Positions 1 to 64,000 of a DNA stretch of 64,000 nucleotides are shown piece by piece (positions within the stretch are counted from its first letter, which is position 1; each line of letters begins with the position of its first letter). The position numbers and the translations under genes were made by a program. Under the pieces are notes generated by a model. That model was not told the origin of the DNA. It did no database searches and was given only the letters and a program-made list of their open reading frames with translations. The stretch comes from Auriscalpium vulgare (Eukaryota; Basidiomycota; Agaricomycetes; Russulales; Auriscalpiaceae), in contig JAHBBC010000032.1 of the NCBI GenBank assembly GCA_019915015.1, forward strand, positions 62,001 through 126,000, in the 5' to 3' direction.

Positions 1-3000
1 GCGCATTGGACGCTCGCGGAGATCACGGCGCACCTGCGCGGTGTGTATGTCGGGCGCATCGCGTACGAGTACATGCACGCGCCGGAGCGCACGGAACGCG
101 TCTGGTTCTCGAAGATGCTGGAGGCGCGCCGGGACGAGGTGGATACAGAGGAGAGGAAACGGAGGGCGATGCGGATATACGAGCTGCTGGTGAAGAGCGA
201 GACGCTCGACCAGTTCCTGCAAGCCAAGTTTCCTAATTTGAAGAGGTATGGGCTCGAGGGAGGCGAGTCGATGATCACCGCATTGGATGCCCTCTTCGCA
301 GTCTCCGCGCAAGGTGCGCAGCTGGTTCTCCCAACATGACAATAGGCTGATAGATGTACAGCGGGAGTGCAGCACATCTCCCTGGGCATGCCGCACCGGG
401 GGCGCCTCAACCTCCTCACCACCCTCCTCGCCTTCCCGCCTGCCGCGCTCTTCCACAAGATCAAAGGCAACTCGGAGCTCCCGCCGCCCTTCTCGCTCTC
501 CGCGTCCGGCGACGTCCTGAGCCATCTCACCGCGTCGCCGACACTCGCGTACGAGCACGCACTGAAGGTCTCGCTACTCCCGAACCCGTCGCACCTCGAG
601 GCGGTGAACCCCGTCGCGCTCGGGAAGACGCGCGCGAAGCAGTACTCGTTGCTGAAGACGTCGCCGGCGGACTGCAGGCTGGGCGATCGCGCGATGTGTG
701 TGCAGATGCATGGCGACGCGAGCTTTGCGGGACAGGGCGTCGTGATGGAGGGGCTTGGCTTGAGTACGTGCAGTTCAGGCTACTTCGGATCTTGGCTGAG
801 CGCTGAGCGCTGGTGCAGGTAACTTGCCTCACTTCACGAGTGGCGGGAGCGTGCATATCGTTGTCAAGTGAGTGTATGCTTCTCTTTGGCCACCAGCTCA
901 TGAGCTTACAATCATCCTGCAGCAACAAGTACGCTACGTTCTAACGGGAGCACACATACCTCTGACGTCCGTCCGTCAAAGCATCGGCTACACGACACCT
1001 GCATCAAGCGCGCGATCATCGCTGTACTGCTCGGACATCGGAAAAATGATCAACGCGCCAGTACTCCACGTCAATGGCGACTATCCAGAAGGTATAATAG
1101 GGATGTTTCGATATCATCATTCAATCTGACACCTGTCTGCCCTTGCAGATGTCGCCCGCGCTGTGGAGATCGCCTTCAAGTATCGACAGCACTTCCGCAA
1201 GGTCCGTTGCTTTCTATGCCATCACGCAATCACTCATGCATTTGACATGCAGGACATCATAGTCGACCTTCTCGTGTACCGCCGCTGGTGCGTGTGATAA
1301 TTGTCAGTCTGTGACGACATGAGGTGACGGAGTTGGGATGGTAGGGGCCATAATGAGCTGGACGAGCCGGCGTTCACTCAACCGCTGATGTACCAAAAGA
1401 TCCGCTCAAGGAAATCTGTGCCGACCCTGTACGAAGAGAAGCTCATTGTGCGTCCTCTAACCCTCATTATCTCACACTAACCCCAATTGCATTTACGCCC
1501 CTCAGTCCAACGGGATTCTGACCTCTGCTACAGCCGAATCCACTCGCTCTGCCCACAAGGCGCACCTCGAGTCCGAGCTTGCGCGCGCGCCTACCTATGA
1601 GCCACCGGTGCGTGGCTTCGAGGGCCAGTGGGCAGGCATCGTGTGGCCCGCGAGCGAGGATGCGGTGCGCGCGCCGACTACGGGTGTGGAACGAGCGGTG
1701 CTGCAGGACATAGGGCGCGCAAGCGTGACTGTGCCCAAGGATTTCGTGCGTGGGTTTCCTTCTAACAGACAGTTGGTGTGTTGATGCAGTACTCTGAGCA
1801 GGAGATACACTCAAGGCTGCAGAGGCATGTGAAGCATCGACTACAGGCTATTGAAAAAGGCGCGGGGCTGGACTGGGCCACTGCCGAGGTGCGCCACGTT
1901 CTTCACACAAGGTGGCGACGCTCAACATTTGTATGGCGTAGGCGATGGCATTTGGGTCGCTCTTGCTTGAAGGTTGCGACATACGCATATCAGGTCAGGA
2001 TGTTGGCCGTGGGACGTTCAGCCAACGGTACGTAGCGTCATACTCGTTGGTTCAGTTATGCTAATAGCGCACTGGGAGACAGACACGCAATGTTTGTCGA
2101 TCAGAAGACCGAGTCAGTAATCGTCCCGCTAAATGCAGAATTGAAAGACGCAGGCACAGCTACCGGCCGATTGGAACTGGCGAACAGTGCGTGTCAATGT
2201 CGTTCTCTGTGCTGCTTTGAGGCTGATCAGTGGAGGACAGGCTCGCTCAGCGAAATGGCTGTACTTGGCGTAAGATATCCGGTTCCTGACCGACGATATT
2301 CTGAGCTCTGACTTTGACTCCTTGTGTGCGTTCATCTACAGTTTGAATATGGCGTGAGCTGGGAGCGTCCCAATATCCTCCCGATTTGGGAGGCGCAGGT
2401 AGCACCCGCCCGTTTTCTTTTATAATGGCATCCGCTGACCGGAGCGGAACAGTTTGGCGACTTTTTCAATGGTGCTCAGGTGCGCTTGATTGCATCTTAT
2501 GCGTGGAATGTACTAACCAAGTGCTAGGTCATCATTGACACGTTCATCTCGTCGGCCGAGAGTAAGCCAACCTGTTCCCTTGGGCATCCCGGGAGACGAG
2601 GTGAGATGTACTGATCACTTTTGTATGTGTCTGCAGCGAAGTGGTTGAAGCAGAGTGGTATCGTCCTGCTCCTGCCTCACGGCCTTGATGGTGCAGGGCC
2701 TGAACATTCGTCATCGCGTATCGAGCGCATGCTGCAGGTGAGCCGACGAACCTCTTACTGAAGGAGCCTCCTGCTAACCTTGTCTAGCTCACAAATGACC
2801 CCCTGGTCCCGACCGACGGTAACGTGAACATGCACGTCGTCTTCCCCACGACACCAGCGCAGTACTTCCATCTTCTGCGCCGGCAAATCAAGCGGAATTA
2901 CCGCAAGCCACTGATAGTCGCTGGGCCGAAGGGCTTGCTACGTCTCCCGGTGCGTTCCCATCTTGCCACACTTTTCAAGACGTCACTAACGCTTGCAAAA

Positions 3001-3473
3001 ACGTGCAGGCGGCATCCTCTTCCCTCTCCGACCTCGAGGGTTCCACGCTCTTCCAGCCCGTCCTCGCGGACCCCCTTCCGTCCACATCCACTGCAACCCG
3101 CGTCATACTCGTCTCGGGAAAACTTTACTACGACCTCGTCACCGAACGCGCTGCGCAGGGCCTCGCCGATCGCGTCGCGCTCGTGCGCATCGAGGAGCTC
3201 GCGCCGTTCCCCTTCCACGCGCTGCTCTCCGTGCTGCGGTCATACAGCGGCGCGACTGAGGTCGTGTGGGTGCAGGAGGAGCCGAGAAATCAGGGCGCGT
3301 ATGGGCACGTTGCCCCGCGGATCGGGTGGGTGCTGCGCGAGCTGGAGGCGAGCTCGGGGAGGAATATTCCGCTGAGGTATTGCGGAAGAGCAGAGGATGC
3401 GGTGCCTGCGCCCGGGACCGGGAGGGTTTATAAGGACCAGCAGGAGAGGGTAGTGAAGGGCGCGTTTGAGTGA
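1..3473 (+). CDS. 2-oxoadipate dehydrogenase E1 component, DHTKD1-like (5' end missing)
   Basis: This is a mitochondrial thiamine-diphosphate enzyme of the 2-oxoglutarate dehydrogenase E1 family. The DHTKD1 branch decarboxylates 2-oxoadipate in lysine and tryptophan breakdown. The frame is already open at base 1 ([12 protein letters not shown]), so the N-terminus lies upstream. After an intron at about 315-370 comes [18 protein letters not shown], then [20 protein letters not shown], the cofactor-site segment [11 protein letters not shown] (about 710-745), [22 protein letters not shown] (about 1020-1090) and [18 protein letters not shown] spanning an intron near 2030. The C-terminal E1 domain ends [18 protein letters not shown] at 3471-3473. 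The [17 protein letters not shown] form and the short proline-rich segment after the GRLNLL motif fit DHTKD1 better than classical OGDH. There are about ten short introns and no break was seen, so it is probably functional. Confidence 0.9.
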
Positions 3474-3616
3474 GCGAAATGAGGAGTTGAATTGAATAGT
3501 GGAAGTTTGGCTGAGCGGGGCGGCGGCCCGGGCGCTTACAGGGCGGCACCGCAACTTGACTTTTCCTCAACGCGCGAGCTGCAAGCTGCTGCAAGCCCCG
3601 ACCAGTATATTGCCGG

Positions 3617-3670
3617 ACATCAAGAACACACTCGTCTAGGCTTACATCAAGAACACACTCGTCTAGGCTT
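3617..3670 (+). repeat. 27-bp perfect direct tandem duplication
   Basis: The unit starting acatcaagaacacactcgtc occurs twice back to back, at 3617-3643 and 3644-3670, about 140 bp after the DHTKD1 stop codon. It is probably in the 3' untranslated or intergenic region and looks like a simple slippage or repair duplication. Confidence 0.9.
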
Positions 3671-4474
3671 GAACAACTAGTAAGCATGGTCATTGTCCGA
3701 AACGTTCACGACTCTGTTCCGGTTGTGGCCGCTGCCAGGGTGCGCCAGTAATTGAAGTGCCAATGGCGGTCGTCCGCCTCAATGCATGACGTATACGTAT
3801 CCTTGCTTCCAGTCGTCCGGGTCGCCTCTTAGCGCGATTCTGCAGATGTTGCAGGGCGGGTGGAGCGGAGCGCCGAGTAACCCGGTCGCCCATCTGCGGC
3901 ACAAGTCGTGGCTGATGAGTTGGGAAGGTACCCGGCAGCTCTGATTTCTCAGTCTGCAGAGGTCTGCAGTCAGTGGTTTGTCTAGCATGCCCTTGCCTCC
4001 CCGCATTAGCCGGGCGTGCGATCAACAAAGCACCGCGGAGCCCCTGGAGTCGAAGCGGCCCCTCGGAGAAGTTACAGAGAAGCGACTGCCTGCTACGTAT
4101 GCGCAGCCGCAGGCCGCATATCCGGCTTCTGCTACTTACACCCACCGTCCTCCAAGCACATTCAATTCAATTAACGCACCACGCGGAAAACTCCCACCGC
4201 CGGGTCACCATGCGGGACGACCCGCACGAATGACGGACATCGGCGTCGAGACCACAGGTGAAATATCGTAACACGAGACGAGGCTGCGGCATGCGTCGTG
4301 CTATAAAGGTGCGCATCCACCAACAGGGACATCCAACAAACAGTCTCATCTCCGTGTACTCGTTTCCAGTCCCAGGATCTCGTCCACAAGATCTGCACCC
4401 AACCCCTTCACTTTGTTTCGCCCCGCCTTTAAAAACAGCACATACCTCCGTCTCCTCTCCATACCCCAGCCACG
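3671..4474. other. intergenic region with inositol oxygenase promoter
   Basis: I found no convincing gene here; the short frames on both strands resemble no family I know. A TATAAA hexamer lies at 4302-4307, 168 bp before the inositol oxygenase start. A second A/T-rich element (tttaaaaaca) sits near 4425, with C/T-rich sequence up to the start codon, which is typical of a fungal promoter and leader. Confidence 0.5.
4302..4307 (+). promoter_or_regulatory. TATA box candidate for inositol oxygenase gene
   Basis: The sequence gctataaagg matches the TATA consensus and lies 168 bp upstream of the ATG at 4475. The position is plausible but untested. Confidence 0.45.
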
Positions 4475-5734
4475 ATGCCTGCCGCCCACCCACCCACGAT
4501 GCCCGCCGCCCACCCCGCTCTCGACGGCCGCGAGCTCGACGCCATCTCCGACGCTGTCGACGATGGTACGTGCCTTTCGCACGATGATGCTCGCCTGTGG
4601 CTCACCCGCATCTCCACAGTGAACGTCGCCAAGCTGCAGCTGCAGTGGGACGGCGAGTCCGCGTTTGACGCGGCGAAGGACAAGACGCAGTTCCGCCAGT
4701 ACGAGGAGGCCTGCGACCGCGTCAAAAACTTCTATAAGGAGCAGCACGGTACGCGGCTATATTTTAGCTCAGCGGCTGCGCGCCTTCTTACGCGTGGCGG
4801 TGCAGAGAAACAGACCGTCGCGTACAATATCCAGGCGCGCGTCAACTTCAAAAGCACAGTCCGCGCCCGCATGGGGGTCTGGGAGGCCATCGAGATGCTC
4901 AACACCCTCATCGACGAGTCCGACCCCGACGTACGTGCCGCCCGCGCCTTATTTCCACATGCGTTAGCTCACACGCGTCCCACATGCAGACCGACCTGTC
5001 GCAGATTGACCACCTCCTTCAGACGGCGGAGGCTATTCGCCGTGACGGCAAGCCCGAGTGGATGCAGGTCACAGGGCTCGTGCACGACCTGGGCAAGCTG
5101 CTCTTCCTGTTTGGCTCCCAAGGCCAGTGGGACGTCGTCGGCGTAAGTGCTTCAGCGCTGCCCCCATCAGTGCCTCGACGTGCTCACCAACGTTATACAG
5201 GACACCTTCGTCGTGGGATGCAAGTTCTCCGAGGCGAACATCTACCCCGACACGTTCGCGGGCAACCCCGACGCGCAGGACGCAGTCTACAGCACCGAGC
5301 ACGGCATCTACAAGCCCCACTGCGGGCTCGACAACGTCATGATTTCCTGGGGGCATGACGAGGTGAGCACCTGCTCTTGTATGTGGAGGCGCTTTGACGC
5401 TGACGCCGCGCGCAGTATCTCTACAAGGTCCTCAAAGATCAGAGCAGCCTCCCAGAGGAGGCGCTCGCCATGATCCGCTACCATAGCTTCTACCCGTAAG
5501 CAGAGCCCCCATCTCTCGTGGCAGCGCGGTGCTGACCCGGATCACAGGTGGCACCGTGAAGGCGCCTACTCGCACCTCATGAACGAAAAGGACGAAAAGG
5601 CACTGGCCGCGGTCCGCGTATTCAACCCATACGACCTGTATAGCAAAAGCAACGAGCCCATCGACGTCGAAAAGCTCCGCCCGTACTACCAAGGGCTCAT
5701 CGCCAAGTTCTTCCCAGAGACTTTGAACTGGTAA
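4475..5734 (+). CDS. myo-inositol oxygenase (MIOX)
   Basis: This cytosolic di-iron oxygenase cleaves the myo-inositol ring with O2 to give D-glucuronate, the first step of inositol catabolism. Family hallmarks appear in order across short introns: [60 protein letters not shown] followed by [15 protein letters not shown], which contains the metal-binding His-Asp pair; [38 protein letters not shown]; and the C-terminus [12 protein letters not shown]. The first intron is 4566-4619. The start at 4475 was chosen as the first ATG after the C-rich leader. A second in-frame ATG at 4499 gives a repeated MPAAHP peptide, so either could be used. All iron-ligand motifs look intact. Confidence 0.95.
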
Positions 5735-7234
5735 ACCATCGAGCCACCCCGTCACCGTATTGCACCCTCCATTATCGTTGCTCTCCATTTAGATCTTCTC
5801 TGTCATTTATCATCTACATATTCCTGCTCTCGTCGGCTGCTTTCCTGTATCATTGCCCCTGCGACCCAGCCATAAGTGACCTCGATCGCCTTCTGTCCAA
5901 ATCTCCTTTGTATTTTACCACAGAAACCATTCCCAGCCGCATCCTCGTTGACTGCAAGTAGCATTAGCTGTGTTGCTGTCAGATACATACTCAATTGATA
6001 ACTCTTTCGAATTTACCAACGCGAGATACTTGATGCGTTCCTTTGGGAGCAGTTGCTTAAATGGCGTGAGGCTCAATGCAGGATGGCGATGCTGCTCAAA
6101 CGTTATGCTGCTCCCACAGTATCCTACGCGGGTGAGGTAACCCCAATCTTCATATGTTCCAGCTTCACGACGGGCCAGGCACCTTCCCAAGCGCCTTCCA
6201 TCTGCGCTGGACGAATACCGAGGAGATGCCCAAACGCTCCTTCAACGCGAACGGTTAGAAGTGGGACCACGATGACCGTGGAAGCCGTGATCAGTACTAT
6301 GCACTTACTCCATGCAGGAGACTCGCTCCTCGGCCATGCCTGCGTAGCGGGGAGGCACATATTTGCGACACACTGTAGCGTGTGTCATCCATTTTATCCG
6401 CGAGGACTCGTTCTGGATCTTACAGCCGCATGGCGCTGCAGCTGGCTGCCGCCCTTTGGCCCGCTTGATGTCCACGTTACCAGGCTGCGAATTCCAATAA
6501 GCTGCATACCTGGCCGATCAAGTTATAACCGCCGACGCGAGATGCCAGTGCGTGCGGGCATGCCCTGGCGCCCTGGCCAGATGATCGATGACGGAGGACA
6601 GTCGAAAGTTGAAACAGGTCGAGACTCCCGGCGGCACAGTGCGCGCCACATCACCACCCCCGCCTATCTGTTGAGGTCAGATCTATGGCTGTTGCGCTGC
6701 CAGTGGAGCTGAGGGCGATCTGTAACACAGCGTGTGCTCTGGAACAACTCACCGACAACTTTGACGATCCAGGCAATTTAATGCGTTTAGCCCTGGACGC
6801 GTGAACGGTGTACTGCCGGCGCGGATGCAGCTACGTTGCCAGGCACTTAACTGTGACGGCCCCTGCGTCGCAGAGAGTGTGAAACTGTACCGCACACAAT
6901 GACATTGCTGTAGAGCGTACGGGTGTGTAGCTAGATCATCTGTGGCGTAAGTGCGTGCACGGCCCATTCATCAGGCGTTGCCAACCTCGTGGCTGTGGTC
7001 AGTGCACGTTTGTCTATGCGGATACAGAGCAGCACTGTTGACGCAAGCAGTAAAGAGCAGAGGACGCACTTACGATAATGATAGTTCGCAGCTCACGCCG
7101 TCAAGCCAGACATGGTTGTCATACAAAACATGCATCATACTAGGGATTGCGACAGGAAACAGTGAGAGAGTAGACAGAGCATGCGTGTACGACCATATCC
7201 GACAAGACCCGCACGCCAAAGCAGAACACCGTGA
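5735..7234. other. 1.5-kb intergenic region, no recognisable gene
   Basis: This interval contains the 3' flanks of the convergent inositol oxygenase and eS6 genes. A 219-codon frame (about 6053-6712, +) and shorter minus-strand frames exist. None shows a known motif, a sensible composition or a splice pattern, and I treat them as chance frames. Confidence 0.5.
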
Positions 7235-8168
7235 TTACGCGGTCCTACAATGGCATTAGACCCAGGCGAGAAACAAACTGAAGTTGCAACGTACTTCTTG
7301 TGCGACGCCTTGATCGCGGCGACCTTCTCCTTCTTCTCCGCAATCCGTTTTGCGATGAGAGCATCGTACTCGGTCTTCTGCTCCCGTTGGTGTTCGATCC
7401 GGCGAACCTTGAGGGCATGAAGGTGGCGGCGGCGCTGGAGACGGACGGGCGTGACGAGACGCTGAATTTTGGGACTGCGAGGCGCGCACGTTAGCCACAC
7501 GAACGCACCAAGCACACGAGACAAGGAACACTCACGCCTTGAAATAAGGCTTGGCACCCTCCTTCTTTTGGCTCGTCACCTCGCGCCGCACAACGTACTT
7601 CCGCACATCGTCCTCCTTGCTCAAGTTGAAGAACTTGCGGATCTTCGTCGCGCGCTTCGGCCCAAGGCGCTTGGGGAGGACGTTGTCCGTGAGCCCAGGG
7701 AGCTCGCTCTCGCCCTGCTTCACGATGACGAGCGAGAGCACGGCAATATCGGGCCCGACGATGCAGCCGCGCACGGACTTGCGACGACGCTCGCCCGTGC
7801 GGCGCGTGCGGTAGCAGGAGTGCCCGTCGGATAGAAGGAGGCGGACACGATACGGCACAAGCACACCCTGCTTCATGGGGAAGCCCTGCTTGTCATTTCC
7901 GCCGGTGATGCGGAAGATGTAGCCCTTGAACTCGTCGCCTATCGAGTCGCCGGGAACCTCCTGCGCGATTTTCTTGTCATAGAAGACACGGCTGTGATGG
8001 GTTGTGAGCGGTATGTTTGGCAAAAGCGCAGGGCACGCACTATTTCTTCTCTTCGTCGAAGTCAAGGGTCTTTTGTTCCCCAGTGGCGGGGTCTGTTTCA
8101 AGTTCCAGTCAGCAGCGATCGAGCATGGTGTCGATCCATGGTCACATACTTGCAATGTTGAGCTTCAT
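7235..8168 (-). CDS. rps6: 40S ribosomal protein S6 (eS6)
   Basis: This is a structural protein of the small ribosomal subunit. Reading the minus strand, exon 1 gives MKLNIA, then [18 protein letters not shown], then [40 protein letters not shown] and the basic S6 core ([20 protein letters not shown]). A later exon carries [30 protein letters not shown] infer a last intron at 7245-7294 (gtacgt...ttgtag), giving the tail KASHKKTA-stop; this junction is the least certain. An intron of 50 nt (8170-8219, gtacgt...ttgcag) probably lies in the 5' leader, ending one base before the ATG. It is divergent from the uS15 gene. Confidence 0.95.
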
Positions 8169-8523
8169 GCTGCAAGGACGACGTCAGCAGAGATTGGAGA
8201 ACTTGACAGCGCTACGTACTTTGCTGGAGGAGGAGGACCTTGACACCGTCGGCGATCACGACGTCGAGGGGACTTGCTCTTGACCTAGGCGGATGCGGCT
8301 GGGGTTGGAGGCAGCGAGCTCGAGGCGTGCACGGTGGCTGAGAATAAGGTTTGCAACTGTACAGTTCTTCAGCCACCGCCCAATGCGTCACGCGTGACTA
8401 GCCCTCCCCGCCGTCGACAACGACAAGCCACCGTCAAGACCTCCCAACCCACAAAATCTGTGCGTATCCCGTCGCAGAAGGCGTTTGTGCAGAGTTGGCT
8501 GACTGCTCTCGCTCAGAGTCACC
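8169..8523. promoter_or_regulatory. shared divergent promoter of eS6 and uS15 genes
   Basis: The start codons of two small-subunit ribosomal protein genes face away from each other, 355 bp apart. The interval also holds the putative leader intron of eS6 (8170-8219). Sharing a bidirectional promoter would keep the two subunit proteins co-expressed. That is an inference from layout; no specific factor site was identified. Confidence 0.6.
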
Positions 8524-9089
8524 ATGGGTCGCATGCACGCTCCCGGCAAGGGCATTTGTGAGTAGCGACGCATCTGAAGGACAGGCGTTTTGTCTGAATA
8601 CAGATCCAGCGTCCTCTGCCCTCCCCTACCGCCGCTCTCCCCCTTCCTGGCTCAAGACGACCCCAGATGATGTCGTCGAGCACATCGCCAAGCTTGCTCG
8701 CAAGGGCCTCACGCCTTCGCAGATCGGTGTCACCCTCCGCGACTCGCATGGAATCCCGCAAGTGCGTTTCGTCACGGGTAACAAAATTCTGCGCATCTTG
8801 AAGTCGAACGGTGCGTGCTAGTCGCGTTTGAGTCGCATCCGCGACTCACATCATCTCGTTTCTGCTAGGCCTTGCCCCTTCGATCCCGGAGGACCTCTGG
8901 CATCTGGTCAAGAAGGCTGTCGCCGTGCGCAAGCACCTCGAGACCAACCGGAAAGACAAGGACTCCAAGTTCCGTCTTATCCTCATCGAGTCGCGTATCC
9001 ACCGCCTCGCTCGTTACTACAAGACGAAGCAGCAGATCCCGCCGACGTTCAAGTACGACTCCGCGACTGCCTCCACCCTCATCGCATGA
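8524..9089 (+). CDS. rps13: 40S ribosomal protein S13 (uS15)
   Basis: This is a small ribosomal subunit protein. There are three exons: 8524-8557, 8610-8810 and 8869-9089. They join to 151 residues, the standard eukaryotic length. Recognisable stretches are [60 protein letters not shown] and [20 protein letters not shown]. The second exon was started after tccag at 8609 because this gives the conserved GKGIS junction. The gene appears intact. Confidence 0.97.
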
Positions 9090-9861
9090 GCGTCGGACTT
9101 GTAGTTGTAGAGGGTCGGGGGTGTGAGGACGGGCATTATGGCTCTATGTTTGTCGTGTTGTCTTTCATATGTGACGCAAAATTACGCCGAAGCTGCTATG
9201 CATCCGAGCCTGCCTGCACAGTGCCACTGAGTGCCAGTCGACCCGGTAAAAATTCCACATGTTGGTGACTCTGGGGGTTGGCACTATGGTCTACTACTAC
9301 CACGACTATGAGTATTACTGACAGTTGCATGCGGCACAATCTTTCGCCCATCAATCAAGGCTCACTGGCCACAATGCAGTCAAATATCACTGGGAAACAT
9401 ATGTGAGAAGATGCTCACTGCTTCCATTGACGCAGTTGCCCGCGCTCGAGATGCCGGGCTTCGATGACCGATGCACTTCATATAATAAACAATCCTCTGC
9501 AGGATCGCATTGGCTTCTATTTGCTAGGACAACTTTGTCTTTGGTAGTTCCGCTCATCTTCCGCACAGCCGTGCGGCCGGTTGTTCGGCCACAGCGAGGC
9601 TGATCAAGCGGCCAGTAGCACCGCCCCAGTCTAATCTAGCCGCGCTCCTGCGAACACCCGACTTTCGAGAGCACATGTTGTACAGCCTCCTCCAATTTCC
9701 ACGGTATTCATCGCGGATTTACAGCAATGACCAACTGCGGGAAGCATGGGCACGTACGAAATAGGAGTGGTTCAAGAGCCTGTACCTGATAAATAAGGCC
9801 GGGCAGGCTTGTCCTCTTACCACCACCACCCTTTCCCCGCGCTACCTTCCGCTGTGCAACC
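9090..9861. other. intergenic region upstream of T1
   Basis: No gene seen. It holds the 3' flank of the uS15 gene and the T1 promoter. A TATA-like gataaata lies at 9788-9795, 74 bp before the T1 start. Confidence 0.5.
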
Positions 9862-10943
9862 ATGCATATCAACTATCTCTTCCGGCGCAAGGGCGGCGGC
9901 GCTAAGGGCGGCGGCAGCAGCGGTGGCAAGAGCAGCGGCAGCAGCGGCGGCAAGAGCAGCGGGGGCAGCAGCAGTACTGGTGGGTCTAAGGGCGCTGGCT
10001 CGACATCAGGGACGGGATCCAGCTCATCGAAGTCTGGCTCAAAAGGCGCGGGCTCAAGCGGCGCGAAGGTACCTGTATCAGGCAGCGTCGCCGGCGGGAA
10101 GAGCTCGGCGACGGCATATGGTGCGGGCGGCGGAAAGATTGTGACGATTCCCGCTGGCCAGCCCTTCGCAGGTCGGTCAGCGGGTGGGGGCACACGCCAG
10201 CAGGTGTTTGGAAACAGGTCAGTGCACACACCACTCTGTGTGCTCGTTCACTCACAAGTTTGTTACTTGCAGCTTCTATGGCAGCGGGTACCCTGGCGTC
10301 GCCAGCCGCGGTGTATCCGGCCTCGGCCTTCCATTTTTCTTCTGGCCGGTGGTGTTCACCGGTGGCATAGGCACGGCTGCCTACTTGCACGACTCTGACG
10401 AGGTAACCCCGTTCACTCAAATCCAGCGCTAGCCCTACTCACAGTAGTTCCCTTTCCGTGTAACAGTACGGCCGGCCTGACAACACCAGCCGCCCCGGCG
10501 GACCTCTGGCGCAAGCCCAATTCCAGTCGAACAGCACGTCGTCGACGTTCCACGTGGTCGCAGACAACACCACCATCGCCTCGCTCATCGCGTCCATCAC
10601 CGCGAACTGCTCCGCCGACTTCACCACGGCGAACTCGAGCTGGGCGCCGCTGCCGTTCAACTCCAGCGACACGGACCCGCAGCCCGAGCAAGCCGTGCAA
10701 TTCTACCGCGCGAGCAGCGTGATGCTCTCGCTCGACGGGTACAACGATACCTCTGCGCTAAGCAACGACACGAACGCGGCGCCTGCGTCGCTCCCGAGCG
10801 GCGTTGACATGACGCTCCTTACGTGCTTGAACGATACCATCGGCCAGAGCGTGCCCCTCGTGGATGCGGGCATGCGGCTGGGGGCGAACCAGGCGGGTTC
10901 CACGCTCGCTGTTGCTGCAGTGCTGGCTTACCTCCTGTTCTGA
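9862..10943 (+). CDS. T1: Gly/Ser-rich membrane or GPI-type surface protein, paralogue family member
   Basis: Family not recognised by name. There are three exons (9862-10217, 10273-10402, 10467-10943), 320 residues. Residues about 10-100 are a Gly/Ser/Lys low-complexity stretch. It is followed by the family signature FAGRSAGGGTRQQVFGNR, then YGSGYPG and a hydrophobic segment GLGLPFFFWPVVFTGGIG. Exon 3 is rich in Asn-x-Ser/Thr sequons and holds the family core PEQAVQFYRASSVMLSLDGY and LLTCLNDTIGQSVPLV. It ends in a short hydrophobic tail (STLAVAAVLAYLLF-stop) with no cytoplasmic extension, resembling a GPI-attachment signal or a terminal membrane anchor. No classical signal peptide is visible. 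T1 is the most divergent of the four: it lacks the Cys of Y-G-C-G-Y-P and has the longest Gly/Ser stretch. Confidence 0.8.
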
Positions 10944-11514
10944 ACTGTTTGCCCGCTGCGTTGGGTTTTGACTGATAGCTATCATTATGCAGAAGTATTC
11001 GTATGGTTCGTGTAATCACCTATTATCTTCCACCGTCCAGCCCCGATACCCTACGTTATAATCTTTCGTTTTCATGTCACTCGTTGTACTGCTTTGAATT
11101 TGTTCCAAAACTTCGACTCAAATCGTGCTTACCCTCGGTGACGCCTTCGATCAGTCAGTATGATTGGGAACTTTCCGCTTGGCTGTGCATCCTCCTGACC
11201 CTGTATGTCGTGGAAGCTCCTCCCGCGGGCGCTTCCGACTACGGATATCTGTCGTGCTCAACGGTGCAGTGCACGTCTTTTCTTTCGTAGGTCATCGCTT
11301 AGTCTGACCGCAGTCACCAGGAATAGCTTCACTCCTGCACACCGCTATGGCAACGTTAGGCTCGAGGCTCCCTCAAGGTGCCATGCTCTTCACCGGCTGG
11401 CCCCGCTTCTCTCTTGTTCTCACGGAAACACTGCATCTTGCGCCCTAGGGCGTTTCTTATATTCGGGCGCCCGAGGAACCGTGCCGCGCTTGTCGTCAGC
11501 CACCATGCCTCGGC

Positions 11515-12030
11515 TACTCTCTAGCCTAAATCGTTGTTTTCGAATGGTAGGTCCGAGCCGCGCATGTGGCCCGAGCGTATCACACCGCCTTCCCTCTAGG
11601 ACCTGATCAGCCACCCACATAACCTCCAGCGACAGCAGTGCTGTGCGCTTCCGCGTCACAGCATCTGCACATTCATCTGCCTTCCGCCATTCGGAAACGC
11701 CTCATGACCAGGACCGCGCAACCGAACGTCGCGCGGTCTGCATGTGGGACATACTCCGGCGTATGGTGCTGTACACTTTTGTCACCTTGTCTCGGGGATT
11801 CGAAGCCGAATACAACGGCGCTCCTCGCAGTATTTGGAGCACAATTGGACGTGCGAGTGTCTCCACAACGCCTCTGAACCCACGTGTGTCGATGTCGGTG
11901 GCACGATCAGCGCCTACTATGCGCCATCAAAACGTTTACCTCGCATGGCCCGGGAGGTGGCAGGCCGCAGACATGTGCGGGACGCCGACCATCTCCCCCC
12001 TGCATGTTCTTGTGTAGGCACTGCACAACA
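11515..12030 (+). repeat. duplicated upstream block, copy 1 (pairs with 14400-14890)
   Basis: Both copies share collinear segments, for example catgtggcccgagcgtatca near 11562 and again near 14454. Others are a cgcttccgc/cacagc segment (11647; 14537) and a cgatcagcgcc segment (11904; 14768). The offset stays at about 2.86-2.89 kb, so this is one ancient tandem duplication rather than scattered matches. Confidence 0.75.
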
Positions 12031-12180
12031 CAGGGCCCACCTGGACGTAGAGGTGTATGTTGCCTGCAACAATAGAACAACGAGGTGATCTTCGTTGTTC
12101 ATCAAGGTCCCTGCGGCCACACCACGTTTAGGTATGCAGACACAACGTACAGCCGCCTGGGCCGCTACCGTGGACCTCAC

Positions 12181-12188
12181 ATATAAAA
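12181..12188 (+). promoter_or_regulatory. TATA box candidate of T2
   Basis: The sequence cacatataaaaag lies 96 bp before the T2 ATG. T4 has nearly the same element (cacatataaaac at 17853-17865), which supports a shared core promoter type. Confidence 0.6.
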
Positions 12189-12276
12189 AGCAGGGATTCA
12201 CAACAACAGCCCCGCATCGGTGTTCATCCCCACTCCCTTCCCATTCCTGCAGCTCGTAGCTTCATCCCGTCTGTCC

Positions 12277-13277
12277 ATGGCCGTCACTGTCATTCCTCAG
12301 ATACGCAGTAGCGGACGCGGCAAGGCAATCAAGCTCCCGGGCGCGAAGATCAACGGTAAAACTCTCACGGCGAGTTCAAGCAGCAAAGGGGACAAGAAGG
12401 TCACGGTCATAAGATCTGGCCCTTACAGAGGGCGAACGGCAGGCGGCGCATTGCGAGATTCTATATACGGGCCTGGGTGAGAATGACAACTCGCTAGCTT
12501 AGACATCGCTCATGTTATGCCCACAGACTTAGTTACGGCTGCGATTACCCTCGCAGATATGGCATTTGCACCGTCGTCGGTCAAGACTTTCCGTTCGTAG
12601 AACCGCCGGTTATATGGATTAGTCCCGATGGGTCTACGGCCTACCCGTACGACGGCCTGGAGGTAAGCTTAGCTGCGCATCTTGTGTTACCCCGAACTGA
12701 CTTTACGTGACATTCCAAACAGTACCGAGACGACAGTCAACGTCTGGGTGGTCCACTGACGACACTGCAGTTGCAGTCCAAGCAGAGTCACTCGCTCTTC
12801 CGTGTCTTAGCTGACGAGGCCACGATCATCTCCCTTCAACAGTCGGTCACGAAGAAATGCTCTCCGCTTCTTGGCCAACCCCCTGAGGTCGTGCCGTACG
12901 CGAAAGGAACTGCCCCTCCTTTCCCGGAGCAGGTGGTGCAGTACTACCGCTCTAGTGGTGTCGCGTTCACGTTCGACGGGTACAATAACACGCACGCGCT
13001 AGGACGGGACGAGAACAACAGGACAGAGCCACCCTTACCTCTTCCTTCTACGGTCGACTGGCCCCTGCTCAATTGTGTGAACATCACGATAGGCACGAGT
13101 GTCCTGCTCATATCCCCGAACAAGACATCCAACGCCGTATTAATTGCCGGAATTGTTGGCGGGGTTGTGATGATCGCGTTGCTCTGCTCAGCAGTATACT
13201 GCTGGAAATGTAGACGCTCGTCTACACGGAAAGACGGCCATTCCGCGGTTGAATCGGTGCCTCTGACAACCAGATAG
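12277..13277 (+). CDS. T2: single-pass membrane protein, T-family member with short Gly-rich head
   Basis: There are three exons (12277-12476, 12527-12662, 12723-13277), 296 residues, with the same intron positions and phases as T1, T3 and T4. The N-terminal low-complexity part is almost absent. The signature reads YRGRTAGGALRDSIYG, then SYGCDYP and STAYPYDGLE. Exon 3 has PEQVVQYYRSSGVAFTFDGY, NNTHAL and LLNCVNITIG with several sequons. A transmembrane segment VLIAGIVGGVVMIALLCSAV follows, then a cytoplasmic tail of about 27 residues starting YCWKCRRSS. Function unknown. Sequons before the membrane segment and a basic stretch after it suggest an outside-facing central domain. Confidence 0.8.
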
Positions 13278-15107
13278 GAGTCGTCTTAGGACCCAGGGCA
13301 ATTGGCTTTGTGGCTGTAGCAGGATACCAACCTTTGTCGTCTGCCAATCGACTTATATAGGTCAAATTTTGTCTGGACTTTACGTGGCCTCCGTCGGCTG
13401 TCCGAACTTTTGTCTCTGCCCATACCGCGTCGGACTTCGTAGTTAAGTATATAGGAACAAGAATGTAGAGTCACAGATGGAGATTATGCCCCAGATCAAC
13501 GAGTCACCAGCGTCGTATGCCTCCAAGGGTGCGCGGGACGACAACATTCGCAAAGACGATGACGAGGCGGGCGGGGGACGACGGTGACTCCGACGGGGAG
13601 CATGCGTGAGAGGACGACGACGTGCGACATCGGATGTTGAGGATGGTATGTGATGCATGGCCCGGGTGAAGTATGGAGTGAGCTGCGAGCAAGGCGTTTC
13701 CTAGTAAAGACCTTCCCGCAACGGCGCCGCCGTGGCGGCGAGATATCAAGTAATTTGAGAAGGTTTGAGACCGTCGTACAGAGCACTACTAGTAACTTCA
13801 ACTGAGTAGTGGAAAGGCTAAGCACTAAGCTACAAGTCATAATGTCCGAGACGCTGTTCCAGAGCAAGTTGACGGCCCCTGGGGCGCATTTCGAGTGCAT
13901 CGACTCCGCATGTGAAATTTCGGTGAATGCCATGGCAGCTATCGAAAGTGAATACTGATGCACGGCTGTCTGGACCACGCGCAACGCATATGATCTTGAG
14001 CCTTCGAAGGTTGAACAGTCTGCCTACTCTGCCTCTGGGAGACTAGCCGCTCAGCGCCGCTGTTGACTCGGACTCAGTGTGCTGGCTTCACGTGACTGGA
14101 AGATCTTCGGTTCCGATGCTCAAGCGCTCAAACGGCGCACGCCGGTTGCGTTGAACACTGGTCTAGTACTGCTACCATGATAAGGCCAAGCTACGGAGGC
14201 TACCACCAGCTGCAGGTGGCACGTTCCTGCACGCCTCGCGCTTTTACGGTCACGCCAGGCTCTCTGGCCGCCGAGGTGCGCTGGCGCCACTCTTCAAGTT
14301 ACCGGATAAGTACACCGCATCGTGCGCCGCCGTAGGGCATGTTTCTTTCACCCCGAGTCGGGCGCTGGGCCGATTAAGACGCGCTTGCCCTCAGCCACCA
14401 AGCCTCGGCTACCCCCTACCTAATTTCTTCTTTCGAATGGGTAGGTCCGCACCGCCCATGTGGCCCGAGCGTATCACACAGCCTTTTCTCTAGTACCCGG
14501 AACAACCACCCAAATACTTCGAGCGCAAGCTGTGCGCTTCCGCCCTCACAGCTTCTCTGCATCCATCTACATTCTACATTCTGAAGCCCTGGACCGACGT
14601 CGCGCGGCTTCAGCGAGGGGTACTTGGTGCTATGCACTGCTGTCCCCATTCTGATTCCTCGGCTCGGAATCTCCAAGCCGGACACGGCTTTGGGCGCCCT
14701 CTGGACCACAATGGTTGTGCAAGTACCTCCCCGGCGCCTCTCAGTAACTGTTGTCGGTGTTGGCGGCGCGATCAGCGCCCGCGCACCCTCAAAATGGTTA
14801 CCTCATACACCTGCATGAGCCGGAAGGGCAGGCGTGTGCGGGCCGACTATCGATCTCCTTCATGCTCGTGTAGGTATGCTCTGCACATCGCAAGCCGGCC
14901 GGAAAGTAGAGGTATATGTTTTGCCAACGAGGCGATGATTGTTGATCACGCAGCATCCTCCGGCCACACCATGTTCAGGTATGTAGCCACGACGCACAGC
15001 CGCCGCTAGGACCGCAGAACTCAACACGATCACCCTCCCAGATAAAAGCAGATCCACGATAACAGCCTCGGGTCCGTCCTGTATCATCCCATTTATCTCG
15101 TCGTTGC
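13278..15107. other. T2-T3 intergenic region with second copy of the duplicated block
   Basis: No gene seen in 13278-14390. From about 14400 the sequence is the counterpart of the block at 11515-12030. A TATA-like gataaaag lies at 15041-15048, 67 bp before T3. Confidence 0.55.
14400..14890 (+). repeat. duplicated upstream block, copy 2 (pairs with 11515-12030)
   Basis: Collinear but diverged counterpart of the T2 upstream region, including the catgtggcccgagcgtatca segment near 14454. It lies directly upstream of T3, as copy 1 lies upstream of T2, so promoter and gene were duplicated together. Confidence 0.75.
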
Positions 15108-16216
15108 ATGGTCGCCATTGTCCCCAGGCCCCGCTCTCTCGGACGACGCAAAGGTGGAGGCGGGAAGGGCAGAGGCAGCAGTCGGGGAAAGGGCTCGAGT
15201 GGGAGCAAGTCTACCACGGTGACAGGCCCGAAGTTCAACGGCGAAACTGTCAAGGCCAGTCCAAGCAGCAACGGGGTGAAGACGACGAAGAAAATCAAAT
15301 CGGGCTTCTTTTCGGGACGGTGGTCGGGTGGCGGCACACGGAAAGAAGTGTACGGAGACTGGTGAGGATTGCTGCTCACCGGGAGGCGGGCGTCTCTCAT
15401 CGTCTAGCCACAGGTACTACGGATGCGGGTACCCTTGGAAGCCTCGCTACTGTAGCGTCGTCGGTCGCGAATTATCGTACGACTACTTGCCGGTCTATTA
15501 TTATGATCCTCTTGGGTCTACGGCCTACCCGTACGACGGCCTGGAGGTGAGCATATTACTGCACATGTTGTATCACCCCAAACTGACTCTACGGACATCC
15601 CAAACAGTACTCCAACAGCAGCCTGCGTCTGGGTGGTCCACTGGTGACACTGCAGTTCCAGTCCAACCAGACTTACTCGCCGCCGTCGGTCTTCTACATC
15701 TTCGCCGACAACGCCACGGTCATCTCCCTCAACACGTCAATCACGGAGAGTTGCTTACCGCACCTTGGCCCACTCTCTTTACCCTTGCCGTACTTGAACG
15801 GGACTGGCGGTCTGCATCCGGAGCAGGCGGTGCAGTACTACCGCGCCAACAGTGTCGTGCTCTTGCTCGAAGGGTACAACAACACGGCCGCTCTTCAGTA
15901 TGTGGACAACATGACGCAAGTCCCCGTGCCTCTCCCTCCTACGGTCGACCATACGCTCCTCGACTGTATAAACAGCACCATAGGCGAGCACGTACCGCTC
16001 GTATCACCACACACTCCTTGGGTCAAGACGCCGGACGGTATAGGTTGCCTCGTGGTATTCGGCGTTATTGGCTTCGTCATCATGTTGGGCGTTGGGGTGG
16101 TGGTTGAGGACTACCTAGCAAAATGGTGGCGGCAATTCAGATGCCGACATCAAAGGCAGGAGGGATCTTTGCCAGTCAGGCTCCAGTCTTTGAAGACTAA
16201 GTCGTCTGAAAAGTGA
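15108..16216 (+). CDS. T3: single-pass membrane protein, T-family member
   Basis: There are three exons (15108-15361, 15414-15546, 15608-16216), 331 residues. A basic Gly/Ser/Lys head (RRKGGGGKGRGSSRGKGSS) leads to FNGETVKASPSSNGV, FFSGRWSGGGTRKEVYGD and YYGCGYPWKPRYCSVVG. Exon 3 has LGGPLVTLQFQSNQTYSPPS, HPEQAVQYYRANSVVLLLEG, NNTAALQYVDNMTQ and LLDCINSTIG, with at least seven sequons. The membrane segment is about CLVVFGVIGFVIMLGVGVVV, followed by a basic cytoplasmic tail of about 45 residues (KWWRQFRCRHQRQ). STAYPYDGLE is identical to T2, so T2 and T3 are sister copies. Function unknown. Confidence 0.8.
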
Positions 16217-17938
16217 TGGAGCCAGGTTGAGTATCTACGGACTTTTTTGTGTAGCTGTGTGTCATGTTATAATGCGGATGAGATTCTGGTTCGCCCCAAT
16301 GTAAGAAGTTTATGTGGTCACCATCACTGTCAAAATCTATTGCCAGCCAGTGCACATACAGAACTCGCGCTTCTCGTGATGACGCTACCAGAATCCATCC
16401 CCGCTGTGCCGGTATACTCATCTCCCTGACTTCGGGCCTTGATGAAGCTCGAAGTACGCCCGGGCCACCTGAGAGCGCGCGAGTGGCGTACGCCACGTAC
16501 GCCACTTCAATCGGGCGTTGTCGGCGTTATCGCGGCCGAGAGTCCGAGTAGTAGTGCCCTGCTTCTACTATTTTCCACCCTCTTCCCCGGATTCCTTGAA
16601 CACTCAGACCACGCGCGTCGGGCATACGTCTGTTACAGTTGTACTCAAGTTTAGGTGAAAGGGTTCCTCAGGATACATAAGTGCAAGTGAGTACTGTGCT
16701 TGACTTCTGCGAACCTCGGATGGCAGTTCAGCGTATTCCACGCCATCGATGCCATGCCAGCCTCCCTTGTTCTCATCGCACTCAGTTGCCATTACGGACA
16801 CCACTTGTCATTGTTTCCCGCCGTCCTCCTTGTCCCACTCGCCCCGTGTCATTGGCAAGACCCTCGCCTGCGCCGCTCTTGCGCCTGGGCCCTCGGAAAT
16901 CGGCGACCCCAACTTGCCGAGTGTCTCGTGCCCTCGAGATGGCGTTCGTGGATCGGGACTTGGGATGTTCGCGAGAGTCGTGCAGGCAGCGTGGTGCAGT
17001 GACAGAGGAAAGACGTGCAGGTGCGTTGCGTTTTGTCAAGACCGCACCGTTTTGCAGGCTGACACGACCCGCAGAGTGCATTCGTCGTGCACAAGCAAGT
17101 CCGCTTGCTGGCGACAAGCCTGCGGCTAGCGAGAACGGCGTGGTCGGCGGCGGCTACGGCATCGTTCATGATCGTTTCGCAGAACAATCTACGCGAGGAA
17201 GCTGTGGGTCATCGTCGCGCGCGCAACACTATCCCAGTTCACACATTCTCACAAACTTGCTGAAACCATGCAAGAATCCCATCCCTCTAGCGAGGCGTCT
17301 GTGGCGCATTGCAAGGCATCGAGGATGACGCTAGGTGGTCTCCACACTCTGCACGGTGTCAGAGAGAGCGCGGTGTCCTGCGGGCAGTGTGCCAGTGTCG
17401 AGTGACGGGCAGGACGGCGAGGTGTGTAACATCTTTCCAGTCGATGCTGCAACAGGCATCGCTGACGCTGTCCTTACGTGTAAAGGCCGCTCGATCTCAT
17501 GGACGCGGCGTCGTACAGACGTTGTCGCATCGCCCTCCCGGCCACGATGGCCATGGAGTTGAGTCACCATCGTATGGGCAATCGCTTGACGGCCGTTCAT
17601 TTGGCTAGAACGACGCAGCGCCCAAAACAACCGGTCTGCACGACCACAACAACGCACAAGCAGCACGCCACAGCAGTTGCACTGGCACAGCATTCGTACA
17701 ACAGTGCGCCCCTGCAGCCTTATTGTGCCTTACGTATGAGCAAGCTGTTGTGAATAAGGCTGTGAAGGGCAGGACATCAAGTTCGTAGCAGTACAACCAC
17801 GTTGACAACGCACAGGGCTTGGACCGCATGATCGGCTCACTGTCGGTGCCCTTCACATATAAAACAGCGGGCGAGTCGCTCAATTTATTATCCCCATCTC
17901 CCCCACTGTGTTCCATCAATATCTCATCCCATCCGGTC
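16217..17938. other. T3-T4 intergenic region
   Basis: I see no gene and no clear copy of the T2/T3 upstream block. Open frames near 16681-17330 show no family motifs. A TATA box (atataaaa) at 17857-17864 lies 82 bp before T4. Confidence 0.5.
17857..17864 (+). promoter_or_regulatory. TATA box candidate of T4
   Basis: The sequence cacatataaaacagc closely resembles the T2 element at 12181 and is placed 82 bp upstream of the start codon. Confidence 0.6.
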
Positions 17939-19192
17939 ATGCCCGTCATCGTTACTCTTCAGCGGCGCAGGGGGGGCGGAGGTGGTGGCAGGGGAGGCGG
18001 CCGCAGTGGGGGAAAGGGGTCGAGCGGCGGCAAGGCGACCAAGATACCAGGCGGCGAGAAGTTCAACGGCAAAGGGATCATGTCGAGTCCTGGAAGCAAC
18101 GGGGTGACGACGATAAGTAAGATCAAAACGGGTACCTTCGCTGGGCGGAGAGTGGGCGGCGGCACACGCCGATACGTGTACGGAAACAGGTGAGTTCATT
18201 CACTGGGCATCGCGGGCGTCGCTCATCCTTGACTGCAGGTATTATGGATGCGGATACCCAGGCCGGCCGGCCTATTGTACCGTCGTCGGTCGCGACCTGT
18301 CGTTCTACTATCCGCCAGTTGTATGGATAGATCCCTACGGGACCTACTCCGGTCGCTACCCGTACAACGGACAGGAGGTGAGCAGCTAAATGTCTAAGTC
18401 TCGTCGCCATCGGACTGACAAGTTCGCTGGGACATCGAACAGTACCCGATCAACAGCACGCGCCTGGGGGGCCAACAGATGACACTGCAGCTCCAGTCCA
18501 ACCAGACTTACTCGCCGCCAACGGTCTTACATGTCCTCGCCGACAACGCGACCCTCATCTCTCTCAACAATTCGATCACATCGAAGTGCAAGCAGTATCT
18601 TGGCCCGCGCACCATGATCCTACAGTACAATGGAACTGGCGGCCCGTTCCCGGAGCAAGTCGCGCAGTACTACCGCGGCAGCAGCGTCGCGCTCACCGTC
18701 GACGGGTACAACAACACGGCCGCTCTCATTTATGTGAACAACATGACTCAGGCGCCCGCGCTTCTTCCCCCTACGATCGACCTGACGCTACTCAACTGTG
18801 TCAACAGCACGATAGGCGCGAATGTTCCACTCGTAGCCATGGAGCCCCCATGGTACAAGACCGTGAAAGGGATAACAGGACTACTGGGATTGATTTTCGT
18901 TGCCATCATCTTGGTTATCGTGTTCGTGTGGATGGTTTGCTCCTGCCTGCGGTCAATGCCTAAGCGAGTCAAACGCTCCTTGGCCCGCGATGACTCTACA
19001 GAACTCTCGGTCGCGGAGTACCCCGAATCCACCTTGCCGCGGACTACCTCCCCTGTCGATCCCCCCGCATACTTCGAAAAATATCCACCACCAGAAACCG
19101 AAGGACTTCTCAAAGCTCACAGTGGTCCCATGTCCACGGACGCTGGAGACGCTCCGGGGAAGCAAATGGAAGGATTTTCTTTGCGGACTTGA
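17939..19192 (+). CDS. T4: single-pass membrane protein, T-family member with long PPxY-containing tail
   Basis: There are three exons (17939-18189, 18239-18377, 18443-19192), 379 residues. The head is RRRGGGGGGRGGGRSGGKGS, then FNGKGIMSSPGSNGV, FAGRRVGGGTRRYVYGNR and YYGCGYPGRPAYCTVVG. Exon 3 has LGGQQMTLQLQSNQTYSPPT, FPEQVAQYYRGSSVALTVDG and LLNCVNSTIGANVPLV with many sequons. The membrane segment is about GLLGLIFVAIILVIVFVWMV. The cytoplasmic tail of about 95 residues is the longest of the family and contains PPAYFEKYPPPE, a PPxY-type motif of the kind bound by WW domains. An in-frame upstream ATG at 17819 precedes the TATA box and was not used. Confidence 0.8.
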
Positions 19193-19412
19193 TCGGCTAG
19201 CTATGGCACGCACACGAATTACCATAAACACGCATGCATGTTGTATCAACCAAGCGCTGTAATGAAATTTTCAGTATACACGATGCCGTTCAAAATAGGA
19301 ATACTGTAGTCGGCTGCGTTACTGTGCGCCGCGCCCTCGTCGCTCCATGTGTCTCCGGACCACAACGGAAAACGAAGCTCGCCAGGCTTCGGAAATGTGA
19401 CCAATGCCAATG

Positions 19413-21867
19413 TCAACCTAACTTCGCGGCGGACGGTGCAACTTGACGCTGGTGCCTCGCCTTCTCGAAGAACGCCACCGACGCCTCCCAGCCCACCCTC
19501 GCCGCCTCCACGCCATCCAGCGGATGACCCTCCCCCTCAAATACCAGCATCTCGACCTCCTTCCCGCGCAGCTTCAGCGCATGATAGAATGCCTTCCCTT
19601 GCACGTTGACGACGCGCCGGTCGTCGAGCCCGAGCATCAGCAGCACGGGCGCGCGCACCTCTTGCACGTACGCGATGGGCGAGGTCGGGTATAGCTGCGC
19701 ATAGAGCTCCGGCGGCATCTGCTCGCTGTCGAGCGAGGGCACGATGCCGAACTCGTAGAAGTACCAGTCGGGGATGTCGGTCGAGGCCGGTTGGGAGGAG
19801 ATGACGGGGTTGCGTAGCACGGCAGCGGAGAATGTGTCCGGGTACTGGCCGACGACTGCGCGCAGCTAGTCAGAGCCATGATGAGGGGAGGAGGGGAGAG
19901 ATGCTCACGGTGCGCCCCTAGAAAGCCGCCGTGGCTGCCTCCCATGATTAGCTGTTTGCCAGGACCCAGTGCAGCCTTGCCGGACTTCACGAGGACGTTG
20001 ATCGTTGCCATGACGTCCTCCACGTCGAGTGTCCCGCACTTCCCTATCAACTTCTTCACGTAGAAGTCGCCCCATCCGACAGACCCAGTGTAATTCGGAA
20101 GAGATAGAGTATCTGCGCAAAGCGAGTTAGTATGCGATATATGCCCTGAAATGATGACATACAGCCTTCTAGAGCAAGCGCAGTCAACGATGGCGTGAAT
20201 GCAGTGTTAGAGGCGCCGTGGGGGCCACCATGAATGAAGGTCAGCAATGGCGGTGGACTTGCGGCCGCCTTTGGCTCGATGACAATCGTTTCTACCGGGT
20301 ATCGATCGGGTACTGGAATAATTGAGCTCTTTACCGACTCCAATGCTTCCTCGACTGTGGTGAGGTTAGCTCTGAGGTCAGAGTTACGAATGGAAAATAC
20401 GGACCATAAGGAGGAAGCTCTGGCTTGTCAACGACATGCCAGTCGACGGTGGGTCCATTGGGGATATCTTGAAGGCGGCCCAGTACGAGTTGATGAGGTA
20501 CGGATGGACCGCTTCGGGCCGCTAATATCCACTTTTCACCATCTGTGGCAAGAAGCACCCAGCTCCAGAGCGCATCACCATCCACAGGAGACGTGAGACG
20601 TCTAACTGAAGGCGTGTCTTCGGTGTCGACTAAGACAATCGTGAGTGAGGAGCCTTCCGCTGCTTGACTGATGAGGTACAGCTTGCCGCCGAAGCGGAGG
20701 AAGGGGCGCGGGATTAAGCCAGAATAAAGACCAGCGAACCCATTCAGCTGGTCGGGGCGAGCTTTGTCTACAACGGGGAATATGATCTTGTCATCCTTCT
20801 TCTGTAAGTCAACAGCGCGCAAGGCTGAGCATGTTGCATGGGGGCCGCCTAGTTCGTGCGACAAGTAGTACAAGGTCGAATGGCCGGAAGTCGGGTCCCG
20901 ATAGACGCGAGGGGTACGACTAGAGCGCGAGGTGTCGGAAAGTTTGGACAGCGAATAGACTGTGATTGCCGTATCAGACGACCCTAAAGGTGCCGTTGGT
21001 TCGAGAGTGAGTTCCCAGACGGCGGTCGGCCGGTTCCAGCAGCCTTTGATCCCGAGGAGCTTGCCATCGGCACTGTATGCGTAACCAGTTGCGATCAGAG
21101 TATCCTCCGTAGAAAATACAGCTTGACCGAAGAACACCGTGGTGTTGGTCTCTGGGATGGAAAGCGCTCGCACTACTATGCTCCCTGGACTTGACGGTCC
21201 CGACGCGGCCTGCCAGCGCGCAAGGAATAGTGTCGGCCGGCGCTTGCCGGTATAGCCCTCACCGAAGTCTGGTACGAATCGGAAGCGTGCGAATGGGTCG
21301 GAGTCGCTGCTCTCTGGTGAGTTGGCCTCCGCAGTGTATACCATGGCCGTCTCAGAGGGTGAGAAAGACAGCGATGACAATTGATCTGGACGATCGTCGT
21401 CTCGTAGACACCTCGGAGAATTGAAGCTGGCGTACCATCCGAGTAGAAGGCCTTGTGCTGTTTTGACACCTCAGTTGAGGCCTCCAGCCTCTCGCCCGCC
21501 CATATCTCCACGAAGCGCTTCTTGTCGCCATTTGAGGCCGTCTCGCGGAGAATCGCGGTCAATTTGCCGGAACACGATGTTGTGGACAAAATGACGTCTG
21601 AGGAGACCTCTTGTGATGCAGTTGCGACGGCCAGAACATCTTCGGATGGCGACTGAATGACAAGGGTCTTGTTGTACGTTCTCTTGGCGTTTCGGACGTG
21701 GTCTTTGATCTGACAGGTTACACGAGCGACTGGGCCAGTGATGAGAGAAGAATGTTTGTAAATTGATTCTACACACCCTTGTCAGAGAGAAATTCTGCCG
21801 ATGTATAAACCGGCAGGCTTGCAAGCTCAGTGTACCAGTTCCTGTTGTTGCTCAACTGGTCAGTCAT
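19413..21867 (-). CDS. acylaminoacyl-peptidase-like serine protease (family S9, prolyl oligopeptidase fold)
   Basis: Enzymes of this group remove N-acylated amino acids from peptides. The start at 21867 gives MTDQLSNNRNWYTELASLPV, matching the short N-terminus of the family; longer upstream extensions were rejected. A propeller-type N-terminal half (about 20331-21380) leads to the hydrolase half: LLTFIHGGPHGASNTAF, LPNYTGSVGWGDFYVKK and the nucleophile elbow LIMGGSHGGFLGAH (Gly-x-Ser-x-Gly-Gly). Further on are LMLGLDDRRVVNVQGKAFYH with the expected catalytic Asp, and FEGEGHPLDG with the His. It ends at 19413. There are about seven exons with canonical junctions and no breaks. It is divergent from SMC1, with 238 bp between the starts. 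Confidence 0.88.
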
Positions 21868-22105
21868 TTGAGATCGTGTTGAGAATGTGACGATGGCAAG
21901 TTTAGTAGCGGCTGGCTGTATTCGAAGCGATGTGGAGAACAGCAAAGGAAGTCGGCCTTTAAAAACGAGTGCCAGTGGCATTCGACGAGGAGGCTTCGTG
22001 TCACGCTCGGCCAGCTTGACGCGTGAGGTCACGCATGTCACTCTGTGTACCCTCATCCACCTTCCACCACGACGGAGTGCATTTTGTTACTGGATAGCGG
22101 GAGAA
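21868..22105. promoter_or_regulatory. compact divergent promoter between S9 protease and SMC1
   Basis: Only 238 bp separate the two start codons, so both genes must be driven from this short interval or from within each other's 5' ends. No TATA box is evident. Confidence 0.5.
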
Positions 22106-25100
22106 ATGCCTCTCATCCGCATCGAAGTGTGCGACTTTAAGTCGTACAGGTGAGCTCAATCGATATTTCTGAGCGACATCGGCCAACAGCGAGCGCAGAG
22201 GTCGCCAGACGATAGGCCCGTTCCGCGCATTTACCTCAGTCATCGGTCCCAATGGAGCCGGCAAGTCCAATCTGATGGATGCAATCTCCTTTGTGCTCGG
22301 CGTGAAGAGCGCGCAGCTTCGAAGCTCTCAGCTCAAGGATCTCGTCTACCGAGGCAGACGCCTCGCGAAGGACAGCGCCGAGGCAAGCTCACAGGCCGCA
22401 CCTGACGACGAAGAGGACGAGGACGAGGATGAGGGCGAGGGTGAAGGGACTGCGAAGAAGGCGTGGGTGCTTGCCGTGTACGAGGACGAAGCGCGGAAAG
22501 AGTGGCAGTTCCAACGAACGTGAGTTGTGATTCCATCGTTCGAGAGGGGCGTATCAACTGTTCGCAGCATATCCACCACCGGGGCTTCCGAATATAAGCT
22601 GAATAACCGAGTTGTCACGTACTCTGCATACAACGCCGCCCTCATGAAGCACAACATCCTGGTCAAGGCGAAGAACTTCCTCGTGTTTCAGGGCGACGTC
22701 GAAGCTGTGGCTTCGCAATCGCCGAAAGAGCTCACACGTCTCGTAGAGCAAATCAGTGGCTCATTGGAGCTCGCAGGGGAGTACGAGGCTGCGAAGGAGG
22801 CCCAGGACCGCGCTACGGACAACGCAACGTTCAATTTCACTAAACGCCGTGGCATTGCCGGCGAAATCAAACAGTACAAGGAGCAAAAGGGCGAAGCGGA
22901 TCGGTTTGAGGCCTTTCGTCAAGATCGGGTGTGTTCCTTTTGTCGTTTTATATGCTGCTTACCCTGACCGCCCTCTCTGACCTGGCGCCCCTGTAGGATG
23001 ATTTGAATTTGCGCCGTATTCTGTTCAAGCTTTATCATATTGAGAAGGCCTTGGAGAAGAACGCTAATGAGATACAGAGTAAAAGTCAAGAGTTGGCAGA
23101 TCTTCGCGCCGACAAACAGGCTGCAGACGAAGCGCTGGATGCTGCCCGCGCCGACCAGGCCAAGGCGCGTCTGAGTGTGACTCGCGGCGAGAAGAAGGTC
23201 AAGAAAGCTGAGAAAGCACTCGAGGACAAGGTCAGTCTCCCCAATGTCTCGATGGTTTTTCGTAATGTTCACTTGCATACAGAAACCCGATTTGGTCGCC
23301 GTGGAAGCTCAGATTGCGCACTCCACACGCAAAGCTGAGAATGCGAGGAATATCAAGGCGCAGGTTCTGAAGGACGAAGCGAAGCAAGTGAAGAAACTCG
23401 AAGGCTACCATAATGAGCTGGGCCAGGTGCAGAAGGCGGCTGATGCTGCTTTGGGTGCGTTGCGTTCAGTGCCTCTGTTCGATCAAATCTGTTGACAGTG
23501 TCGCAGAGGAGCAACGGCGCGCCTCTCAACACAACCTGGCCCTTAGTGAAGAGAGTCTCGAAGAATATCGCCGACTGTAAGTCAGCCGATCGTTTGTATC
23601 AACGGACTCTTACGTCCGACGACAGGAAAGCGGAGGCGAGCGTGCTCGCCGTGGACGAGCGTCAATCTCTGGAGACATTGAAGCGAGAAGAGAAAACAGC
23701 GGCTCGGACGTTCACCCAGCTCAGCGACAAGCAAGAGGAGCTCGAGGCTAAACGTGACCGCCTACGTGAAGACGTTACTGCTCAAGGCGCCAAGAAAGAC
23801 GAGGTGCCCTCATTCTATCTGTCGTCGTGATCGACTACTCACAATGGCCCTTGTATTCAGCTCGATGAGAAGGTGCGGTCGCAGACCGAGGACCTTGGGA
23901 AGGTCAAGCAGGAGTTGCAGAACCAGCACTCTGAGCGCACGCGTATCAGGTGCGGTGCGCCTAGATATGCGGCACGGATCGTCGGACTAATGCTTGTGTG
24001 TGTAGCCAACTGGAAGCCGAGTTGAACGAGAAGCTCGGAGAGATCCATAACAAGCTCTTGCAAGCCGGTGTCGATCAGCGCGAGTCCGAGCGCGAAGCGA
24101 AGCAGCGAGAGGTCCTCGCTAACCTGCAACGTATCTTCCCTGGTTCGTATTTCCCTCCGTTTTGCTACACTCTATGATTTTGATAGCTGTCGTAGGCGTG
24201 CGAGGTCGCCTGGTAGACTTGTGCAAGCCCACCCAGCGCAAGTATGAAACCTCCATCTCTGTCGTATTTGGTCGCAATATCGATGCCGTAGTTGTTGACG
24301 AGGAGAAAACGGCTATCGACTGTATCGAGGTTCGCATGCATCTCCCGTCTTGTTTCACATCCAGTTGACGGCTTGATATAGTATATGCGCAATCAACGCG
24401 CGGGTCACACGACATTTATCCCGCTCGACACGATTCAAGTCAAGCCCATCAACGACAAGTACCGCTCCTTTGCCAAGGGTGCTCGGCTCGCTCTCGATGT
24501 GATTCAATACGAGGCCGCTGTTGAGCGCGCGATGCACCACGCGTGCGGGAATGCCCTGGTGTGCGATACGATGGAGATCGCGCGCCATGTGATATGGGAG
24601 AAGAATGCAGACGTCAAAGGTGATTATCTACTTACCCACATTTCTTCGGTACTAACTACGGCTTCACCTATCTCAGTCGTGACGCTGGAAGGGACGGTGA
24701 TCCACAAGACTGGTCTCATGACGGGTGGTCGGAGTGCGCATGAAAATAGCAGAAGGTGGGAGGAGAAGGATATTCAAGGTATGTTTTTTCTGCATTTGTC
24801 GACAGGCGGCCTGCTCATATGTTTCCGACCCAGGCCTACAGCGTGCTCGCGATTCCTTCCTGAGCCAGTTGCGGGAGCTCACGAAGCAGAAGCCACGAAG
24901 CAAGGAGGACGACCAATTGGCCGCTGAGATGAGTCGGCTGGAGTCGAGTCTTCAGGTCGCAAGAGATGACTTGGTACGCCTCGGTCTGTGCTCGTCAGAT
25001 TTGGAAATTCACTACCGCTCCCGTAGAGCGCGGTCAAGCACAAAGTTACTGGTCTGAAGGACGAGCTGAAGCACGTCGAGCGTACGATCAAACAGAACAC

Positions 25101-27070
25101 TCCGGAATTGAACAAGGTTCGAGTCAATCTTCTAACATGCAGAGCTGTTGACCCATCTTGCTGCAATTAAGGCGCGTAAAGCTCTTTCGGCGCTCCGCGA
25201 GAAGATTGCCGAGTTGGAGTCAGTCATCGCCGAGGCAGAAGACGGCATCTTCTCAACTTTCTGCGCACAAATTGGCGTCGCCAGCATCCGCGAGTACGAA
25301 GAGCGCCAACTCAAGCTGGCCCAGGAGGAGAGCACGGCGCGTCTGCGTTTTGATACGCAAATCGCCCGATTGACACATCAGTAAGGCAAATATATCCCAT
25401 CCGTAGCCGCACCAGCTGACGACAGAATATAGGTCGAACTTCGAGCAGGAGCAGCTCAATGCGATTCGGGAACGTCTGACAAGTCTTGAGAAAGTGATCG
25501 CCACTGAGGAACGGAACCTTCAGACGCTGGCTGGGACCAAGGCAGCCACGGAAGAGGAGATCAACGAGATGAATGAGGCGATTGCTGATCTCGAGGCGGA
25601 GATAAAGGGCGTGAGGGATGCGCTCGAGGAGAAGAACAAGACGGTCGACGATGCTAAGCGGGCGACGACAAAAGCCGCGAAGCATCTAGAGCAAGCTGAG
25701 AAGGAGATCTCTACGAAGGCGAGTCGTGCTGTGGCTCTGAGTCGCGTCTTGCTGACTAGAATCACAGAATGACGACATCGAGAGGCTCAGTCTTGAGCGA
25801 TCAGGCATCTACCGGAAATGTCGCCTCGACGAGGTCGAGCTGCCTTTGGTCGAAGGTAATTTGAGGAACGTGCCAATGGAAGAGGTGAGCGTTTTCTCAT
25901 TTTTCATGATGCGCCTGCTCAGTCCAAAGCAGAATCTCCGCGACGAGGTTGTCGCCATGGACGTGGATGGGGAAGAAGACGACGGCAGCGAACAAATAAA
26001 GCGGATGCCGGACTATGGGATCGAGGTGGACTTCGACAGTTTGGAAGAGGACGAAAAGGAGGTAAGCGGCGTGCTCAGGTGTACGCCCCGCTCCACTCAC
26101 AGATGAATTAGGATGCATCGGGCGAGACACTTGCGGAGCTAGACGCGCAAATTCTCAAGCTGAGCGGCGAAATTGAGCGCATGACCCCGAACATGAAGGC
26201 GATAGAGCGGTGTGTGGTAAAGCGTGATCCTGTCGGTTGCCGCTTACGTTGCATCTCAGACTCGACGATGTTGAGGCGAAACTAGCCGAAACGGAGAAGG
26301 AGGCAGACAAGGCACGCAAGGATTCGAAGAACGCGAGAGATACCTTCAACGATGTGAAGCAAAGACGGTGCGTAATTCAATAATTATAGCCCTGGCTTCT
26401 GACTGACGGCCGCCGCAGTACAAAGATGTTCAATAAGGCATACGAGCACATCTCCGCACGTATCGACCAGGTGTACAAGGACCTGACCAAGGGTAAAGCC
26501 GCACCAATGGGAGGCGTGGCGTATCTCAGCTTGGAAGATAACGAAGTGAGTGGACATAAACTCTGCCGTGATGATCGTCTCATCAGGGACATAAGGAACC
26601 GTATCTTGCTGGTATCAAGTACCACGCCATGCCTCCTATGAAGCGTTTCCGTGACATGGAACAACTGTCCGGTGGTGAGAAGACGGTTGCCGCACTAGCT
26701 CTTCTCTTTGCCATTCACAGGTGCGCATTTTCAAATTCGCTCTCGCCATTGCATTTGACGCATTTTGGGCGCAGCTATCAACCCAGTCCGTTCTTCGTAT
26801 TGGACGAAGTCGACGCCGCGCTCGATAACACCAATGTCGCCAAGATTGCCAACTACATCCGAGCACACGCCTCGGACACCTTCCAGTTCATCGTCATCAG
26901 TCTCAAGGGCTCCCTCTACGAGCGCGGTAACTCCCTCGTCGGTATCTATCGCGATCAAGACGTCAACAGCTCTCGTACTCTTACTCTGGACGTGAGTTCA
27001 CATGCCTCTCACAGCCCAGAGAAATCGCCTGACATTCATTGATCTACAGCTCACGCAATATGATGAATAA
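22106..27070 (+). CDS. smc1: cohesin subunit SMC1 (structural maintenance of chromosomes ATPase)
   Basis: This large coiled-coil ATPase pairs with SMC3 in the nuclear cohesin ring holding sister chromatids together. The first exon [14 protein letters not shown] joins (intron 22150-22198) to [20 protein letters not shown], then [15 protein letters not shown], the Walker A site. [20 protein letters not shown] and LVEQISGS follow. Long Glu/Lys-rich coiled coils flank a hinge at about 24190-24760 ([40 protein letters not shown]). The C-terminal head has [33 protein letters not shown] (ABC signature region) and [20 protein letters not shown] (Walker B and D-loop). It ends LTQYDE-stop. An acidic insert ([12 protein letters not shown]) lies at about residue 80. 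There are about twenty exons and no disruption was seen. Confidence 0.95.
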
Positions 27071-27381
27071 TTTGTTTTGTGATTGCTTTGTTACCTGCTA
27101 TCGCTGTTCTTTATTAGGCCCGTACTTCCTCTGTAGCTCTATCATCGGTCGCAGTCTACACATTCACTAGTCACTATATGTAAAGAATAATCTTATGAAG
27201 TAAAGCCGAGACCAAGATCAAATCGCACAACAGAAGGAAAGGAGATGATGATGACGAGAGAAGCTAGATGCTAGATGTGAGGACGCAGGGAGGAAAACGG
27301 GGCAAGAAGGACTATGTATCTGGGCAGCACTAGTATAGCAAATGATGTGGGTGAGCGGAACGAAAAGAGGGGTGCATCTGG
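27071..27381. other. convergent 3' flank of SMC1 and the 27382-31402 gene
   Basis: A short AT-richer stretch holding the 3' ends of two converging transcripts. Nothing else was seen. Confidence 0.5.
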
Positions 27382-30300
27382 TTACACTGATGAGTACAGC
27401 GATGTGCCAGTTGAGTCACCGGAATTAGTCCGAAGGTTGCTACTAAGAAGGAGCGGCCGCAGCCCGCCTGCCGTCGACAACGGGTCGTCAATCTGTGCGC
27501 GGGGGGTATCGAAGTAAGACTGGATGATGGATACGTGGTCTGGGGACACGACGTGCTGGGGAGGGGCGGGGAACTCAGAGAGGCCGGACATGCGCGACGT
27601 GTCGGTGCCGTTGGTCATGTAACTCGACCGCGTCACCTCAGTGTGCGCAGAGCGAGGCGGGACGAGGCTGTTGTTCGACACGACGCGCTGGCGTACCGTA
27701 TCGTCCTCACCCAGGTCCAAAGCCTCCGAGCTGCGGCGACCTTCCACCTCACCCACCATAGAGAGGTGGCCAGAGAATCTTTGGTCCACGCTGGTGGCCG
27801 CTGGAGTCAGAACAGCCTCCACGGTTCCCAAGCGAAGCAGCTCTGCACAACGAGCAAGTCAGCATAAGCATAAGATGTGTTGCAAACGGATCAAAATAAC
27901 GTACGGTCATGGTCGATATCCTCTAAAGGCGACCTCTCCAAGACAGACGACGCACGCGAAGACTCGATGTCCTCGGGAATGTTGATAGCCGGAGGATCAA
28001 CGTACTGGGGGCTCGCCGGCCGGTGCAAGCGCAGCGGAAGCGTCGTCCCACCCGGCGACAAAGCCTCGGACTGCGAAGATAGGGAGAGCACGAGATTCGG
28101 GTTCGTGCGGCTGCTGCTCGTCGACGGCTCGCCCCTCATCCCACCGTAACGCCGGCCCCACAGCTGTGACGAAACGTCGTCGCGCTCCGTGTCCGCACTT
28201 GCGTCGTCCTGCAGCGCCTCCAGTTCCTCGCTCAGTTGGCGCGTGAGGCCCATGAGCCCGCTCCCGGCGGTGCTGGTGCGCGACGTAACATCCATAGGGA
28301 TGTTCCCACTCGGCTCACGCGACAGCTGCCGGCGATGCTCGCTTGTCGGCGTCTCACTCACATCGGGCTTGTAGAACAGGTTGCGGTAACGGTCGAGGTC
28401 CTCAAGGCTGCTGAACGGCCGCGGCGACTGCTGCGGCGATGAACTGGACGAGGTGACGCCTTCGGACGAGGAGCCGCGCGTAGCATGCATTGTCGACGTT
28501 GACACGCGGAAAAAGGGCGGGTTGATCGTGTCGGGCGGCGAAGACGCGACCGTGTGGTTTGACTGCGACGACACTTGCGTGTTACTGTGTTGGAGCTCGG
28601 GGCGATGCTTGCGCTGGGGCGTGACGGTGGCGGCAAAAGCAGATGGCCCCGGAGCGTCGGGCTCCCTCTGCTCCCCCTCGCCATGCTCCTCGCTATCACC
28701 CAGCCCGCTGTCCTGACTGCCGCGCCGCCGCAACACATAAGCCATCGCGTCGCCCAACCCCAAAGGCTCCCCGCTGTACCGGTCCCCAACTGCATACGCA
28801 TGGCGCGACGGGCCAACATCGCTAGCGTGTCCTTGGTGCGGGGGCGCTGTGCGCTCCGGGGACGGCCGCTGGAAGGGGTCCAGCGGCAGCTTCGGGTACA
28901 ACGACTCCCGTGCGCTTGCGGGCTGCTCGTCCGGCCGCGGGGTGTACGCTGTCGCGTAAGGGTGCAGCACGGCGTGCGGCGGGAGGCGGTGGCGCGCGGA
29001 CACGTCGTTTGCGAGGGAGACGGGCTGCACGACCGCCGGGGTCGACAGGTGCGGGCCCGCGTAGTCGGAGCCGCGGAGCTGCGTCGACGTCGAGCGCTGG
29101 TGGCGATGCGTGGGCTGGTACGGCGAGGAGAAGCCGCGCTGCGCGTACGGGTGGTCCGGCATGCGGAGCGCCTCCATGTCCTCCGAGTGCTCGTCGGAGG
29201 GCGGGGGCGGAGACGAGATCGCGATGCCCACGAGCGCGTCCTCGCCAGACGCAGTCACACCAGACGGTGAGGGCGAGGGGCCAATAGGTTGTGGGACCTC
29301 GCCGCGCACCTGTGCTAGTGCCGCAGATGGCGTAGACAGGACGTACACATCCTCGCGCCGGAGCTTCTCCTGTAGCATCAGGTCCTCCAGCTTCACGACC
29401 TTGGTGTCGTGCCGTTGGAGCGAGCCATCGAACGCCGCTTTCTTCTCGTCCAGAACGCTCATTTGCTCGTCTGTGATGCAAAAGCCGGTGGCGGACTTGA
29501 AAGCCGACTTCACACCCGAGCCAGTGCGCGAGTGGCCCTTGCCATCCGACACAGAGTACCCGACAGAGTGTGAATGGCCATGTGAGTTGGTGTGTCCATG
29601 GGAGTTGGTGTGGCCATGCGACTTCGTGTGAGAGTGCGCATAAGATGAGACGGTGCCAAAGCCAAACTTTGCCTGCCCTGGGTTTTCGATGGCCGCAAAC
29701 GGGCCAGCGACGTGCACTGCCGGAGCCAAAGACTGATTGCCGAGGAGTGTACGTGCGGCCAAGAAGTTCATGTTGCCCATGTCCTTCGGTGGCGCACCGC
29801 GGTGCCCGACGGACTTTGAGCGCCCCCGGCCGATAGAACGCGTACGCTTGTTCTGGAACGATTTGGACGCCTGCGACTTCCACGCCTCGCGCTCGCGGTT
29901 GAGCGTGTACTGCGCTTCTAACACCCTGTCGCAACGCAGTCCGTTAGGCAGTGCGCGACAGGCATCAAATTCATGTTAACGTACCTCGCAAGTGATGGCG
30001 CGGGAGAAGGGAGCGCGAGGTCGTCCTGTGCGAAGCTTCTCGGTCTGTCTCGACCATTGGCCGGCATCAGCATGGTTGGATCGCCCTCTGGCGGCCCGTG
30101 CGAAGGTTTCGCCACCACCGAGAGATCCAGCGCGGACTTGGACTTGCCCAGCCCGCGCGACGGCCCGGCGACGTTGACGTCGCGACGTGCCGCCCGCTCC
30201 GTGACGACGGGCCCGCCGTCCCCGTTCCACTGCATTGCCGGGCTCAGCACGTTGCGGCTCGCGGGCGTCGGGGGGCCGGAGCCGTGCTCGATGCGCACGG

Positions 30301-31402
30301 CGAACCGGGGCCGCGGGAAGATGAGCGCGTCGCACCACGTCTCGGGGGAGAGCCAGCGCTGCTTCGCTGGGCGCGGCGCGGGCGACTTGGGCCCAGGGGA
30401 CCCGCGCGCCGCGCCCCGCAGGTTCGGTGTCGAAATCGCCTTGAACAGTGAGGTGCGCGGGCCACTAGACTGTGGGGGCGCCGGGATGCGGATCGGGGTG
30501 GGGATGGGAGGGGCTGAGCGCGCGGGGTTCGTGTGCGAGCGGTCGACAGCCTTGCCCTTGTTTACAGAGGGCAGGGTGTGCTGGGCTTTGCGTGGCGAGT
30601 CGATGACGAGCGGCGAGGGGAATGGGTAGGCGTACGGGTGGGGCGAGCTCGCGTTGCTGTGTGAATGCGTGGGGGCTGTTGCGTGCGACCGCTGCGCCGC
30701 AGGCGTCGAAACGAGAGTGGAGTAGTACGAATCATACAGCTCGTCGTCAGCGGCACGGTTGGTTTGCAACGGCTCCACTGGTGGGGGGCGGCCGCGCTTG
30801 ACAACCGTCGCGTGTCGTGTCGGCGGGGGAGGGGGCGGGATCGACGAGGTCGCGGGGGACGAGGGGCGGCTCGAGCGGGACACCGGGGCAGGCGAGAGGC
30901 GCCGCGACGCGTTGCCGAACGTGAGGAAGCTCGCGAAGCTGAGGCGGTTCGTCGCGGACGGCGGCGGCGGGTGCTCCTGGAAGCGCTGCACAGGCATGGG
31001 CGACTCACCGACGCCGCCGGTGACGAGAGTCGGCGAATGCGCGGTGTTGATGTTCGCGGGGCGCGAGCGGCGGTGGGGATTCAAGCCGGAGGAGGTGTAG
31101 CCATGTGCGTCGGATTGCACGCGTGCGCGATTCCGGATGCCCGCCGAGTCCTCGACCTCCCGCCGCCCATCGCTCGACGTCTCCCCCGACACAGCCTTGC
31201 TCAAGAGCTGTCCCCAGCTGTCGCGGTCGCGGTCGCGCGACGGAGCCATGTCGCTCGGAATTTCGTAAGGCCCATTGTAAGGAATGTACCAGTCATCTTC
31301 GTCGGGCTCTTCCTGCGGCGGCGGACGTGCCTTTGCGGGCAAACGAAAGTTGAGACGTAAACGAGAGAAGGAGGAGGGCGTCGTCTGGGTTTTGGTGGCC
31401 AT
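27382..31402 (-). CDS. large low-complexity Ser/Pro-rich protein of unknown function, 1,299 residues
   Basis: I do not recognise a family. There are three exons (29985-31402, 27905-29925, 27382-27842) with introns 29926-29984 and 27843-27904, both gtacgt donors, giving 1,299 codons. The N-terminus MATKTQTTPSSFSRLRLNFR leads to an acidic aromatic patch DEDDWYIPYNGPYEIP. A long Ser/Pro/Arg-rich region follows, including a poly-Pro run and CDALIFPRPRFAVRIE, which looks like an ordered island. A predicted helical stretch LEAQYTLNREREAWKSQ begins exon 2. Further on come a His/Ser/Gly repeat (HGHTNSHGHTNSHGH, near 29580-29620) and a second ordered island at about 29340-29500 (TDEQMSVLDEKKAAF, VKLEDLMLQEKLRRE). 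Composition suggests a scaffold or polarity-type cytoplasmic protein, which is only a guess. Confidence 0.75.
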
Positions 31403-33328
31403 TTATGAAGGGAATGCAGACCGCAAGCGGCGCATAAAAGAGGCGGTGGAGCCGAAAACGGTATCGCGTCGGTTGAGAAGGACCCTTCGATGCAAAGCGT
31501 CAACTATGCGCCTGGTGCGCGCGACGAAGCGAGGACTCACCTTGGGACGAGAGGGAAGGAGCGGCTAGGGATGCATGGACGTGGAGGAGCAGAGCACAGA
31601 GAGCTGCAGGAACATTGATGACCACCATCATCCGACGCTTCAATACGCGTGCGAATTTTCTCCTCTCTCGCGGCGCTCACCAGAACCGGCTCCTCCTCTC
31701 CGCAACAAATCTCAGAAAATGGACCGAGCCGCCCCCGTCTCCGTCGAGCCTACCCCGCACCTCCGACATCACTGCGCTCCTCCCTCGATCGAGATCGGGT
31801 AAAGCTCGGCACTCAATGGACCCTCAACGTCGTTCGAAAACCCTGTCCGTCAATCGTGCTTTCAAGCTCGAGGACTTTCGACGGAACGTCGCAGCGACCT
31901 CGTCTGCGGGGTCATGCAGTCATGATGGCGGGCGGCGGGCGCTCACTTGACGATCGGCAATGGCTGTAAATAGTACAGGTGCGTTACGTTGTGTATCGCC
32001 GCGGCGGCTCGTTGTTGTAGAACATGTTCTTCTTGCGAGCGGCTCTGGAGAGTGCTTCTGCATCGACAGATTCAGCGGGAAAGGCAATTGTGTTCGAGCT
32101 GTTTGCACCGAGGGGTGTATGCGCGATGTCGTGACTGAAGGTGCGCATATCCTACGAATCGATTATGATGGCACGCATACAGGAGAAATTGATCTTGCCT
32201 GCAGAGCAAAGACGGCTCACCCGTATGGAAGACGCCGCGCGCGGTTATCGACCTAGGCGAAGGACAATGAGACAGTGTGCCCCGACACCTGCCTGCGAAT
32301 GCAGTAGGTACATTGGCCACCATGGCAGTACCTCGAGCCTGCATGTATGCGCCCAGCCCAGCGTATATAGCCAAGCACCAAGATGCCCCCGCGATAGTTG
32401 ACCGGGACCGAGGTTGTCACTCACGACTTATTGTATGTTTCCATCATATCGCTGTCCGTTTCGTTTTGATATTCTTCCACCAGTCTGTCCGCATAAAGAG
32501 GCGCCTACCAAGAGCGGTCTCGAGCAGTCCAGCCTGTCGATTCAGAAAACGAACGCCGTCGACTTGAGAGACATCCTTCTGTGTATGGACACGTCGGTCC
32601 ACTAGAACCCGTACGAATCTACAGACGAGGCGAAAGAATTGAGTGAATGCACCTTGATACCTGCAGAATGCGTAGTAACCTGCGTTCGTTGTATCTTGAG
32701 AATGAAACAATGGAACCAATTGGCGATAAAGTGGTCAGAGTAAAAGGACTAGGATGAAGTTGAAGGACAGGTGCTGGCCATGGCCAGACAATAGCTCGAG
32801 GACCGCGTCCGAGTCGGGCGTCTTGCCGCGCGCCGCGCTACACGTGAGACTGTGAGCCTTGAGGACGGTACAGCCACGTGGTGGAGTCATAACACAGAAC
32901 AGCGACGTCTCAGACTCTCATCGTCTCACCACTATCAACATATCTATGCCCTACCAATCGCGCTTTTTATCATCTGGAATAGCCTACTGGCACCACATAT
33001 CCGCCGTCCGACTGAACTCGGAAGACCAGCGCATCTGACATCACACAGCAGTGTCCCACAGATGTCGCGAAGGCTGATTCCTGAAGCAGATGCGAATGAG
33101 TGTTATGGCAATGCGACGTAGCAGTTGGAGAGCCTGGGAGCCATCTGCGGTCCTCATATCTACGGCCCGCAGTGAAGGTGAGGATCATCTTTTCTCTCTC
33201 CAGCGTAGCGTCCACCAAGTCTTTCTTTTCCACCCAGGGGATCAATTTTTGAGCATTCGTACACAGGCTCGTAGTACGTGAGAGCCCTCGCATATACTGT
33301 GAGGCTTGATGCTGAAGGTCAAAAAGGT
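31403..33328. other. 1.9-kb intergenic region
   Basis: This is the shared upstream side of the 27382-31402 gene and F1. Small frames occur (for example 31615-31950, +), but none has recognisable motifs or credible splice structure. I see no RNA gene or repeat. Confidence 0.45.
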
Positions 33329-34351
33329 ATGGCAGACACCGAAGACGAAAGCTCAGTTCGCCCTCTGAAAAGGCGTCGAGCCGCCGAATTGGACAAAGTG
33401 CGCACCTCGCAAGGAGATAACCCCTCCGAATCCCAAAAAGACGGGCGGGTCGCTCCATCGGATCCTCCAGGCGGTACGGTGCCGAGTCGGTGCGTCCAGA
33501 GCTCGGTCCACATCGACGCCGCGTCCTCCTCATTCAACGCAACTCAAAGTCATGAAGATGAAACTGAAGCGTGGAGTGCCCTGGAACGTCGCTTCTCGAC
33601 GATCTCAGATGAATCCGACGAGTCTGTCAGCAGCAAGTTGCCAGCATTGGATCGCCCTCTGTCGGGACCATTAATGTGAGTCGCATACTGTTGATTAGGC
33701 AGTAGTTGTATGTGCTGACATGTCGGCAGAACGCCCTTTCAATCCACACCCTCTACTCCGTCTCGCTTTCTGTATTATCCGGAAACATCTGAGGATGAGT
33801 CGTCTCTTGAGGCCGATGTGGCCTCTTCTCTTTTTCCCGGATCGTGAGTCCTTTCCTTCAATTCGTGATTAACAACCAGCAGCTGATAAACGCCGCTGCT
33901 CGTTAGGTCCACCAGTCGCTTGCCCGCAAACGACCTTCCGCGACGCGTCAGGGCTACGCAGGACCCGCGTCTCGTGCGGACATCGACTCTCCGCTTCAAA
34001 GATCTCTTCAAATCAGCGAAAGACCTGACTCGTCGTCGGGGTGCCCGGCAGCCCACACCCGAGATCATCGGCGAACGCGAACTCAACCCCCTGGACCCCA
34101 TCACGCATCGGCAATCCACGTACTCAGCCTCGGGCTCACCAGCTCGCGCGGCATCGTTGGAAGGATCCTCAGGAGAAGAGTCGGAGACAGAATTTTCTGT
34201 GCCGGCAGCGACGGGCTCCAAAACAACTCTCCCCTCCACGTCTGCGTCTGCATCCTCGTCGGTGTCCTTCAAGTCGTGGAACACAGTTTCCTCGCGCAAA
34301 TCGAAGATAAATATGTCCCAGCTTCCTCCGGGAACGCCTTTTCTACGGTAG
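33329..34351 (+). CDS. F1: small basic protein with conserved PPGTPFLR C-terminus
   Basis: First of five paralogues in the window; no named family known to me. There are three exons (33329-33675, 33730-33843, 33907-34351), 301 residues. It starts MADTEDESSVRPLKRRRAAE, with a basic KRRR cluster resembling a nuclear localisation signal. A Ser/Asp/Glu-rich region follows (STISDESDESVSS), then a basic amphipathic stretch LRFKDLFKSAKDLTRRRGAR, an acidic Ser-rich stretch (SSGEESETEFS), and the family tail SFKSWNTVSSRKSKINMSQ then LPPGTPFLR-stop. The start at 33329 was chosen because F2 begins with a similar MA-acidic peptide; the frame is also open upstream to 33278. Confidence 0.78.
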
Positions 34352-35055
34352 AGACTGTCTACTGGAATTCATTGTTCTGTTTTGCTAGAAATAGTTTTTT
34401 TCTTGTCTTGGGCAGAAAAGTTCTATCAGGCAAGTCTGAGGCTCGAGCGCTAAGTGTATGCCGATTCGATCGGCCGGCGGCTACACGTGAAGCTCAGTAA
34501 AAACGCGAAGTCGGCCGCCAGTCCTGTATGGAGGCGTAGGTCATCCTCTAGTCCAACAATGGGCCGAAATAGTCCGCTGCTGTCAGAACACCCTATATAC
34601 GTAATGATCCGTTATATACGTTATATACATCATGATATGTACGGGTATGCAATCGGCGGCAGCCTGCCACGCGTCGAGCCTGTAGTGCGCGCGCAGGCGG
34701 CGGCCAGCGACGGGCTCGGACTGCGAGGGAGGTGTCAAAGATGGAACCGAGAGGTGGCGCTGTAGCACGTCTCAGCGGAGAAGGGAGAGGTCAAACGAAA
34801 TTGTGACGCACAGGTGCTTTGAGTGCTTCACATCAAGACCTGGACGTGCCGGTAAGAGCGCAGGGCGACCGCGCCTATGGTACAGTTGTGTGACCTCGCG
34901 GGTGGGGAGCAGACTCGCTGTCTAGCGCGGGCTGAGCGCACGGTGCGTGGCGCAGGGCGCACTGTGGGCCTGAGACATGGGTGAGTGTGTGGGGAGCAGT
35001 CGGGTGTGAGTTGAGGGGATCGCGTCAGCACACCGGCGCTGCGCCGGCAACTCGC
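34352..35055. other. F1 to LTR intergenic region
   Basis: No gene seen. It contains a short AT-rich stretch with repeated tatacg motifs near 34593-34630 and then ordinary sequence up to the LTR boundary. Confidence 0.45.
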
Positions 35056-36388
35056 TGATACGCCTGGTTCTGCGGTGTGCGGAGATCTCACTTCAATTTT
35101 CGAACTTTCGTCAAGTCGAGAGTTTCGCTTCAGAGTCACCTGACTTCGGAATTTGGCCAGCAGTTTCAGAGGTTTCAACCCAGTCACTTCGGAACTTTCC
35201 GAAGTTGCGTGACTTCGGATTCCGAACTCGCACCGGTCTCGGCCCGCTAGCACAGCCTCCACGGATCTTTCCGAAGCGCCCGCACGTGATTCGGTCCAGA
35301 CTTCACAAGCCCATCATCATCAGACAGGCCCCAAACGTGATCCAGAGTCGAAACACTCACAGATTGTTGGGCTATGCCGCATCTAGGCCATATCCACTCC
35401 AGAACATTGCCCCCTTGTTCCCAGTATTGTCCCCTCCATTCCGACCCTACCTCGAGCCCTCCAGATGTGGTTCGCTGTGTTTCTAGCTGCGTCGAACCGC
35501 TATGCAACGCAATACTTCGGAACTTCGGACGATAGCCGCAGCGACTTCGGAACGCGTTCCGAAGTTAGGCGCACATTCCCACTGTGGAGTCCCTTATGTT
35601 TCATTGTCTTAGGTTTCATGACTACTCTTCTCAGGCTTCCTAGCAATGGCGTTCGACTTACCGTTTGCTTGCGACTTACTCATTTCTTGTGATCTTGACC
35701 CACTTGCTTCGTGTTTCGTTCTACTTATGCTCTTGTTTGTTCGCACGGTTGTATATTACTTCGGACTCACTCGTAGTATATATAGGACTTGTCAGTACAA
35801 TATTCTGCATCATATCATATGCCCCCTTCTTCCCCCTCATAGTGAGACTCACGCTAGAGACTCTCCTCGACCTCTCGCATTGTCAAAGCGTTTCTGACTT
35901 TGCACCTTTCGACTTCGACTTCGACTTCGCCTTCGCCGCACGCCGCACGTATAGTATTTGACTTCGACTTCGGATCTCGACTCCGACTTCGACTTCGCCT
36001 TTGACGCACGTATCGTATTCGCCTTTCGTACCCTCCTTTGTCATTCAACTTCGACTTCGACTCCATCCTCGACCCAATCACTTCGGCACTTCGACTCCAT
36101 CACCTCGGCACTTCGGAACCACGGCATTCAACTTCGACTTTGCCTATGTTGCATGACCACTCGACGCCCCGCAGATCGTAACATCCTCACACATCCTCGT
36201 CCTTCCTAGTTTGGATCACTCCCGAACTCACTGCTATCACGCTACGACCACCCCATTCCCACTTCGGAGACGCTCCCGGAAACTTCGGGACCACTGACGA
36301 CTCGCCCCTCACACAACGGTACCGTGCACTGCGCTCTAGGGATAGGTATACAAGACATTACCGCCCTACTACCGGCTGGTACCCATCA
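35056..36388 (+). repeat. 5' LTR (1,333 bp)
   Basis: Starts TGATACGCC and ends ACCCATCA. I found three differences from the 3' LTR by eye (offsets 997, 1121 and 1230). The LTR is packed with acttcgga and cttcgac motifs and contains a 22-bp palindrome at 35544-35565. Confidence 0.92.
35544..35565. repeat. 22-bp perfect palindrome in the LTR
   Basis: The sequence acttcggaacg is followed immediately by its reverse complement cgttccgaagt. The same palindrome recurs in the other two LTR copies. It could form a hairpin or bind a dimeric factor. Confidence 0.85.
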
Positions 36389-36392
36389 TTAT

Positions 36393-36410
36393 TGGAGCCC
36401 ACCGCGAGGG
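36393..36410 (+). other. candidate primer-binding site
   Basis: TGGAGCCCACCGCGAGGG begins 4 bp after the 5' LTR. PBS sequences start TGG because they pair with the CCA end of a tRNA. I could not assign the tRNA from memory, so this is positional evidence only. Confidence 0.45.
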
Positions 36411-36606
36411 GACCAAGTCAGTATTCCTCCGAAGCCCTCGGACGTGTCCACTCCCTTTGATATAGGTGTCGCATCTCCAATTAACTTCGGATTTCGAGCG
36501 CTCGATCGCAACAACCATCCGAACCTAGGCCCGATACTTCGCCTCCGCACGCATCATCCCTTCCACATCCCATTCACTTCGCCTCCTTTGCATCCCTTGT
36601 CTATTG

Positions 36607-38784
36607 ATGGCCTCGTATATGCCCCCTCGCCGCGCACGAACTGCACCGATGTTCGATCCCAAACAGCCCCGTAGGTTCTTCTCTGACCTTGAGAAGCTCA
36701 CCACGTCTGCGAACATCACCAGTGATCGCGCCAAGAAAGATTGGGCACAGAAGTACGTTGAACTTGACGAAGCTGATTTGTTTGACGCGATGGAAGTATT
36801 CTACGGTCCTGGTACCTATGACGACTTCAAGGAAGCAGTCGCGAACCTCTACCCAGGAGCCGAAGAAGACATCCGAAACTTCCGAACCATTGATCCAATT
36901 ATGTTCGACATCGCCCCAGCCGGAGGACCTCCAACTTCGCTCGTTTCCGAACAAATTGAGGCTATTGACACAGAGTTGGCCTGGCTGCGCGAGCAACAGG
37001 CTCTCGAACAAGAGTATGATGGCATTGCAGCAATGCACAAGCCATCCGAAGTATTCGACACCGTTCCGAACCTCTGCTATGTCACCCCCGTTCCTGTGCC
37101 GCTCACATCTTCTCATCGTCGCGAACCAGAAGACTGCAACATGACTTGGGTCACCGTTTGCTTCGACGCTTCGGATCCAGCGTTCGCAAGCGAGGCACAA
37201 GACCCCGCTGCCACGTCCTTGCCTTTGGAGCACTTCGCAAGCGCCCCGGAGCTTCGCTTCGCACCCATTGCACTGCGTACAACCATTGAACAAGTCCCGA
37301 ACCAAGACGCAGAGATACGCAGCGACGCGAACGACACCATCCCACTCACTCCACACCTCGGAACATTTCCGAGCTACCAAGGAGACGACGCACTACTCGT
37401 ACAGGACATCCGAACTACCATCCCCAACTTCGACACACTTCGCCCCATTCCCAGTGACAGCTACAGCCGCATTCCAATCGAACACTCGCAGTTCAACGTC
37501 TCGACGTTCATCATGCCCCGCATCATCGACAAGCACCTCTCCAACCTCTTCCGAACTTACCAACGCATGTTCGACACTGGAGGCATGTTCTCTGGTACGA
37601 AGTCGATCCTCGTCTCACACGAACTCATCATCCTTCGTCACATCCTCTCGACTGGCGCACACGACTTGCCTCTGTGGAACTTCGGATCACTTCGCAACTT
37701 CGACTTCGTCTCTCCAGCAATTGGCCACACTTCGACTTCACGTGGCATTGCGGGCAGCAATACCATCGTTCATAGCAACCCAGCGAAGCCGATGAAACAC
37801 TGCTACAATTGTTTCGGACCCAGTTCGCTTGGTTTTCGAGCACGCAGCTTGACTCTGCCAACCTTCGAGTTAGGAAACTTCGGATTCTTTCGTGGACTTC
37901 GGACGCCTCACATCCTTAGGAATCACATCACAGACATCGACCTTTCCTCCGACCACAGCATCTCGCACACCACAGCCGTCGCATCGACAGAGGAGTTACA
38001 ACTTCGTCGCATCAACTTCGGAGTATTCCTAGGCTTCACGTCCCTCTTCCTCGCGTTCGATCGTCGATTCCCACGGTACTTCGGAAGTACCGCGCCTCCG
38101 CTCGACCTCTCAAACCAACATCCTGTCTCAACGCATTCCTCCGACACTTCGCGTTTTGCACATGGACGCATCACCATGACTCGCATCTTCCTCTTCCACC
38201 ACGACGCACCCATCATCCTTTGCGACTTCGCCAAACTACTTCGGATCTTTGCCACATCACTTCGGAAACTCCATATGGCGCACCTCGGAATCCTCGCGCA
38301 CGTCGCGTATTGGGCTCTGACCGTGGACGGTCAGTATCAAAGTATGGAGGAGGTGATACGCCTGGTTCTGCGGTGTGCGGAGATCTCACTTCAATTTTCG
38401 AACTTTCGTCAAGTCGAGAGTTTCGCTTCAGAGTCACCTGACTTCGGAATTTGGCCAGCAGTTTCAGAGGTTTCAACCCAGTCACTTCGGAACTTTCCGA
38501 AGTTGCGTGACTTCGGATTCCGAACTCGCACCGGTCTCGGCCCGCTAGCACAGCCTCCACGGATCTTTCCGAAGCGCCCGCACGTGATTCGGTCCAGACT
38601 TCACAAGCCCATCATCATCAGACAGGCCCCAAACGTGATCCAGAGTCGAAACACTCACAGATTGTTGGGCTATGCCGCATCTAGGCCATATCCACTCCAG
38701 AACATTGCCCCCTTGTTCCCAGTATTGTCCCCTCCATTCCGACCCTACCTCGAGCCCTCCAGATGTGGTTCGCTGTGTTTCTAG
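36607..38784 (+). CDS. gag-like protein of the LTR retrotransposon, reading into the 3' LTR
   Basis: One intronless frame of 725 residues. The N-terminal part (MPPRRARTAPMFDPKQPRRF, FSDLEKL, then the FKEAVANLYPGAEED region) matches the layout I know from gag polyproteins of basidiomycete gypsy-like elements. The remainder has no recognisable enzyme domain. A short HCYNCFGP is only a vestige of a zinc knuckle. From 38354 on the frame runs through the 3' LTR for about 143 codons, so its C-terminus is LTR-encoded. Codons are heavily biased to Phe-Gly, Phe-Asp and Phe-Ala pairs because the DNA is saturated with cttcg motifs. Confidence 0.7.
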   Translation: MASYMPPRRARTAPMFDPKQPRRFFSDLEKLTTSANITSDRAKKDWAQKYVELDEADLFDAMEVFYGPGTYDDFKEAVANLYPGAEEDIRNFRTIDPIMFDIAPAGGPPTSLVSEQIEAIDTELAWLREQQALEQEYDGIAAMHKPSEVFDTVPNLCYVTPVPVPLTSSHRREPEDCNMTWVTVCFDASDPAFASEAQDPAATSLPLEHFASAPELRFAPIALRTTIEQVPNQDAEIRSDANDTIPLTPHLGTFPSYQGDDALLVQDIRTTIPNFDTLRPIPSDSYSRIPIEHSQFNVSTFIMPRIIDKHLSNLFRTYQRMFDTGGMFSGTKSILVSHELIILRHILSTGAHDLPLWNFGSLRNFDFVSPAIGHTSTSRGIAGSNTIVHSNPAKPMKHCYNCFGPSSLGFRARSLTLPTFELGNFGFFRGLRTPHILRNHITDIDLSSDHSISHTTAVASTEELQLRRINFGVFLGFTSLFLAFDRRFPRYFGSTAPPLDLSNQHPVSTHSSDTSRFAHGRITMTRIFLFHHDAPIILCDFAKLLRIFATSLRKLHMAHLGILAHVAYWALTVDGQYQSMEEVIRLVLRCAEISLQFSNFRQVESFASESPDFGIWPAVSEVSTQSLRNFPKLRDFGFRTRTGLGPLAQPPRIFPKRPHVIRSRLHKPIIIRQAPNVIQSRNTHRLLGYAASRPYPLQNIAPLFPVLSPPFRPYLEPSRCGSLCF
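38344..38353 (+). other. polypurine tract candidate
   Basis: atggaggagg lies immediately before the 3' LTR, where plus-strand DNA synthesis of LTR retrotransposons is primed. It is purine-rich apart from one T. Confidence 0.6.
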
Positions 38785-39686
38785 CTGCGTCGAACCGCTA
38801 TGCAACGCAATACTTCGGAACTTCGGACGATAGCCGCAGCGACTTCGGAACGCGTTCCGAAGTTAGGCGCACATTCCCACTGTGGAGTCCCTTATGTTTC
38901 ATTGTCTTAGGTTTCATGACTACTCTTCTCAGGCTTCCTAGCAATGGCGTTCGACTTACCGTTTGCTTGCGACTTACTCATTTCTTGTGATCTTGACCCA
39001 CTTGCTTCGTGTTTCGTTCTACTTATGCTCTTGTTTGTTCGCACGGTTGTATATTACTTCGGACTCACTCGTAGTATATATAGGACTTGTCAGTACAATA
39101 TTCTGCATCATATCATATGCCCCCTTCTTCCCCCTCATAGTGAGACTCACGCTAGAGACTCTCCTCGACCTCTCGCATTGTCAAAGCGTTTCTGACTTTG
39201 CACCTTTCGACTTCGACTTCGACTTCGCCTTCGCCGCACGCCGCACGTATAGTATTTGACTTCGACTTCGGATCTCGACTCCGACTTCGACTTCGCCTTT
39301 GACGCACGTATCGTATTCGCCTTTCGTACCCTCCTTTGTCATTCAACTTCAACTTCGACTCCATCCTCGACCCAATCACTTCGGCACTTCGACTCCATCA
39401 CCTCGGCACTTCGGAACCACGGCATTCAACTTCGACTTTGCCTATGTTGCATGACCACTCGACGCCCCGCAGATTGTAACATCCTCACACATCCTCGTCC
39501 TTCCTAGTTTGGATCACTCCCGAACTCACTGCTATCACGCTACGACCACCCCATTCCCACTTCGGAGACGCTCCCGGAAACTTTGGGACCACTGACGACT
39601 CGCCCCTCACACAACGGTACCGTGCACTGCGCTCTAGGGATAGGTATACAAGACATTACCGCCCTACTACCGGCTGGTACCCATCA
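38354..39686 (+). repeat. 3' LTR (1,333 bp)
   Basis: Same length as the 5' LTR. The three differences noticed are at 39351 (A for G), 39475 (T for C) and 39584 (T for C). In each case the 5' LTR has CpG and the 3' LTR has the deamination product. Confidence 0.92.
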
Positions 39687-40517
39687 GCGTGCTGTTGCGC
39701 GTGCCGGGACGCGCAATGCACGACAAGGCGGGCAAAGGGCGCGTGGGCTTCCGGCGCGGGCGGTACGTCACATCTCCCTCGACGTGGTCCTTCCTCTCGC
39801 GAGAAAGAATACTTACCTCCGCGAGCGAGCTTGGAGCTCGCTCGCGGGTGGCGAGCAACAAAACAAGTACATATCAAGAAATAGAATCACACTGACACGA
39901 ATACATGGCTCATCAGTGCCCCCTCCCCGTTGGCCGCGACGCGACTTTTCAACCAAACCTCCTCCAAGAAACTTTTCCTCCAAGTACACCTCCCCGTCTT
40001 CCACCTAGCCCCTCGCCCCGCGCTCAAATATCCACCAGTCCCATGCTGTCGGCCTCACCGCGGCCCAATGCCGTGGACTGTGCACAGAATATGGCGGCGA
40101 AGAAGCGACGCACTCTGGTGCACACGGAGCGACGCGCGAAACGACGCGAACGCGGTGCTGTCCCGCCGTACGCGCCGTCGCGGCCGCTGCGCCCTATCCC
40201 TCCCTCGTAGTGGAAGCCTTGCCCGGAGACGATTGGGTATGCGGTCTGCAGGGGCAGAGGCATGTAGTAGAGCGGGGGGAGGTTGCCGTGGGCTGGTACA
40301 ACGACAAGGAGGGCCACCGCAGGGTAGAGGAATAGTGGTTGGTTGTAGTTGATGTTATCCTGAATCCACTGATTGTTGTAGTGGTTCGACATTGCCTTGA
40401 TGCGAGGGCGTCAGCATTTGTGAGGTTGAAATGCTACAAAAGACTGACACGGTGTTTGGATGATGAAAGCGTGAAGGTCGAGTTCGCCGCGACCGCGAGC
40501 ACTTAGTCGCGTCGCGC
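39687..40517. other. unique sequence between the 3' LTR and the inverted solo LTR
   Basis: No recognised gene. A minus-strand frame at 40024-40392 (MSNHYNNQWIQDNINYNQPL..., Tyr/Pro-rich) may be part of a small unknown gene cut by the LTR at 40518. On the minus strand a gtaagt donor-like site lies just after the hairpin at 39819-39847, so fragments of an old spliced gene may survive here. Confidence 0.4.
39819..39847. repeat. 13-bp perfect inverted repeat with 3-nt loop
   Basis: Arm ccgcgagcgagct (39819-39831), loop tgg, arm agctcgctcgcgg (39835-39847). This would be a very stable GC-rich hairpin. I know no role for it; it is noted as structure. Confidence 0.85.
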
Positions 40518-41894
40518 TGATGGGTACCAGCCGGTAGTAGGGTGGTAATGTCTTGTATACCTATCCCTAGAGCACAGTGCACGGTACCGTTGTGTGAGGG
40601 GCGAGTCGTCAGTGGTCCCGAAGTCTCCGGGAGCGTCTCCGAAGTGGGAATGGGGTGGTCGTAGCATGATAGCAGTGAGTTCGGGAGTGATCCAAACTAG
40701 GAAGGACGAGGAAGTGTGGGGATGTTACGATCTGCGGGGTGTCGAGTGGTCGTGCAACGTAGGCAAAGTCGAAGTTGAATGCCGTGGTTCCGAAGTGCCG
40801 AGGTGATGGAGTCGAAGTGCCGAAGTGATGGAGCCGAAGTGCCGAAGTGATGGAGCCGAAGTGCCGAAGTGATTGGGTCGAGGATGGAGTCGAAGTCGAA
40901 GTTGAATGACAAAGGAGGGTACGAAAGGCGAATACGATACGTGCGTCAAAGGCGAAGTCGAAGTCGGAGTCGAGATCCGAAGTCGAAGTCAAATACTATA
41001 CGTGCGGCGTGCGGCGAAGGCGAAGTCGAAGTCGAAGTCGAAAGGTGCAAAGTCAGAAACGCTTTGACAATGCGAGAGGTCGAGGAGAGTCTCTAGCGTG
41101 AGTCTCACTATGAGGGGGAAGAAGGGGGCATATGATATGATGCAGAATATTGTACTGACAAGTCCTATATATACTACGAGTGAGTCCGAAGTAATATACA
41201 ACCGTGCGAACAAACAAGAGCATAAGTAGAACGAAACACGAAGCAAGTGGGTCAAGATCACAAGAAATGAGTAAGTCGCAAGCAAACGGTAAGTCGAACG
41301 CCATTGCTAGGAAGCCTGAGAAGAGTAGTCATGAAACCTAAGACAATGAAACATAAGGGACTCCACAGTGGGAATGTGCGCCTAACTTCGGAACGCGTTC
41401 CGAAGTCGCTGCGGCTATCGTCCGAAGTTCCGAAGTATTGCGTTGCATAGCGGTTCGACGCAGCTAGAAACACAGCGAACCACATTTGGAGGGCTCGAGG
41501 TAGGGTCGGAATGGAGGGGACAATACTGGGAACAAGGGGGCAATGTTCTGGAGTGGATATGGCCTAGATGCGGCATAGCCCAACAATCTGTGAGTGTTTC
41601 GACTCTGGATCACGTTTGGGGCCTGTCTGATGATGATGGGCTTGTGAAGTCTGGACCGAATCACGTGCGGGCGCTTCGGAAAGATCCGTGGAGGCTGTGC
41701 TAGCGGGCCGAGACCGGTGCGAGTTCGGAATCCGAAGTCACGCAACTTCGGAAAGTTCCGAAGTGACTGGGTTGAAACCTCTGAAACTGCTGGCCAAATT
41801 CCGAAGTCAGGTGACTCTGAAGCGAAACTCTCGACTTGACGAAAGTTCGAAAATTGAAGTGAGATCTCCGCACACCGCAGAACCAGGCGTATCA
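40518..41894 (-). mobile_element. solo LTR of the same family, inverted orientation (1,377 bp)
   Basis: On the minus strand this is the same LTR, with the same TGATACG start (at 41894) and CCCATCA end (at 40518). It is 44 bp longer, which equals two extra copies of a 22-bp unit (gatggagccgaagtgccgaagt) near 40806-40872. No internal region is attached, so it arose by LTR-LTR recombination or is one end of a rearranged element. It keeps some CpGs where the other two LTRs have TpG. Confidence 0.9.
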
Positions 41895-41929
41895 ACGCGC
41901 ACCGCGCTCGCGCTGCCGGGACAGCGCAC

Positions 41930-42480
41930 GCCCTTCCTCCATGAGGTCCGCGGCTGGCGCGCGTCCGTAGCTGACTCCGCCGCCCAGGCGTGGTCATCAA
42001 GTGCGGCAACTCCTCAATGTGCCCGTCGATCCGCGTGGCGTGCTCAAGCTCATCCGCACGATCGAGCGCGAGACCAAGGTCAGCGAGGAGGCGCGCACTG
42101 GCGCGGGATCCGCAGTTTGGGCGGCGCCGTGCAGCGCACGAGCGACGAGGACTCGCCGAGCGGGACAGGCAGCAGCGGGAGCGGGACGACCAGCGCGCTC
42201 GACGACGTTGTCATGAAGCACGCGCTCGGCGAGCACCCGTGCTGCTCCACTGCTCGGCAGGCATGGGCCAGGCGCGTTCGTCGCGGTCGACGCGGTGCTC
42301 GACGGCGTGCGCCGCAAGGGCCTGCTCGAGACGAAGGCCGCAGTGGCCACGGGCAATGCTGGTTCGCAGGAAGCGACAGCGGCGCGAGCGCCAGCGGGGT
42401 CGGAGCGGGAACGACGCGAGGGGGAGCGGGACCAGCAAGTACTGAGGCTGCAACGCACCTTGTCCTCTCACACCCGGACG
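41930..42480 (+). pseudogene. protein tyrosine phosphatase remnant, frameshifted
   Basis: Pieces of a classical PTP domain lie in different frames: NVPVDPRGVLKLIRTIERE (about 42015-42075), then PVLLHCSAGMGQ around 42236-42270, where HCSAG is the start of the HCX5R active-site loop. VAVDAVLDGVRRKGLLE follows in a third frame. Compared with the family pattern HCSAGxGRTGxF, bases are missing after HCSAGMG, which removes the catalytic Arg and shifts the frame. The N-terminal half is absent, and the solo LTR ends about 40 bp upstream. It is not functional. Confidence 0.6.
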
Positions 42481-43396
42481 CCGCCATGGCGCCTCGCGGG
42501 CATGTACGCGACCGCGCCCTTCACGCTCACAAACTCGCGGACGCCGTGCACAGAGTTGGGCGCATGCCCCGGGAGAACGAGCACCCCAAACGGGAATGCC
42601 TCGCCGACAAGCTTGAGTGCGGCGCTCGTGTTCACAGCGAACACAACGAGGTGAAGACCGCCGCGCGGGCGGTGTCCACCAGCAACACCGAGAGCTTCGG
42701 GAGAGCGACGGATGCTGCGCCCCTCGACAAGATTCCATCCAGCGGACGCAGCAGCCATGCTAGACCCAAAGCCGCAGAGAACCGCAGAGACCATGGCCAC
42801 GAGCTCCTGCATCGATAGTGGGGCATGGGGTTGCGTCTTGAGAACCCGCGCCGAGGCGGACCAGACCAGCGCGGCTGTGGGAGGTTCTGGTCGCTGTACA
42901 AGGTTGAATGCGCGCAAAGTATATCGTCTTGAACGTCCATGTGCGCAGCGCGGCAGCAAGCCGTCTTCCTATGTAAGCCCGGTAGCCACCTCTCCAGATC
43001 ACGGACTCACCGAAGTGTAGCGGGCGATGTTATGTGCGGACTGCCAGATGGTATGCCAGCAGTTCTGTTGAGTTTCGAACACGATTACTTAAGCATACCG
43101 CTGGGCAGTTCTCACGCTGCGGGCTTTGCGCAGAATTCATAGAAACAGATCGCAGGTATGGACAGCGTATAAAATAGCTAATTACTGCCATCGCAATGTC
43201 TTTTGACGAAACTCGACACCCTAACCCTTCCCGCTTCCTACTTCGGCTCGAGTGGATAAAATGATCATATGACAGAATCGGAGAGCGGCGAGAAAATCGT
43301 GCATGCGTGCCTGACCATGGAGGAAGAGAGGAAGAACTGCTGTCTCGGCGGTAGCGGTTGGGTGGCTGGGGGGAGGAGGGGGGGTGGGGGAGCCAC
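42481..43396. other. region between PTP remnant and FunK1 gene
   Basis: Overlapping long frames at 42468-42959 on both strands reflect high GC and match no family I know; they are possibly more of the decayed PTP locus. The last 30 bp before the FunK1 stop codon are an extreme G run on the plus strand. Confidence 0.4.
43367..43391 (+). other. G-run cluster, G-quadruplex candidate
   Basis: ctggggggaggagggggggtgggggag contains at least four G tracts within 25 bp. It lies directly past the FunK1 stop, so it is in the 3' flank of that gene (C-rich in the mRNA sense). Confidence 0.6.
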
Positions 43397-46157
43397 TCAT
43401 CCTTCATCTTCATCTTCATCTTCATCTTCATCTTCATCTTCATCTTCATCTTCATCTTCATCTTCATCTTCATCTTCATCTTCCTCAAACTCAGTCTCGT
43501 CGTATGCGCCGTTTGGTAGATGAGTACTGCGAGGAGGGGCGCGATGCGGAGGGCTAGGAGACGGTATCTTCCTTTTCGTCGCGCGCACGGTATTCGGCTC
43601 TGGCTCTCCCTCAACTTCTGGAATGGTGCGCGCTACTATCAACGCCTCTTCGATGCACTCGAGGAATTGGTCGTGCGTGATGTTGCTATTGGAGATAAAC
43701 CCCTCCGCTACGCCATGCCACATGTAGCCGTGCAGTTTCCTCATGCTCGGCTTCATGAAGTCAAAGTAAGGTGTGAAGTGGACGAGGAATCGCTCATAAC
43801 TGTTGACGATGCCAACTTTGCGGTCGCCGTTGGTGCCGCGTCTTCCTGTGACCAATGGGAGCACCTTCGAATTCCATGCCAAGTCGACTGAACCTCCGTG
43901 GTACGCCTTCGTCGGACGCACATAGGCGCAGCAGAGGTAGGATAGGTGCCAGAATAATCTCTCGAGATCGTGGCGGAAGGTCTCAGTGACATTTTCTGGG
44001 GAAATGGCCAGCTCGATTGGTAGCGACAGCAGGTTGGTCTGGGCGATGTCATTGTACACGCGTCGTCAAGCTGAACTATGAGAGAACTCACCGGTCGGGG
44101 AGCCTTCGCCGTCTTCCTATCCGGTTGATTGGTATAGATGGCGTGGTCAAAGCTTGAGATCATCCCGCGGCCAACCTTGACAGAGGGGTGAGGTGGGCGA
44201 GATCCCTCGAGAGCCTGTACAAATGTCTCCAAGCCGAAGTTCCTGATGGTGAAGTCGCGATGAAGAATGTGCTTCTCGGTCAGGATCTTATGCGCTGAGA
44301 CGTTGGTCAGTGAGAGATAAAGCGTACTCAACTGATTGTGCTTACACTCGATTACGTCTTTGAAGACATTCAAAAATTCGATCTTGGTCGTAAAGTCAGT
44401 GATCGGGAGGACGATCGAACGTGTCAAGAGCCGGCAGTGCCTCCGGTAGGCGCAGACGTCGTCGACCTCCACGACTTGCTCGTCCTTGACGACCTGGTCC
44501 TCGACCGCGACGTCCAGGTCGTCCTCGTCCTCGTCCTCGAGCTTGACCTTGACCTCGACATCGCCCGGCGCCGTGGACGTCCGGGGCCTCTTCAGCTGCG
44601 AGCGCGATCCGTACGCTGCGTCGTCTCTGTTCAGCTTCTTCTTCATCCCCTGACGGCCCTTCGACCCCTCCTCTCCTTGCTCCTCGGCTTTCTTGACAGC
44701 AAGTATTCGCTTCCGGGCGGCCATAACAGCAGCTATCTCCTCGAGCACCTTGGCAACATGCTCCTGACTCGGTGGAGAGCGACGCTTCGCCGCTAACACG
44801 GTGTCGGATGGGTAATCGTCCAGAACCACTTCCTCTTCCTGAAGACCGCCTTCTTCGTCCTCTTCCTCTTTGTCCTGAGGGCCGACGAGCACCGGTACTC
44901 GAGCGCCGGCCGCCCTGGCTGCTACAAGAAATGATCCGTTGAGGTGCGTACGGCTCTGGTCGGGATAGGAGTCTCTGAGCGTGTAGGTTTTGCAATCCTT
45001 CTCGACGACGTATGCCCAAGAAGCCGGCCCGTGAAGGGAGGACTCGTTGTAGAGCGTGTAACGGAATTTGTAATACTCGCCCCGGTACTTGACTTTTGCG
45101 ATCTCGCCTGTTGACGACCATTCGACCGTCTCGTCGATACCCAAGTACCGATCTGGCGCGTAGATGAGGGTCAAGAGGAGGCGAAAGAGGCGATCATTGT
45201 CGTTGGAGTATCTGTATTGGACTCTGCCGTTGCGATCAAAGATGTCAATTTGGATAAAATGGCCAGAGATTGAGATTGCGAGCACGAAGGATCGGCCAAG
45301 CTGATGGTCCAGGATCAATTTTGCTTTGTGCCGTATAGTTTCCTGGATGCGATGTGGAATATCAGCAGACCGTGTGAGCTCCACAACCGCTGCGTTTTGC
45401 GACCACTTGAATCGGCCAGTGCGTTCAACCTCGCCGTACAATTCAATCGGTATGGGAGCAGCGTCTGGTTTTTGGACGTCAATACCCTCCGGCGGCTGGT
45501 CACAGTATCGTGACGTGATTTTGCGGCGGGGTGTCTAAAGGACGTTTGAGCAATATCCGGCAAAATGAAAGGACTACGCACCAGTGCGTCGCCGTCAAGC
45601 GATCCGATTGCCCTGGTAATACCGTCGCAATATGCTTCAAAACTTCGCTCCGTGAACTCCGCGAACGACTTTGCATAGATCTGCAGCTCCTGGTTCCCCG
45701 CGACTGCGTTATATAGTCTGGTGTATTGACCGCTGGGAAGTGTCTCCACAAAGGCCGTGGCTTGCTGGTCGACGCCCATGTTCTTGACGGCCGGTAACTC
45801 GGTCGAATCGAGCAGAGCAGTCATGTTCACGTTTCCCTGGCGTAGTCTGTCAATATGACCCTGATGGCTCGCCACGTCACCGGAATGCTCTTGAGGTGAG
45901 GCTTTGTGAGGCTTGATGATCGTCTGCGGTTCTACCGGCGGTTTGACGATGGCGACGGCGGTATTCGCGCGGCGGTGGGCGGCGGCAGCTTGCTCGGACT
46001 GCTCGGTCGCTGCGATGGCTAGGTTCTGCGCAACGGCGGCAGCGGGGGGGGCAAGGGGGACTGCAGCGTATTGGTCGTTGTATGGCACCGAGTCGGACAA
46101 TTCGGTTACATAGGTGGGAACGCGTGAAGGTGCCCACGGGCCACGACGCTCGTACAC
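43397..46157 (-). CDS. FunK1-type fungal protein kinase with C-terminal Asp-Glu repeat
   Basis: FunK1 kinases are a basidiomycete-expanded kinase-like family of largely unknown substrates. There are four exons (45582-46157, 44346-45534, 44092-44294, 43397-44038), 869 residues. The N-terminal part has ATAFVETLPSGQY-type sequence. The family's FKWSQNAAVVELT and PDRYLGIDETVE follow, then a long acidic/basic insert (about residues 370-510). The catalytic HILHRDFTIRNF carries the His-Arg-Asp and Asn of the kinase loop. GMISSFDHAIY stands where DFD/DFG occurs, with Ser-Phe-Asp retaining the Asp. Next come LLSLPIELAI and the Asp/His-containing helix TFRHDLERLFWHLSYLC. The protein ends in about 13 Asp-Glu pairs encoded by a hexanucleotide repeat. 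It is head-to-head with F2. Confidence 0.85.
43402..43479. repeat. hexanucleotide microsatellite (cttcat)13 inside the FunK1 coding end
   Basis: Thirteen uninterrupted cttcat units, 78 bp. On the coding (minus) strand they read as alternating Asp and Glu codons. Unit changes would keep the frame and change only tail length. Confidence 0.95.
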
Positions 46158-46375
46158 GTCCTCTTCCTCTTTCCTCCTCTTCCTCTACCTATTCCGAATT
46201 CAAAACGCACAAGACTGCGTCCGCCCGCCCCTCCGACTGTGTGGCCGCTTCCACTGCACACATACTGATCAATCTTCCCTCCGACATTGCCTGAGTCTGC
46301 CTCCAAGCTCATAGTAGTATTACGTGCGTTACATTATACGCTTCACCTGTGCGTTTTCATCTTTTTGTGCAGGTC
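46158..46375. promoter_or_regulatory. divergent promoter between FunK1 kinase and F2
   Basis: Only 218 bp separate the two start codons. A polypyrimidine stretch ending tttttgtgcag lies 3 bp before the F2 ATG and may be the acceptor of a 5' leader intron, leaving even less promoter space. Co-regulation is likely from layout alone. Confidence 0.5.
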
Positions 46376-47413
46376 ATGGCAGAACGGCCTCGCAAACGAC
46401 GGGCCCGGGTCGATACAGAGGAAACCCTTACAGAACGCCCTCGCAGGAGGATGAGAGCCAACTTTGAAGAACTGCCTCCACGCGGTGGACGTTCCGAAAA
46501 CCTCCAAACACCCAGTGCCAGGGAGCTGCGGCTGCGCCGCCGCAATGAACGTGCCGAGAACCCCGCCTCGACCGCACCTCATACGACTGGTGATGTCCCG
46601 CCGTCACATCCCGCGCCACCACGCTCCCTCTGGTCGCAGCCCATTCCAGAAGAGGACGAGCAGTCCTCGTTGTTGGCGCCGACCCTGCCTTTGAATCTTA
46701 CCACAGACGGTTTATCGCTGTGAGTGCTCTCTCTCGTTCAGCTGCCTTCAGATCGCCGACGCTGTGCACGCAGCTACGGCCCCACCAGCATATTTCACTT
46801 AGCTGGAGTCGGTAATCCCTCGGCATCTGAACCGGCCCCGCCTCGTCGCAGCAGCAGCGGTGTTCGCGGCGGCGGTCGTGGTCGCGGTCGCGGTCGCGGT
46901 CGATATGTCGGATCAGGATACCGGAAGACGTACAATCAGTATGGCGGCATGGCCCCACGACGTCAACTGCCGTTACCAGCCGCGACCGAGCGTGAACGTC
47001 ATCCAAAAATCCCTCCACAGCCTCCAGGACCGGTGAAGAAAGACGACAGGGACTCTGGCGGTGCAGGAAAGAAGCTGAAAGGCATATTTTCCGGCCTCAA
47101 ACGCCGTTTGTTCGCCTCGTCTCAAGCCGGCCGCGGCAAACAACACCCCGCTGCCAGTTCGTCAGAGACTGTCATTGAAGCACTCGATAACATGCCGGTA
47201 CTTCCCAGTCACGCTCCAGCTCGAGCTGTTTCGATGGAGGTGTCGTCTGCGGACGAGTCAGATGTCGATGGCTCGATGCCCGCGGCAATGGTCTCTAGAA
47301 CAACATTTATGTCCGCATCCGAGGTGTCCTTCAAGTCGGTCAACACCCTTTCCTCGAGAAAGTCGAAGATGAACATGTCCCGAGTTCCCCCAGGAACGGC
47401 GTTCTTGCGGTGA
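46376..47413 (+). CDS. F2: small basic protein with conserved PPGTAFLR C-terminus
   Basis: Two exons (46376-46719 and 46774-47413), 327 residues; the acceptor at 46773 was chosen on phase and length. It starts MAERPRKRRARVDTEE, then a second basic cluster ERPRRRMRANFEE, PSARELRLRRRNERAE and the acidic IPEEDEQSSLLAPTLP. Exon 2 has an Arg-Gly stretch (GGGRGRGRGRGR), the amphipathic basic segment GKKLKGIFSGLKRRLF, an acidic ADESDVDGSMPAA and the family tail VSFKSVNTLSSRKSKMNMS then RVPPGTAFLR-stop. The basic clusters suggest nuclear location. It faces the FunK1 gene. Confidence 0.8.
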
Positions 47414-47809
47414 CTGTCAATGTCGTTGTCCTGGGACCACTCGAGACATCAATATTTGCGTCGTGGGTCAATAGGCAGAAAGCGCTCCGGGCGCAGCCAC
47501 GCGGCGGGCGCTTCCTTCAATCATGATGAACTCTTTGGTTTTCGACCTTCCTCGTGCTTCGGACCCATGACAATCCATCAGCCGCTTCTCACGCTGCCTC
47601 TCTCTTCGTGCCCACCGTATCACACTCCCCTGTGTCCCTGTCCACTGCTTGTGCATACACCTCGCGTAGCCGTTTCCTGCTCTCACACAAACCATAACAT
47701 CCCGCCAGCCAACCTTTCCAAGTCGCCGTTATCTCCTTGTGTGCTATCTTCACGCGTGCGCCCTCTATTCTCTTGCCAGCCTCAGCTATTAATGCAATTC
47801 GCACAGATC
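47414..47809. other. F2-F3 spacer
   Basis: No gene seen. It includes a C/T-rich stretch before F3 typical of a fungal leader. The frame of F3 is open further upstream, but no family resemblance extends into it. Confidence 0.5.
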
Positions 47810-48760
47810 ATGACAGACCTTTCCCGCAAGCGAGCAGCGGATTCAGATGATGCGCTCACGCCGCGCCCTCAGAAGAGGCTAAGAACCAACGTAGACCACC
47901 CCCGTACGCCCACTCGCGTGCCCGAGCCGGTCATACGAGGACATGAAGCGACTGCTCGACCTCCCAGCGCCAGAGAGCAGCGTTTACGCCGCCGCGATGT
48001 CGCGCGTGGACATTACGATCGGCTCGCCTCGACTGCGCCGTGCCGCGAGGGTTCACATGTCCCCTCGGATTCCGGATCCGGGGCGCCCAATTCCCTAGTG
48101 TCCATCATCGAAGAGGACGGATAGTTTCCCTCGTTGGCACCATCCCTGCACCTGCAGACGATCTCATCAGCTGACTCGCCATCGTGAGTGTGTTCTATCA
48201 ATTGCTCCCAGATGACCGACGCTGAACGGACTTGCTTCTACAGGGTCACCCCTCGTCTCGGGCGTGGTCGACCTCCCGGGGCGAAGACTAAGTCAGATTC
48301 TCCAAGGCCGCTCACACCCGAAAAGAAGAAGCGCGGGCGTCCTGGAAAGACCGCTTCCCAGTCTCCGGGTGTGTTGAGCAATGTCGACAAAGATCCTGGT
48401 GGGCCAGGCAAGGCGCGGAAGGGGTTTTTCTCTGAACTCAAGCGCCGTGCCCGCCTGCCGTCGTTCACGTCATCTCGACGCAGCAGCCGCGGCACACTCG
48501 ACTCGGGATCCAGTCCCATTTCCACCGTCCACGACACTCCACGACAGGCGCCCCCGCGTCTGGGCGACCTTCCTGCGGACGATTACCAGTGGTCTGCAGA
48601 TGAATCAGGCACTGAAAGTTTTGTGCCCGCGGTGACAGGCTCCAGAACAACCTTCACATCCGTATCTGAGGTGTCGATTAAGTCGGTCAACACCCGCTCC
48701 TCAAGAAAGTCGAAGATGAACATGTCCCTCGTTCCACCAGGAACGGCGTTCTTGCGGTGA
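47810..48760 (+). pseudogene. F3: F-family gene with an in-frame TAG at codon 105 (recent pseudogene or readthrough)
   Basis: Two exons (47810-48183, 48244-48760) join to 296 codons in one frame. Exon 1 has MTDLSRKRAADSDDA, RPQKRLRTNVDHPR, PSAREQRLRRRDVARG and SIIEEDG. The TAG at 48122-48124 follows directly. Its place in the alignment with F2 (IPEEDEQ) is a Gln codon, so one CAG-to-TAG change explains it. Downstream everything is preserved: FPSLAPSL, the gtgagt donor at the same place as F2, KKKRGRPGK (AT-hook-like), ARKGFFSELKRRARLPSF, ADESGTESFVPAV and the tail SIKSVNTRSSRKSKMNMS then LVPPGTAFLR-stop. I saw no splice choice that removes the stop. Confidence 0.75.
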
Positions 48761-48857
48761 ACCGAGGCGCTGTTGATGAGGAATCGATCGGACATGATAG
48801 AGAGAGTCAGTATTCGGGACATGTAGCAGGTATATATTAGATGGAAATTCAACGAGT

Positions 48858-51164
48858 TCACTTTTTCGAACAGTTGTGCATTTTCTTGTGTTCCTTCCAG
48901 CCCTCTATCTGACATTCCTTGTTGCAGAAGAACGCCCGCCCGCCGCATTTTCCTACCCGAGTTCCACTTGTCAGCACATTTCTCAAAGGCAGGAAGTATT
49001 CCGCTCTGACCTGCGCACTTCTTCCACTGGCCCGCATTCCCGCACGAAAAACATCGCTGCCACGGGCCGGCTTTTGCCGTCCGCGCCTCCTCCTCGATAT
49101 CGACGCCCTCGAAGAACCCGCCCGGCACGTCGAGCTTCAGCTGCCACAGGTCGCCGAAGCTGCGCGATATCGGGTGCTTGCGGTTCGGCACGAAGTCCGA
49201 GTTTGTGTACCCGCCAAAGAGGAAGACCTTGCCCGATTCGGGGTCGGACACTAGGTGCGACAGCGCGCGGTATGTCGGGAAACCTCTGGTCAGGACCTGC
49301 TTCCATCGCGGCGGCGAGCCGTCGGCGGGCGCCGGGTCGAGCATGAAGGTATCCGCGTAATAGGTGAATTGGAACAGGCCTTGGTCGGGGAATACAGTCG
49401 GCACGTTAGGGCAGTACCCGCCGAACACGAATGCCTTGTCCAGTTTCGTATTCTGTTGGCGCGTCGTCAGACATAACACACATGTACTTAGCATGTTCAA
49501 ACTCACGTATGTGCTTGCGAGTTCCGACCGCGGACTCGGCGGGTTGCCCGCTATCCTCTCCCGCCGCCAAGACTCTGCCGCGATGTCCCAGCTCCAGCAG
49601 TCGTCGAAGCCGAACCCAATCTTCGCCCCGTTTGGCTGTCCCCGGTCCTGCGCGCCCGCGCGGTCAGCTTCCCCGTACAGTAACCACAGGCGTTCTCCTT
49701 TTCCGTCAACCCACAGCGCCGCGTGCCGGCGTGGCCCCGGCGTGGTGACATCTGGTACCAAAGGACCCGTCGTCCCAGACAGCGTGCGCCACAAGAGCGT
49801 CTCCAAATCAAGCTCGATGAGCAAGTTGTTGCCAATCGTGTTCGTGTAGTATGTCCCGCCGAATATGTACAGCTTCCCGCGCACGATGGCCATGGAGTAC
49901 TCTGAGAGCTCAGAGCTTGGGTATGGCCAGTACTTCGGGTCTCTGCCAGACCACTTCGTCGCGATCTTACCCCACTTTTCTTCCTTGAGGTCGAAGTAAT
50001 GGAGCTCGCGCTTGCCGGAGAAGAGGTACGCGCGGTCGGTCGCGTCGTCCAAGCGCATTTGCCAGGCAGCTATTGTGTCGGCCCTCGGTCGACGCGGAGG
50101 CTGAGGGAGGGTACGCCACGCATCCAGCTCGTTGAGATCGATGCATTGAAAGTCGTTGTAGTATGGCCCCAGGGCTTCCTTCATCCCGCCGCACACGTAG
50201 AATTTGCCTAATCGCAGGATGAGGACGAGAGAGCAGATCATGTGCACTAGTCCTACCTTTCCAAACAAAGCTGGAGAACGCTTGGCGTGGTTGTATGGAA
50301 GTTCCAGGTCTTTTCAGCTCGATCTTCTGCCAGCTTCCGAGGACCTGCAGCGTTGGTTGCGTGACCTGCCACTTCGCTGTAATCTGCGGGTCGGGATGCC
50401 GATTGTGTGCCCTTTGAACAGTGCGGTCCATAGGTACAAGCTGCTGCAAAGCCTGTTTGTTGAGCGGTGGGTGGTCCGGGAGGGATATGATATTGATGGA
50501 CGCCGTCCAGAGACGGTGCGTGGCAGCGGCGGTGTTTCCGAGGGAAAGGAAGACGTCAGACGAGCGGGAGAGCGCTCTCAGGCGGTGGGTGAAGTAGTCT
50601 TGGCTTTGAAGGTTGAAGTCGAACCAGTCTATTGAGGACATGAGGAGATAATGGAGCCGACGGTACGGCATACGCACCAAACACGGGGGGATCTTTTTGG
50701 ATGAAAGCATTCTTGCAAATGACGTTCACCTCTTCAAGCCATGCCAAGGCCTGAGTTCAGAGTCAGGATGCCACCTGCGGTTTGTACGATCGAGACCGAC
50801 TTCGCACCTTTTCCACCTCGCCCGAACCAAGGCAACATTGGGCAATATCGTCGCAGAGGCCCATGACGGCAAAGAGACGATGGTAGTCAATTGCCGAGTA
50901 CTTCTCCAAGCGTACGCCGCCTTGAATCCTCGCGTCCTGCGGTAGGACAACGTCGTCGCCAACGATGGTATTGACTCCCGCGAGAAACTTCTCCTGCGCA
51001 TCTGCATACCGTGCCGCCTTGAGGAGCCTTATGCCTTGGTCGCGCACATCGCTGACACCAGAAACAGCGAAAGACGAGACGCCCGCTAACGAGTTGGCCA
51101 TCATATTCTGCAATGACTGAAGCAGCCCTGCAGGAATATCGCCCCCGAAGTTCAGCGGGTCCAT
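48858..51164 (-). CDS. kelch-repeat protein with C-terminal MYND zinc finger
   Basis: Likely a cytoplasmic or nuclear adaptor; no substrate is known. The N-terminus MDPLNFGGDIPAGLLQSLQN leads to a helical TPR-like part (LLKAARYADAQEKFLAGV, ALAWLEEVNVICKNAFIQK, DYFTHRLRALSRSSDVFLSL). Kelch blades follow: GKFYVCGGMKEALGPYYND, KLYIFGGTYYTNTIGNN, ERLWLLYGEADRAG, KAFVFGGYCPN and GKVFLFGGYTNSDFVPN. The C-terminal finger, completed across a last intron (GPWQRCFSCGNAGQWKKCAG then KCGGRAFFCNKECQIEGWKE and HKKMHNC), has the C-C-C-C-C-C-H-C spacing of MYND domains. It ends at 48858, convergent with F3 (97 bp apart), and is divergent from F4. Canonical introns occur throughout. Confidence 0.87.
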
Positions 51165-51753
51165 CGGAGTGACAGTGGTCTGCCACTAGCGACCTTGAGA
51201 ATTCAGAGAAATCTGTTGCAGGAAGGCGGTGTGCTGCGAAAAGGTTGTTGGGGATTCGAAGGGGGTTTGGCGCGGCGGCCAAAACCGTACATGGCCTACT
51301 ATGTATCTCCCACCGTGACCCAGCGACGTAACGTTACTACCTTTGTCCAAACTTTTCGCGCATGCGCTCGATGAAGGCAAATTGTGGTTCACCGACTGGA
51401 GGGCTGCAGCGCGGTCGGGGACTTGTCATGAAGGTTGACGATGAACACGAGCGCTCATTCGAAGCAGGTGAGCGTCAACCATGCACTGGCGTTTGGATGG
51501 GATGATGTCGCCTTTTGCTTCTGCACATTCCAACAGCCAACTCTCTCCAAGGACATCAGCTTGCTTAGACGATCTTTTTCCTCGCCAGTGCTGCCCCTGT
51601 TGCTCTCTTCGCTCGTGTTCGTGGCCCCGGTTGCCTAGCGCGCGTTCCTCCAGAAGTTTCGGGACCTCACAAGTGAATGCTCCTCTGGTATGTTTTTCTC
51701 TCGCCTTTCCCTGCTATCCACGGCTCATTTCGATTTCAGCCACGACGTTATAA
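51165..51753. promoter_or_regulatory. divergent intergenic region between kelch/MYND gene and F4
   Basis: 589 bp between two start codons. A short upstream frame with a good donor (about 51435-51470, cag|gtgagc) could be an alternative or upstream 5' exon of F4. I prefer the start at 51754. No TATA box was identified with confidence. Confidence 0.4.
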
Positions 51754-52674
51754 ATGGCAACTGTCGAGCAGCGTAAGTAGTAGCGAAGGAAGTCGCATTG
51801 GTTCCTCATTTGACCCTCGCGACGTAGTATCCGGATCCATCATCGAACAGAGCACGCAGGCACCTCAGACCACCTCTCCTGCCACTCCCGAGCAGAGGCC
51901 TGGCTCTCCGTCGCACCGCCCAGCGAACGTACGGACGCCGCGCGATGGAGTCCTTTTCGATGTGCAACCAACGCCAGAGACTCTGCGCGGTAGGCGGATC
52001 CAGCGAAGGCTCTCTCAAATCACAGAAGAAGATGGCTACGACTCGACTATCTCACGTTTAAGTTCCTTGAGTCCGACCCGGACGACGGTCATCCAGTCCG
52101 CGCTGGAGACGCCCTTTCGGACACACGCAGCCTCAGGGCTTACTAACCTTATATCCCTGGGATTTCGACCTACTAAGACATATTCAAGATCTTCTGGCCG
52201 GAACCGTCATCATTCGCATGAGGCTCAAAGTCAAAACAAATTCAAGGCCATCATCACGGGTCTCGTGCGGGCGACGCTGACACCTTTCAAACGCGTGCTA
52301 AGGCGCAAGCACTTCTCTAGCGCTGATATTGAGACCCGGGACAGGTCACCGGTCACTCTAGTGGTTGGTGATGCGAGCGTTTCACCGATACTAGTTCCAG
52401 GGATTTCGGGTTCGTCAGACCTCCTGTGAATTTCAGGTCTTTTGCTGACAGCTGCCCAGACTCACCAGCGAGCTCGCTGCCAGGCTCCGCGTTGGACTTG
52501 AATTACGGGTCAACCTATCCGCCCGAAGCCGCCATCCATGGCACAGGCTCAGAGTCAAAAACTACGATCGCATCGTCGACGGGGGTCTCGTACATTTCCA
52601 GGCACACGACGAATTCGTACAAGGACAAGATGAATCAGTCGATCCTCGCGCCTGGCACACCGTTCCTGCGATAG
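51754..52674 (+). CDS. F4: small basic protein with divergent APGTPFLR C-terminus
   Basis: Three exons (51754-51772, 51828-52409, 52460-52674), 271 residues. The first exon is only 19 nt (MATVEQ) and ends at a perfect gtaagt donor. The second intron (gttcgt...gctgacagctgcccag, 50 nt) removes a stop codon and joins two frames. Features in order are TPRDGVLFDV, RGRRIQRRLSQITEEDGYDS (the EED block of the family), FKAIITGLVRATLTPFKRVL (amphipathic basic segment), GSESKTTIASSTG and the tail VSYISRHTTNSYKDKMNQS then ILAPGTPFLR-stop. It is the most divergent tail of the five (Ala for the first Pro, Gln for Met) but clearly homologous. Confidence 0.72.
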
Positions 52675-52841
52675 GCGGCTGATTTAAAATTGAAGAGGCT
52701 AGAGAAGCTGGATAAAACATGTCGGCTACGTACTGAATGACCCTCCCCGGCGCTTCCCTCCGATCCTAGCAGTTCAGAGAGGCGCTTTACTCTCACCTTT
52801 CACGGACAGGTTTCCCAGCCCTGGCTTATCGGATGCGCCAG

Positions 52842-52849
52842 TATATAAA
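52842..52849 (+). promoter_or_regulatory. TATA box candidate of F5
   Basis: cagtatataaaacg lies 118 bp upstream of the proposed F5 start. Confidence 0.55.
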
Positions 52850-52959
52850 ACGTCAGTACTGCGCCTTCTTCGCCTCTTCGAAAGACTCCCAATCACTGTA
52901 TTCGAGGCGTTGTCCGTCCTTCGTATCAACGATCTCTGCCTCCACATACAAGCATCCAC

Positions 52960-53920
52960 ATGCGTGAGTATTCCAGCTGTCTTCGTATGCTCTCAACCAG
53001 ACCAGGCAGCAGCGGCCATCAGATCAGCGAAGCGCCGCCTCGAGGACGAGGGCTCCGAGCAGCCTACAAAGAGGCAGGCCATTGAACAGAACTCCGATGT
53101 CGAGCAAATTACTGCTTCAGACGGTCACTGCGACGCCGAATCGAGTGTACCAGAGTGTACCGGTGGACCCCCTCAGCCACATCCCTCGCCATCTGCTACC
53201 CCAGCATCTCAATCGGCTGCAGGACATGCACAGCGCCAAACTCCCTTTCCCCGTCTCCTTCCTCTTCCCGACATCGCGGAGGAGGATGAACTTACGACGG
53301 GCCAATCCACACCCTTTCTGTCCTCGCATCACTCAAAGTACGAGCATGAGGTCTTGCACTGCTACTTCAGACCCCTACTTCGCTCGCGGGGCAAAAAGTC
53401 CCAGCAGAAAGACGGATCTGCCCCATCGACCGCTTCCGATACCGTCACACAGACAACGTCCCCGTCCCCGTCGCCGCGGCAAGGTCTTCTGAAAGGAGTT
53501 GTGTCGAGTTTTGCGCGTCGGGCGAGCCAACCGTCGCGCCGCCAGCGTCAATCGCAGTTCCAAGCGCCCTTGGATGCCATGACCTCCCTTCTGAAGGCCC
53601 AGCCTCTCGATTCAAACCAGATGCGACCTAGCGCATCGAAGGGCAGAGAAGCTGCAGTCCTCCAGGAACATCATGTCTCGGAGCCCCCGGCCGACTCTCC
53701 ACAGTATTCATTGGACAGCGCGTCGCAGGACCACAGGATGTACGCGGAGGGCGAGACGTTGATGGAAGGCCGTCTTGAGACGGGCTCAATAATGACGATC
53801 AACACGAGTGCTACTACAGCATCAGTCGCGTCGCAACACAAGTCGTTCAAGTCTGTCGATTCGCGCAAGTCGAGGATGAACATGTCTATCGTTCCGCCGG
53901 GGACGCCTTTCCTGCGGTAG
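52960..53920 (+). CDS. F5: small basic protein with conserved PPGTPFLR C-terminus
   Basis: I propose a 4-nt first exon (ATG C at 52960-52963) with a perfect gtgagt donor and acceptor at 53009, giving MPAAIRSAKRRLEDEGSEQP and 304 residues. Two neighbouring acceptors are equally in phase, and an unspliced start upstream (52910) also reads through. Next come TKRQAIEQ (second half of a possible bipartite nuclear signal), a Pro/Ser-rich part, LPDIAEEDELTTGQS (EED block), QGLLKGVVSSFARRASQPSR (amphipathic basic segment), a Ser-rich region and the tail SFKSVDSRKSRMNMS then IVPPGTPFLR-stop. The start is uncertain; the rest is solid. Confidence 0.75.
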
Positions 53921-55320
53921 CGAAACGGCGGACATGGCGCTTCGAATGTACGATCATCAGACTTACGGTTTCCGGCGCAATCAATTTCGGTGGTTCAATT
54001 AGGAGGCATCGCCTCGACTCGTCATTTGATGTACGATACTCTGAGTAGTATGAGGCTCTGTCTTCCTCCACGCTGGTGACGACTGGTGACGGTGGGGACG
54101 CTTGTGAGCCTGTGAACGTCCTGCCTGCGCTGTGTGCTTTCCCACTGCCACGCTAGCCGGGCATTCTGCTCCGAACAGGCAATGCCCGACACCGTCGTGG
54201 GCGCAGGACGTCGGTGTAGTCGCTGGACCACTGCACAAGGAGCTTATAGAAGATCCACCCGACGCGCTTCCCAGGAGAATGAATTTTCATCACAGCTGTC
54301 TGCAGCCCGCTGCACCCTTCTCTTGCGCTTGCTCCAGCTGCCCGCACCCCATATCTTACCACGAAGCTTGAACTTTTCGACCTCCAAAGGACGGCGACAT
54401 GTTGATCCCAAAACCTTCGGAATCTGTCTCTCGCCGACTGTTACCCGCGGTGGACGATGCTGCGAATGTTCGCCGGTTGGGATACAAGGTAATACATTCA
54501 AACAGGTAGAGATCTTTCATGAAGGAAAATTGGCGACCATATTGATTTGAACCATGGCTAGACATGCGTTCGGGCACTAGCAGGAAACACGGTGCACATC
54601 GCGGGAAGAACAGATTGTAAGACTTTACGATTCCCTGAGTTTACGAAGTTGAATCGTTTACTAGGGTGTTTTTCGGGGTCGTGCCTGCATCTATTCGGTC
54701 ATGGTCGCCGGGTGCCGGTTTGATCCCCGGTTTGATTGCCGTTGCCTTTTCGGATTTGCTTATTGACTATCTTATAATCTATCACACTTGGTTCATTCAT
54801 CCTGACTTCCACCAGCACCAGCACAAGTCCCGTCCCTTGTCTATGCTCTGTTCAGCACCTACAGCAATTATTATCTATGGATAGACTGGTGACCAGCTGC
54901 AAAATCGCAGCGACGAGCGAGCTGATGGGAAGTTTTCTGTGACACACCTTCGGCGTCTTCCGGTGGCTACGCCCGGCCCGCTCGTTCGGCCCCCTGCCGA
55001 TGCCTTGCCAACAGGCTCGCGCGTCCCCTTCGAGTTGTCCCTCTCGCCCACGACTCGCGTCCACGTCGCTCCACATCCCATCTCCTCGACGTCTCGCGCA
55101 CCTGCCATTAAGTCCCAGCGCATCACCATGCACTGCTGCAGTCTGCGCGCCGTCGACCAAGCATTCTGCGGCACAGCCATGATTGGCGCCCTGCGCACCG
55201 TCGGGGGTGGGCGCGACAAACCAGCGGGCTGCGGGACACCCTCCTGCACCTGCTTGGGTCGGATTTGGTGCGTCATATTAGTGCGCAGTTGGCTGTGCAA
55301 TCAAGCTTACGCTGCTCTAG
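53921..55320. other. 1.4-kb intergenic region downstream of F5
   Basis: No gene recognised. Frames around 54134-54550 and 54666-54884 show no family motif. This marks the transition from the F cluster to degraded sequence. Confidence 0.45.
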
Positions 55321-55329
55321 CCTAGCCTT

Positions 55330-56240
55330 GCTGGACGCAGACAACGGGTCCGACCCGCTCGTCGACGCGTCCACTCTCGCCGCGCATCTGCGCTTCGTCT
55401 TCCACCCGACGCTCCAGCACTCGATACCCCTGCGCCTCCTTCCCCCGCAGCACGCGCACCTCGCTAGCCTCCCCACCTGCGCTCACCGAGCTCACAAACC
55501 TTGCGCTGTTGGACGACGCGTCATGCATCTGCGCAATCAGCACAGCGCGCGCCCTGTCCTCCGCGGCCGACACCAGCACTGTGCGGGACGCGTGTCGGGA
55601 ATTCCACAGATCGTCCGTCACTGGCGAGCGGTACACAGACACCGTGTCCATTGCTGGCTTGACCGTACGTTCGCAGCTCTTTGCTTGCTGAGAGTCTATC
55701 TGACGCATTGTTTTCTGCTGTAGGCCACGGGTCAGACCCTCGGCTCCGCGAAGACCTTTTCTACGGGCTTCGATAGCTCCCAGTTCCCTGCGGATGGGCT
55801 GCTCGGCATGACGTTCCAGTCGCTCTCGGACTACAACACCAACCCGCTCTTCCAATCGCTCATCGCGGTGGGTATCGGCGGCGTCAACGACCAGCTGTAC
55901 TCCGGAGACTTCACCACCATCGACGTCTCCACGGCGGTCAGTATTTCGCCACGCGAATGTGATCGTGATGCTGATGCTTATGCGGTCGCTGCGCAGGTAC
56001 TGGCAGACGACCTTCGACAGCATCTCTGTCAACGGCCAGCAGGTCGTGGACAGCACCGCGGCCATCATCGACACCGGCACCACGCACTCCTCCACCGCCA
56101 TCGCGGCACTCTACGCGCAGATCAGCGCCGCCCAAGAGGATGACTCTCTCGGCACCTGCCTCTACAGCAGTGCGTATTCCCCTCGTATGTGCGCCGCATT
56201 GTCGGTGACGCCGCGTGCACAGTCCCGTGCTCGTTCAACA
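55330..56240 (+). pseudogene. aspartic protease (pepsin family A1, polyporopepsin-like) remnant
   Basis: Secreted acid proteases of this family have two Asp-Thr-Gly motifs. Here only the middle and C-terminal side is readable: YTDTVSIAGLTATGQTLGSA across an intron (55665-55723), FDSSQFPADGLLGMTFQSLS, NPLFQSLIAVGIGG, then YWQTTFDSISVNGQQ and the second catalytic motif AIIDTGTTHSSTAIAALYAQ. The first D-T-G-S motif and signal peptide are not found upstream. The junction after VSTA (about 55937-55998) does not keep the frame with any good acceptor. The C-terminal third is missing after 56170. I judge it a dead fragment. Confidence 0.65.
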
Positions 56241-56337
56241 CACATGAGGACCTGCGGGATGCGTCGGCGTGCGATGCGTGGCGCCGTGCGCGCGTTCGCT
56301 CGGGACATGGGGGTGAGTTCTTCGTTCGTCTTGTGGG

Positions 56338-57354
56338 ATGTATCTTCTGATCCCAAGTCGACTAGGGTATTTGTGGCTTGAGACGAGAGCCGACGAGCTC
56401 GACTTGCTCATCGTGAAGGCGCCGGCCCCCCGTCCCAACCTTGAGCTCATCTCGCAGCCCGAGATCGGCACGGACCCGGGCGGGTGGTTCGTCCACCGCG
56501 CGCAGTACATCCCGACGCACCTCACCCTCAGCGAGCGCAAGTTCCTGCGGCTGCTCGATGCGGCACTCCAGGTGTCCGAGTACCCAGACAAGATCGACAC
56601 CATCGGACTCGGGCTGAGCAAGGCGAAGCGCGTTGTGTACCAGATTCGCGAGCTGTGCGCGATTCTGTCGGGGCTTATGCTCGCGGCAGACTACAAGCAG
56701 GGCCAAGAGCTGTTCGCGGAGCGCGACGTCCACGGGAACGAGGAGTTCTATCAACGGATATTCGAGCTAGGGCGGCGCTACAAGATTACGAACCCGGACA
56801 AGATGCGTATTACATATGGGAAGCTCATATACCTGCTGCAGGTGCGTCTACATCGACAGTCTCGTGTGGGCCGACAATATTGACGCGCGCCGTAGGACAG
56901 TCAAACACCAGAAGTCAAGGACATCCTCGGTTTCCCTTGCGTCGCCCCCATCAACACCGTCTACACGCTCCTCTACGTGCACGGAGCGCTGGACATGCTG
57001 CACGACTCCCCGCTCATCATTGTCGCGACGCAAGAACTCACCTCGATCAACCGCGGCCAATGCGAGATCCAGCGCGACATCAAGGCGAAGGAGCGCGCGA
57101 TCGAGACGCTCTCTTCATGTTGGGTGTCGGTGGACCTGTCCAAGGACACGGTGCAGCAGGCGCTGTACATGCCACATCACTCGCACGCGCTGCTATTCCA
57201 CCCTTCCCTTACGCCAAGTCGCCAACGCGCGCCCTTCCGTACTCGCACCCACTTCCACACCACGTCACCCCCGCGCTCGTCATCCCTACCCTTCCGCCCT
57301 TCGTGCGCCTCGTTACCTACCGCCCAGCCCGGCGTGACAACCATCCAACATTGA
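56338..57354 (+). pseudogene. DUF2009 (UPF0652) protein gene, C-terminally truncated
   Basis: DUF2009 proteins are conserved in fungi and plants; their biochemical role is poorly known. Two exons (56338-56841, 56896-57354) read without a stop: YLWLETRADELDLLIVKAP, HLTLSERKFLRLLDAALQVS, KRVVYQIRELCAILSGLMLA, GRRYKITNPDKMRITYGKLI, then DSQTPEVKDILGFPCVAPIN, TVYTLLYVHGALDMLHDSPL and IQRDIKAKERAIETLS. After VDLSKDTVQQALY the family sequence stops abruptly and continues as unrelated His/Pro/Arg-rich residues. The conserved C-terminal half is therefore lost. It abuts the protease remnant and may use a chance start codon. A truncated transcript cannot be excluded. Confidence 0.7.
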
Positions 57355-58390
57355 CATTCCGCGCCCCCTAGCGTCTTCCCGGCCCCGACTCGCAGAGTGA
57401 CAGCTCCGCGGTAAGTTTAGCAGCTCGTCAGAGATTTGGCGCACGTCTCATGATCACCCCTCGCCCCCGTCAGCTTATCCTTCATTCACCCGCGGCGCTC
57501 GAAGACTCCGGCCTCCACCTTGGACGCCGCAGGCACGTTGCTCTTCATGTCTATCAACACGCACCTCGTCAACCCCGCACGATGACCTTGAGTCACCCCA
57601 CACACAGTGTCCGCACGCCGCACACCGTAATTGCCACTTGCGAGCACGATGCCCGACAAGTCATCCACCAGCCCCGCACGCCGCACCTGCACGCCGCGCC
57701 TCGCCCTCGTCGTCCGACGTGCCGCAAAGTGCCGCGGGCCTTCACTACCGCCCCTCGCTTGCCAGCCTGCGCATTCGCCAATGCACAGCGACGCCGCGTG
57801 AGGCGCGCTGGATGACAAGACGCGCCGCGCGCAGTGACTAGTGACTCCCAGTGTCAAAGGCCCGCGCGGTGGGATCTCCTGCGCTGAATGAGAAGACACG
57901 CCTGCGGCTGAGCAGACGGCGATCAGCAGCGACAAGCCGTGCACGCAGTTGTACTCACTTACTCGTCATGGTCGAGCACACGAGGTACGCGCGTCTATTT
58001 TCCCTTTTCGATCACTAACACTCACTTTGACGCTAAAGCCTGCCGCTCCGCTCACTTGTCGCCTTGACGTCGTCCGGCATCCTGCGTACTGGCACGGTGC
58101 AACCTCACCTTAGTTCAATGAACGTGGACAAGCCCGACCGCGCTGTCGTTGCACAAGTCCGGCCGCGCGTGCCTCAGAAATCCGCGTTGCAGGCAAGCCG
58201 CGCTGATCGACGTGATCACCCTCGTCCGCCCCTTGTACCGCGCCCGTGCGTACTCGCCCATGCGGTTCTGCGTTGGCGATGACTAGGCTGCACGGGTACG
58301 TCGTCATCGCGCCGACCCCTTTGTTACGATTTCACTAACGTCTTTGCTCTTAGCCACCTACTTCGAACTTGTCACAACTCCGCTGGACAA
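57355..58390. other. GC-rich degraded sequence
   Basis: No gene recognised. Long frames occur on both strands only because stop codons are rare in GC-rich DNA. Confidence 0.4.
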
Positions 58391-58399
58391 CGAGATTTC

Positions 58400-60170
58400 G
58401 CGACAATGAAGACCACTGGCACGCAAATACACGTCGGACGCCTTCGCAGGCCATGCAGCCACCCGACGGTGACTGCGCTCACGACTCGAAACCTCTGGAC
58501 GAGGCGCCCTACGACACTGTGCGACCTCCGCGCATCGTCGCGGCCATCTTTGCATCCCGCCATCTTTGCATCCTGCCAAGATACCACCGGACCGCTGGAT
58601 GCGTCGCGATGTGGCGATCGCCGTACAACTCCCATCACGCCGGACATGGAAGCTGGAGCGGGCGCGCTGCGCCTAGGTACGTCCGCTGTCAACTTTGTCT
58701 TCGATTTCTTTGGCTTACCTACCTCATCTCTTTCATAATATTCAGACGTGCGGGTGCCGCCCCTGGACGCGTCATCCGGCGCATGCTTACTCGTCTGCAC
58801 GACGTCAAGACGATCATGGTAGCGCACGACGCGCGGACAGGGGCCAAAGCCGAGCTTGCGACGTCGTCCCGCCGCACCAAAAGCACGCTGGACGCCCGCG
58901 CACGCTCAACTTAAGCGTGGTGGCCGTGCGCCACTTCAACGGACGCCGACGCGTTGTGCTGGCCGAGCGCCAACTCGTCATCCTCCCTGGACGAGGACCC
59001 TTCTCCTCGGCGCCGGCCCATTTTCTGGCAGCAGCGACGCCGCTGTTTTGGGGCCGTGGGATGTCCTAAAATCTCAAAAAATCACGACGTGGCGCATAAT
59101 CTCAAGGGCACCCAGGGCGCGGCATAGTCTGCGCACGACTGCGCTGGAGGAGTTTCCCAAGTGCGCGTCCATCCCGTGGACGCGCACGTCTGGACATCTT
59201 CAAGATTGCCGGGCGCGCACAAATACCCGGGACGCCTCGTGGTCCATGCAGCCACGCGACGGCGCTCACGGCTCAAAAGTACAGGACGACGCGGGCAACA
59301 CTGCGCGACGACGCGGGCAACACTGCGCGACGACCGCGTATCGACGCTGCGCGTAGGTACGTACCTCGTCGCGTTGTGTATAATTGATTGGACTCACCTA
59401 CTTGATCTTTAGATGATGTGCTCCCGCCGCTGGCCACGTCATCCGCCTGACGCCGGCCGCCGCCAACACTCAACTTCAAGGCTCACGCACCCACCAGCGC
59501 GGCAGCGCCTGCGGCCTTCCTGGCCGAGGCACCAACTCCTTGACGCACCTGGACGACACGCACGACCGCGCCAAGACGTGCTCACCGCGAACGCGGGCAT
59601 CAAGATGGCCTTCGCCAAGCAGCTGCCTGGACGACACGCGCGGACGCACGTCGGTCGCATTCAAGAACGTCGTCGGGCTGGACGTGGCGCATGCGGCATG
59701 GACGTGGACGTGGCGCATAATACGCGGGGCGCCCGCGCAGGGCCTGCGGCCTTCCTGGACGACCCCAGCGCCTCGACGCATCTGGACGAGTCTGCGGACC
59801 GCCATGGACATGGCTCTTGCGGCGACACCCACGGACGCGCGCAGCTCGAACAGCCGCGCTCACGACGTAGCTCACGCACATCGCTGGCCAGGGGCTGGAC
59901 GAGGCTGCTCGCCGTGGGCGAGGCGGTCAACTTACACGACGTCGAGACGACCACGGTACCAGGCACCACGTCATCGCCGGACGCGGAGCAGGGGCGGACG
60001 CCGCCCCTGCAGCTCCTCTGGACGTCGGCGCGTTGACGCGCCTCGAAGTCCTCAAGATCGACGGGCGCGCACGACCACGGTGGACGCCTCGCAGGCCGTG
60101 CAGTTACCCAGCAACGGCGCTTCTCGAAACCCTTGGACGGGGCGCGCACGGATCGACCCACCCTCATCCT
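58400..60170 (+). repeat. diverged tandem repeats, about 0.7-0.85 kb spacing, three recognisable copies
   Basis: Similar segments recur: a ca(t/g)gcagccac.cgacgg...gctcacg segment near 58451 and 59246 with a weaker copy near 60087, and a cgctgcgc.taggtacgt segment near 58670 and 59348, each followed 60-100 bp later by a cacgtcatccg or gcgtcatccg segment. tggacg hexamers are scattered throughout. Copies have many changes, so the duplication is old. Each unit contains an intron-like gtacgt...ag, suggesting copies of a decayed gene exon rather than a simple satellite. Confidence 0.5.
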
Positions 60171-61642
60171 CAATACACTGCGGGTCTTGTTCAGCAGCTA
60201 TTTGCTTGCAGTGTGTCTAACCAAGCGCCACCTGTGAATAGCTGCTCAGCAGTAAATGCTACTTCTTCGTATAGACTTGCAGAGTACATACATATAAAAT
60301 AAGTACAACAAATTCTGCAAAATCATAGCAATGACCAGTGTTTGAGGTCTCCCGCTTGAACGCGTCCGAGTCTCCGGCGCGGACCAAGCAGTGACTAGTG
60401 ACTGCTCCTTGTGTGCAGCTTCCTGGCCGTGAACGAGAAGGCCGTAAGCACCCAGTGGCAGGTGTCCCTCATTGTGCGCAACAGGTTAAATCTTCTCTTG
60501 GTGCCTACTATTCAGTCGGAATCGTACTGCCATGCTCAGCGATGGCTCTCTAAAAGCTAGTGAAATTCTTGCAGAACGAGGGTACGACAGGAAGGTAAAG
60601 ATCCAGTGAGAGGAAGATGTGGTCGGACGGAGGTCGAGCTGTCGCCGTCTTCTTGAAAGTCAATTTGCAGCTCCGCTTCAGAGCGGCCCGCCGCCGGATC
60701 AACGAGCCTACGTTTGGCGGAAACAATGACTTCGAGGTTCTTGCTGCTCAACTCAAACATTCCTTAGCTTTAGCGCAGCGTTTCAGAACGCAAAGTCTAG
60801 CAGGTGCTGGATGTTCGTTCGTTACTAAGCAAAGTTCTCCACATGTACCATGCTGATTAACTGCTCGTCTAGCACACCTTGCCCGGATGCCACCCCACCT
60901 TCCATTCCCTCCGAACTAGGAAAACATTCTGTGCTTACGGATGGGCAATCGACGACAAGCTTTTCGCTCAGTACGACGAGAAACACCCCGATGAGGCGAC
61001 GCTCACTGGCCCTGTACCGCGGCGCTCCCGCCGCCAGTACATCGCGACCCACATCGCCCGGAACCCGGGATTCAGTTGGTGGGCGACTTTGCTGCCGACT
61101 ACCATGTCCGACTCCCATGGGTAGCCCGTGGCGATGTTGGCTCTCGTGACCAACCAAGCATATGGGACGGACTCATGCCAGTCCTGCCCGCCGGATGCGC
61201 AGCCACAGTAGTTTGCGGCGCACTCTTCGATGCTCGATGTTTAGGTGATAGTGCCATCGCTGTTTTCATCGGATCGTGTTCCACTGTCCACTGTCGCGTT
61301 CATGCAGAGTCTCGATTGCTGTACAAGACATTGCAGAATCAACCTCACAGAACTCGTTTAGCACTCGTTGACCGACGAACGAGGCTTAGTGGTATGAGAG
61401 ACTACGTTTTACTCCGGCTTGCTCGTGTTGGCGTGTGGAAGAGAGAAGAACTATCCAATTCTGTCCAAGGTGTATAGAAGCCAACCGTATGGCGTTTGAT
61501 GTAGCGGCGGACGCGGAAACGCGACCAAACACGCAGAATTATCCGTGTATGTAAAGTAGGACGAAGATCAAAGTCCGGTTTGAAAGAACGCAGTAAGCAA
61601 GCGAGCGACATGAGCAAGAAAAGACAGATAGGGAAAGCACAC
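60171..61642. other. intergenic region downstream of the laccase
   Basis: No intact gene. A stretch near 60930-61125 (AIDDKLFAQYDEKHPDEATL, RRQYIATHIARNPGFSWW) has protein-like composition and could be a fragment of an unidentified gene, but I cannot place it. Confidence 0.35.
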
Positions 61643-64000
61643 TCAGTACGATGTGCCGTTGATGAATTTGTTGTATAGCGGGCACAGCTGCCTCCAAGCC
61701 TCTGGAAGCGTGTGAGCTTCGGAGCGCGCGATGAAGGACGCGAGCAGACACGTACCAGGCGTAGGATCCTGTGCCGGGATATCTGCAATGTCCTCCGCGA
61801 ACACCACGGCAAAGCCACTGAGAGTCGTCAATCTAACGAATGGATGAGAAGGATGGCGCAGACGCACGTGGTCAAGTGCCAATCGATGTGGCAGTGGAAG
61901 AACCACGGCCCCGGGTTGTCGGTGACGAAGCGGATCGTTACCTCGTCACCGGCAAGTCCTATGCTCACGACGTCTCGAATAATGGGGTTGTCGAAGTTGT
62001 ACGTAGAATTCCCAGCGCTGCGTAATACGTAGAAAGCATGCTAAATGCGTCTCGTAAGAACGTGAACACTGAATGCAGCGGCGTGACATACCCCGTGAAG
62101 ATGGACCGGGTGCTATGCGCGAGATGGTCGGAGTCAGTAAAGCCACAGCATCGGAGGAAAGATGCAACTCACGGGCCCCCCTATAGCTCCTCCAGGAATG
62201 ACGAGGTCAATTACCTTATTCCGAGGAAGGCCATAGTAGCTGCCTTGAGGCAAAAGCTGCTGTGCTGAAGACGCCCCGCTCAAAATCTGGAGGAGCGTGG
62301 GGACCGCAGCCGGCTCATAGACGACGTCATTGACGAGGAAACGTGCAAGTGTGGCATTCTACGATTGTGGGCGCACATATGAGCGTGTGATAATGCGGGA
62401 GGAATTATTGATGAGACACACAAAAGTGGGATTGAGGTTGATCGTGACGTCAGCGCCACCGGGTACAGGCTTTCCTGGCTAGAATAATCAAAAACATATT
62501 CAGCGGAATCCTCCAGGACTATAGGAAGTGCATACCACTGGGGACTTAGCAAGTGGCTGTACCAGGACGCATTACAATCAAATCAATCAGAGATCCTAAC
62601 ATGAGGAACGCACGTGGAGGTTAGTTTCGACGAGCGGTAGGCGGAGGGTACTAGTGGAGGTTGGATCGTTGGCAGGCGCTCCGCGATACCTGAGAATGGC
62701 GGAATTGAGGCCACCGTCGGTGGTCTGGTTGACAGCATTGGGCTGTGATCGGATCCCTGCAACGATTCAGCAAACAGGGAGCGGTCGGGAATTCACCGCA
62801 CTTACAGTAGTTTCCGACGGGCTGATTGGCATTCATCTGTGTGTGCGCTAATCAAGCCTGATGCTTCTTCTTTGGACGAGACACGACCGCTTACCACGAC
62901 AGAGTAGCGCTGTCCTAGAGTCCAACTTTCAGCCCTTGCGGAAAGGGAGCAAGGCGCGTACTTACCTGCGAAGATCTGGAGGTTGTCGACGACGAGAGGC
63001 TTCACATTAGTGCCATCCACCTCGATAATTGTGAGCTGGTGGCTGTCGATGGAAAAGTTGAACGACGGGTCGCAGGAGATCTGAACAAGACGGAACCGGT
63101 AGCTGAAGTGGACCGTCAGTAAGTCCACATTATGGCTTGAACCGAACACGCCGCTTACCGCATGCCTTTGACGACGTTCACAACAGACAGCGGAACGTCC
63201 GTGGGTCCGCCGATGTAGCGGCCCTTCCCGTTGATAAGACCGGTCGTGAAAGCTCTGAGATAGCGATGTCATCATGTCGCTGATCGCGTCTAGATGTGGT
63301 TTGACTAACGGGATCGGGGGAGCGTTGTGGGACAAGTAGTGATACCTAGTGACACACGGACATCAGCCGCCGACGCTGGGATAGCTCCAATAAGAAGTGA
63401 CCAACCAGTCGGCAAGTGTGATGATTGTGCTCTCTGTACAAGTAAAACGAAGTTGGCAAACAGACGGGTCATTAATCTTTGCTGTGAATGACGAACCATC
63501 GTCGACGTCGTATAGTGACTTTTGAGGATCATTTTGGTCGTACACCACAAGAGGACCTCTCAATCCGTCGCAGTATTGGTTGGAGTAGTGACTAAGAGTA
63601 CAACATCAGAATAAAGCGCGACCACGCGTCCTATTGCTTACCTGTGGTACCAGAACGTGCCCTACATAAACGACCAGTCAGCTAAAATAGAGCTGGCGCT
63701 GGTAGATGCCGGGTACGCACCGCCTGGTTCCCAACGTTGAAGTCATAGAGGAAAGAGTGCTTAGGGATGATTGGGCACTGGTTCACGAAAGCACCGCCAT
63801 CTGCGTAATTGGTGGTCTTTTGGAAAAGCCCGTGCCAATGCTAGTATTTGGGTACCGCTGATCAACAGCAGAATTCAAGAAGCGTAAACATCAGGACGTA
63901 CGATTGACGTGGGCAAGTCCAATGAGTCGTCAGTCAGCTGGTCCTCGACATTGATCTTGATGTTGCCTCCCTGAGCGCACGTACGCAAAATAAGAACCTG
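61643..64000 (-). CDS. laccase (multicopper oxidase), 5' end beyond the window
   Basis: Secreted blue copper enzyme oxidising phenols with O2; in wood-decay fungi it acts on lignin and pigments. The minus strand enters with [20 protein letters not shown], then [20 protein letters not shown] and [19 protein letters not shown] (copper signatures L1 and L2). [40 protein letters not shown] and [20 protein letters not shown] follow. After an intron comes HPVHLHG joined to [19 protein letters not shown] (L3 region). [18 protein letters not shown] carries the His-Cys-His of L4, and the end is [22 protein letters not shown]. There are a dozen or more short introns. The signal peptide and first 60 or so residues are missing. 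All copper ligands visible here are intact. Phe of the usual HPFHLHGH is Val. Confidence 0.93.

Follow-up and report, generated by a model that had tools for sequence, protein, structure and literature searches.

Short peptides that lie exactly at the C terminus and recur on unrelated proteins are familiar from PDZ ligands, PTS1, and EEVD. The Auriscalpium tail described here shares that arrangement but differs in being about 30 residues long, in carrying a Ser/Thr ladder, and in ending PPGTxFLR, and its consensus fits none of the three. When LxVP, MAPK D-site, PDZ, PTS1, and 14-3-3 motifs were compared with the tails by eye, none fit all of them. In fungal amyloid signaling, an N-terminal copy of the motif is carried on a receptor. 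Elsewhere, pSxxS is given as the CK1 consensus (PMC7012598), and CK1-primed pSxxS clusters, such as the PER2 FASP treated there, resemble the tail in their every-third Ser/Thr spacing (PMC7012598). Unlike those clusters, the tail ladder, whose phosphosites are putative, is embedded in a conserved C-terminal peptide. Mei3 is described as an inhibitor of Pat1 that is small and for the most part disordered, and a title cited in the same article calls Mei3 a pseudosubstrate of ran1 (PMC7815208). By analogy, some tail proteins may likewise be small disordered proteins in reach of a Ran1-type kinase.

Within the window, by which we mean the whole 64,000-nucleotide stretch analyzed, five forward-strand genes (F1 to F5) had been predicted to end in the same peptide. 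This peptide is indeed found at the stop codons at 34351, 47413, 48760, 52674, and 53920, near-identical in four of the five genes and divergent in F4. F1 (33329..34351) comprises exons 33329-33675, 33730-33843, and approximately 33907-34351 and ends SRKSKINMSQLPPGTPFLR, its tail occupying 33 codons (34250..34348); GT-AG splicing leaves no internal stop, and three of the acceptors tried for exon 3 keep the frame open. Transposon-like repeats adjoin this gene. F2 (46376..47413; exons 46376-46719 and 46774-47413; tail 47312..47410) also has a spliced model without internal stops. Its product runs from an N-terminal RKRR-type basic cluster through EEDE and KKLKGIFSGLKRR to the tail, and its Auriscalpium vulgare counterpart is P0001. 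F3 (47810..48760; tail 48659..48757) has a first exon from the ATG at 47810 to 48183 and a second from approximately 48244; an in-frame TAG at 48122-48124, its phase checked by hand, breaks the reading frame of exon 1 where the EED block lies, and F3 may thus be a pseudogene or be spliced otherwise. F4 (51677..52674) consists of open frames 51677-52429 and 52372-52674, provisionally joined through a putative short intron and with a provisional start codon; its divergent tail (52573..52671; SYKDKMNQSILAPGTPFLR) is nearest to that at C16. F5 (52960..53920; tail 53819..53917) has a four-nucleotide first exon, ATGC (52960-52963), an intron at 52964-53012, and a second exon at 53013-53920, and its spliced model is free of internal stops. 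Its start, MPAIRSAKRR, is similar to MSALRSAKRR, which lies internally in A. vulgare P0005. Over 33 residues, identity to the F1 tail is 73% for F2, 70% for F3, 61% for F5, and 55% for F4.

The common layout originally proposed for the F proteins held in part when inspected by eye. F1, F2, F3, and F5 have plainly basic N-termini. The basic LKGIFSxLKRR segment is easily recognized in F2 and F3 and looser in the others, and an exact EED block occurs in four of the five and is absent from F1. The basic clusters resemble nuclear localization signals, and their sequence suggests that the F proteins may be nuclear. In line with their description as low-complexity or disordered, AlphaFold2 returned no confident structure for one F body (P0001 with four relatives; mean pLDDT 49). 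The absence of a named domain was also borne out: Pfam gave no family at E ≤ 0.01 for the five F frames (the F4 frame taken without its tail exon) and none at E ≤ 1 for P0001 to P0005. No solved structure matched the tail meaningfully (one match at E = 6.1), and no Rfam family reached its gathering score anywhere in the window.

A search of the 51.6-Mb genome with coding patterns and single-tail queries revealed that a family of five is an undercount, as the tail also occurs on degenerate kinases and SH3-fold proteins. When five tails were each used as a query, 20 places matched one or more of them at E ≤ 0.001, and genome-wide 18 tails (genes or gene copies) were read as intact up to a stop. 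The pattern P-G-T-x-F-L-R-stop has 13 sites, against none for the reversed pattern; these comprise 11 intact tails, a broken copy (C37:184384), and a site where TGG stands in place of the stop. Relaxing the pattern by one residue (PGxxFLR-stop) raises the counts to 19 and nine reversed; a single genuine tail is gained, along with several chance sites. These pattern counts against reversed controls led us to reject a chance origin. Other copies include a weaker one at C33:137339 that ends PPWMASLR, one at C2:994063 that ends PPDKPFLR, near-identical ones at C18 (two) and C3:2130086, and decayed or broken ones at C13 (three) and C32:33109. The distance from intron to tail varies between copies, and kinase B has its tail and C-lobe in a single open frame, so that shuffling of an exon unit whose intron borders are fixed is not supported. 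The tail is a real protein-level element and is strictly C-terminal wherever it was found.

Comparison among copies gave a pN of 0.29 against a pS of 0.73, with pN below pS in 120 of 120 pairs and synonymous sites near saturation, although the copies were recruited by tail similarity, a choice that depresses pN. Slower evolution of the tail than of the rest, which the original prediction had raised as a check, was confirmed against five A. vulgare orthologues: tails differ at 1 of 150 residues and bodies at 88 of 1259 (Fisher p = 0.0006). No similarity 3′ of the stop was detected in any pair among 17 loci, and when eight host bodies were compared by BLASTP without their tails, only the two SH3 proteins matched each other. 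Plain duplication was rejected on the grounds that the protein is conserved while synonymous sites are near saturation and that nothing is shared past the stop. The tail is under purifying selection, and its copies are homologous. A functionless leftover spread by duplications or transposons, to which the near-identical and decayed copies and the repeats beside F1 could be credited, is highly improbable given the conservation of the protein at near-saturated synonymous sites, the slower change of tails than of bodies relative to A. vulgare, and the lack of a shared flank 3′ of the stop.

The hosts are of unrelated kinds: disordered F proteins, degenerate Ran1/Pat1 copies, another kinase that lacks catalytic residues, and SH3-fold proteins. 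Kinases A and B and the A. vulgare protein P0006 are Ran1/Pat1 homologues, and among the relatives listed for kinase A, several bear the name "negative regulator of sexual conjugation and meiosis". The N-lobe exon of kinase A matches PF00069 at E = 1.5e-21 and the C-lobe exon of kinase B at E = 7e-8; in kinase B, the tail and the C-lobe share one open frame. These proteins differ from Ran1/Pat1 kinases in their altered catalytic residues and in bearing the tail instead of the C-terminus of the C29 type. Read by eye, neither kinase A (HRS and NFG) nor kinase B (HRS and NF) retains the HRD and DFG aspartates, and kinase A also lacks a normal Gly loop, whereas HRD and DFG are each present in 114 of the 120 kinase relatives listed. 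The canonical paralogue at C29 has both aspartates, a normal Gly loop, and no tail; in the degenerate copies, the tail replaces the C29-type C-terminus. Among the 120 Ran1-type kinases listed, only P0006 (HRN, altered Gly loop, DFG kept) carries the tail. Degenerate Ran1-type kinases make up two of the tail hosts, and the F proteins are small, basic, and disordered-looking. Both points would suit a tail that serves the intact kinase at C29 as pseudosubstrate or substrate, with the tail proteins tuning a meiosis-restraining kinase as in the Mei3-Ran1 pair of fission yeast. We regard this as very unlikely, since the tail also sits on SH3 and other proteins and an inhibitory peptide need not be C-terminal.

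For the host P0003, AlphaFold2 modeled residues 81-170 at pLDDT 74-91 except for a loop at 121-140 (48-60), with a whole-model mean of 52. In a Foldseek search with this model, 17 of the top 20 matches had SH3 domain in their titles (ranks 1-16 and 20); ranks 1-8, all SH3, had probabilities of 0.96-1.00, with a best E of 0.023 and none at E ≤ 0.001. An SH3 fold is thus predicted for P0003. The SH3-type hosts resemble SH3 domain proteins in this predicted fold but differ in carrying the tail and in having no Pfam match, with no family at E ≤ 10 for three SH3-type domain pieces; an alignment of these SH3 regions likewise found no solved structure by sequence. A single motif on several kinds of head in one genome could also reflect homotypic assembly, in which tails bind each other in the style of amyloid or beta-strand signaling and form mixed complexes of degenerate kinases, SH3 proteins, and F proteins. 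The pattern MN-x4-PPGT, which does not require a stop, has 11 genomic sites against none reversed, and all 11 lie in frame-ending C-terminal tails, leaving no N-terminal receptor copy, although diverged copies could escape this pattern; PPGT also seems to us a poor amyloid sequence. We therefore judge such assembly quite unlikely.

Within the tail, Ser-19 and Asn-13 (counted back from the stop), two positions that played no part in choosing copies, are invariant in 17 of 17 tails, and Lys-17 is present in 16; the constancy of Gly-6, Leu-2, and Arg-1 is partly built in, because the tail-reading script required P/A-G-x-x-x-L-R before the stop, a point illustrated by the copies at C33:137339 and C2:994063 with their deviating ends. 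Ser or Thr recurs at every third residue ahead of PPGTxFLR, filling 75 of 85 in-phase cells but 17 of 136 out-of-phase cells (column-shuffle p = 0.0009), a periodicity spotted post hoc on inspecting the tails. Hydroxyl residues are constant at -25, -22, and -19 and frequent at -28 and -16; the out-of-phase column -20 is Ser in 10 of 17 tails. A K/R-M-N segment follows the Lys-containing ladder. The NMS and RKS serines, earlier put forward as phosphosites, are not among these constant positions, with Ser at the NMS position in just eight of 17 tails and Ser or Thr at the RKS position in 12. A C-terminal degron, read by a ubiquitin ligase and timed by ladder phosphorylation so as to destroy a set of regulators, would accommodate the pSxxS-type ladder, the Leu-Arg that ends the frames, and the absence of confident structure in the modeled F body; about 30 conserved residues are nevertheless long for a C-degron, no ligase is indicated, and we consider this explanation unlikely.

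A protein search with five joined tails returned four proteins, all from A. vulgare, and missed the tail-bearing P0001; the word filter was thus too strict, and this search weakly supports the tail's absence from other fungi. The kinase search speaks better to that absence, for kinases only. Within this search reach, the tail was found only in Auriscalpium. The literature searched gave no match to four tail peptides and nothing on a lineage-specific C-terminal motif with a pseudokinase or on the A. vulgare genome and a kinase.

The constancy of the tail on proteins that otherwise change makes it look like a docking tag that they share. That it is a lineage-specific C-terminal docking tag is the reading we prefer, with about an even chance of being right; a receptor may not exist, and self-association or a degron would produce the same signs. 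Under the docking-tag reading, an ancestral coding segment of approximately 30-45 codons would have come to form the end of several unrelated genes, among them Ran1/Pat1-type copies in which catalytic residues were lost, another degenerate kinase, and genes for SH3-fold, disordered basic F, and other proteins, and would have been retained because one shared putative partner reads it. The tag would have two halves, the Lys-containing Ser/Thr ladder leading into K/R-M-N and a carboxylate-anchored turn and hook, PPGTxFLR-COOH. The hook would bind a putative receptor through its free C-terminal Arg, while stepwise phosphorylation of the ladder, whose spacing fits CK1-type pSxxS, might switch binding. 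The tag could then gather different heads at one place or set them competing for it. An improbable extension is that a phospho-switchable tag spread in one mushroom lineage onto duplicated and since degenerated meiosis kinases, SH3 proteins, and disordered nuclear proteins, wiring them to a single hub, plausibly the Ran1/Pat1-type switch that decides between growth and meiosis; the tail proteins would then serve as Mei3-like decoys or pseudosubstrates.

If the docking-tag reading is true, the tail would show clearly, in nature, how several unrelated genes of one lineage can take up the same linear motif, which is more strongly constrained than its carriers, and the origin of such a tag and of its network would therefore be directly testable. 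The tail would also give a handle for fishing out the putative receptor, and its association with degenerate meiosis-kinase copies would be of interest for fungal sexual development and for pseudokinases.

The tail of about 30 residues common to the five window genes F1–F5 lies, as originally noted, at the exact C-terminus of each, with stops read in the window at 34351, 47413, 48760, 52674 and 53920. F4 carries a divergent version (55% to F1). F1, F2 and F5 are open genes after splicing, and F3 has a TAG (48122-48124) in frame with its ATG. No named domain was found for the tail, in line with the original note: a Pfam search of the F frames, with F4 supplied without its tail exon, returned zero matches.

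The genome holding the window (C32:62001-126000), that of Auriscalpium vulgare or a near relative (Basidiomycota, Russulales), comprises 51.6 Mb in 96 contigs, and the coding pattern P-G-T-x-F-L-R-stop occurs 13 times in it versus zero times for the reversed control; apart from one broken copy and one match ending TGG, all of these (11) are intact tails. With one residue freed, the counts were 19 versus 9 reversed. MN-x4-PPGT, which requires neither the stop nor FLR, occurred 11 times versus zero in the control, and all 11 matches are tails at the frame end. Pooling five single-tail genome searches, with a place accepted if any of them reached E<=0.001 and the queries themselves included, gave 20 places: seven on contig C32, three each on C3 and C37, two each on C18 and C33, and one each on C13, C16 and C24. 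Intact tails with a stop were present at 18 of the 20 (of the other two, the one on C13 has decayed and C37:149694 lies outside those read), and all such counts are lower bounds. The supposed five-gene family was thus too small, all the more as other host classes are included. Decayed copies comprise three on C13, reading FLPG where FLR-stop is expected, and a kinase at C32:33109 with a degenerate tail; the broken copy at C37:184384 has a disrupted frame. Weaker places from the single-tail searches, outside the loci read, fall on C4, C6, C22, C82 and at C37:240283; two others end at the stop in PPDKPFLR (C2:994063) and PPWMASLR (C33:137339-137416, minus strand, L026). The latter weak tail (...NSIASYKERMNQTILPPWMASLR at the stop) retains the MNQ half and has an altered PPGT turn.

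Several kinds of protein bear the tail besides F1–F5. Kinases A and B (C32:10-13 kb; Pkinase by Pfam) have HRS in place of HRD and NFG or NF in place of DFG, and in kinase A the Gly loop is altered as well. Their canonical paralogue at C29 (C-lobe identity to kinase A, 79%) retains GYGGYG, HRD and DFG and lacks the tail; it shows no differences from A. vulgare P0007 over 294 residues in two exons, unlike the bodies of five tail genes, which differ by about 7% from A. vulgare proteins. Another kinase, at C37:194208, has HRN and DLD; its closest relative in the genome (49% identity) lies on C28, a contig where no tail was found. SH3-fold hosts occur on C3, C18 and C33, with AF2 confident in the domain only. 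Foldseek of the SH3-type model returned no match at E<=0.001 (best 0.023), and 17 of its top 20 matches, at ranks 1-16 and 20, have titles naming an SH3 domain. Relatives of this domain at C3:1930931 and C20:516235 have no nearby tail in the tail lists. Two C18 loci and C3:2130086 (L047, L048, L049) are near-identical copies of one SH3-type tail locus ending PPGTVNLR. The C24 host has no Pfam match, and no paralogue of it was found; further hosts are C16 and C37:140759. The C16 copy (L024:1858-2124, minus strand) may encode a protein of <90 residues with only an acidic stretch and the tail, possibly a competitor peptide or a relic. When eight tail-less bodies (F1 last exon, P0001–P0006 and C24; F3, F4 and C37:194208 lay outside the set) were compared all against all, the sole match at E<=0.01 joined the two SH3 proteins, so the F1, F2 and F5 bodies are mutually unmatched.

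The tail is under constraint. Across the last 18 codons of 16 intact tails (a set without the broken copy on C37 and the near-duplicates on C18 and C3), pN was 0.29 and pS 0.73, with pN<pS in 120 of 120 pairs; pN is biased downward, as copies were picked by tail protein. Slower evolution of the tail than of the body was borne out against A. vulgare P0001-P0005, with 1/150 versus 88/1259 differences (Fisher p=0.0006) after removal of 222 body positions where introns or frame changes disturbed the comparison, and 1/150 versus 206/1481 with none removed. Among 17 loci, BLASTN of the sequence 3′ of the stop (at most 400 bases) matched no pair at E<=0.01, while 5′ of it there were 25 matches, 13 reaching within one base of the stop. 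One homologous, selected C-terminal peptide thus sits on several kinds of protein.

In an alignment of 17 tails (16 from this genome, one from A. vulgare; column -33 unused owing to a start-codon artefact in two rows), S-19, N-13, P-7, G-6, L-2 and R-1, counted back from the C-terminus, are invariant and K-17 varies once; constancy of G-6, L-2 and R-1 is partly built in, as they were required when reading copies, whereas S-19, N-13 and K-17 were not. Ser/Thr occupies -28, -25, -22, -19 and -16 in 12, 17, 17, 17 and 12 tails, that is, 75 of 85 in-phase cells versus 17 of 136 out-of-phase cells (10 of these in column -20). This spacing of three (column-shuffle p=0.0009) was spotted post hoc among related rows; it agrees with the CK1 pSxxS rule as outlined in PMC7012598. 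Positions -25 and -22 accept either Ser or Thr, a hint that the hydroxyl is important there.

For 13 F, kinase and SH3 tails, the nearest tail came from the same host class in 10 cases, from a different class for F4, and was a tie in the other two. Each host class therefore probably acquired the tail in one or a few events, with duplication afterwards. Only one of the best 120 of 140 Ran1-type relatives passing E<=1e-40 carries it, A. vulgare P0006, in which HRN replaces HRD and DFG is retained; 25 of these 120 are unlikely to show a tail at all, being <=302 residues long and in several cases labelled partial. A joined-tail protein search found no tail outside Auriscalpium, an absence that weighs little because the same search missed tail-bearing P0001. 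Canonical Ran1-type kinases of some Russulales (L071, P0008-P0010) have a common C-terminal peptide of their own, LRxARxWLFSGKFFAxAA, a loose pattern for which matched 6 of 76 relatives of >560 residues among the matches listed.

Within the window, a repeat of ~1.07 kb lies in three copies between F1 and F2 (35053-41897), a direct pair at 35053 and 38354 with a spacing of 3298 bases, plus an inverted copy (40829-41897, 99%), and is transposon- or LTR-like. A fungal protein kinase gene (43753-45534, minus strand; PF17667, E=3.3e-22) adjoins the F cluster. A Kelch-repeat gene (48862-50313, minus strand; PF24681, E=4.5e-24), seemingly with a MYND-like zinc finger at its end by eye, is convergent with F3, and its long frame continues antisense across the F3 tail. 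The minus strand of a (TCATCT)14 microsatellite (43397-43483) reads as an acidic ED repeat.

As to function, a common receptor would bind the tail, anchored on its carboxylate, and stepwise phosphorylation of the tail would act as a switch. In fission yeast, as described in PMC7815208, Ran1/Pat1 is inhibited by Mei3, a small disordered protein. Together with the two hosts that are degenerate copies of this kinase, this provides a circumstantial tie between the tail and Ran1/Pat1.
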